Source: a virus
Reading direction: 5' to 3' (one strand)
Length of the DNA: 36,029 nucleotides
Virus record (IMG/VR): IMGVR_UViG_3300029267_002726
Coordinates: 1-36,029 of that record
Shown here: piece after piece, positions 1 through 36,029 of the stretch
Numbering within the stretch: position 1 is the first letter of the stretch
How the letters are laid out: each line of letters begins with the position of its first letter
The notes under the pieces: model-generated
Told to the model about the DNA's origin: nothing
The model's input: the letters and a program-made list of their open reading frames with translations, nothing else
The model's database searches: none
Position numbers and translations under genes: made by a program

Positions 1-558
1 AGAGGGCACATTGCAAAAGGCAAATTTCATGAGTCTGTATATTACAGTATTATAACAATATACATGAAACTCGGGGATATGAAAAATTGCTGGAAATGGA
101 TAGAAATTGCGTTAAAAGAAATTCCTGGTGACTTGGATATAAGCATGGCCTTATTGCGATATGGACTTATGACGAACAATAGAAACCTTGTTGGTGCCGG
201 TGCAAGGGGATTTGTAAACGCATACGTAAATATAGATCAAAACATATGCGAAACGGCATCAAGGTTCTGCTTTAATCGTAACATGGAGTCATATGCCTTT
301 GCTTTGTTCCATTTATCCGTAACTTATTTGGAACATTCAAAAATAGAACTGCAACGGCTGTATTCAGTAATGCCGAACATATCCAAGAAGCTGTCAGATG
401 AGTTTCAGCAGGGCTTAAAAGATTGGTTTGATGCAAATGAAACCGTTTTTAAGCATACTGACTCGGTGCTTCAAGCGCCCAAAGCAACTGGAACACTGCA
501 TAGCCTCAGTCCAAAACCAAACGGACAGGGACGTAGAACACTTATTCATCTCCGATGA
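1..558 (+). CDS. Partial TPR-like helical protein (5' end outside window)
   Basis: The frame is open from the first base, so the true start lies upstream; the first internal ATG is at 64. The visible part is helical, with a TPR-like pattern (GDMKNCWKWIEIALKEIPGD followed by a second helix pair), which suggests a protein-protein scaffold. TPR-like proteins often accompany glycosyltransferases in phage and bacterial glycan clusters, but no enzymatic motif is visible. Its last 120 or so bases overlap the start of the next gene in another frame, unlike the 1-4 base overlaps that dominate the window. A stop one frame over (TGA at 429-431, overlapping ATG 431) suggests that an indel, perhaps in the AAAA run at 417-420, extended this reading frame. 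Function is not established. Confidence 0.6.
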   Translation, partial: RGHIAKGKFHESVYYSIITIYMKLGDMKNCWKWIEIALKEIPGDLDISMALLRYGLMTNNRNLVGAGARGFVNAYVNIDQNICETASRFCFNRNMESYAFALFHLSVTYLEHSKIELQRLYSVMPNISKKLSDEFQQGLKDWFDANETVFKHTDSVLQAPKATGTLHSLSPKPNGQGRRTLIHLR

Positions 559-1048
559 TGTAGGCCGTGGCCTTCTGTGGGCAAACAGCCAGATTTATGA
601 AAACAGGCATCGGGTGAATGGAGAATGGGTATACGTTCTTGATGACGATGATCATTTGATATTCAACGGATTCGTTGCAGAACTGAAGTCGATCGTCGAG
701 CAACATAATCCGGACATCGTCATCTGTAAAGGATATATCAACGAAAGGATATATCCGATACCAGGATTCTGGAATCTCCCACCAATCAGGGGAACACTCG
801 GTTCTCCAAATTTCATTGTAAAAAAACAGTTATTTATGCGCCATGCTCAGAGTTGGTGCAAAGATAAAGCAGGGGATTACTTTTTCATCAAACAGGCATT
901 TTCTTATGGAAAAGCATTCTGGTGGGATAAATTTGTATTCAATGCGCCAGTAAGTTGTGGAAGGCCGGAGGAAGCAACTGACACACAAAGAGATTTCTTT
1001 GAAATGCAGGAAGAATATGATCGAGATAAAAATACCTTACATGCTTAA
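437..1048 (+). CDS. Family 2-like GT-A glycosyltransferase
   Basis: A compact protein of about 203 residues starting with a classic GT2 opening (PFLSILTRCFKRP, then ASVQNQT), which forms the first Rossmann strand and helix of the nucleotide-sugar fold. A run of four Asp followed by His at residues 69-73 (VLDDDDH) occupies the position of the metal-binding DxD motif. It should transfer a sugar from an NDP-sugar in the cytoplasm; donor and acceptor cannot be read from sequence. I chose ATG 437; ATG 431 and TTG 428 are in frame, and 431 would give a TGATG overlap with a shifted upstream gene. Its 3' end overlaps the next glycosyltransferase by 32 bases, so the two are translationally coupled. 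Either virion proteins or host surface glycans could be the target. Confidence 0.8.
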   Translation: MKPFLSILTRCFKRPKQLEHCIASVQNQTDRDVEHLFISDDVGRGLLWANSQIYENRHRVNGEWVYVLDDDDHLIFNGFVAELKSIVEQHNPDIVICKGYINERIYPIPGFWNLPPIRGTLGSPNFIVKKQLFMRHAQSWCKDKAGDYFFIKQAFSYGKAFWWDKFVFNAPVSCGRPEEATDTQRDFFEMQEEYDRDKNTLHA

Positions 1049-1568
1049 TATGAAGCTCGGAAGAGCGTACAATAAATTAATGAAGTCAGCTGAAGATTGG
1101 GTCTTATTTCTTGACCACGATGTCCTAATTTTGAATCCTCATTACTATGAGGTGTGCCTCGGGGTGGCGCAGGTAGTGGGGCATAAAGCAGGGTGGGTGT
1201 CCGGTGTAACAAACGCAATAGCATGCGGAGCACAATTGTGTACCGACGCTCCAAAGGGCAACGACATGATCGAGCATATGAGGTACGCAAAACAAAGGTG
1301 GAAAAAGCACGGACCGAAAGTTGTAAAGATCGGAGATAAGAAAAGAGGAATGTTTTATAAGAACAAAATCTTTGCAGGTTTTTCTGGATTCTTCATGCTG
1401 ACACACAAACAGGCATGGAAGGATACCGGCGGTTTTTGCGATGGTTTTCTTGGCGTCGATAATCAGTATTACAAAAGACTCATTGAGACCGGGTATGAAA
1501 CTTATATAATGCCGGGAATTTATATGTACCATTTATACCATCAAAAAAGAAAATGGAGTGAATTTTAA
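1017..1568 (+). CDS. Small GT-A fold glycosyltransferase (DHD motif)
   Basis: A 183-residue protein with a glycosyltransferase signature: GRAYN near the N-terminus, then LFLDHDVLILN with D33-H34-D35 as the DxD-type metal site, and an aromatic C-terminal region with FLGVDNQYYKR typical of the acceptor side. The open frame extends upstream to 957, but ATG 1017 is preferred: it has GCAGGAAGA just upstream, and the residues before it show no family similarity. It differs from the preceding GT2 protein in lacking the N-terminal nucleotide-binding strand, as is common for short phage glycosyltransferases. It sits between another glycosyltransferase and the MptE-like genes, so a multi-step glycan modification is plausible. 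Substrates are unknown. Confidence 0.75.
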   Translation: MIEIKIPYMLNMKLGRAYNKLMKSAEDWVLFLDHDVLILNPHYYEVCLGVAQVVGHKAGWVSGVTNAIACGAQLCTDAPKGNDMIEHMRYAKQRWKKHGPKVVKIGDKKRGMFYKNKIFAGFSGFFMLTHKQAWKDTGGFCDGFLGVDNQYYKRLIETGYETYIMPGIYMYHLYHQKRKWSEF

Positions 1569-2231
1569 TTGGCAGAAACAATTCCAAAAACAAAGAGGTT
1601 GCTGAAAACAAAAAAGCGTTGGAACCTCGAACAATGGACAGTCCCAAAAATATGGCCGGACTCAACGGTTTATATTATTGGTGGAGGTCCGAGCGTGTCA
1701 GACACACCGCTTCACCTGATACATGACAAACATGTTATCGGTGTCAATAATGCATATAAGCTCGGTGATTGGATAGATGTTTGCTGGTTCGGAGATTTCA
1801 GATGGTTCGAGTGGAACCATGAGGATTTAATTGGCTATAAGGGAATGCTTGTAACCTGTCAAAGAAGGCTTCGAAATATAAACGGGCACGACATTAAAAG
1901 CCTTCTTAAAATACACAAGTCAGGGATCACTCAAAATCCAAAAATGATCTGTTGGAACGGATCATCAGGTGGGAGTGCAATTAACCTTGCATATCATTTT
2001 GGGGCAAAACGCATTGTACTCATTGGCTTCGATATGCAATCAGTAAATGGAAAATATAATTATCACTCAGACTACCCAGAAAAGAGAACGGCAATTAATC
2101 CGTATTTAAAATTCCTTTCTGCATTTTCAGGGATCAAAAAAGCTGCGGATAAATTGGGCGTTCAAATATTGAACGCTACTCCAAACAGCAAAATAGAAGA
2201 ATTTCAAATGGTGAATCTCGAAGATGTCTGA
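1569..2231 (+). CDS. MptE-like / DUF115-like Rossmann protein
   Basis: A 220-residue protein with GGGPS at residues 38-42 and GVNNA at 58-62, followed by WFGD and by WNGSSGGSAINLAYHFG and IVLIGFDM. These are hallmarks of the MptE-like (6-hydroxymethylpterin diphosphokinase-like, DUF115-related) fold, which in phages and flagellar or polysaccharide clusters is thought to handle nucleotide-activated sugars. It starts with TTG directly after the upstream TAA, so translation is probably coupled. It is clearly paralogous to the N-terminal half of the next protein, sharing GGGPS, GVNN, CWFGD, SSG.SAIN and GFDM in the same order, which indicates local gene duplication. The actual reaction in phages is not established. 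Confidence 0.75.
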   Translation: MAETIPKTKRLLKTKKRWNLEQWTVPKIWPDSTVYIIGGGPSVSDTPLHLIHDKHVIGVNNAYKLGDWIDVCWFGDFRWFEWNHEDLIGYKGMLVTCQRRLRNINGHDIKSLLKIHKSGITQNPKMICWNGSSGGSAINLAYHFGAKRIVLIGFDMQSVNGKYNYHSDYPEKRTAINPYLKFLSAFSGIKKAADKLGVQILNATPNSKIEEFQMVNLEDV

Positions 2232-3477
2232 CGTTGCGTATATACTCGGTGGCGGTCCAAGTTTGTTTGATAATGACCTTGATTTAATAAAAGATGAATT
2301 CGTTATCGGTGTCAACAATTCAATCTTCCTTGGAGATTGGGTAAATGTCTGCTGGTTCGGTGACAAGAAGTGGTGGAAATGGCACAAAGAAAGACTTATT
2401 AAAGAAAATCGAAAAGTTGCAACCTGTAATGTAAAATTAAAAAATGAATCACAGCACTGGTGGAAACATTATCAGCGCAGGGGACACGGAATTAATACAA
2501 ACGAAAAATTCGTTGCGTGGAACGCATCATCAGGGGCAAGCGCGATAAATTTTGCATATCATCTCGGATACAGAAAAATTGTTCTGCTTGGATTTGATAT
2601 GCGGAAGATTGATGGAATGAAGAACTGGCACATGGCGCATAAAGAAAAAGACCACAATCCATTTCCGCGGCACATTAAAGGTTTTGCCCAAATTGCCAAA
2701 GATGCAAAGAGGCTTGGAGTACAAATTATCAATGCAACACCGGGAAGTGCAATTAAGGATTTCCCAATTATGAAACTTGATGAATTAAACTGGCAGCAGG
2801 AAATAGAGCTTCCAAAAATTGAGATAAATTCAAAGAAGCTGAAGTATGCTGTCGTCTTAAAATCAGGCGGGCCTTATACAAAAGAAAACGCTGAAAAACT
2901 ATGCAGCCAAGTTTCAAGGCATCTGACGATACCGCATGACTTTGTGTGCTTTACAGATACGGATGTAAGTTCAAACGGGCTGGTAAACATTCCGCTGATA
3001 AAAAACAACCCCGGCCGATGGTCAATGCCGGAAGTGTTCAGGTCAACCGGCCCAACAATCGTAACAGGTCTCGATACAATTATAACCGGAAACATCGACC
3101 ACCTCGGACAGCTTGCACTTGATTGTCCGAAGGATGTAATCTATATGTGCACACCGAGAAATAAACGGCAGAAAGCACGCGGGAACTGGGCTTCCGGCAT
3201 AATGGTATGGAATGGTGACTGGCAATTTATATATCGAAATTTCAACTATGCAAACCATAACCGATATGACCGCAGAGAGCAGGTCTATACAAGCAAACAG
3301 TTGAAAAAGATAAAGGCAAATGTAAGGCTAATCGACGATCATATTTCCGGGTGGCAGCGATTCAAAATAATGAAAGATAGGGGCGTGCTCCCGGAAGGCA
3401 CATGCATCGTCACATTCTGTGGGAGGCCCAGACCACATGATTGCAATATTGAATGGGTCAAGGAGCATTACAGATAA
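2224..3477 (+). CDS. Fusion of MptE-like domain and GT-A glycosyltransferase domain
   Basis: Two domains are visible in 417 residues. Residues 1-195 repeat the MptE-like fold of the upstream gene (GGGPS 9-13, GVNN 29-32, CWFGD, WNASSGASAIN). Residues 200-417 look like a phage GT8-like glycosyltransferase: AVVLKSGGPYT at the first strand, HDFVCFTDTDV, IPLIKNNPGRWSMPEVFR, then GLDTIITGNI (282-291), where the usual DLDT metal motif is GLDT, keeping D284 but not the first acid. It overlaps the upstream gene by 8 bases and is followed directly by the sulfotransferase. The fusion suggests that the two activities act on one glycan or nucleotide-sugar. The altered DxD could mean reduced or changed metal use. 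Confidence 0.75.
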   Translation: MSDVAYILGGGPSLFDNDLDLIKDEFVIGVNNSIFLGDWVNVCWFGDKKWWKWHKERLIKENRKVATCNVKLKNESQHWWKHYQRRGHGINTNEKFVAWNASSGASAINFAYHLGYRKIVLLGFDMRKIDGMKNWHMAHKEKDHNPFPRHIKGFAQIAKDAKRLGVQIINATPGSAIKDFPIMKLDELNWQQEIELPKIEINSKKLKYAVVLKSGGPYTKENAEKLCSQVSRHLTIPHDFVCFTDTDVSSNGLVNIPLIKNNPGRWSMPEVFRSTGPTIVTGLDTIITGNIDHLGQLALDCPKDVIYMCTPRNKRQKARGNWASGIMVWNGDWQFIYRNFNYANHNRYDRREQVYTSKQLKKIKANVRLIDDHISGWQRFKIMKDRGVLPEGTCIVTFCGRPRPHDCNIEWVKEHYR

Positions 3478-4143
3478 ATGTATATTGACAAACCGATATT
3501 GATTACAGGATGTGCCAGATCAGGCACCTCATTGACGGCAGGGATACTTGAAATATGCGGGGCATATGGCGGCAAGACCTGCGGGCCAACCGCATACAAT
3601 AAAAAAGGTCAATTTGAGAATACTGAGATAAGGAATCAGATTGTAAAAGATTATCTCAGACGAAATGGATGGGATCCGTTATGCCAAGACCCGCTCCCGC
3701 CGCGTGACCTCGAACCCGAACCCGAATGGAAAGACAAGATACTTACAGTGATGAGGAAACACGGGTACAAAGGAGAAAGACCATGGTACTATAAAGGCGC
3801 GAAGATGTGCCTTATGTGGCAATTGTGGCATGATGCATTCCCAAAAGCAACATGGATTATTGTCAACAGGAATGCCGACGAAATCGTTCAGAGCTGTCTC
3901 AAAACTCCGTTCATGCGTAAAAGAAAAGATGCCGCCAGCTGGATGGAATGGGTGAATATTCACAGGCAGAGATTCAGTGATATGGAAAAAGCGGGGCTAA
4001 TCGTATTCAACGTATATCCATCCGAATTAATAGCAGAGCAGCTCGACAATATGGAAAAGATTGTGGCTTTCCTCGGGCTTAAATGGAATGATGAAAAAGT
4101 GAAAGCATTTATTGAGCCAAAGCTTTGGAATAACAAACGATGA
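3478..4143 (+). CDS. Sulfotransferase family protein
   Basis: The N-terminus carries the 5'-phosphosulfate-binding loop as GCARSGTS (residues 11-18), in the strand-loop-helix context ILITGCARSGTSLTAGIL. A 3'-phosphate-binding segment, WIIVNRNADEIVQS, follows around residues 126-139. At 221 residues it is a compact P-loop sulfotransferase that would move sulfate from PAPS to a hydroxyl or amine, in the cytoplasm. It begins immediately after the stop of the glycosyltransferase fusion and ends in an ATGA overlap with the Cys-cluster gene, so it belongs to the same transcription unit. Given its neighbours, the acceptor is most likely a sugar added by the adjacent enzymes. Protein tyrosine or a host glycan are alternatives. 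Confidence 0.82.
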   Translation: MYIDKPILITGCARSGTSLTAGILEICGAYGGKTCGPTAYNKKGQFENTEIRNQIVKDYLRRNGWDPLCQDPLPPRDLEPEPEWKDKILTVMRKHGYKGERPWYYKGAKMCLMWQLWHDAFPKATWIIVNRNADEIVQSCLKTPFMRKRKDAASWMEWVNIHRQRFSDMEKAGLIVFNVYPSELIAEQLDNMEKIVAFLGLKWNDEKVKAFIEPKLWNNKR

Positions 4144-4640
4144 AATGTGACGGATGCACAATGTGCTGTTTTGTTCTCCCAATTATAGCACTTAACAAAC
4201 CACCAGGGGTAATGTGCAAATATTGCGAATGGGGGATTGGGTGCAAAGTTTGGAGAAATGGAAAGCCCGCTGAATGCAAAAAATTCAAATGTATGTATGC
4301 ACAAATAGAAAAATGCTCAATCAATCTTAGGCCGGACAAGTGTAATATAATATTTGAAAAACTACAGGATAATATAATCTACGGAACAATGCATCCAGAT
4401 CATAATGATTCATATCAAACCAAAAACATGGAAGGACAGATAAAAGCGTTCCTGAATGAAAATTTCTCTGTAGTAATCGGGTCATATACTCTTGATGCTC
4501 CAATAATAATTAATGAGAAAAGGCGTTCTTCATTAGATGTGTGGAAGTCTTTACAAAAACAAATAAACATGTTTCATGGATTTCATAATATCATGAGGAA
4601 AATAAATGACAGCACCGGCTTACACAACCGACTTAACTGA
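4140..4640 (+). CDS. YkgJ-like Cys-cluster (CxxCxxCC) protein
   Basis: The N-terminus contains C3-x2-C6-x2-C9-C10, then C26, C29, C35, C46 and C51, with the spacing of the YkgJ / zinc- or iron-chelating CxxCxxCC family, and LRPDKC further on as in that family. The fold is expected to bind a metal or an Fe-S-type centre; its biochemical role is poorly defined even in bacteria. The C-terminal half (from about residue 85) is not recognisable and is AT-rich. The gene starts in an ATGA overlap with the sulfotransferase and ends inside the first large virion gene (35-base overlap), linking the modifying enzymes to the structural operon. A cofactor role in glycan or protein modification is possible but is inference. 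Confidence 0.7.
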   Translation: MKCDGCTMCCFVLPIIALNKPPGVMCKYCEWGIGCKVWRNGKPAECKKFKCMYAQIEKCSINLRPDKCNIIFEKLQDNIIYGTMHPDHNDSYQTKNMEGQIKAFLNENFSVVIGSYTLDAPIIINEKRRSSLDVWKSLQKQINMFHGFHNIMRKINDSTGLHNRLN

Positions 4641-6252
4641 TTTAACTGACGCTGAATCAGGAACGTGGGGTATGTTCAGCGGATGGACAAATGGCGACAA
4701 CCCATCCGCCGAAACTGATTACTTCATTCAGGGAAATGGGTGCTATTCATCCGACATGGATAGCAAGTCTGGCATGTCATCCGGCGGGTTCGATGCCGGT
4801 TCTGACCAAAGCGGTTCATTCAACACGGGGGATTGCGTCTTTATCTGGCATGTACTGTTGCCCGGAAATGCCATGGATACATATGTCAATGGAGGACTCC
4901 GTGCTGTAATTGGCGCTGATCTGAATAATTACACATGGTGGCCGGTTGGTGGAAAAGATAAGGGCAGAAATCCATATGGCGGGTGGCAATGTTATGCGGT
5001 TGATCCAACGAATGTAAATGGAACGGCAGTTGGCAGCGGGCACGGCGGGAGCTACCGATGGTTTGGTGCTGCGGCATCTGCGCTTGTGGCAATAAAAAAG
5101 GGGTCACCGCACGGCTGGGACGCTATGCGATATGGCCGTGGAGAAATCAAGGTAATGGGCGGCACAGATTCATCTGCCGATCATTGCACTTTTGTCGGCA
5201 TGGCTGCAGCAAATGATAGTCAGAATAATAAGTGGGGATTATTTCAGGAGCAGGGCGGAGCTTACTTGTGGAAAGGGTTGATGTCAATCGGAGCTATCGG
5301 AGACAGTTCAACAGGGACAGTACCGGTAGATTTCTATGATTCAAACAGGGTTATCTTCATAGATGATACTCCAGTGACATATCCTGATTTCAATAAAATC
5401 GAAATAAACGATGAGGATTCAATCGTAACATGGATTTCGATATCATTCATTGCGCTCGGAACTTATGCACCGGGCAATTTTGAAGTCGTTGACAATGCTG
5501 ATGTCAATCTTGAAGGATGTTCATTTACTGATATGGGAACATTCATCTTCAAGTCAAACAGCTCAGTTTTAAATTGCATTTTTCGCGGATGTAATCAAAT
5601 TACTGCAAATGGTGCTGATATGACCGGAACAAAGATTTTAATTCCGAACATATCTGAAGAAGACAGCTCCTCAGCATCGCCGGAAACTGCAGCCCTGATA
5701 TGGAATGTGGCTACAAATCCTGACGGGTATCTTGACAATATGACATTCAGCATTGGAGATGAGCCGCACCATGCCATCGAATTCGGGACACTTTCTCCGA
5801 CTTCGATGACGCTCAGGGGAATGACAACAATAGGATTCAGCGCGTCAAACAATGCAGAAGGTTCGACATTTCATATTAAACGCACAAGCGGGACGGTAAC
5901 AATCAATGTAGTCGGTGGAACCGGGAACTTTACATACAAATCTGAAGGTGCCACTGTGGTTATAAATACGGGGAAAACGTTAACTCTAAGAGGAATTGAA
6001 TATGGATCAGAAGTGACAATCGTCAAAACGGGGCAGGACAGTTCTGCAGCTGTCGTGCACCATGAAGAAACTATCGACAGCACCGGGGAAACGGTATATT
6101 CGTATGATGCGGGGATGCAGGGAGAGGGCGTTGACATCTTAATTATGAACTTAGATTTCGAGCCGTTCCTAATGGAAAATTATATCCTGCCAACGTCGAA
6201 TACAGAATTGCCTATATCTCAGGTCGCAGACAGAGTTTACGCAAACCCGTAA
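4606..6252 (+). CDS. Large virion-associated protein with beta-helix-like region
   Basis: 548 residues. The N-terminal part (ETDYFIQGNGC, then WQCYAVDP, WDAMRYGRGEI) and the middle (VPVDFYDSNRVIFIDDTP, then FTDMGTFIFKSNSSVLNCIFRGCNQ) resemble a widespread phage structural protein whose middle forms short beta-helical rungs. The C-terminus (GVDILIMNLDFEPF) is the usual ending. AGGAAAATAA precedes ATG 4606. It carries four copies of the acidic-Ser-Ser motif (DSSA 5167, DSST 5302, DSSS 5662, DSSA 6037), more than any other protein here. No catalytic motif is seen. The role is probably a decoration, fibre or adhesion component rather than an enzyme; the exact virion position is unknown. Confidence 0.65.
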   Translation: MTAPAYTTDLTDLTDAESGTWGMFSGWTNGDNPSAETDYFIQGNGCYSSDMDSKSGMSSGGFDAGSDQSGSFNTGDCVFIWHVLLPGNAMDTYVNGGLRAVIGADLNNYTWWPVGGKDKGRNPYGGWQCYAVDPTNVNGTAVGSGHGGSYRWFGAAASALVAIKKGSPHGWDAMRYGRGEIKVMGGTDSSADHCTFVGMAAANDSQNNKWGLFQEQGGAYLWKGLMSIGAIGDSSTGTVPVDFYDSNRVIFIDDTPVTYPDFNKIEINDEDSIVTWISISFIALGTYAPGNFEVVDNADVNLEGCSFTDMGTFIFKSNSSVLNCIFRGCNQITANGADMTGTKILIPNISEEDSSSASPETAALIWNVATNPDGYLDNMTFSIGDEPHHAIEFGTLSPTSMTLRGMTTIGFSASNNAEGSTFHIKRTSGTVTINVVGGTGNFTYKSEGATVVINTGKTLTLRGIEYGSEVTIVKTGQDSSAAVVHHEETIDSTGETVYSYDAGMQGEGVDILIMNLDFEPFLMENYILPTSNTELPISQVADRVYANP

Positions 6253-6263
6253 AAGGAGGAAAC
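6252..6263 (+). promoter_or_regulatory. Strong ribosome binding site, shared 12-base leader (copy 1)
   Basis: AAAGGAGGAAAC lies 1 base before the ATG of the 526-residue virion protein, with GGAGG 5 bases from the start. The identical 12 bases occur before the tail tube gene and before the 134-residue decoration-like gene, suggesting that these three are the most heavily translated virion products. Confidence 0.8.
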
Positions 6264-6264
6264 C

Positions 6265-7845
6265 ATGTCAAAAATTGTAGATCCGGATCAGTTGAACCAG
6301 GCAACTGAGGTAACGATCGACACAACCAACAAAGTTATCGAACTTTCGATAGCCGGAAACCTGGACAACAATTCTCCGGGTAAGACATCCGGAGTGACGA
6401 TGCAGGCTCTGTATTCGTTCCTCAAAGAGGAGTGGCAATCGGATGCATCGTTGAACAAGTTTAAATTTCCACTGAAAGCCCTCACGAAATTTAAATTCGA
6501 TTTTCAAAACGACTGGGGACCGAGCGAGGATTCTTCAAGCGGCGACACAAGGCATCTGATCAGAGATGCTGGCTGGAAGGAAACAGACGACAAAGAATTC
6601 GCCTGCATAATCTCACTTGGTGACATTGATAACCCGGCTGCCGACCAGGCTTACTACCAGCAGGTTGCAGGATTCGATCAGACAATCACGGACTTCGATA
6701 AAACCGGTGAATTGAACGAAGCCATTATGACATATGACGGCACATCGGTTGACTACAGAGATTTTCTCAAGATATTCATCCGGGAGCAGGGCAAGACATA
6801 TCTTGAAGGCAATCTCATTGTGGATCAGGGCTGGGCAAGCATTGAATATGATGCTTACCGTATGCCGCTTTATAATGAGTCAGACCCAAACATATCCACG
6901 GCCGACGCAACAATCGATTCAGACACTCCGTTTACGAATATGACTCTGGACTTCCTTGTCGGAGATTTATTTGAAACATGGAACGGGTCAGAATCTTATG
7001 TCGCAAATAATGTAGTCCAAGGAAGTGACGGCAGGTGGTATAGGGCTGTGTCATCTTCAACCGGTTCCGATCCCACCGGGTCGTCAGCCGGTCCGCCCCC
7101 TGCAGACTGGGAGGTTTATCCAGGTGAACGGCTTATTGGCTCGGATTACTATGCGTTCAACAGAATCATCGATGCTGGCGGAGAAGACAGTGCAGGTGCA
7201 GGGACGCTTCAGGAAATTTACGAATGGGCGCAGCGAATACTAAGGAAATCAACTGACGTCAATGATGATGTGAACGGAGACAGCTACGGAACTGTCAAGG
7301 GTCAGCTTGCAAAGGATCTCCTCTCATTTGTCGGCAGTACACTGGTAACGCAACCCGGTGTGTTCATTGATAATTACAATATCAATGATCAGAACGACAT
7401 GGAGTTCTACGACATTACGGTTGACGGCGACGGGCTTGACACAGAAGATATTCCAGTCACTTCAACCAAACGGACGTTCCCATTCGTGGCTGCCGGTACG
7501 ATGGTATTCTCATCTAACTTGGTTGCTGATTCGGATGCAAAATACTGGATGTATTTTGACAATGCAGGCGGGAACCAGTTCGATACGGCGAACGCAATTC
7601 TGGTTGACGATAATAATGGAGATGACATCACCGGCAATATCACACAGCAGAATATTACGTTCGACTTTGACTATACGAACAACGAGCAGGGCGGCAGGAC
7701 AAAGGGGACAGATGCCTCTGTATGGGTCGTTGCAATGGGCCTTGATGATGCTGAATGGGTTGCGGCATCGTTTACAATTACTCAGGCTACTGGACTCAGC
7801 TTCCCGGTCAATGCTGCTGATGAAAGGAATTATAGTAATCCCTAA
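6265..7845 (+). CDS. Large virion structural protein (LNKF.FP N-terminal domain)
   Basis: A 526-residue beta-rich protein with an exceptionally strong ribosome site. The N-terminal region has SDASLNKFKFPLKAL followed by NDWG and RDAGW, which matches the N-terminal domain of the protein at 8185 (SDPTLNKFNFPVRAI, LDYGW); the two are paralogous there. The middle contains a carbohydrate-binding-like segment (YVANNVVQGSDGRWYRAV, then PPPADWE) like the short Trp-rich modules of phage fibres and chitinase-type binding domains. The C-terminus is a plain beta domain. One strict acidic-Ser-Ser motif (DSSS 6529) sits in the loop before RHLIRDAGW, with EDSAGAG near 7191. No enzymatic motif is visible. 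Expression strength suggests a multicopy virion component. Confidence 0.65.
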   Translation: MSKIVDPDQLNQATEVTIDTTNKVIELSIAGNLDNNSPGKTSGVTMQALYSFLKEEWQSDASLNKFKFPLKALTKFKFDFQNDWGPSEDSSSGDTRHLIRDAGWKETDDKEFACIISLGDIDNPAADQAYYQQVAGFDQTITDFDKTGELNEAIMTYDGTSVDYRDFLKIFIREQGKTYLEGNLIVDQGWASIEYDAYRMPLYNESDPNISTADATIDSDTPFTNMTLDFLVGDLFETWNGSESYVANNVVQGSDGRWYRAVSSSTGSDPTGSSAGPPPADWEVYPGERLIGSDYYAFNRIIDAGGEDSAGAGTLQEIYEWAQRILRKSTDVNDDVNGDSYGTVKGQLAKDLLSFVGSTLVTQPGVFIDNYNINDQNDMEFYDITVDGDGLDTEDIPVTSTKRTFPFVAAGTMVFSSNLVADSDAKYWMYFDNAGGNQFDTANAILVDDNNGDDITGNITQQNITFDFDYTNNEQGGRTKGTDASVWVVAMGLDDAEWVAASFTITQATGLSFPVNAADERNYSNP

Positions 7846-8201
7846 TGAAAATATCTGACCTGCCAAGACGGAAAGTTAGGTACTGGCTTTTTCGATTCAG
7901 GAACGAAGTCATTGAGGGTGTGTCATCAAATGGCGCGCCGCCCGGATTGAAAAAGCACTTTGAAAATCTGCCTCAATTTACGGGATGGGAAGACTTCGGG
8001 GTGAGATGGGACTTACCTCACCTCGAAGACTGTTCCCATGGCGGGTGGTACAAGGTCGGAGAGTCATGCTCATGCGCCAATAAAAAAGTTCCACTGATAT
8101 GTTCGCCGATCAGGCGATCGATATGGGGCGAATGGCGCAGGACAATCAAAAACGAAGCACCAGTATTACCGGTAAAGGTGATAAATGGCAGCGAAAGTTA
8201 A
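7845..8201 (+). CDS. Small conserved-looking protein of unknown function
   Basis: 118 residues beginning in a TAATG overlap with the upstream gene and ending 17 bases inside the next, so it is a genuine operon member. It is basic at the N-terminus (KISDLPRRKVRYWLFRFRNEV) and has three Cys residues in a short stretch (CSHGGWYKVGESCSCANKK), perhaps a metal site or disulfides. FTGWEDFGVRWDLP and SIWGEWRRTI are Trp-rich. I do not recognise a family. Its position between two large paralogous virion proteins suggests an accessory or assembly role. Confidence 0.6.
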   Translation: MKISDLPRRKVRYWLFRFRNEVIEGVSSNGAPPGLKKHFENLPQFTGWEDFGVRWDLPHLEDCSHGGWYKVGESCSCANKKVPLICSPIRRSIWGEWRRTIKNEAPVLPVKVINGSES

Positions 8202-9606
8202 TTTCAATTATACTTCAAAAATAATTGAAGTAACTCAGACTCCAGAGCTTGAAGTAGATTCAGGAGAGTCGTCCGCTACCGGTCAATGGGTTGTCGATAT
8301 TGATGTAAAAATTGATATCTACTCAGATGGTAAAGAAGACTGGCTGTCTGATCCGACGTTAAATAAGTTTAATTTTCCGGTCCGGGCAATCGGCGGTCAG
8401 GAGCTCCCAGGAGAAAAGAAACTCGGCACTACATTCTTTCTGGATTACGGCTGGCGCATCCGCCCGTATGAAGGCAACCATGTGCTCAGGGTAAACGGCA
8501 ACTTATACACCGAAGAAGGTGACAGTCCATTCGTGCAGACAATTGGATCGTACAACGTCATGGTTATCAACACGGTTTCCTCCCTTGTCGATTCTACGGT
8601 CCAGCAGCTTGCGGAGATTGAATTCGCTTCATTCAGCGGCGGCGTGACGGTAGATGTGATCAATGGTTATCCCGGGACTGAATATGGAGACAAGCCCGTA
8701 GGAACAACAATCTATCCGTCAAACAACATGACGGATGCTTTATCCATAGCGGTTTCAAGGGGGCTCACGACATTTTATATCATTGGAGACATCACCCTCG
8801 ATTCAGGGACAGACTTTCTTGAAATGAATTTCGTCGGAGAATCCCCGACAAAATCAACCATTACGATAGACGCAGATGCGGACGTAGAAAACTGTGAATT
8901 CTATGATGCTGAAATTCAGGGGACGCTTGATGGCAATAACGTTCTTCAGAATTGTATGATTGGAACCCTCAACTATGTAAATGGATTTGTAAGACAATGT
9001 ATTCTGACAACAGGAACAATTACATTAGGCGGGAGCGAAGAGGCCCATTTTCTGGACTGCTGGTCAGGTGTGGTTGGAACGGCCACCCCAACCATAGATA
9101 TGGGCGGGTCGGGCCAGGATCTCGGGCTCAGAAATTACAACGGGGGCATTCAAATAAACAACCTCACGGGAAGCAGCAAGGCAAACGTGGATCTTAACGC
9201 CGGACATATAATTCTTGACAGCACCGTGTCAAGCGGTGAAGTCGTCGTTCGCGGTGTCGGTCAGATCACAGACAACAGCACCGGAGATGCATCGGTTAAT
9301 ATAGACGGGCTCTTAAATCCGGATGTTATCACGACAAGAGTGTGGGACGAAGCCACGGCCGACAGGCAGACACCAGGCACGATCGGCGGTGATTATTACA
9401 ACCTTCTTCAGGGCTTTTCTTGGATGAACAAAATAATTACCAATAAAAAAGTCCTCGCAAAGACAGGAGATGTTTGGGAGCTGATCATTTATGACGATGA
9501 TAACGTCACTCCGATTTTGAGGAAAGACATCAAGGACAAGGATGGAAACAATATCACTGACCTCGAAGCCGGTACGCTGGCACAGGAGCTAAAATCAGAT
9601 GTTTAA
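8185..9606 (+). CDS. Virion protein with LNKF.FP domain and beta-helix rungs
   Basis: 473 residues. Residues 1-130 form a conserved phage domain (KEDWLSDPTLNKFNFPVRAI, GTTFFLDYGWRIRP, LRVNGNLYTEEG, then NTVSSLVDS) shared in part with the 6265 protein. Residues 170-360 form a ladder of short rungs (NCEFYDAEI, NNVLQNCMIG, HFLDCWSG) consistent with a right-handed parallel beta-helix. The C-terminus ends with a conserved strand hairpin (DDDNVTPILRKDIKDKDG). One ESSA motif occurs near the start (8266). Protein families of this type are found in late operons of many environmental phages and are likely fibres or capsid or tail decorations. No enzyme motif is seen, so the role is inferred from fold and position. 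Confidence 0.65.
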   Translation: MAAKVNFNYTSKIIEVTQTPELEVDSGESSATGQWVVDIDVKIDIYSDGKEDWLSDPTLNKFNFPVRAIGGQELPGEKKLGTTFFLDYGWRIRPYEGNHVLRVNGNLYTEEGDSPFVQTIGSYNVMVINTVSSLVDSTVQQLAEIEFASFSGGVTVDVINGYPGTEYGDKPVGTTIYPSNNMTDALSIAVSRGLTTFYIIGDITLDSGTDFLEMNFVGESPTKSTITIDADADVENCEFYDAEIQGTLDGNNVLQNCMIGTLNYVNGFVRQCILTTGTITLGGSEEAHFLDCWSGVVGTATPTIDMGGSGQDLGLRNYNGGIQINNLTGSSKANVDLNAGHIILDSTVSSGEVVVRGVGQITDNSTGDASVNIDGLLNPDVITTRVWDEATADRQTPGTIGGDYYNLLQGFSWMNKIITNKKVLAKTGDVWELIIYDDDNVTPILRKDIKDKDGNNITDLEAGTLAQELKSDV

Positions 9607-9772
9607 CATTCAGCCAGGGACAGGGCTCGGGTTTGCGGCTTCAAAAGAAATTGCACTTGGGCTCGGGACTCCGTTTGAAATTGGAGAAGTCATTGTTGAA
9701 GTGTTTGAGAGTGCGTATAGTTTTCTAAAATCGTTTATCATAAAAGGATTTGCACGTGGTAGAGTCAGCTAA
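9599..9772 (+). CDS. Small 57-residue phage protein (IQPGTGLGF motif)
   Basis: A short ORF whose ATG overlaps the 3' end of the upstream virion gene. It begins MFNIQPGTGLGFAASKEIAL and ends FARGRVS. The glycine-rich IQPGTGLGF opening followed by ALGLG resembles a small protein commonly found at this place in phage late operons. The C-terminal half is an amphipathic or hydrophobic strand or helix (VIVEVFESAYSFLKSFIIKGF). It fills what would otherwise be a gene-free gap and overlaps the next gene by 17 bases. Function unknown, probably a minor virion component. Confidence 0.55.
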   Translation: MFNIQPGTGLGFAASKEIALGLGTPFEIGEVIVEVFESAYSFLKSFIIKGFARGRVS

Positions 9773-9938
9773 ATCGATAATAAGGGAAGAGGAAACCTGC
9801 GGGTTTGTGGAAGAAGTTCAGGTTACGGGTTTTTTAAAGCAAGAAGTCACATGTGACTTCTTGCTTCAGAAAAGAACCGTAGCTTTCCTTGTCCCAAAAG
9901 AAATCACAGGCTTTTCAAGAGAGGAAACAGATGGCTGA
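9756..9938 (+). CDS. 60-residue protein of 9-residue beta repeats
   Basis: From GTG 9756 (AAAAGGA 7 bases upstream; TTG 9750 is also in frame), almost the whole protein is five imperfect 9-residue units: EETCGFVEE, VQVTGFLKQ, EVTCDFLLQ, KRTVAFLVP, KEITGFSRE. Each has a beta-branched/Thr-Cys pair and an aromatic Phe two residues later. This pattern suggests a short beta-solenoid or an intermolecular beta-sheet protein, like other small LTG-type repeat proteins in phage late operons. The third unit is encoded by a perfect DNA palindrome. It ends by overlapping the ATG of the next gene (GATGGCTGA). Role unknown; a virion glue or fibre-attachment protein is plausible. Confidence 0.55.
   Translation: MVESAKSIIREEETCGFVEEVQVTGFLKQEVTCDFLLQKRTVAFLVPKEITGFSREETDG
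9837..9866. repeat. 30-bp perfect palindrome inside a coding region
   Basis: The arms AAGCAAGAAGTCACA and its exact reverse complement meet with no spacer. In RNA this would be a long hairpin with a 4-base loop (CATG at the tip opened). It has no U-tract, so it is not an intrinsic terminator. It encodes the third 9-residue repeat of the small protein around it. It may be a protein-binding site, an mRNA processing or stability hairpin, or a by-product of repeat expansion. Confidence 0.85.
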
Positions 9939-10320
9939 TATAACTAAACAATCATACGAGGAATTTCGGATTCATGCCGATTTCGGACTTAACATGGAAG
10001 CCGGAGAATATCTACTCCCGTTGGATTCTTCAGAAGATTCATCAGCTGCAGAAGTGTGCACCGTGAAATGCTGGGATGTCAGTGGGAAGGATGTGACGAA
10101 TGAAATGCTGGACTACGACACGCTGACAATCATTGATGGAAACCCCACGGACGATGAAGACAATCCCGGTTCCGGCATGACGAACGCTGCTTTGCAGGTA
10201 TTAATCAGGGGCGGGACTGAAGCATTGTCAAATTATAAATACACATTCTACGGGGTTACAACTCTTGATCCGCCGAATAAATGGGAGCTGGATATTTCTA
10301 TGAGGGTACGCGAAAGATAA
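9931..10320 (+). CDS. Small virion protein (ADxTKQ...TEALSxYKxTF family-like)
   Basis: I start at ATG 9931, preceded by GAGGAAAC, rather than at the upstream in-frame TTG 9889, whose extra residues belong to the overlapping gene's territory. 129 residues: an N-terminal MADITKQSYEEFRIHADFG, a DVSGKDVTNEML core, then RGGTEALSNYKYTFYGVTT and a C-terminal NKWELDISMRVRE. This resembles a small all-beta phage protein usually found near head-tail connector genes. It has an acidic-Ser-rich loop with two back-to-back motif copies (DSSE then DSSA at 10024-10047), where shorter loops would be expected. A further acidic insertion (PTDDEDNPGSG) lies in the middle. No enzyme motif. Confidence 0.6.
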   Translation: MADITKQSYEEFRIHADFGLNMEAGEYLLPLDSSEDSSAAEVCTVKCWDVSGKDVTNEMLDYDTLTIIDGNPTDDEDNPGSGMTNAALQVLIRGGTEALSNYKYTFYGVTTLDPPNKWELDISMRVRER

Positions 10321-10326
10321 TTAGTT

Positions 10327-10355
10327 TTGACAAAATACAACTTCCCATGTATAAT
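10327..10355 (+). promoter_or_regulatory. Perfect sigma70-type promoter for the HNH gene
   Basis: TTGACA (10327-10332), a 17-base spacer and TATAAT (10350-10355) form a consensus promoter in the only gap between the upstream virion gene and the endonuclease. Start of transcription would be near 10362. Late genes here otherwise appear to be read as long operons, so this lets the endonuclease gene be transcribed independently by host polymerase. Confidence 0.85.
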
Positions 10356-10373
10356 AAATCAAAAAACATGGGA
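10343..10373 (+). promoter_or_regulatory. Hairpin covering the HNH ribosome site, with the -10 box in its loop
   Basis: TCCCATG (10343-10349) can pair with CATGGGA (10367-10373). The right arm contains the GGGA of the ribosome site GGGAGG (10370-10375), which is 6 bases from the HNH ATG. The loop holds the TATAAT. RNA started at the internal promoter (about 10362) would lack the left arm and keep the ribosome site free, whereas read-through RNA from upstream would fold and hide it. Confidence 0.65.
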
Positions 10374-10381
10374 GGCTAAAA

Positions 10382-11101
10382 ATGAAAAAATGCAAAGTCG
10401 AAGGGTGTAACAGAGATCATGCAGCAAAAGGTTATTGCAAGTCGCATTACAGACAATGGAAACAGTGGGGCTTTACAAAAAAAATCAGAGAAACAATTAC
10501 TGGGCAAAGTGGATGTAAAGTTAATGAATGCAAAAGAAAACATTGGGCAAAAGGATATTGCAGAAAACACTATGATCAACATACCCGTTCCGGGTATACA
10601 CGAAAATATTTCGTCACAGATCCAAATGAATTTGTAGAAAAAAAAGACACATATGAAATTATACTATGCGACAGGAATGGAAAAGAAAAAGCTCGGGCAA
10701 TTATTGATAAAGATAGTTATGAAAAGTGCAAAAATATAAAATGGGGACTTACTCCAGGAAGATGTCAATATGCAAAAAATTCAAAAGTAGGATATCTTCA
10801 CCATTTTATATGGGGCAAAAAAGAATCAATAGATCATATTAACAGGATCAAATTAGATTGCAGAAAATCAAATTTAAGAAAAGCAACTCCGAAACAAAAT
10901 GCTCAAAACAGAGGGTTAATGTCAAACAATACTTCAGGAGCAACTGGCGTAAGATGGAGTGAACGACTGAATAAATGGCGAGCACAAATATATCTTAATG
11001 GCAAGAATAGACACCTTGGATTGTTCATTGATAAAAATGATGCAATCACGGCTTATCAAAATGCCGCAGATAAACACTTTGGACAATACAGGAGGAAATA
11101 A
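10382..11101 (+). CDS. HNH endonuclease with AP2 DNA-binding domain and two zinc-finger-like repeats
   Basis: 239 residues with clear modules. Two N-terminal Cys-His repeats (C4-x4-C9-x9-C19-x2-H22, and C45-x4-C50-x9-C60-x2-H63, each with KGYC.(S/K)HY) look like small zinc fingers. An HNH core follows (LHH at 139-141, IDHINR at 150-155, SNLR at 163-166), then NAQN. A C-terminal AP2-type domain (SGATGVRW...KWRAQIYLNGKNRHLGLF, about 185-235) would recognise DNA. This is the layout of free-standing phage homing endonucleases. The gene is AT-rich relative to its neighbours, has its own promoter, and ends in a TAATG overlap, with AGGAGG in its 3' end serving the next gene. All this fits a mobile gene inserted into the virion operon. 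Confidence 0.88.
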   Translation: MKKCKVEGCNRDHAAKGYCKSHYRQWKQWGFTKKIRETITGQSGCKVNECKRKHWAKGYCRKHYDQHTRSGYTRKYFVTDPNEFVEKKDTYEIILCDRNGKEKARAIIDKDSYEKCKNIKWGLTPGRCQYAKNSKVGYLHHFIWGKKESIDHINRIKLDCRKSNLRKATPKQNAQNRGLMSNNTSGATGVRWSERLNKWRAQIYLNGKNRHLGLFIDKNDAITAYQNAADKHFGQYRRK

Positions 11102-11616
11102 TGGCACTCGTAGCAACAGCCGGTGCGTCCAATGCTAACTCATATGCAACGCTCAATCAGGCAGAAAGCTACATGGAAAACAGGCTGCATTCAGACAACT
11201 GGGATGACGCAAACGATACCGACCGTGAGGCTGCGCTGATCTGGGCAACGCGACTGCTTGACCGGCTTTGCAACTGGGACGGATCAATTGCATCTGACAC
11301 GCAGGCGTTGAGGTGGCCGAGGTTCTATATCTATGATCCGGATGGAAATTCTGTAGATGAAACCACGATTCCTCAATTCCTGATTGAAGCAACGGCGGAG
11401 TTTGCCTTGTTTCTAATCGGCTCTGACCTGACAATTACATATGACAGGTCGACGGCACCGTATAAGCAGCTTGAAGCTGGGCCGTTAAATGTCGTATTCA
11501 ACACGGGGAGCAATACTGAAATCATGAAAGATTCGATCATGCCGGTATCCGTGTGGGTAATCGTCCGTCCGTATTGCACAAGGGTCGGCGCTAAAAAAAT
11601 GCTCATAAGGGTGTAA
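11101..11616 (+). CDS. Head-tail connector, DnaT-like ssDNA-binding protein family
   Basis: 171 residues beginning ALVATAGASNANSYATLNQAESYMENR, with TDREAALIWATRLLDR and the typical ALRWPR segment. This matches the phage family annotated as putative DnaT-like ssDNA-binding protein, which by position and fold is a head-tail adaptor of the gp6/gp15 type. It would bind under the portal and start the neck. AGGAGG lies within the end of the endonuclease gene, 6 bases before the ATG. It is followed by head-closure and tail-completion genes in the standard order. The DnaT name is historical; connector function is inferred from family context. Confidence 0.75.
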   Translation: MALVATAGASNANSYATLNQAESYMENRLHSDNWDDANDTDREAALIWATRLLDRLCNWDGSIASDTQALRWPRFYIYDPDGNSVDETTIPQFLIEATAEFALFLIGSDLTITYDRSTAPYKQLEAGPLNVVFNTGSNTEIMKDSIMPVSVWVIVRPYCTRVGAKKMLIRV

Positions 11617-11617
11617 C

Positions 11618-11977
11618 ATGGGACTTCAGGACACATTCAAAGCGGCTGCCCAGACCATATTTACGGCACTGGGCGATGTGAAAATATCGGTTACATATCG
11701 AATAAGGACGATGGGTTACAGCCCTGCTTCAGGGAGAACATCACCATCGGATACGGATTACGCAATCACAAACTGCATCCGAATAGATTACAGGGCGGAC
11801 GAAATCGACGGCGTTGCGGTCAAGCCGAAAGATTTCAAACTGATGATACCGGTTGACGACCTGACACCAACCCCTGAAGTCGATCATTTCGTATTGATTG
11901 ACTCAGTAATACATAATGTTGTAAGCTTTGAGAAAGATCCTGCCGATGCGGTGTGGACGATACAGGTGAGGGCGTGA
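11618..11977 (+). CDS. Head closure / head-tail joining protein candidate
   Basis: 119 residues with a small all-beta pattern (VKISVTYRIR...SDTDYAITNCIRIDYRADEIDGV, then PKDFKLMIPVDDLTPTPEVDHFVLID and a closing VWTIQVRA strand). Size, fold and position directly after the connector and before the gp10-like gene fit a head-closure protein of the SPP1 gp16 or HK97 gp9 type. It stops in a TGATG overlap with the next gene. Identification rests mainly on position; no diagnostic motif exists for the family. Confidence 0.6.
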   Translation: MGLQDTFKAAAQTIFTALGDVKISVTYRIRTMGYSPASGRTSPSDTDYAITNCIRIDYRADEIDGVAVKPKDFKLMIPVDDLTPTPEVDHFVLIDSVIHNVVSFEKDPADAVWTIQVRA

Positions 11978-12402
11978 TGTTTGAGAAGCAGAAAGAAAAG
12001 ATAGATCAGATTATTCAGGATAAAATGGTTCGAGTTGCAAATCATATTTCTAAAAGATTAACAGATAGCGAGGTTCCAGTTGTATCTGGAGAATATTTAT
12101 GGTCACATGAGGTAGCAACACAGGCGCGATCATATCCGAGAGCACAAGTTGCTGAAATGGAACCGCATAAAGCGGACACTGCATTATCCTCAGCAAGTGC
12201 ATCGGCGTTTAGAGAGCAAAGACGCCAAGAATTAAAAGCAAATGCATCAAGATTAATCAATGCTGGAAATAAACAAATTGCATTTAACAATAAAGCAAAA
12301 CATGCAAACTTTGTTGAACATGTTGGGTGGAAAAAAACCCCACCATATCATGTGTTTAATAAAGCATTTGTATCAACAATGGAAAGAAAAAAACCACTAT
12401 GA
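11977..12402 (+). CDS. HK97 gp10-like neck/tail completion protein
   Basis: The start is ATG 11977 in a TGATG overlap, with GGTGAGG just upstream; the in-frame GTG 11953 lies inside the previous gene and has no ribosome site. 141 residues: a long N-terminal helix (KQKEKIDQIIQDKMVRVANHISKRL), a VVSGEYLWSHEVA segment and a C-terminal HANFVEHVGW...PPYHVFNKAF. The pattern of a helix, a substrate-like loop with SG, and a final YVE-like motif followed by a helix is typical of the HK97 gp10 / minor tail completion family. Base composition is richer in A than in its neighbours. Confidence 0.65.
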   Translation: MFEKQKEKIDQIIQDKMVRVANHISKRLTDSEVPVVSGEYLWSHEVATQARSYPRAQVAEMEPHKADTALSSASASAFREQRRQELKANASRLINAGNKQIAFNNKAKHANFVEHVGWKKTPPYHVFNKAFVSTMERKKPL

Positions 12403-12791
12403 GCTACGAAGCAGAATCCATAGCGATAGAGAACAGGTTTGCAACGGCGTTCACGGCGTGCCCGGTGAAGTATGCAAATGTGGATTACACACCGACAAAG
12501 AGAGAGATATTTGCGGAATTGCATGTCATCGTTGCAGATTCAATGAGGGCGAGTATCGGAGATACGAATCTTCACAGAAATGTCGGAATTATTTCCGTTA
12601 ATATATATGTGCCGCTACATACGGGGACAGCTGAAGGCAAGGCTTTGGCGGATACTGCAGCTGCGGTTTTCAGGTCGCAGAGCTTCAATGGCATCACCTG
12701 CAGGAGTCCAAAGGTTGTTGAGGTTGGTGAGGTCGGCGAGTGGTATGTTATTAATATGAGCGTTTCTTATTTCAGGGATGAGGCGTTCTAA
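12399..12791 (+). CDS. Tail terminator protein (DUF4128-like)
   Basis: 130 residues beginning in an ATGA overlap. The pattern SYEAESIAIENRFATAF, YANVDYTP, EIFAELHVIV, then NVGIISVNIYVPLHTGTAEGKALADTAAAVFRSQ and VGEWYVINMSVSYFRDE matches the small alpha/beta tail terminator family (lambda gpU / DUF4128-like), which caps the tail tube and joins it to the neck. Position directly before the tail tube gene supports this. A hairpin sits between its stop and the tube gene. Confidence 0.7.
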   Translation: MSYEAESIAIENRFATAFTACPVKYANVDYTPTKREIFAELHVIVADSMRASIGDTNLHRNVGIISVNIYVPLHTGTAEGKALADTAAAVFRSQSFNGITCRSPKVVEVGEVGEWYVINMSVSYFRDEAF

Positions 12792-12794
12792 ACA

Positions 12795-12818
12795 ATCGTG
12801 GAAATAAATTTCCACGAT
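12795..12818 (+). promoter_or_regulatory. 11-bp hairpin in the tail tube gene leader
   Basis: ATCGTGGAAAT and its exact reverse complement flank a 2-base spacer, so a 10-11 bp stem forms just after the terminator gene and 7 bases upstream of the ribosome-site block. There is no U-tract, so it is not a rho-independent terminator. An mRNA stability or processing hairpin for the abundant tail tube message is likely. Confidence 0.75.
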
Positions 12819-12825
12819 CAGTTAC

Positions 12826-12837
12826 AAAGGAGGAAAC
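12826..12837 (+). promoter_or_regulatory. Strong ribosome binding site, shared 12-base leader (copy 2)
   Basis: AAAGGAGGAAAC, identical to the blocks before the genes at 6265 and 29835, with GGAGG 8 bases before the tail tube ATG. It fits the high copy number needed for tube subunits. Confidence 0.8.
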
Positions 12838-12841
12838 AACA

Positions 12842-13783
12842 ATGAGTGATGCTAACCGAGTAGGACTTCGTTACATCGAAGAAACAACCTGGAATTCACT
12901 GCCAGCAGCACCGGCCATGACCCCGATTCGGTACACAGGTGAATCCATGATTCCGTCAGTGGAGAATATTGTATCCGCTGAAATTCGGGATGACCGGATG
13001 ATAACGGATCTCATCCAGGTCTCACGGTCAAACACCGGCGGGTTCGAAATTGAGCTTTCCGCTGGCACATTCGACGAGCTGATTGCAGGTGCCCTGTTTT
13101 CTGACTGGGTAGGCGACAGTTCTTCATCCGGAGATATAATCAGAAATGGCGTAACGCGCCATTCATTCAGCATTGAAAAAGCCATGCTGGACATTGATGA
13201 ATATTTCCTCTTTACCGGCATGATGGTCAATTCAATGACATGGACGCTTGCTACCAGCTCCATTGCGGTCGGATCTTTCGACATGCTCGGAAGCGGTGCG
13301 ACGCTCGGGCAAAGTTCAAATGCGAACAGCGTTAACGCTGCGTCCACCACTGCGGTTCTGAACTGTATGGGCAACGTTGCATCATTGAAGGAAGGCTCTT
13401 CGCTCACCACCATGGCAGGAATTTACGTGCAGGAACTTTCATTCACCATTGCCAATAACCTGCGTCCGGTACATCAGATCGGATCGAATACCATTGCTGA
13501 AATTGCGGTAGGTAAATGCGACATTACGGGGACGCTTAACGCCTATTTCACCAATGACCGTTTGTTCGATCAGTTCCTCGCCGGAACTGCCACACAGATC
13601 GAATTTAAAATCATGGATGGTGCGGGCAATTATTACACTGTCCTGTTCCCTGAAGTTAAATTCGAGACTGAAAGTGTGGTGGCTCCCGGGCAGGACCAGG
13701 ATGTCATTGAGAACTTGACATGGCGTGCATTACGGGATGCGACTGAAGATGCCATGATCAAGATAACTCGAAACTTAGTCTAA
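12842..13783 (+). CDS. Major tail tube protein
   Basis: 313 residues. It opens RVGLRYIEETTWNSLPAAPAMTPIRYTGESM, then IRDDRMITDLIQVSRSNTGGFEIELSAGTFDELI. This is the typical start of the phage tail tube family, with the ETTWG-like motif and the R(M)x(D/T)Lx(Q)VS strand. The remainder is all-beta and ends WRALRD...MIKITRNLV. It would polymerise into hexameric rings around the tape measure. It has the shared strong ribosome site and hairpins before and after the gene, consistent with the most abundant tail protein. It carries one acidic-Ser-Ser loop (GDSSSSGD, 13112-13135) after ALFSDW, in a region expected to face outward, though this is not proven. Confidence 0.85.
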   Translation: MSDANRVGLRYIEETTWNSLPAAPAMTPIRYTGESMIPSVENIVSAEIRDDRMITDLIQVSRSNTGGFEIELSAGTFDELIAGALFSDWVGDSSSSGDIIRNGVTRHSFSIEKAMLDIDEYFLFTGMMVNSMTWTLATSSIAVGSFDMLGSGATLGQSSNANSVNAASTTAVLNCMGNVASLKEGSSLTTMAGIYVQELSFTIANNLRPVHQIGSNTIAEIAVGKCDITGTLNAYFTNDRLFDQFLAGTATQIEFKIMDGAGNYYTVLFPEVKFETESVVAPGQDQDVIENLTWRALRDATEDAMIKITRNLV

Positions 13784-13801
13784 CATGTCCAACGGACATG
13801 T
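13783..13801 (+). promoter_or_regulatory. 8-bp hairpin immediately after the tail tube stop
   Basis: ACATGTCC and GGACATGT with a 3-base AAC loop begin at the last base of the TAA stop. Only a weak T-containing stretch follows (CAATTTTAG, starting several bases downstream), so termination would be partial at best. It may mark the 3' end of the tube message or stabilise it against 3' exonucleases. Confidence 0.65.
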
Positions 13802-13813
13802 CAGACCAATTTT

Positions 13814-13894
13814 AGGGTCAGGATAACCTTGGTTTACCCCGTGCCAGAAATGCTCTAACATTGAATGGTGTCCTGGCCCTATACCCAAAGGCCA
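13814..13894 (+). promoter_or_regulatory. Leader with alternative RNA pairings before the acyltransferase gene
   Basis: The 97-base gap holds AGGGTCAGGA (13814-13823), which pairs over 10 positions, one a G-U, with TCCTGGCCCT (13871-13880). The same right arm can instead pair as TGGCC (13874-13878) with GGCCA (13890-13894), which covers part of the ribosome site AAAGG (13887-13891). GCCAG (13843-13847) offers a third partner. The pairings exclude each other, so translation of the acyltransferase could be switched by RNA folding. No clear promoter is seen in the gap. Confidence 0.4.
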
Positions 13895-13898
13895 TTAC

Positions 13899-14456
13899 AT
13901 GAAAATAAAAGAAACTGTGAGGCATGTGTCCATAGAGGAAGCAGTTGCCGTAATGGCAAATGACAACATCGATTTTATCGAAATGCATAAGGGATATTTT
14001 ATGGCAGCAGATCTTCCATTCAGGCCGCCGCTTCATGTCGGAGCCATTATTGTGTGGCCGCCTGTCGACATTCATCCGTCCGCAAAAATCGGAGAGGGTG
14101 TTGTCATCGGCAGGTACACGAACATATGCGGACCAATAGAAATCGGGGCACATACAAGAATTCAGGGGTTTTGTTTCATCCCTGACAACATTAAAATCGG
14201 AGAACGGGTATTCATCGGGCCAAACGTAACATTCACGAATGTCAAGCGTCCGAGGATACGTGAGAACGCAATGAAAATCAGGGACGGCGTTACCATTGTT
14301 GAAGATGATGCCAATATTGGTGCCGGGGTGGTCATCTGCCCCGGCATCAAAATCGGAGCACGCTCATTAATCGGTGCAGGCGCAGTCGTCACAAAAGATG
14401 TGCCGCCGGATACGATCGTAATCGGTTGTCCTGCAGTAAACTATTCAGGGAAATGA
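13899..14456 (+). CDS. Hexapeptide-repeat (left-handed beta-helix) acyltransferase moron
   Basis: 185 residues. After an 80-residue N-terminal part comes a ladder of hexapeptide repeats (IHPSAKIGEGVVIGRYTNI, IEIGAHTRI, IKIGERVFIGPNVTFTN, ANIGAGVVICPGIKIGARSLIGAGAVVTKDVPPDTIVIGCPA). This is the trimeric left-handed beta-helix acetyl- or acyltransferase fold used on sugars in surface polysaccharide pathways. The catalytic His usual in sugar acetyltransferases is not obvious in the standard position. It sits between the tail tube and tail chaperone genes, where no enzyme is normally needed, so it is a moron. Hairpins on both sides and a separate leader support an inserted unit. It may acylate the sugars made by the upstream enzymes, or a host glycan. 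Confidence 0.82.
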   Translation: MKIKETVRHVSIEEAVAVMANDNIDFIEMHKGYFMAADLPFRPPLHVGAIIVWPPVDIHPSAKIGEGVVIGRYTNICGPIEIGAHTRIQGFCFIPDNIKIGERVFIGPNVTFTNVKRPRIRENAMKIRDGVTIVEDDANIGAGVVICPGIKIGARSLIGAGAVVTKDVPPDTIVIGCPAVNYSGK

Positions 14457-14468
14457 AATTTCCCTGAA
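14444..14468 (+). promoter_or_regulatory. 11-bp hairpin spanning the acyltransferase stop codon
   Basis: TTCAGGGAAAT pairs with ATTTCCCTGAA around a 3-base GAA spacer; the TGA stop lies at the tip. No U-tract follows, so it is a boundary or stability hairpin rather than a terminator. It is the third perfect hairpin within 1.7 kb. Confidence 0.75.
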
Positions 14469-14487
14469 CACTCTACGGGGGTGTCTA

Positions 14488-14949
14488 ATGAAAAGTTTAG
14501 AAAAACTCTACAAAACAGATGAAAATCTTTCGATCAACGGGGTCGAGATTACCGTCGGGTACAACGAAAAAGACGAGCCTGTCATTATGATTATCGCTGA
14601 AGCAGGCAATCCAAATCACACAAAGGCACAGCGTCGTCACAGCAGGGCGCTGGAATCGTCAAGAAACAGCGACAAGCGCAGGAAGCTTGTCATGTCAGAA
14701 ATCATCTATGACGGAAAAATTCTTCGGGGATGGAAAGGAGTGCTTGACTCAAAAGGGAAAGAGGTGCCGTTTACGAGAGAGAATGCCATCGAAGCCCTGA
14801 CAAAATATGACAGGTTGATGTCCGACGTTATCAGTGCGGCGGACGACCCGATGAATTTCAGGCCGGAAGAAGAAATTATCGAAAAGGAGGAATCGGAAAA
14901 AAACTCCGGGAAGTCCTCGAGTGGGCTGTCAAGTACGGAGAGCAGTTAG
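14488..14949 (+). CDS. Tail assembly chaperone, short (G-like) product
   Basis: 153 residues in the place of the lambda G chaperone, directly before the tape measure. The N-terminal part (NGVEITVGYNEKDEPVIMIIAEAGNPNHTKAQRRHSR) and MSEIIYDGKILRGWKGV...FTRENAIEALTKYDRLM match the small alpha-helical chaperones of siphophages. The C-terminal 15 residues after the slippery site are low-complexity Ser-rich (SGKSSSGLSSTESS), as expected where the conserved sequence switches frame. The ribosome site is GGGGGTG upstream of ATG. It would coat the tape measure protein and recruit tail tube subunits before assembly. Confidence 0.8.
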   Translation: MKSLEKLYKTDENLSINGVEITVGYNEKDEPVIMIIAEAGNPNHTKAQRRHSRALESSRNSDKRRKLVMSEIIYDGKILRGWKGVLDSKGKEVPFTRENAIEALTKYDRLMSDVISAADDPMNFRPEEEIIEKEESEKNSGKSSSGLSSTESS

Positions 14950-15248
14950 AATTCTTTGACAACCTGCGAAGGGACGGAATAGAGGACGATCTTCCTGCAT
15001 ACGATGACAGGCCGATTCTGTACTCAGATCTGTATAACGATTATAATATTTTTATAGAGTTATCAGCACATAGGAATATTGACGGGATGAGCGGGTATAT
15101 ATTTCCTATACATCTATCAGAGATTGAAACATACATGCGGTTGAACGGAATAGACGATTTTATCGATCAGCAGCGCCTTATTAAGCGGATCAAATTCATG
15201 GACGATGTGTACTGTAAAGCTATGAATGAGAAAAGGAAAAAGAAATGA
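14488..15248 (+). CDS. Tail assembly chaperone, -1 frameshifted (G-T-like) fusion
   Basis: Reading in frame 0 through AAC 14902-14904 and then in the -1 frame from C14904 gives an uninterrupted extension of 114 codons that stops at TGA 15246-15248, overlapping the tape measure ATG. The join is 14488-14904 plus 14904-15248, about 253 residues. The extension reads LREVLEWAVKYGEQLEFFDN, then LPAYDDRPILYSDLYNDYNIFIELS, and ends with KRIKFMDDVYCKAMNEKRKKK. That is protein-like sequence filling a 295-base stretch that otherwise has no gene. This is the lambda G-T arrangement: the T part binds the tail tube while the G part binds the tape measure. No start codon with a ribosome site exists for the T part alone. 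Confidence 0.85.
14884..14904 (+). promoter_or_regulatory. Programmed -1 frameshift signal: internal SD plus A AAA AAC
   Basis: The heptamer A AAA AAC lies at 14898-14904 exactly in phase with the chaperone frame (GAA AAA AAC). AAGGAGG at 14884-14890, 7 bases before it, has no start codon downstream at initiation distance, so it is placed like the frameshift-stimulating Shine-Dalgarno of dnaX. CTCCG (14904-14908) can pair with CGGAG (14936-14940) as a possible downstream stem. Confidence 0.85.
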
Positions 15249-18200
15249 GCGATATAAATATCACTTTAGATGCCGGTGATGCGATACGTGATGCTGGGCT
15301 TTTAAAAACAGAGCTCAACGAAATATCTACGGCGGTAACAAACCTGCAGGCAAAAATGAGCAAGTTCATACTGCGTGGAAGCATCGACCTTAAGGCCAAA
15401 GCATTAACAAAGGATATGAACAATATTCGCTCAGCTGTTGCCAAACAGCCGATCTATGCACGGGTGTTGCTCAGGCTCGATAAACGCACACTTACCCAAT
15501 CATGGATTAAGAAAGGGTTTGAGATAGCATCCCGTGTCCATGTTGACCTTGCAAGTCTTAAAGCATCAAGGACTACAATTAAAAATATACTTGGGAAGCC
15601 AATAGTTATTCCCATTAAAACGATAATGCCTCCCACAGAATCAAAAGAATTACAAAAAATACATTATTCAAAAAAATATCAAGATTTTGGTGCCAAGTAT
15701 GAAGGTCGTGAAGGAACAATTGAAACAAGAGGGAAAGGACCTGGGCCGAAAAATGTTTTAATGAGAATGGATGATGATGAATTGGCAGTCTTGTCTGGAG
15801 GCAATATTAGAGGAACTGGTAAATTCACCGGTGGACCAGAGAAATTTGATATCGATACAAAAGAAGCACTCTCTAAACTTCGTGGAGTGTGGATTGCCAT
15901 AACGAAGCTAAAAGAATATGCACTCACTCCAATACTATCAATCGACACATCAGCAGCAACGCTCGCCCTCGACAAAATACTCGCCAAATTGAAATTAATA
16001 AAAGCAGAATCTGCAGGCCGGTGGACAGATACAATGTTTTCTGGAGGTACGTTTGAACATCCCGGACCTGGCGTTGAAACTTCTGGTGCTGTAGAAAAAA
16101 GAATTGCAGGCGAAGAAAAAATAATTAAAAAATTAAAAAGGCAGGATGCTGCATACAAAGGTCATGAAACAAGGGCAAAAAATCTTGCAGCAAAAGCGGC
16201 AGAACGTGAACGATTACTCGCCGGACAAACGGCTCAAGAGAAAAAACTGATTGCTGAATTACAGGCTGAAGATGCTATCCAAGCTTCAATCCTTGCAAAA
16301 AAACGGGCAGCGATGGCACCAGGAGGAGCACATGCACCTTCAAGAAAAGGAATAACGGCTCAATTAAAAAGTGAAGAAAGCATACAAAAAGGAATAGAAT
16401 CACATATTGCGAGGCAAAATTCACTGGTAGAAAAAACTGTGGCACAAAGAAAAATTGCATCTGCCATTCAAAGATCAGAAGCTCAAGAGCAAATGAAAAT
16501 TGCTGCTGGTGAAAAATTCCTTCTTGACCGTGAGAAAAGCAGAAGTCTCACAATGAAAAATATTAATGTTGAGGCTGCCAAAGAATCTGTAATTGCAGGA
16601 GAAACATCTGCATTAAGAAGAAAAGTTGTTAAAGAAATGTTAACAGCAAAAAATGCCGGAAAGCTCACAACTGCAGAATTGCAACGACAGGAAGCAATTC
16701 TGATGAAGCATCTGGCGCTTATGAATCAAATGACTCGTGTTCCGAGAACATTGCGTGAAGAAATTCACGGAGTTGGACAAGAGTTAGGATCACTTGCCGG
16801 ATATGGTGGTGAAGGATCATGGGCTGGTGAAGAAATAGATTATCTCGCTCCAGGCGGTCAAGGTGATAGAGTTGCAGGTATGCAGAATTTTGGCATGAGC
16901 TTAGATGAGGTAGAAAAGAAAATCAAAACAACTACTGGCAGGGAACAAGAACTGTGGCACGATATTAAAAGGTTTTATGGAATGGATCTCAGCAAACCAA
17001 TTAGTGGAATAAAAAATATGGACAGTAACATGGAGGCTCTGAAAAATAGAATCCGTGGGACTACAACACCATTACGCAGGTTTGCCGCATCACTTCTCGA
17101 TCCGTTAAAATCCACTACTGGTATGACAAAACTTGACGGTATTATAAGTAGCTTACAGGGTAGTATTTTGGGCACATCCAAGTCGGCAAAAAACATGGGT
17201 GCATCATTTCAGCAGGCAGAAAAACAAATGAAGGTTGCCGAAGACCTGATGCGATCATTGTCAGAAAAAGAAAAAGTTGCAGGACGAACAATTGGCGGAC
17301 TTCAGGCAGCAAAGCAATATGGAACAATGGCAGAAGGTCTTGGAAAATACAAAACTCAATTATTAAAAGGCGAAATTACACAAAAGCAATTCAACAAACA
17401 TGTTACAGACACAGAAACAAGGATGAAGAAACTCGACAAGTCCATTGGCGGGACAAACAAAACCGTACGCCAAGGCCGTGGTTTCTTCATGAACTTCACC
17501 ATGGCACTGACTGCTGTGGCTGCTGCGATGTTTATCTGGCAGAAGGTCAAGCAGGTAATTACGGAGGTTGTCGATAAGGGCAAAGAGCTGTCAACAACAT
17601 TTGCAAAAATGCGTGCTGAAACAGATATACTCACGGATGCAACAGGTGGATTTGCTTCACAGTTTCAATCCATGTCAAAAGGAACGATATGGGGTGTAAC
17701 AGATATGTATGAAGCGTACAAAGAATTGCAACGTCAGGGTTTAGGTGCAGATGCGGCAATGAGGCAAATAATCCCGACATTAAAAATTGCGCGCAATGAA
17801 GACATGGAGCTTGCGGACGCGGCGAATATGGCTGCGTTTAATACGATGGGATTAAGAGATCAGTATCTCAGGCTTGACGATGAAATGCAGAAAACGGGCG
17901 GGGAAGCATGGGATAAACTCAAACGATCGATATCTGGTGTATTTGAATCTGCATACATGAGAGCAGAACCTGCTATCATAAAAACTTTGGAAAGCCTATC
18001 AAAATGGGTAGATGATAATGCGGAAGAATTAATTAAATTCTTCAAACGTATAATAGAAATAGGGACAGATCTTTTATATTTTTTCACACGCGTTGGCGGT
18101 GCGATTGCAAAATTTATTGGAAACCTAATAGACCTTCAGAATGCAGAGGATAAACTTACAAAAGCTGAAAAACTTGAAAAGAAATTAGCACAATATGAAA

Positions 18201-20458
18201 GGATGGAAAAAGACATATTGGCCCAGATAAATATTCAAGCTAGCTTCAAGATTAAAGAACCAGATATGGAAGCTGCAAAAAAATCATTATCAAACAGCCT
18301 AACTGTTGAAGATATGACCATAAGTCCAAAAATAACTGTGAAACCAGATATTGTGTCACCTGATAAAAAAGTTGTCAGGGAAATCGTAGATCAGTTTTCT
18401 ACCATGGAAGACACATTTACTCCATCTACAATAAAATCAGCTGGTGATCTTGAAAAACAGTTGAGCAGAGTTAGGACCGAAATCATAGCGATAAAAAAAG
18501 AACTGGCTGCCGAGGCACCAAAAGAAACAGGCGTGCTCAAACCGAAGGTCGAAGACATAACAAAAGCGTGGCAATATGTGTACGATCAAACCGGGAGAAT
18601 GACAGAAAGATTTTATCAATCAGAAATGGACAAAGCAGTTGAAAGCGGTAATACTCATATATCCACACTCAAAAAAATAGGGGATACTGGTGGTGCAAGG
18701 CTTGCGCTCCTTGCTCAAAGAACTGCTGCATACAACCTCGAATGGCAAAAACTTGCTCCATACATGAAGGAGCATCAGGATTATTTTGAAACGACCAGCA
18801 GGATGTCAGATGAATATTATAATCATCTTATCAGAAAAATGGAACAAGAAATCAGGCTATACGATGATCTTAGCACTGCACAACAGCAAGAGCTCATCAA
18901 TATCAAAAAGAAGGGCATCGAAATGATGAAGCTCGAAGCAGAGATTAAGCCTTATAGAGAAATATTTGATATAACAGGCTCAATGTCAGATAAGCTCTAT
19001 GAATTAGAACAAAGAAAAGGCAGAAGCAAATTCAGGACAAGATTAAAAATAATGGGCGAAAGTGCAAATCATGAAGATATACTGAATGCCGAGCGTGCAT
19101 TCGTTATGAATATGATAGAAATTGATAAAGATAAGAATGCAATGCGCCTTGACATTGAACAGCAATTTTTTGATGCAACCGGCCAGCAAAGACAGGAATA
19201 TATGGAAGCACAGCTTCAGGGTTTCGCGCGTACTGCCGAAATTATGAGAACACTCGGATTTCCGGAAGAGGAAACGAGAAAAGCATACCGGCAAATGGCT
19301 AATGATTTCATGGATGAATTCTATCAGCCAGCACTTGACGGATGGAATGAATACTACGAACAAACAGGAAAAATGTCACAAAAACATTATGAACTTGAAG
19401 CCGGATACCTCCAGCGCCATTACGAATACTTGCTAAATGTGCTTGAAGATGAAGAAGCTGCATATAGATGGCTATATGAACAAACAAGAGAATTGATGGC
19501 TAAAGACCTCGAATCCCACGAGAATGTATGTGACGGTATCCGGGCGGCATGGCTCAGGCTGACTGAAGACACGGAAACGCTGTCAAAAAAGATATCAGAT
19601 GTGGTCGTGGCCGGTATAGGAGACATGGAGCAGGCGTGGAAGGAAGGGTTCTTCGATATCATAAACGGGGAATGGGACAACCTCGAAGACCATGTCATCA
19701 ACGTGCTCACATCTCTCCGGAATATGCTGAACGAAATGCTCTATGAAATAATCAAAGACTGGGCAAAGCCCAAGCTTGCTAAAATGTTCGGCGGACTGTT
19801 CGGGGGCGAGGAAGACATGGTAGCCAAGAAAATAAAGGAAAACGCTGCAATAACAGAGCAGAACGCACTGTTGGCTGCGCAAATAGGCGTTGTTGCTTCA
19901 TTAACACTAGCATACCAGGCACTGGCAATGGCAATGGCTGCCTGCAGAATGGGCGTAGGTTCGGGGACAGATGCTTTCGGTTCTGGGTTTAGTTTTAAAG
20001 AAATTGCAGAATGGGATACCCTGTCATCCTGGCACAAAGGGGGGCAGGTCGGGATAGACACTGCGCCTCACAGACTGGTGGCTTCCTCCGTATTCGTCGG
20101 TGCTCCAAGGTTCCATGACGGGCTACTTTCAGACGAGGTACCGGCGGTGTTGAAAAAAGGCGAGTACGTCCTCACTCCGAAACAAATGGAAGAAATGCAA
20201 AAGGTTATCATAAAAGATACCGTAAAACAGCTATCCGTGTTCGAGTCCGCAACAAAACTGCACACCGGGCTAATTCCAAGTCAATACCCGGCCCCGGTTA
20301 TAATCCCGCAAGAATCCGAAAAGAAAAAGGAAGGCAACGTCAACACGATCTCAATCAACGTGCCTGTCAACGTTGAAGGAAACACCAGGCTCGCAAACAG
20401 GATGAGAGACGAAGTCGAAAGCTTAATCAAAGAAATCATGCGCGAGGAGACAAGATAA
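15245..20458 (+). CDS. Tape measure protein
   Basis: 1737 residues, the longest ORF, right after the frameshifted chaperone. It begins with a helical segment, continues with Lys/Glu/Ala-rich coiled coil (about 280-560), and has one strong hydrophobic segment (MNFTMALTAVAAAMFIW, about 748-767). A repeat region with five copies of a (Y/F)xxTGxMSxxxY-type motif every 60-69 residues lies near 1110-1390. The C-terminus has the lambda gpH-like WDNLEDHVINVLTSLRNMLNEMLY and the common ending VPAVLKKGEYVLTP. It should set tail length and be ejected with the DNA. The central coding part (about 15600-19300) is visibly more AT-rich than both ends, suggesting a mosaic exchange. It contains no acidic-Ser-Ser motif. 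Confidence 0.92.
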   Translation: MSDINITLDAGDAIRDAGLLKTELNEISTAVTNLQAKMSKFILRGSIDLKAKALTKDMNNIRSAVAKQPIYARVLLRLDKRTLTQSWIKKGFEIASRVHVDLASLKASRTTIKNILGKPIVIPIKTIMPPTESKELQKIHYSKKYQDFGAKYEGREGTIETRGKGPGPKNVLMRMDDDELAVLSGGNIRGTGKFTGGPEKFDIDTKEALSKLRGVWIAITKLKEYALTPILSIDTSAATLALDKILAKLKLIKAESAGRWTDTMFSGGTFEHPGPGVETSGAVEKRIAGEEKIIKKLKRQDAAYKGHETRAKNLAAKAAERERLLAGQTAQEKKLIAELQAEDAIQASILAKKRAAMAPGGAHAPSRKGITAQLKSEESIQKGIESHIARQNSLVEKTVAQRKIASAIQRSEAQEQMKIAAGEKFLLDREKSRSLTMKNINVEAAKESVIAGETSALRRKVVKEMLTAKNAGKLTTAELQRQEAILMKHLALMNQMTRVPRTLREEIHGVGQELGSLAGYGGEGSWAGEEIDYLAPGGQGDRVAGMQNFGMSLDEVEKKIKTTTGREQELWHDIKRFYGMDLSKPISGIKNMDSNMEALKNRIRGTTTPLRRFAASLLDPLKSTTGMTKLDGIISSLQGSILGTSKSAKNMGASFQQAEKQMKVAEDLMRSLSEKEKVAGRTIGGLQAAKQYGTMAEGLGKYKTQLLKGEITQKQFNKHVTDTETRMKKLDKSIGGTNKTVRQGRGFFMNFTMALTAVAAAMFIWQKVKQVITEVVDKGKELSTTFAKMRAETDILTDATGGFASQFQSMSKGTIWGVTDMYEAYKELQRQGLGADAAMRQIIPTLKIARNEDMELADAANMAAFNTMGLRDQYLRLDDEMQKTGGEAWDKLKRSISGVFESAYMRAEPAIIKTLESLSKWVDDNAEELIKFFKRIIEIGTDLLYFFTRVGGAIAKFIGNLIDLQNAEDKLTKAEKLEKKLAQYERMEKDILAQINIQASFKIKEPDMEAAKKSLSNSLTVEDMTISPKITVKPDIVSPDKKVVREIVDQFSTMEDTFTPSTIKSAGDLEKQLSRVRTEIIAIKKELAAEAPKETGVLKPKVEDITKAWQYVYDQTGRMTERFYQSEMDKAVESGNTHISTLKKIGDTGGARLALLAQRTAAYNLEWQKLAPYMKEHQDYFETTSRMSDEYYNHLIRKMEQEIRLYDDLSTAQQQELINIKKKGIEMMKLEAEIKPYREIFDITGSMSDKLYELEQRKGRSKFRTRLKIMGESANHEDILNAERAFVMNMIEIDKDKNAMRLDIEQQFFDATGQQRQEYMEAQLQGFARTAEIMRTLGFPEEETRKAYRQMANDFMDEFYQPALDGWNEYYEQTGKMSQKHYELEAGYLQRHYEYLLNVLEDEEAAYRWLYEQTRELMAKDLESHENVCDGIRAAWLRLTEDTETLSKKISDVVVAGIGDMEQAWKEGFFDIINGEWDNLEDHVINVLTSLRNMLNEMLYEIIKDWAKPKLAKMFGGLFGGEEDMVAKKIKENAAITEQNALLAAQIGVVASLTLAYQALAMAMAACRMGVGSGTDAFGSGFSFKEIAEWDTLSSWHKGGQVGIDTAPHRLVASSVFVGAPRFHDGLLSDEVPAVLKKGEYVLTPKQMEEMQKVIIKDTVKQLSVFESATKLHTGLIPSQYPAPVIIPQESEKKKEGNVNTISINVPVNVEGNTRLANRMRDEVESLIKEIMREETR
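18580..19425 (+). repeat. Five diverged ~60-69-residue repeats in the tape measure
   Basis: Repeat starts are marked by YDQTGRMTERFY (18580), FETTSRMSDEYY (18784), FDITGSMSDKLY (18964), FDATGQQRQEYM (19171) and YEQTGKMSQKHY (19354). Spacing alternates between about 180 and 205 bases. DNA identity is low, so these are old protein-level duplications that could tune tail length. Confidence 0.7.
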
Positions 20459-20826
20459 TGGCTACCATGATGCAACTGGACGGGTACACATTTACCCTGA
20501 ACCCGGAAGACTGCGATATGCCAGTTAAAGACAGAAGGGCAAGCTCGGTTAAAACACTCGGGGGAGTTGCTTTCTTTTCATGGGGCGCATTGCTTCCTGG
20601 TGAAAAAATAGTTTTAAAATGGACTTACATGCCAGTAGCGATGTTCGATACACTAGAGACAAAATTAGAGGCTGATTCTGAAATTGTATTCATTCCTGGT
20701 GACGGAACAAGCTATAATGTTGAAATTGAGACTTTAAAAGGTTCATGGTTCCTTGATCAGACAATAAGTGCACAATTTCGCGGCAATGTTGAACTTACAC
20801 TCATTATAATGTCAGAGGTTACATAA
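20458..20826 (+). CDS. Small distal tail protein candidate
   Basis: 122 residues in a TAATG overlap after the tape measure and a similar overlap before the tip protein. The sequence LDGYTFTLNPEDCDMPVKDRRASSVKTLGGVAFFSWGALLPGEKIVLKW... is all-beta and Trp/Phe-rich. It resembles short phage proteins located between tape measure and hub, and it has the size of the N-terminal ring domain of a distal tail protein. No Ser-rich loop. Assignment rests on position and fold. Confidence 0.6.
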   Translation: MATMMQLDGYTFTLNPEDCDMPVKDRRASSVKTLGGVAFFSWGALLPGEKIVLKWTYMPVAMFDTLETKLEADSEIVFIPGDGTSYNVEIETLKGSWFLDQTISAQFRGNVELTLIIMSEVT

Positions 20827-23800
20827 TGGCTATAACCCTTGATTCCACACTTCAGTCAGCTCAGGATGGAGCTTCTCATCGTCCAACCGTAAGTTTGTTA
20901 TCAGAACCAATGCAAGCACAAGTGCCTTTATATGGAAACCACTTTAATACAGACTCTACTCCAGAGGGAAACCAAGAGCTTTTATTAACATCTGAAGGCA
21001 GATTAATAAACGTATATATTGATGACGACTGGAGCAATGACAACCTATATTTCTATTATACAGATACGGATAGAATTCAATGGGCACCTGCTGTCTATCT
21101 TGAAATAAACAATATAAACCATGCTTCAATCTGTGAATTATCTAACGGAAATATTGGGGTTGTTGTAGTACAAAGAGACTATGATGTCGGGTATCTTATA
21201 GTTTCACCTACTGGGACTATAATCACGTCCTATACAGAAATATTTAGCGGGGGGGCGTGGACTGGCGGAATATCCGTTATTAATCTGCTTGGGGATTCAT
21301 CCGCAGGTGGATACATGATTGTATACGCAGAAGGAACTGCAGAACCACCTGGAGACACAGACACATATTCCCTTCAAAGAAGGACTTCATCAAACTTCAC
21401 ATCTTGGAGCTCTGCTTCCGAAATAGCAACAACTGGATTGAGCGATACCAAATACAAAGACAACCCAAATCTATTTCAGCACTCCAACGGTCGATTATTC
21501 CTTCATTTTGATTATATGGATGATATCCAAAATAATGTTGAGTTAAGGAATATATATGGGCAATATTCCGATGACAACGGGATAACTTGGAGCAATACTG
21601 TAAAGGTAACCGATTACGATTCATTCGGCGATCAAGGGATTATTCCATCAGTTGCAGAAAAGGAAGATGGAACTTTATATATCATCCATCAAGAAACCAA
21701 CAGAGTAAAACACTATGATACAAATTTGGATGGATATCCGGATACCGAAGATTTCGACGGAGGACAAATACAATATGATAGTGTAGAAAAAAAACTAATT
21801 TGCAATAACATTGACAAGTATGGAGATGGTTTTGAAAATGTGGTTTTAATAGATACCGAAACGGACACATATATCAAATTTTACGACGGCAACACAAGCC
21901 CTTCGCTACCAGCTGGCGGTGCAGGTGAACTCCAGGCAATGAGACGTGATTGGCCGTCATGGCCCTTTTCCATTCTGATTAACGGCAATCAAATCCATGT
22001 AATTAACTGGGAAACAGAGGAAATTAGACTTTATGTTCCAGAAAGCCGAGACTTCCAGCCACCAGTGTCAAATTTTTACATGGGCCCATGGGCATACTGG
22101 TATTACTACCAACACATATACGCAGTTTATAGGCAGGTCGGAGATGAAAGAAGGCTATACCTGGCTGGTACCAGTTCAGGAGAACTCGGTTGGGGAGGGC
22201 ATCTTGTCATTGGATATCTGAATCTTGATCAAACAGCTGATCCAGTTACAGGACAATATACATTCACTCAATTAGCACATATCACTAATGCCGAAGAGCC
22301 CCTCTTAGACGGCAACTGGATCGCACAGTTTGAATGGGTGCCAGAAGTCAGCCGGTGGGTCGTCGTGCTTGCTTGCGAACTTTTTATCCTTAATGAAGAT
22401 TGCGAGGTTATCTATAGATGCAACCAAGATAACATTCCAGGGTGGCCTGTAGGTGCCCATTTTCTTGCTCCAAAATCAATACGAGAAGCTGTATATATGG
22501 CAACTGCCGGGACTGCGGGTAGTGTTTATTTTTCATTCGACTATAACAGTGATTATCCAGACCGGAGAGGCATATGTCGATGGGATATTGCAAGCAACAA
22601 CTGCACTTACTATCAGCCGAATTGGTTTACATGTACTGGGGAATGCGGAATGCGCAATCTGTTCAACATGGGTGACGGACGGATTATGATGTCCGTTAGA
22701 GCCCCAGACGATGGAGGGTCTTGCGACAGGGCAGGGATCGCTATTTTAGACACAAATGGACATGGCTGGACATTCTATAGTGAAAACAACGTACCTGGGA
22801 TGTTTAACCCATATCCATTCTATGACTATCCACAATGCGATGATTGGGAATGGGATGAGGGGGCCGGATATTTGGCATATGATGCGGCTACTCAAACTAT
22901 TTTTGCATCATACAGGGGCAATTCTAAGTGGCTTGGAGATTCATCAGCAGGCGTTATTGTATTCTCAGAGCTGGGAGCATACTCAACAATTAGATATACA
23001 AGCATAGCAGATGTTGAAAGCACTCCAGCTTATGGAGAATTTAGTGATTTTACTATAAACAATTTTGAATATAACGGATCTATGGTTGTTGATGAAGATG
23101 GCGTTGCTTGGACCACATGGGATCATATGGATTCTATCAGCGAAAATTCTTTGATATGGGACACTACAGTATCAGACAAGTATGTAGAAGATTTCCTCGT
23201 TGACGGATCTCAAGTTGAAATTACGTGGGAAATAGACAAGCCTACAAGTCTTAAATTTGAACTAAGTCATGGACAATATTTTGATTCAACGAATTTATTG
23301 TCAACATGGTCTGTGTATTTCAAAATGGGACGCATAATAACAATCGAACTTGGAGAAATTATATCAGACACAGAATATCTTCAAGCACAGGGTGTGTTTT
23401 TTATAAAAGAGTCTACTATATCCCTTTCACAAGGATATCCTACAATCAAAGTAACAGCAGAGGACATGCGCTCGATGTGGGACGAAACTCACATTGTCGC
23501 CAGCGAATATTTTAGCAATTTAACACCGAAAACTGTTACAGAAAATCTTCTAACGGACCATGGAGACTTAACTGCTCAAGATTTTTCCATACCTACATAT
23601 GTGCAAACGCATAACCTCTATCATCAATTTATAGATATCAATCTTTCTGATGCGATTCAGCTTATAATGGATCATTTTGGGTATTTTGGATTTGTGAACG
23701 TTAATGGACAATTTCAGCCAAGACAAATTAATTTTTCAGGATCTCCAATTCATACGTACAGCGATTCAACAAAAATAATAGAATATACACCAGACAATAA

Positions 23801-24626
23801 ATACGCAACATGGGTTAACAGAATAATTGTAACCGGCATGAGTAACGTATATTCTGAAGTATTGTTCGAACAGGAAAGCATAACCAACGTAAGTGGCACC
23901 GTTGGTCATTGGGGCGGGAGAAAAGAAAGAATTGTTTATTATTCTGAAGATAGGCAAAGAGTCTGCCGAGATCCTAGGCTTGAAATTTTCATGTCACTTG
24001 AAGATTTTGAAGTATGGGGGTTTAACGGAGGAGGCGGAGAGGAAATTACATATATAGATCCAGAGGAAAGATACCTTATTATCACGCTTGATATCCCAGA
24101 TTTTAGCGGACCCATACTAATAACGATTGGAGCAATATTGGCGCTTGGATATCATTGCTCTAGATGCGATGGATTTACAACCGGGTACTGCGGCCCTTGC
24201 ATACTTTCATTAACAATAATGTTAAACTTATTGCTTGCTATGCTCGGAGCAATAGCAAATTATTCTTATCGAATATGGGCACGTCCTGTCGGGCATGAAA
24301 GAGCTTCATTTCAAGCACAGGCAGATGACTATGATTTCCAAGACATGATAGATAGAATCGTAACAGAAACAATAGATGATCCGCTTTGTTATTCGATTGG
24401 AGAATGTTACCGGGTAGCTCACCTTGAACTTAATGTGGTAATGGCTCAACGTAGAAGAATCAAATTTAAAAAATCGTCTCATTTGCAAGATGAAATTGGT
24501 GACATAATAAGAACGATACATCCATTCTCTGGGGAAACGGTCGATACCTTTGTTACAAAATTAAAGCGGTCATATAAAATAGGTGGTGAGACAACGGATA
24601 GCATAGAGGGTTGGAGATTGACCTAA
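20826..24626 (+). CDS. Tail tip protein: sialidase-like propeller fused to a hub domain
   Basis: 1266 residues in two parts. Residues 1-760 are a beta-propeller-like region with an Asp box (SDDNGITW, 248-255) and many similar strands (LLLTSEGRLINVYID, HSNGRLFLHFD, VVDEDGVAWTTWD), as in BNR/sialidase proteins. Catalytic Arg/Tyr residues of sialidases were not identified, so binding rather than cleavage is likely. Residues 780-1266 look like a tail hub (VEITWEIDKPTSLKFELSH, VTAEDMRSMWDE, NLSDAIQLIMDHFGYFGFVN, then ATWVNRIIVTG). Within it, residues 1096-1150 form two hydrophobic helices around C1111-x2-C1114-x7-C1122-x2-C1125. Two DSSA loops lie in the propeller (21294, 22938). It probably recognises the surface and opens the membrane channel. 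Confidence 0.72.
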   Translation: MAITLDSTLQSAQDGASHRPTVSLLSEPMQAQVPLYGNHFNTDSTPEGNQELLLTSEGRLINVYIDDDWSNDNLYFYYTDTDRIQWAPAVYLEINNINHASICELSNGNIGVVVVQRDYDVGYLIVSPTGTIITSYTEIFSGGAWTGGISVINLLGDSSAGGYMIVYAEGTAEPPGDTDTYSLQRRTSSNFTSWSSASEIATTGLSDTKYKDNPNLFQHSNGRLFLHFDYMDDIQNNVELRNIYGQYSDDNGITWSNTVKVTDYDSFGDQGIIPSVAEKEDGTLYIIHQETNRVKHYDTNLDGYPDTEDFDGGQIQYDSVEKKLICNNIDKYGDGFENVVLIDTETDTYIKFYDGNTSPSLPAGGAGELQAMRRDWPSWPFSILINGNQIHVINWETEEIRLYVPESRDFQPPVSNFYMGPWAYWYYYQHIYAVYRQVGDERRLYLAGTSSGELGWGGHLVIGYLNLDQTADPVTGQYTFTQLAHITNAEEPLLDGNWIAQFEWVPEVSRWVVVLACELFILNEDCEVIYRCNQDNIPGWPVGAHFLAPKSIREAVYMATAGTAGSVYFSFDYNSDYPDRRGICRWDIASNNCTYYQPNWFTCTGECGMRNLFNMGDGRIMMSVRAPDDGGSCDRAGIAILDTNGHGWTFYSENNVPGMFNPYPFYDYPQCDDWEWDEGAGYLAYDAATQTIFASYRGNSKWLGDSSAGVIVFSELGAYSTIRYTSIADVESTPAYGEFSDFTINNFEYNGSMVVDEDGVAWTTWDHMDSISENSLIWDTTVSDKYVEDFLVDGSQVEITWEIDKPTSLKFELSHGQYFDSTNLLSTWSVYFKMGRIITIELGEIISDTEYLQAQGVFFIKESTISLSQGYPTIKVTAEDMRSMWDETHIVASEYFSNLTPKTVTENLLTDHGDLTAQDFSIPTYVQTHNLYHQFIDINLSDAIQLIMDHFGYFGFVNVNGQFQPRQINFSGSPIHTYSDSTKIIEYTPDNKYATWVNRIIVTGMSNVYSEVLFEQESITNVSGTVGHWGGRKERIVYYSEDRQRVCRDPRLEIFMSLEDFEVWGFNGGGGEEITYIDPEERYLIITLDIPDFSGPILITIGAILALGYHCSRCDGFTTGYCGPCILSLTIMLNLLLAMLGAIANYSYRIWARPVGHERASFQAQADDYDFQDMIDRIVTETIDDPLCYSIGECYRVAHLELNVVMAQRRRIKFKKSSHLQDEIGDIIRTIHPFSGETVDTFVTKLKRSYKIGGETTDSIEGWRLT

Positions 24627-24627
24627 T

Positions 24628-26238
24628 ATGAAAACATATGGAAGAAGATTTGTAAGAAGATCGATTAGCCGGGCACAAAATCTTAGAACTGAAACCCGTG
24701 ATGGTGTCTTGTGGACTATCGACTGGGCAAATCGTATCTGCAACATAAAGATCCAGGGAAGCAATGAGCTTATTACTGCCCACTTTCCTCAGAATGAAGC
24801 TAAAAAGATGTCATACATGCGGGAAGGCAACGCTGTGCGCGTGGTTCACCGTGGAGGTATTCGCGGGTACTTGGAGGTAACAGGTCATGGTATGGCCATC
24901 CCAACTCCAGTTGCAGGAGACTTCCACCCAGACGTATCAGACCTTCCAGATGGCGTAAGTGAAGGTTGCCAGATTATACCAACTAAGCCTCCATCTCTCT
25001 GTGTAACCATACTTGATGGATACTATAGGCTCAACGGAACCCTATACTCATTGTCCGGCGGTGCCTCTGGGTATGAAGCCATGGCTGATGATTCCGGCGT
25101 TACCATGCACCCGGCATACCCGCCAATGGACATGGGTGATACTGGCGACTATGTAACTATGACTGATGACTCATCATCTGGTGATGTAGTTATGAACAGT
25201 GTATTTCCACTTATGACATTAGGAGATCCGATTGATGATTACTGCCTTGATCCAATGCCCACTGGGAACAAATTCCGATATGATGCGTTTGTTGTAGGAG
25301 AAGATGGCATCATTGATTATATTGTTGGAAGTGAAGCATCAAGCAATCCGTCAAAACCAGAGATTCCCGACAATCACGTACTAATAGGCCAGTACATACT
25401 TCTCTGGACCGGTCTAACTGAAATAACTGGCAGGAATATAGGTATGGAATGGGAAGAGCCTTATGCTTCTGGCGTGTTATTTACATGTGTTGACGAGCTT
25501 GAATGGAATGAAAGTAATCCCAGCCCACAAGCAAATGTAACCCTTACTGTCATAAATCAATATGAATGGACTATCAGCGGAAATTACAACATAGTACTTG
25601 CAATGCCAAGAGGAACTGGCTCAATTTGGTCATTACAATCTGGGTGGGATGACGCTCAGGTCTCCCAAGAAATAACCGGAACAAGCTACACATTTGTGTA
25701 TCAAAGGTTGCAATGGGTCGAGCTTGGAGAATTGCAAATTCAATTAACGGAAACTTCCCCGTTTTTTGTTGGGACTGTCTATGACCAGAGTGGTATGATT
25801 TTAGCAACAAGCTACCACAGGCTGGTGTTATTAAGTGTCGGTGGCCTCGAAATTGAAGGCGGGCAAGTAAACGACATACTTTTGCCAGAAAGACCTCAAT
25901 ATATTCTTCCAGATTCCGAAGGAAATGCGGACGTTGAAAGCTGGGATGACGGATATCAAATCATTATAGAAGCCAGTCAGGATATAAGCATTAATTTTCC
26001 ATACACAGCTCCTGCAGACAGGGCAAAAATAATTCTATTAATCGAGCAGGATGAAACTGGCGGATGGGTTCCTACACTGCCGATGAGCGACATAGAAATA
26101 GCTGAAGAAGTTCTTGAAGATTCGTCTGGGCTAGCAATCAATACAGATGCTAATAGCAGAACTTATCTTGGATTTATTTATCATGAGTCTGACAGCAAAT
26201 ACGATCTTGTGGCTAAAGCAACCATACTAAAAAGCTAG
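24628..26238 (+). CDS. Baseplate-like protein with OB-type N-terminal domain
   Basis: 536 residues. The N-terminus (RNLRTETRDGVLWTIDWANRICNIKIQGSNELITAHFP..., then GNAVRVVHRGGIRGYLEVTGHG) resembles the OB-fold spike or baseplate domains of phage tails. The middle holds a short duplicated segment: MADDSGVTMHPAYPPMDMGD is followed by MTDDSSSGDVVMNSVFPLMTLGD, where the second copy is longer by about three residues at the DSS site. The C-terminal region (AKIILLIEQDETGGWVPTLP, then GLAINTDANSRTYLGFIYH) is like the small beta domain that ends many phage fibres. Motifs occur at 25168 (DSSS) and 26119 (DSSG). It is likely a tip component between the hub and the lectin-like proteins. Confidence 0.6.
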   Translation: MKTYGRRFVRRSISRAQNLRTETRDGVLWTIDWANRICNIKIQGSNELITAHFPQNEAKKMSYMREGNAVRVVHRGGIRGYLEVTGHGMAIPTPVAGDFHPDVSDLPDGVSEGCQIIPTKPPSLCVTILDGYYRLNGTLYSLSGGASGYEAMADDSGVTMHPAYPPMDMGDTGDYVTMTDDSSSGDVVMNSVFPLMTLGDPIDDYCLDPMPTGNKFRYDAFVVGEDGIIDYIVGSEASSNPSKPEIPDNHVLIGQYILLWTGLTEITGRNIGMEWEEPYASGVLFTCVDELEWNESNPSPQANVTLTVINQYEWTISGNYNIVLAMPRGTGSIWSLQSGWDDAQVSQEITGTSYTFVYQRLQWVELGELQIQLTETSPFFVGTVYDQSGMILATSYHRLVLLSVGGLEIEGGQVNDILLPERPQYILPDSEGNADVESWDDGYQIIIEASQDISINFPYTAPADRAKIILLIEQDETGGWVPTLPMSDIEIAEEVLEDSSGLAINTDANSRTYLGFIYHESDSKYDLVAKATILKS

Positions 26239-26250
26239 GAAAAATTACCA

Positions 26251-27345
26251 ATGACTCTTTTATTTTTTGATGGATTCGAAACCTATAATGACAGTACCGA
26301 TATGCAGTTAAACGGGTACGGCTGTGTTGGGAATTGTTCAAAAACAACGATTAGAACTGCTTCCCCGTCTCCCAGATCTGGATTGGCTTATGCAAACTTC
26401 TATGATTATCTTCAGGGTATTGACCGGCCATACGCTGCAAATGTATTGGATCAAGCAGATGAAACGTTGGTAATAGTTGGCCTTGCTGGTAGAATGGAAG
26501 ATCCAACTGGAACTTATTCTTCTGGGAGACCCTTTATCACATTGCGTGGCGGCACAGGAGGTGGGTCTAACATCATTTCATTCTTTGTAGATGGAACAGC
26601 GATCAGGTGCTATTATCAAACTTCCACAACTCTACTTTTTACAACATCATCAGGCGTAATCGGCAGTGCTGAATGGGCATACTATGAATTTAAAGTATAT
26701 CATCATGCAACTGACGGATATGTGGAATTAAGACGTAATGGCGTGACTATAGGTTCTGTTGGGATTGATAGTTCTAGTGCGTCGGTTAACACTGGCGCAA
26801 GCTCTCACAGTCTTCGTCTCATGGGAATAAACGACAATAATGCCCTGCGATGTGATGATCTGTATATTTGCAACGGGGATGGAAGCAAAAACAATGATTT
26901 TCTTGGAGACTGTATAGTTGAATGCCTTCGTCCAAATGGAGATGGCACACACAAGGATTTTACGCCATACCCTGGAGACAGTTCATCTGCTGTTGCCAAC
27001 TTTGAAAATGTTGATGATTCAACGGGCCCAGATGAAGATACTACTTACAATGAAGCTGACACTCTAGGAGATAAAGACTCATATACATTGGAGGATCTAT
27101 CACCCGGTGGAGAAATATACGGAGTGAAAAGACAAGCTGTTGTCAGGACCTCGGATCCTGGTCTCCGAAAAATAAAAATTTTATCACGCATCAATTTAAC
27201 CGATTACCTTGGAGATGAGGAAAACCTTGGAATGGGTTGGCAATATTATTTAGACCTGGATGAAGATAATCCAGACGCAAGCAGTGGTGAATGGTCTGAA
27301 TCCGATATTAATTCAATGGAAATAGGGGTAGAGGTAACGAGCTAA
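26251..27345 (+). CDS. Concanavalin/LamG-like virion lectin (copy 1)
   Basis: 364 residues. LFFDGFETYNDSTDMQLNGY opens a jelly-roll typical of LamG/concanavalin-like phage proteins: EWAYYEFKVYHHATDGYVELRRNGVTIGSVG, then LRLMGINDNNALRCDDLYICNGDG. The C-terminus holds the usual DCIVECLRPNGDGTHKDFTPYPG...DTTYNEADTLGDKDSYTLEDL...SDINSMEIGVEV segment. It ends in a TAATG overlap with a clear paralogue. Carbohydrate binding is likely; this could be a receptor-recognition or virion decoration protein. Motifs: DSSS at 26767, and DSSS at 26977 in the loop between the two conserved C-terminal blocks. Confidence 0.72.
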   Translation: MTLLFFDGFETYNDSTDMQLNGYGCVGNCSKTTIRTASPSPRSGLAYANFYDYLQGIDRPYAANVLDQADETLVIVGLAGRMEDPTGTYSSGRPFITLRGGTGGGSNIISFFVDGTAIRCYYQTSTTLLFTTSSGVIGSAEWAYYEFKVYHHATDGYVELRRNGVTIGSVGIDSSSASVNTGASSHSLRLMGINDNNALRCDDLYICNGDGSKNNDFLGDCIVECLRPNGDGTHKDFTPYPGDSSSAVANFENVDDSTGPDEDTTYNEADTLGDKDSYTLEDLSPGGEIYGVKRQAVVRTSDPGLRKIKILSRINLTDYLGDEENLGMGWQYYLDLDEDNPDASSGEWSESDINSMEIGVEVTS

Positions 27346-28379
27346 TGGCAATATTAATGATGGACAGCTTTGAAAGGTATGCTGGCAATGCAGATCTAAA
27401 CAAAGCAGGATGGTCTTCCACATATTTTGATATAAACACGAGTACCTATCGAACTGGATCTCGCGCAATGCACTCATATGACAGGAACAGATATGCCACT
27501 TATTTGTCAGATTGGAACGTCCAGACAGCTTGCTTTACTTATGCTATTTACTGTAACAACCAATCGACAGCGTTTACCAGTTCTTATTTTCAATTCAGCT
27601 TTAGAGATCCAACCAATAATTGGGTGTGCACTTTCTTTTTTATGACTGATGGCTCTATAAGGGTGTATCGAGGACGTAATAGTGTATTACTCGGTCAAAC
27701 TGTTGGTGCCATTATTGTCCCAAATCAATGGATATCTCTTTCATTCAAAGTTTATGTACATGATACAAATGGAACTGTTGATATTTACAAAAATGGGGTT
27801 AACGTTTTAAGCCTTAACGGAGTAGACACTAAATATAGCAGTACATACAGCACGATCTCTGGTTTTGTCATAGGTTCCTTTAATGACAACATCCATGGCT
27901 ATTATGATGATATGTATGTTACAGATGGCGACGTCTTCGGCGATCTTGAAATACCGAAATTGTCCCCAAATGGTATTGGAACCAATTCAGATTTTGAACC
28001 ACATCCGGGAGAAAGTTCATCGGTGGATAACTGGGAAAATGCAAACGATTCACCACCTGACGACGCAACCTATAATTTTAGTGACACGCCTAACGACAAA
28101 GATTCTTATGCCATGGAAAATTTGGTGTCCACAGGTCAAACGATACATGCAATAAAAAATAGCGTCGTGGCAGAAAAAAACGATGCTGGGACAAGGATCG
28201 GACAGGTGCTAACACTGCTTAGTGGATCTGAATATCTTGGAGATCAATTTGGTATCCCATATGGAGACTATGAATACTTTGAAAAAATATATAACTTTGA
28301 TCCGGGAGAAAGTAGCAGTGCGGCTTTCGATGAATCAGACATCAACGGCATGGAAGTTGGGATGAAATTGGTGGCATGA
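27345..28379 (+). CDS. Concanavalin/LamG-like virion lectin (copy 2)
   Basis: 344 residues, paralogous to the upstream gene along its full length: LMMDSFERYAGNADLNKAGW, WISLSFKVYVHDTNGTVDIYKNGVNVLSLNG, YYDDMYVTDGDVFGDLEIPKLSPNGIG, DATYNFSDTPNDKDSYAMENL and SDINGMEVGMKL. It arose by tandem duplication and has diverged strongly, perhaps to recognise another sugar. It carries ESSS at 28011, at the place equivalent to DSSS in copy 1, and ESSS at 28308, where copy 1 has a shorter SSGE. It ends in an ATGA overlap with a third lectin-like gene. Confidence 0.72.
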   Translation: MAILMMDSFERYAGNADLNKAGWSSTYFDINTSTYRTGSRAMHSYDRNRYATYLSDWNVQTACFTYAIYCNNQSTAFTSSYFQFSFRDPTNNWVCTFFFMTDGSIRVYRGRNSVLLGQTVGAIIVPNQWISLSFKVYVHDTNGTVDIYKNGVNVLSLNGVDTKYSSTYSTISGFVIGSFNDNIHGYYDDMYVTDGDVFGDLEIPKLSPNGIGTNSDFEPHPGESSSVDNWENANDSPPDDATYNFSDTPNDKDSYAMENLVSTGQTIHAIKNSVVAEKNDAGTRIGQVLTLLSGSEYLGDQFGIPYGDYEYFEKIYNFDPGESSSAAFDESDINGMEVGMKLVA

Positions 28380-29284
28380 CGGATTATTCGACAGATTTTA
28401 CCGAATCAAGCGGACTCGATTCGTGGACAGAACAATGGCACACTGGTGTTGCTGCCCCAAGCATTGTTGCAGATACCACTGGAGAATCCTATGGCGATGA
28501 ATGCCTAAAAATACAGCATTCATCCAGCCAGCAGTATTCGTTATCATGGGACGATGCTGGCAGCAATGAAGATGCACAATTAATAGCAAGATTCCGTGTG
28601 CTTAATGATACATATTCATCTTTCAGGGTTCTGTTAAGAGGATCTGGCAATGATACAAGCGAAGAAGCGTACCATGTAGACATACGATATAAAGATCAAG
28701 TGATGCGGATTAGCAAATTCGTTGCCGGTTCTGAATCAACCATTGATTCTGTAAATGTTGAATTTGATCTTAACGAATGGCTGTGGGTAAGGTTTTCTGT
28801 AAAAGATTCTGGCGACAGCAGTGGTGCTGGACTCACTGACTTAAAAGCAAAATTTTGGAATGATCAGAATGAGGAAGAACCGGCAAGCTGGGACATAGAA
28901 ACAACCGATTCATCAATTGCGTCTGCGGGCTGGGGGGGTGTAGGTTCGTGGGACGGCAATTTTGAAGTTGATTATTTTGCTTTAAGTACAGGGGCAGCAG
29001 GTTCACCATCATTGCCAATCAAAGAAAATTACGCACGGTTAATAGATGTATATTCTGAAGCACTTAGGACGCCAGCACCTCCGAACATACAAATTACGCA
29101 GGCAAACATAGAGGTCTTGCGATACGGAGATTCTAATATACAGGTTACACAAATGGCGGTTGAAACATTACGCGGCCCATACCCAAATGTTCAAGTAACA
29201 CAGGTGGGTGTCGAAGTTTTAAGGCAATACATAGAACCAGAAGCCGGAAGAGCTGGAGCTGGCAATTTCTTTTTACTATTTTAA
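28376..29284 (+). CDS. Third lectin-fold virion protein with a C-terminal triple repeat
   Basis: 302 residues. Residues 1-210 are a jelly-roll (DFTESSGLDSWTEQW, CLKIQHSSSQQYSLSWDDAG, AQLIARFRVL, WLWVRFSV, then LKAKFWNDQNEEEPASW and VDYFALST), like LamG-type domains. The C-terminus has three 17-20-residue units, NIQITQANIEVLR, NIQVTQMAVETLR and NVQVTQVGVEVLR, followed by a hydrophobic GNFFLLF end. Such VxVTQxxVEVLR tails are common in environmental phage structural proteins and probably mediate assembly. Motifs: ESSG 28403 and DSSG 28814, with DSSI nearby. Together with the two preceding genes this makes a battery of three lectin-like proteins. Confidence 0.65.
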   Translation: MTDYSTDFTESSGLDSWTEQWHTGVAAPSIVADTTGESYGDECLKIQHSSSQQYSLSWDDAGSNEDAQLIARFRVLNDTYSSFRVLLRGSGNDTSEEAYHVDIRYKDQVMRISKFVAGSESTIDSVNVEFDLNEWLWVRFSVKDSGDSSGAGLTDLKAKFWNDQNEEEPASWDIETTDSSIASAGWGGVGSWDGNFEVDYFALSTGAAGSPSLPIKENYARLIDVYSEALRTPAPPNIQITQANIEVLRYGDSNIQVTQMAVETLRGPYPNVQVTQVGVEVLRQYIEPEAGRAGAGNFFLLF

Positions 29285-29302
29285 AAAAACGGGAGGTAAT
29301 AA

Positions 29303-29560
29303 ATGAATGAAACGTTATTGAAAATCCTTGATGAGCTAAAAGAAATAAAAACGTATATGGAATACAACAATAGGTTGCTCGAAGGAATGATAATAAAGAA
29401 AGATGATATGCGCTATCAAAAAGAGGAGGCTTATCAAAAAATAAAAAAAATGACCAATAGCATAAAAGCTATACAAGGAATGAATACCCCTCAAACACAA
29501 ATGGTCATTGATCAATTGATGAGCATTATCCCAGGAATGCAGGAGAAGAAAAATGGCTGA
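29303..29560 (+). CDS. Small helical protein, unknown
   Basis: 85 residues after a strong GGGAGG ribosome site. It is almost entirely helical and charged (ETLLKILDELKEIKTYMEYNNRLLEGM, then YQKEEAYQKIKKM), probably a short coiled coil. The C-terminus (NTPQTQMVIDQLMSIIPGMQ) could pack against another protein. No family recognised. It overlaps the next gene by 8 bases. A chaperone or linker for the adhesion proteins is possible. Confidence 0.6.
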   Translation: MNETLLKILDELKEIKTYMEYNNRLLEGMIIKKDDMRYQKEEAYQKIKKMTNSIKAIQGMNTPQTQMVIDQLMSIIPGMQEKKNG

Positions 29561-29822
29561 TTTATTTACAAGGTATGTTGACGGAACGACTCAGTACAAA
29601 GCATCCCACATGAACGCCCCGCTAATTGAACTGGAAACCGAAATCAATACGGACAAAGCCGCGATTGACGCTATCGAGGTTGATATCAACCAAACGGGAA
29701 TAGCTACAGGTGCAGGGAAATTTGTCATGGTAAACGAAGGCGGAACCGCTTTTGTTTTTAAAGATATAGTTTGCAGCGGCGGAGAAGTCGTCGTATGCAG
29801 TGGAAACGTTGTGTTTAACTAA
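29553..29822 (+). CDS. Small fibre-like protein
   Basis: 89 residues: MADLFTRYVDGTTQYKASHMNAPLIELETEINTD... is a start typical of phage fibre or appendage proteins, in which helix-forming IDAIEVDIN-type residues precede a beta part (GKFVMVNEGGTAFVFKDI). The C-terminus VCSGGEVVVCSGNVVFN has two Cys eight residues apart in parallel strands. It is short, and may be a fibre tip or connector. The shared AAAGGAGGAAAC leader starts at the last base of its stop codon. Confidence 0.55.
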   Translation: MADLFTRYVDGTTQYKASHMNAPLIELETEINTDKAAIDAIEVDINQTGIATGAGKFVMVNEGGTAFVFKDIVCSGGEVVVCSGNVVFN

Positions 29823-29833
29823 AAGGAGGAAAC
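29822..29833 (+). promoter_or_regulatory. Strong ribosome binding site, shared 12-base leader (copy 3)
   Basis: AAAGGAGGAAAC with GGAGG 5 bases before the ATG at 29835; the third identical copy of this leader in the window. Confidence 0.8.
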
Positions 29834-29834
29834 A

Positions 29835-30239
29835 ATGGGTGAATTAAACGAACTGGCACTATCCTTAGTGTCAACAACCACGGTGGCTTTAAACAGCACC
29901 GGGCAAACAACGCTTTACACGGTGCCGACGGGGAAAACTTTCATCCCGGTATTTGCCGTAATCCGGGTAGGCGCGGACGCCGGGGCTTCGGTCATCACGA
30001 TCGGGCAGAACGGAGCTGCTGACGACTTCCTCGACTTCCAGGATCTTGGGAATCTTGATGCAGCAAATGACATGGCGATTCTCAGGCCGTCAATTCCGGA
30101 TTTTGTGGACTCATCGGCGGACAAGGCAAACGTCGAGTGCTTAAAAGCATATGCGGCCGCAACCGTAATCGAAGTAGATGTCATAACTGGAAGCGGCGGA
30201 GCTACCAACTACATTGATCTGTTCGGATACCTCGTGTAG
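29835..30239 (+). CDS. Putative virion decoration / jelly-roll protein
   Basis: 134 residues, all-beta: STTTVALNSTGQTTLYTVPTGKTFIPVFAVIRVGA, VITIGQNGAADDFLDFQ, then AATVIEVDVITGSGGATNYIDLFGYLV. The TLYTVPTGKTFIP motif is recurrent in small phage virion decoration or tail proteins. It uses the strong shared ribosome site and its composition is markedly more GC-rich than the preceding lectin genes, so it may come from a different source. It carries one motif, DSSA 30108, in an acidic loop. Confidence 0.62.
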   Translation: MGELNELALSLVSTTTVALNSTGQTTLYTVPTGKTFIPVFAVIRVGADAGASVITIGQNGAADDFLDFQDLGNLDAANDMAILRPSIPDFVDSSADKANVECLKAYAAATVIEVDVITGSGGATNYIDLFGYLV

Positions 30240-30607
30240 TGGAGCCCGTAGATCTAATTGTCGGAACGGCAACGGCTATCGGAACAATTGTTGGAAGCGT
30301 TACACTAGCTCTCAAAAAAATGAACCTGATAAGTTTTGGAAAACCGAAGGAAGCTATGAAAACTCAAAACAGCAGTCGTGAATGCCCTGCACACAAGGAT
30401 ATTGTTAAACAGCAAGCTGAGATTTCAAAAGAATTGTCAGAAATCCATGATGTCCAGGTAAGAAACTGCGAGCTGCACAAACAACACGATTCGAACCTTC
30501 GCAATCACAAAGCTGAATTCAAGTGTTTAAAGGAGTCTTTAAACAACATTGCCAGGATGATCGCTGTTTTGAAAGATCGGTCAGACAGAGAATATAGAAG
30601 CAAATGA
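30239..30607 (+). CDS. Single-membrane-segment protein, holin-like candidate
   Basis: 122 residues from GTG 30239, in a TAGTG overlap with the upstream stop. The N-terminus is one hydrophobic segment (LIVGTATAIGTIVGSVTLAL, about 6-25), followed by a soluble charged region (KQQAEISKELSEIHDVQVRNCELHKQHDSN..., then FKCLKESLNNIARMIAVLKDRSD) likely to form a coiled coil. Layout and place, two genes before the M23 peptidase, fit a holin or XhlA-like membrane anchor of a lysis cassette. Four Cys residues are present. Function is inferred from position. Confidence 0.5.
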   Translation: MEPVDLIVGTATAIGTIVGSVTLALKKMNLISFGKPKEAMKTQNSSRECPAHKDIVKQQAEISKELSEIHDVQVRNCELHKQHDSNLRNHKAEFKCLKESLNNIARMIAVLKDRSDREYRSK

Positions 30608-30897
30608 AAAAAATAAGCACTTTATTGGCAATTATACTTTCCGCTATTGCGCTTGCGGGAGCTGTGTACCGGTTTGATCACTGCAAGGCAAGCAAGGAGT
30701 CTGTAATCAAACTTGCGTCATCGTTCGAAATATATCGGCTGGAACAATACCGTCGATCTCTCCAGCAGAGGATATGGGATATTCAAAAGAGCTATCCTAA
30801 CACCTACATACAAATGATGGAATATCGACGGCTGGTCGATGAGCTTCGAATGATAGACATGAAAATTAAGGCATACTATCAAAGGAAAGGTAAATGA
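30604..30897 (+). CDS. i-spanin-like protein with N-terminal membrane anchor
   Basis: 97 residues in ATGA overlaps on both sides. KKISTLLAIILSAIALAGAVY is a signal-anchor segment, and the remainder is helical and charged (FEIYRLEQYRRSLQQRIWDIQ, YRRLVDELRMIDMKIKAYYQRKGK). That is the pattern of an inner-membrane spanin subunit. The gene directly precedes the M23 peptidase, and a lipoprotein gene that could be the outer subunit lies 1.5 kb downstream. If this is a spanin, the host is Gram-negative. Confidence 0.5.
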   Translation: MKKISTLLAIILSAIALAGAVYRFDHCKASKESVIKLASSFEIYRLEQYRRSLQQRIWDIQKSYPNTYIQMMEYRRLVDELRMIDMKIKAYYQRKGK

Positions 30898-31301
30898 TAT
30901 CACCGACGGGACACGGAATCAGGGACCACGATCAGTGGGGATCCGGCAGGTACGGGGCACCGAGAGACAACGGGAAGCAAATACATAAAGGAACGGATTT
31001 TGTCTGCATCCCGGGACAGGACATAGTTTCTCCGATAAAAGGGGTGGTGGTCAGGGAAAAAATACCATATTCAGAACCAGTAGATGGTATCATGTTCAGC
31101 GGGCTGCTGATAAAAAACAGCGATTGCATGATAACCATGTTTTACTTTCAGCCATTGAGGGAAATTCTTAAAATGCCGATCGCTAAGGGACAGAGGTTGG
31201 GGGTTGCGCAGGACATTAGTAAAAAATATCCGGGTATGATTCCGCATATCCACCTACAAATAGACTCTATTAATCCTGAATTGTTCATTAATCTACCATG
31301 A
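30894..31301 (+). CDS. M23 (LytM-like) peptidase, probable endolysin
   Basis: 135 residues. H31-x3-D35 (HKGTD) and H118-x-H120 (HIHLQI) are the metal ligands of M23 endopeptidases, with the conserved VSPIKGVVV strand and GLLIKNSDCMITMFYFQP between. It should cut peptide cross-bridges in peptidoglycan. It is a minimal catalytic domain with no cell-wall-binding module or signal peptide, so it needs the holin-like gene upstream for release. Alternatively it could be a virion-associated entry peptidase. It ends in an ATGA overlap. Confidence 0.78.
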   Translation: MISPTGHGIRDHDQWGSGRYGAPRDNGKQIHKGTDFVCIPGQDIVSPIKGVVVREKIPYSEPVDGIMFSGLLIKNSDCMITMFYFQPLREILKMPIAKGQRLGVAQDISKKYPGMIPHIHLQIDSINPELFINLP

Positions 31302-31516
31302 CAATTTTTGCTTACGAAATACCGAAAACAAACTGGCTGAATCCACACTGGGCAAAGGCGGAAATAAGAAGGCTCCAATCAGAAGAGATTTCTCTGATAG
31401 AACATTTACATCCCGATTTGCAAGATAAAGATAAGGCTGCAAAGATTGGCCTTACAGTTGGGCAATATAGGCACAGAAAACAGAAATATGGATTAACCAA
31501 AAAACAAGGAGGTTGA
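31298..31516 (+). CDS. Small basic protein, possible helix-turn-helix
   Basis: 72 residues. IRRLQSEEISLIEHLHPDLQDKDKAAKIGLTVGQYRHRKQKYGL has the cadence of a helix-turn-helix (DKAAKIGLTVGQYRHRKQKYGL, like small regulators that end in a WRxKLGL pattern), so DNA binding is possible. Genes directly before and after are lysis or structural. Family not recognised. Confidence 0.5.
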   Translation: MTIFAYEIPKTNWLNPHWAKAEIRRLQSEEISLIEHLHPDLQDKDKAAKIGLTVGQYRHRKQKYGLTKKQGG

Positions 31517-31518
31517 AA

Positions 31519-31842
31519 ATGGCAAAACTGCAACCGGCAATACTGAGGTTTCCGCCGTCTGGGTCGCCAGATGTGGTAACCTACAAACTTTACATGGAGC
31601 TGGAAGGGGTCGGGCTCACATATGATTCTCAGTCATACGACATCGGAAACAATATCGTGGATGGAATGGTTGTCGTGGATCTTGCAACGGTTCCCGGAAT
31701 GACCAGTCTTGATGGAGTGTACGACATCGGGGTAACTGCCGTGGATGATGCAGGGAACGAATCATCCATGAGCACGAAGGATTCCGTCCCTTTAGATTTC
31801 ACCCCACCGGACCCTCCGGGCCAATTGGAGATCGGTGGATAA
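31519..31842 (+). CDS. Single Ig/fibronectin-III-like domain protein
   Basis: ATG 31519 lies 6 bases after AAGGAGG; the in-frame TTG 31513 touches the ribosome site and is not used. 107 residues form one beta-sandwich (VTYKLYMELEGVGL...VVDLATVPGMTSLDGVYDIGVTAVDDAGNESSMS), with the fibronectin-III ending YDIGVTAVDDAGNES and a proline-rich tail (TPPDPPGQLEIGG). It has no signal peptide. Such single domains decorate phage virions and bind host surface sugars weakly. It has a near-match (ESSM) to the acidic-Ser-Ser motif. Confidence 0.65.
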   Translation: MAKLQPAILRFPPSGSPDVVTYKLYMELEGVGLTYDSQSYDIGNNIVDGMVVVDLATVPGMTSLDGVYDIGVTAVDDAGNESSMSTKDSVPLDFTPPDPPGQLEIGG

Positions 31843-32299
31843 AGTGGATAAAAAAAAGGCTCTGCAAACGATTTGGGTGGTTCTGCTCTTAATTCCGTCA
31901 TGGCTATATGCATGGGACTTAAAGTCCGTCGTGACATACTTCGGGACAAGCGATCAAACTATAACCATCGGATGGACAAGCAGCAACCCAGTCCCAAATG
32001 AAGCGTTCGACATAGAATTATTCCACGTAGAACGAAACGCAGTCATGCTCACAGGGCATACTTCCCAACTGGAAATATCCGTGCAACTCCCAGTATCAGG
32101 GCACTATATAGCAAGGGTAAGGTGTGTTGCACCCGTAGAAGAATCAGTATGCCTTGGGAACGACGGAAACACCTATGACAATGGCATCTGCCGCACTATC
32201 TGGGTGGAATCTATTGATCCAACCTATGCAAAGGTCAACGACGAACCTAAAGGGTGGTGGATATACGGACACGTAGCCCCACCCGGGCCCATAGAATAA
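31835..32299 (+). CDS. Secreted fibronectin-III-like protein with signal peptide
   Basis: 154 residues from GTG 31835 (GGAG 5 bases upstream; GTG 31844 is also possible). KKKALQTIWVVLLLIPSWLYA-WD is a standard Sec signal peptide, with a likely cut after LYA. The mature part is one beta-sandwich (QTITIGWTSSNPVPNEAFDIELFHVERN, HYIARVRCV). Cys residues at CVAP, VCLG and ICRT could form a disulfide in the periplasm. Signal peptides are rare in virion proteins, so this is more likely a host-envelope-directed product such as superinfection exclusion or lysis. Confidence 0.6.
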   Translation: MDKVDKKKALQTIWVVLLLIPSWLYAWDLKSVVTYFGTSDQTITIGWTSSNPVPNEAFDIELFHVERNAVMLTGHTSQLEISVQLPVSGHYIARVRCVAPVEESVCLGNDGNTYDNGICRTIWVESIDPTYAKVNDEPKGWWIYGHVAPPGPIE

Positions 32300-32306
32300 G
32301 GAGGTG

Positions 32307-32399
32307 ATGCCGCTCGTGTGCGATAGATGTGGCTGTAATCCATGTATCTGCTATAGCTTTTCATTCGCGGGGGACGCATCCGCTGAACAACACGCGTAA
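32307..32399 (+). CDS. 30-residue Cys-rich mini-protein
   Basis: A short ORF preceded by AAGGAGG (32298-32304) and reading MPLVCDRCGCNPCICYSFSF...; GTG 32316 in the same frame is a better-spaced start (11 bases) than ATG 32307 (2 bases). Five Cys sit in 11 residues with spacing C-x2-C-x-C-x2-C-x-C, suggesting metal binding, as in tiny zinc or metallothionein-like knuckles. It lies between the secreted protein and the lipoprotein. A real gene is likely but not certain, because it could also be a leader. Confidence 0.45.
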   Translation: MPLVCDRCGCNPCICYSFSFAGDASAEQHA

Positions 32400-32411
32400 G
32401 AAGATGGGAAC

Positions 32412-32651
32412 ATGAAAAAGGCAATTGTGCTCGCATTGTTCATGCTTATGTATGGATGTGCCAGCGTCAGTTATAATCCAAGCACCGGCGAGGTTTCTTA
32501 TACAAGGATCGGGGATCAGCACATCCAGGGATTCGAGGCGATAAGAACCGAAAACGGTGAATTTACTGTGTCATTCGAGGGGCAGCAGTCAAATGCCGAA
32601 GCTCTCACAAAGGCCATCGAGATCATCGGCACATTGTCCGTGCCTAAATAG
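32412..32651 (+). CDS. Small lipoprotein (possible outer spanin subunit)
   Basis: 79 residues with MKKAIVLALFMLMYGC, a lipoprotein signal peptide and lipobox (LMYGC, Cys16). The mature part (SVSYNPSTGEVSYTRIGDQHIQGFEA...) is short and beta-like rather than proline-rich. It could be the o-spanin partner of the anchored protein at 30604 or a superinfection-exclusion lipoprotein. SYNPSTGEVSYTRIGDQ resembles small phage lipoproteins in lysis regions. Its last base is 2 bases before the next ATG. Confidence 0.6.
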   Translation: MKKAIVLALFMLMYGCASVSYNPSTGEVSYTRIGDQHIQGFEAIRTENGEFTVSFEGQQSNAEALTKAIEIIGTLSVPK

Positions 32652-32653
32652 CT

Positions 32654-33187
32654 ATGATAACAACAGACCCGAAGGAAATAATTAATATTCCAGAGAAAGA
32701 TTTGCCTCTAATGGTATTGAGCGATAACGCGCGGAGCTTTTTTGCATGGGGCATACGGCTCCACGAAAAAGGTGTATATAATCACTTTATGTGGCTGATA
32801 CGTCCGGGGGTACTCGCATCGCAGGACATGACGTTCCGGACAACGTCGGTCACCAAATATTTGGAGGGGAGACACAGGCTTAAACTCGTTCGCGGAAAAT
32901 ACTGGACTAAACCAATTCAAACAGCGATCAAGCTGTTACTTCAAGAGCAACTGGACCTCCCACTCATTCAACGTCTGTACGATCCCCTCCAAATTATCGG
33001 CATAGCGGTAGGGCTCAAGTGGCTGCAAATCCCCGGACACAGCAGGATATGCAGTGATTTTGGATATATCCTCGGTAGGCTGGATCGAGAGTATGATTTA
33101 AAACATCCAAGCCCGACAGAAGTAAATTTATATACAAAGGCGCACTCAAAAAAATATGAGGTGTATTTGAGATTTATACCGGACTAA
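32654..33187 (+). CDS. Permuted papain-like (YiiX/NlpC-type) hydrolase candidate
   Basis: 177 residues. YNHFMWLIRPGVLASQDMTFR provides an early His in a strand-loop setting, and SRICSDFGYILGRL later supplies a Cys at the N-terminus of a helix. This His-before-Cys order is that of circularly permuted NlpC/P60 or YiiX-like amidases, which many phages carry as small uncharacterised enzymes. A possible role is trimming peptidoglycan or a lipid-linked or protein amide. I cannot show the third catalytic residue. It follows the lipoprotein gene closely. Confidence 0.45.
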   Translation: MITTDPKEIINIPEKDLPLMVLSDNARSFFAWGIRLHEKGVYNHFMWLIRPGVLASQDMTFRTTSVTKYLEGRHRLKLVRGKYWTKPIQTAIKLLLQEQLDLPLIQRLYDPLQIIGIAVGLKWLQIPGHSRICSDFGYILGRLDREYDLKHPSPTEVNLYTKAHSKKYEVYLRFIPD

Positions 33188-33198
33188 AAGGAGGTAAC

Positions 33199-33384
33199 AT
33201 GGAAAAACTTAGTTTTTACAAAATTCTGGCAGCAATTTCATTAATGATAAACTGGTTCACAGTCGCAATAGCCCCAGACGAAACAGGGAAGGTACGAATT
33301 ACTTTAGACGAAATGATCGATCTTGTTGAGGGGGTGTGCGGGTTAATGGGGGTAAAACCAGAAATTGATATTGGAGACCAATAA
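33199..33384 (+). CDS. Small membrane-like protein, unknown
   Basis: 61 residues after AAAGGAGG. The N-terminal LSFYKILAAISLMINWFTVAIA is hydrophobic enough for one membrane segment, followed by an acidic tail (GKVRITLDEMIDLVEGVCGLMGV...). It ends in a TAATG overlap with the next small gene. No family recognised. Confidence 0.55.
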   Translation: MEKLSFYKILAAISLMINWFTVAIAPDETGKVRITLDEMIDLVEGVCGLMGVKPEIDIGDQ

Positions 33385-33521
33385 TGGCTAAAAAGAAATG
33401 GGTTCAAAAAGCAATCAAAAATCCGGGAGCTTTGACCAGGCAGGCCAAAGCTGCCGGTATGACGGTCGCCCAGTTCTGTGCATCCAGCAGAAAAAAAAGT
33501 GCTACCACTAAACGCCGCTGA
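33384..33521 (+). CDS. 45-residue basic phage protein (KKPGALTRQAKAAGMT type)
   Basis: A short ORF in a TAATG overlap, reading MAKKKWVQKAIKNPGALTRQ then AKAAGMTVAQFCASSRKK. This is a recognisable small basic protein that recurs in phage late regions, with the NPGALxxxAKxAGMTVxxF core that looks like a helical hairpin for nucleic acid or virion binding. It is the last gene before the terminator. Function not established. Confidence 0.6.
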   Translation: MAKKKWVQKAIKNPGALTRQAKAAGMTVAQFCASSRKKSATTKRR

Positions 33522-33554
33522 AATCTCTATCGAACTCTGCGCAGGATGCGTAAA

Positions 33555-33583
33555 AAAGCCCGGTGAGGCAACCGGGCTTCTTC
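33555..33583 (+). terminator. Intrinsic terminator-like hairpin closing the late operon
   Basis: AAGCCCGGT and ACCGGGCTT form a 9-bp GC-rich stem with a 6-base loop, preceded by an A run and followed by a short pyrimidine run (CTTC). It follows the last small gene by 34 bases and separates it from the helicase. The U-tract is short, so termination may be incomplete; the A run on the left could make it partly bidirectional. Confidence 0.75.
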
Positions 33584-33593
33584 AGAGGAGAAT

Positions 33594-33677
33594 TGGTAAC
33601 AAGGCATTAGTTACCAGTATTCATTGCAATTTAACACCACTTCGAAAAAGTGTCAAGAAATTACTTGACAATTTCTT
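33594..33677 (+). promoter_or_regulatory. Hairpin cluster in the late/early intergenic region
   Basis: Three further hairpins follow the terminator: TGGTAAC/GTTACCA (33594-33616), CACTT/AAGTG (33638-33652) and TGTCAAG/CTTGACA (33651-33670). The last overlaps an alternative stem AAGAAATT/AATTTCTT (33655-33677), so the two exclude each other. The 250 bases from 33522 to 33772 hold no convincing gene. This looks like a control region between late and early-type genes. Confidence 0.55.
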
Positions 33678-33692
33678 CCTGTATGATAAATT
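33665..33692 (+). promoter_or_regulatory. Possible promoter for the helicase gene
   Basis: TTGACA (33665-33670) is followed after 16 bases by TAAATT (33687-33692), a 4 of 6 match to the -10 consensus. It lies 80 bases before the helicase start and the -35 overlaps the hairpin arm CTTGACA. The match is moderate, so this is a candidate only. Confidence 0.35.
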
Positions 33693-33772
33693 GTATTTCA
33701 CCTCTGAGGCAAAAAACAAGTTTTAAATATTATTCCATAACTTTAATTTTTTCAACATGATAGGAGCATTGC

Positions 33773-35245
33773 GTGCAATATCCACCGTCTAAAACTGTTC
33801 CCTGGAATCATCAAATTGAAGCATGGAAACTCATAGAAAAAAATCCTGCATTTTACCTTGCACATGATATGGGGACGGGAAAATCAAAGACCGCAATCGA
33901 TGCAATCACTGCATTCCAGCCCAAGAGAGTCCTGATAATCTGCCCAAAAAAAGTAATAAATGTCTGGCCCGATCAATTCAGCATTCACAGTGCTTATGAC
34001 ATAGATGTCTATCCATTTAATAATGACAAAGAATCCGTAGAACAAAAAGCAGGCCGTATGGACAGTCTTATCAGAAAGTCAAACGGCAGACCGCAGGCAT
34101 TTGTCTTAAACTATGAATCGTGCATCCGACAACCGATGGGAATGGTCACGGATAAATACTACAAAATAAAGGATCCAGGAATCTTGCTGAAATATTCATG
34201 GGACTTTCTCATAGTTGACGAGGCACATCGGATTAAATCTCCGGGAGGGAAAACCAGCTGGCAGATATTCAGAATTTGCAGACAGAGTAAAAAGAAATTA
34301 TTCATGTCGGGAACTCCAATGCCGCATGACCCGCTGGATATCTATGCCCAATATCGAGCGTTGAATCCAAGGATATTCGGAACCAAGTATGTGAAATTCA
34401 AGGCAAGATATGCAGTCATGGGAGGATATCTTGGCAAACAGATATTCGAATATCAAAATCTTGAAGACCTGAACAGGAGATTTTATTCAATCGCCCATGA
34501 GGTCAAAGCCGATGATGTTCTCGACCTCCCGCCAAAGATTGACAGAGAAATATTTTTTGATCTCAAGCCATCCACAATGAGGATATACAAATCGTTGGAA
34601 AAAGACCTCATTGCAGAGGTGGATTCAGGAGAAATTACGGCCGACAATGTGCTTGTCAAGTTGCTCAGGCTTGCCCAGATCACAACCGGCGTGCTCAAAC
34701 TGGACGACGGAACAGAGAAATTCATAGATACATCAAAGATTGAACGTATCATAGATTTTCTTGAAGACATCCCGCCATCCGCTCCGATCGCAATCTATTA
34801 TAAATTCACTCCGGAAGGGCGCAGACTCAAACAGGAGCTTGAGAAGACAGGCAGAACGGTATCAATGGTATATGGACAAAAAGATCAACTCAAAGACTGG
34901 CAGGAAGGCAAGACAAATACTATCATATTACAAATCGATGCAGGGAGCGAAGGCATCGATCTCACACGATCACAGTATTGTATTTATTCGTCAACCGGCG
35001 TAAAATTAGGAGTGTATCAGCAAAGCAGGAAAAGAATCCACAGACCCGGGCAGAACCAAAAGGTTTTCTATTACCACGTACTCGCACGAAACACTGTGGA
35101 CATATCAAACATGATGGCACTCAGAGATAAAAAGGAAGTCGTTGATTTTGTCATGCGCGGAATCGAGAAGTTCAAAAAGACTCTTGTAGGCCCGAAGACA
35201 AAAAAGATTAGAAGTCTTGCATTGAGTCAGATATTGGAGAATTGA
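33773..35245 (+). CDS. SNF2-type DEAH helicase/translocase
   Basis: 490 residues from GTG 33773, with AGGAG 6 bases upstream. HQIEAWKLIEKNPAFYLAHDMGTGKSKTA contains the Q-like region and Walker A (GTGKS, K37), DEAH is at 149-152 (IVDEAHRIKS), motif III is SGTPMP, and the C-terminal lobe has IDAGSEGIDLTRS and QQSRKRIHRPGQ (416-427), diagnostic of the SNF2 family. It would use ATP to move on DNA, probably in phage replication, recombination or repair. No nuclease or other domain is fused. It starts a different functional region after the terminator. Confidence 0.9.
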   Translation: MQYPPSKTVPWNHQIEAWKLIEKNPAFYLAHDMGTGKSKTAIDAITAFQPKRVLIICPKKVINVWPDQFSIHSAYDIDVYPFNNDKESVEQKAGRMDSLIRKSNGRPQAFVLNYESCIRQPMGMVTDKYYKIKDPGILLKYSWDFLIVDEAHRIKSPGGKTSWQIFRICRQSKKKLFMSGTPMPHDPLDIYAQYRALNPRIFGTKYVKFKARYAVMGGYLGKQIFEYQNLEDLNRRFYSIAHEVKADDVLDLPPKIDREIFFDLKPSTMRIYKSLEKDLIAEVDSGEITADNVLVKLLRLAQITTGVLKLDDGTEKFIDTSKIERIIDFLEDIPPSAPIAIYYKFTPEGRRLKQELEKTGRTVSMVYGQKDQLKDWQEGKTNTIILQIDAGSEGIDLTRSQYCIYSSTGVKLGVYQQSRKRIHRPGQNQKVFYYHVLARNTVDISNMMALRDKKEVVDFVMRGIEKFKKTLVGPKTKKIRSLALSQILEN

Positions 35246-35249
35246 TATA

Positions 35250-35441
35250 ATGTTAATTTTAGATAACAATCATTGGACAATTGAAGATTATAAACAACGA
35301 ACCACAGCAAAAATGTGGCGAAATTATTTGTTAAATCATGATGATAAAATTATTTATAAAGGAAGATTACGAAAATTAAAAGCAGAAAAAGTTTTTCGCG
35401 ATATTGTTGACATATATAAAGAACCATACAATGAAATATAA
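35250..35441 (+). CDS. Small charged protein, unknown
   Basis: 63 residues, AT-rich, reading MLILDNNHWTIEDYKQRTTAKMWRNYLL then KGRLRKLKAEKVFRDIVDIYKEPYNEI. It is helical and basic, without a recognised family. The ribosome site is weak and it begins 4 bases after the helicase stop, so coupling is likely. It overlaps the zinc-ribbon gene by 11 bases. Confidence 0.5.
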   Translation: MLILDNNHWTIEDYKQRTTAKMWRNYLLNHDDKIIYKGRLRKLKAEKVFRDIVDIYKEPYNEI

Positions 35442-35598
35442 CTACAACGAAGACCCATGTAAATGCCCAAAGTGCAACGGGCTCGGCATGCCATGGAGAG
35501 GATACTTCACATGCGAGGATTGTGGGGCTGTGTTCCATGTAGAATCAGGATGTGAGGTCGAGGTTATGCCAGATAAATCAGTGAGGATAAAAGAATGA
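35431..35598 (+). CDS. Small zinc-ribbon protein
   Basis: 55 residues from ATG 35431; the open frame reaches back to TTG 35404, but those residues have no ribosome site. Two Cys pairs, CKCPKC and CEDC, are separated by a 14-residue loop (GLGMPWRGYFT), making a typical treble-clef or ribbon zinc site. It may bind DNA, RNA or protein, and similar tiny zinc proteins are frequent in phage early regions. It ends in an ATGA overlap with the DUF3820-like gene. Confidence 0.65.
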   Translation: MKYNYNEDPCKCPKCNGLGMPWRGYFTCEDCGAVFHVESGCEVEVMPDKSVRIKE

Positions 35599-35759
35599 AA
35601 ATGCCCTTCGGAAAATTCAAAGGAACTGACATTGAAGACCTTCCATCTGATTATTTGAAATGGGTGGCCGGCAATATTGACGATGAAGATATCTGCTGTG
35701 CGGCCGATGATGAATATCAGCACAGGACGGACTTTAATGAGCATTGGTATGAGGATTGA
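35595..35759 (+). CDS. DUF3820-like small protein
   Basis: 54 residues: MPFGKFKGTDIEDLPSDYLKWVAGN is the characteristic core of the DUF3820 (quorum-sensing-regulated virulence factor-like) family, here with ATG 35595 or ATG 35601. In bacteria the domain occurs alone or fused to exonucleases; in phages its role is unknown, though nucleic-acid metabolism is suspected. It is in an ATGA overlap with the zinc-ribbon gene and its tail is acidic (DDEDICCAADDEYQ). Confidence 0.75.
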   Translation: MKMPFGKFKGTDIEDLPSDYLKWVAGNIDDEDICCAADDEYQHRTDFNEHWYED

Positions 35760-35761
35760 AA

Positions 35762-36029
35762 ATGCAACGCAAAAACAACGAGTCATTCAAGAAATACAGA
35801 GAGAGAATCAAGGAAGCAGCGTCGGACTTAAAGAAATACTTGAAAGGCAAAATCATTCCAGGGACTGAAACGGATTATGCCAGAGCAAAAGGACGGTTTC
35901 ATCCACATCAGACGGACACATCGCTTGCCCATGTCCATGCTGCACGGAAAGCCAAACGCAGGAAGAAGCGGAAGATGGCGCACAGGGCTCGGATGTACTG
36001 GCTGCATGGACCAAGTAAAAAACATTCTT
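35762..36029 (+). CDS. Partial basic protein (3' end outside window)
   Basis: A reading frame open to the end of the window from ATG 35762, with GAGG 7 bases upstream. The first 89 residues are highly basic: MQRKNNESFKKYRERIKEAA, KKYLKGKIIPG, then AARKAKRRKKRKMAHRARMYW. A DNA- or RNA-associated protein is likely. No family can be assigned from this part. Confidence 0.5.
   Translation, partial: MQRKNNESFKKYRERIKEAASDLKKYLKGKIIPGTETDYARAKGRFHPHQTDTSLAHVHAARKAKRRKKRKMAHRARMYWLHGPSKKHS

Follow-up and report, generated by a model that had tools for sequence, protein, structure and literature searches.

A short acidic-Ser-Ser peptide gained repeatedly by loop insertion in late proteins of an uncultured phage, and its possible role as an acceptor for serine modification

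Virion glycosylation has so far been reported in few phages. In mycobacteriophages (Che8, Corndog, Myrna), transferases encoded by the phages themselves glycosylate the capsid and the tail tube (PMC12363180). Among bacterial O-glycosylation systems, the Maf glycosylation of flagellin has no known sequon (PMC11339370), and the general O-glycosylation of Bacteroidota uses the motif D(S/T)(A/I/L/V/M/T) (PMC8550257). Here we describe a 36,029-base record of an uncultured virus, analyzed over its whole length and referred to below as the window, in which the peptide [DE]SS[SAGT] recurs in the late gene cluster downstream of a group of transferase genes.

A first-pass annotation had listed 19 [DE]SS[SAGT] sites in 11 open reading frames, and each of its coordinates proved correct. 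Its estimate that only one or two would be expected also agreed with shuffles of the 11 carriers, which gave 1.5. When all 22 late-cluster proteins were shuffled, each matched to its own composition, 2.06 ± 1.40 sites were expected and none of 2000 shuffles reached 19; this control, which the annotation had itself proposed, thus did not overturn the claim. With dipeptides preserved in the shuffles, the expectation was 5.1 ± 2.0. The excess of the motif in the window is real. Because the pattern had been picked after it was seen, we ran an exhaustive scan of four-position class patterns over 31 genome sets. The top-ranked pattern of the window was [DE]SS[SAGT] (-log10 p 10.1) and that of a sister phage (contig G002; L005, L057) was DSS[SAGT] (10.2), while the best class patterns of the 29 other sets scored 3.8-8.4. 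At the level of tripeptides alone the window was not extreme (DSS, 5.7; other loci similar or higher), so the argument is carried by the four-residue class pattern and by the sister. Some of the high-scoring tripeptides of other loci come from repetitive proteins. Absence of the motif from the enzymes is uninformative, since by composition only ~0.2 sites would be expected in them.

The sister phage is 96-98% identical to the window in the proteins compared from the head-to-tube region, and in the distal tail most of its proteins share 28-40% identity with those of the window, one sharing 66%. No amino-acid change was found in the 32 codons of the eight motif sites common to both, a conservation that is uninformative because only about one change would be expected. 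In the diverged tail genes of the sister we counted seven motif sites, a number that none of 5000 shuffles reached where 0.64 would be expected; four lie at or near window positions and three elsewhere, and the sister's 1231-aa tail protein contains none. Other related loci had about as many sites as expected; a few had 2-3 where ~1 was expected. Chance, or a pattern chosen after the fact, would account for the fact that other genomes also yield high-scoring patterns, but the window and its sister score highest and the excess recurs in the diverged tail genes. The shuffles, the class scan and this replication rule such an explanation out, and we assign it next to no probability.

The residues of the motif were found to be specific. 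DSS[SAGT] was enriched 12.9-fold and ESS[SAGT] 4.2-fold over shuffles, and the excess was lost when Ser was replaced by Thr in the pattern ([DE]ST[SAGT], [DE]TS[SAGT] and [DE]TT[SAGT] were at or below chance) or when Asp/Glu was replaced by Asn or Gly (NSS[SAGT] and GSS[SAGT], like [DE]GG[SAGT], showed no excess over shuffles and were at or below chance). The same was true of [DE]SS followed by residues other than S, A, G or T. Two related patterns were raised, [ILVFWYM]SS[SAGT] mildly (9 against 4.6) and SS[SAGT][DE] (9 against 2.0), the latter overlapping the motif in part. As first reported, the motif is often preceded by Gly (9/19) or Glu (4/19), and Ala or Gly often comes next. A DNA-level repeat, or a mobile micro-insert copied among genes, would explain why many insertions carry a similar peptide. 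In fact, the mixed codons described in the first-pass annotation are borne out: 13 different SS hexamers occur in the 19 sites and both Ser codon families (TCN and AGY) are used, which makes DNA copying unlikely. The motif copies have a mean identity of 0.49 at the DNA level and do not share a nucleotide sequence, and no repeat family lies at the motif sites among the 20 largest listed. The codon mix argues against an origin from a DNA repeat, which we reject as extremely improbable. Taken together, the preference for Ser over Thr and for Asp/Glu over Asn, with codons that vary, shows sequence-specific selection at the level of the protein.

The eleven late-cluster carriers are probably virion proteins. 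The earlier description had called them virion proteins without distinction; matches to functional families support this for only two of them, the tail tube protein (PF18906) and the tail protein of 1266 aa, and the assignment of the rest is positional. Short lineage-specific insertions contain or adjoin 18 of the 19 sites, against 4.5 ± 1.8 by random placement; a site was counted here if, in pairwise and multiple alignments, it lay within three residues of columns that are gapped in half or more of the homologues. Alignment support is strong for the 548-, 526-, 473-, 364- and 344-aa proteins, with 15-24 homologues, and thin for those with 1-4; a direct scan found no relatives of the 536-aa and 302-aa proteins. 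The 548-aa β-rich protein (4606-6252; all features given here are on the + strand), probably a virion protein, has 24 homologues without excess and contains four sites: DSSA at 5167-5178, where D-S is partly ancestral and one residue is inserted; DSST at 5302-5313, within the insertion AIGDSS; DSSS at 5662-5673, adjoining an 8-aa insertion; and DSSA at 6037-6048, within a 3-aa insertion. DSSS of the 526-aa protein (6529-6540) adjoins a 4-aa insertion, ESSA of the 473-aa protein (8266-8277) lies within the 11-aa insertion EVDSGESSATG, and DSSA of the 129-aa protein (10036-10047) is at a 10-aa insertion as judged from one distant homologue only. In the tail tube protein, DSSS (13115-13126) lies within a 6-aa insertion, which both L006 and L007 lack, as does the solved tube 8xan. 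The 1266-aa tail protein has DSSA twice, at a 4-aa insertion (21294-21305) and at a 10-aa insertion (22938-22949).

Farther downstream, DSSS at 25168-25179 has EEDSSGD at the equivalent place in the sister, DSSG at 26119-26130 is at a two-residue insertion relative to the sister, and DSSS at 26767-26778 adjoins a 4-aa insertion. DSSS at 26977-26988 adjoins the insertion PYPGD, and its paralogous site, ESSS at 28011-28022, adjoins PHPG. ESSS at 28308-28319, in which the acidic-Ser pair is partly ancestral, is at a two-residue insertion; ESSG at 28403-28414, compared with one homologue, is the sole site without a nearby insertion; DSSG at 28814-28825, also with one homologue, is at a 9-aa insertion; and DSSA at 30108-30119 is retained in the sister and missing in L071. 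The first-pass annotation had allowed that homologues might keep the motif at the same sites, and this holds for D-S at only two of them, 5167 (DSSN in L039) and 28308 (DDSN/DDSS in relatives). Separate gains, counted by eye, would number about 13-14, fewer than the sites because 26977 and 28011 are paralogous and not independent events, and because at 5167 and 28308 relatives already have the acidic-Ser pair from which the motif arose. Of the short insertions in the five well-sampled proteins, 9 of 18 in the window carry the motif, as do 2 of 5 in the sister and 0 of 195 in all other lineages, whose insertions are similar in D and G content and lower in Ser (9.8% vs. 17.6%). These alignments show that the motif entered predicted loops by insertion in this lineage.

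The AlphaFold model of the 548-aa protein (pLDDT 85) placed all four of its motif sites in coil, a state assigned to 26% of positions, and the only stretches below pLDDT 50 were the loops at two of the sites, 5662 and 6037. Fold matches to this protein in the PDB were weak (TM about 0.2), and the predicted tail tube model had a pLDDT of 41 with a shallow alignment. At the tube loop bearing the site at 13115, L037 accommodates an extra ~80 residues, which makes an outward-facing position of this loop probable. The coil state of the modeled sites and the variable length of the loops are consistent with a lineage-specific filler, in which loops that tolerate changes in length would be filled with soluble, harmless and unmodified Gly-Asp-Ser-Ser turns. 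Relatives also favor other peptides: two of these loops bear Asp-Ser-Asp in L031, whose fragment shows no cassette, and L040 favors T[ILVM][ST]G. Yet variants with Thr, Asn or Gly would suit turns equally and are not enriched, a discrimination that mere filler does not predict, and the 195 insertions of other lineages lack the motif in spite of their similar D and G content. We regard unmodified filler as unlikely, though deserving of serious attention.

Upstream of the first motif carrier, the window contains a cassette of putative transferase genes, in which matches to PF00535 and to glycosyltransferase PHROGs indicate phage-encoded glycosyltransferases. The cassette consists of a GT2-like glycosyltransferase (428-1048; PF00535, E 3e-6; phrog_14775) and a glycosyltransferase-like protein (957-1568; phrog_26101 and phrog_14179, both glycosyltransferase), each with an uncertain start codon; a sialyltransferase/MptE-like putative glycosyltransferase (1569-2231; phrog_4603, E 3e-37; MptE-like under the Pfam cut-off); a two-domain, 417-aa protein with a sialyltransferase/MptE-like N part (phrog_4603, residues 9-187) and a glycosyltransferase-like C part (phrog_1962, residues 207-416) at 2224-3477, for which no relatives were found; and a sulfotransferase (3478-4143; PF13469, 39.5 bits, over the cut-off). 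In addition, a hexapeptide sugar acetyltransferase (13899-14456; PF00132; NeuD/PglB/VioB-like below the cut-off of that model) adjoins the tail tube gene, and its solved-structure matches include WlbB and QdtC. It stands beside the tube gene in the window, G001 and G002, and was otherwise found only in G005, at a different place. Whole-record searches of related records, several of which are fragments, found phrog_4603 in 0 of 27 and PF13469 in none, and no glycosyltransferase or sulfotransferase family was detected among 73 upstream proteins of relatives that keep the gene at 4140-4640 beside the 548-aa protein. The sister contig begins inside the 548-aa protein, short of the cassette region, so the association of motif and cassette rests on one lineage.

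The strict sequence, the exclusive use of Ser and the repeated gain in loops point to recognition by something and, with these enzymes at hand, Ser O-glycosylation is the most economical reading. The first-pass annotation had proposed a modification site, a shared habit of loop insertion or a recognition tag; the loop-insertion habit stands, and serine modification we infer from transferase genes that are present here and undetected in relatives and from coil in one model. We tentatively favor, with a probability of roughly 0.4, a role of the motif as acceptor peptide for sequence-specific serine modification, with O-glycosylation by transferases of the phage itself as the likeliest form. These enzymes, whose action on the motif is conjectural, would glycosylate one or both Ser residues, and sulfate and acetyl groups would be placed on the attached sugar. 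The acceptor would have been acquired by repeated short insertions in loops of many late, presumably virion, proteins, and assembled particles would bear glycans at many points that may shield or tune the particle surface. As a complete scheme, phage-encoded Ser O-glycosylation at a strict [DE]-S-S-[S/A/G] sequon, spread by loop insertions and producing a sulfated and acetylated virion glycan coat, is on the doubtful side. In favor of the acceptor role, the acetyltransferase is confined to this lineage among the tail-module relatives; against it are the Asp-Ser-Asp loops of L031, the sister's 1231-aa protein without the motif, the similar cassettes of unrelated phages without the motif, and the possibility that the enzymes target host polysaccharide.

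Two other forms of recognition were considered, and both appear improbable. An unmodified tag, to which for instance a chaperone, a decoration protein or a host-surface partner might bind, would suit a short peptide of strict sequence that many unrelated proteins display, but we found neither a candidate binding partner nor a precedent in the literature searched. Alternatively, enzymes of the host or the phage may phosphorylate Ser or sulfate it directly, and the glycosyltransferases would then have another target, host polysaccharide. The acidic residue before Ser and the encoded sulfotransferase are consistent with this, but no kinase was recognized among the proteins scanned and the Bacteroidota-type pattern D[ST][AILVMT] was not enriched (32 observed, 33.9 expected), a count by which it was also rejected as the acceptor in the window.

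Returning to acceptor-directed O-glycosylation, the Bacteroidota system resembles the proposal in having Asp immediately before the modified Ser/Thr. Bacteroidota O-glycosylation targets exported proteins, and phage proteins assemble in the cytoplasm. Enzymes homologous to those of the window occur near head and connector genes in other phages, with sialyltransferase-like and sulfotransferase genes in L077-L080, and glycosyltransferases and sialyltransferase-like proteins in Tetraselmis virus S20, in which no sulfotransferase was found. Unlike the window, the sets tested from these unrelated phages have no motif excess (two sites in L077/G029, three in L080/G030, none in S20), which rules out the rule that such a cassette implies the motif. 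Even without modification, it is unusual in evolution for one lineage to gain a single peptide convergently at a dozen-odd loops while its relatives stay at chance. As in the mycobacteriophages, glycosyltransferases are phage-encoded, with capsid and tail targets there and late, probably virion, carriers here; the window differs in its short motif, spread over ~11 proteins by insertion, and in its additional sulfotransferase and sugar acetyltransferase, with modification here being the proposed rather than the reported part. If the proposal is correct, the motif would be a readable signature by which glycosylated phages could be recognized from sequence, as well as a portable acceptor tag. Maf acceptors are Ser/Thr in surface loops and are modified in the cytoplasm, a setting that the motif loops of the window may share, and two window proteins weakly match the MptE-like/Maf domain (26.8 and 20.6 bits against a curated cut-off of 34.6). 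In contrast to Maf, with no known sequon, the peptide of the window is strict and confined to Ser, and, should it prove to be glycosylated, such strictness would be new.

A sugar acetyltransferase gene (13899-14456) is inserted in the window next to the tail tube gene; the tail modules of the related loci L006 and L007 were found to be without this gene. The tail tube homologue of another related locus, L037 (7948-9147), carries ~80 additional residues at the loop that holds GDSSSS in the window. An HNH endonuclease-like gene (10382-11101) is also inserted amid the window's late genes.

In the related locus L031 (4462-8459), Asp-Ser-Asp was observed in excess, with 11 occurrences across three proteins, and falls at two of the loops that bear the [DE]SS[SAGT] motif in the window. 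A cassette of sialyltransferase-like and glycosyltransferase genes recurs between the head and connector genes of unrelated siphophages (L077, L078-L080, and NC_020840 26950-33219), and in L077-L080 it includes a sulfotransferase. A 52% relative of the window's 473-aa protein is encoded in L086 (JAHWGK010000034.1), a contig whose binning assigns it to a Thermoplasmata archaeon; this archaeon may be the host, or the contig may be a mis-binned virus.

The N-terminal region of the 548-aa protein encoded at 4606-6252 weakly matched the Haloferax tailed virus 1 turret (8qpg; TM ~0.2) and, because of this structural likeness, the protein may serve as a head decoration.
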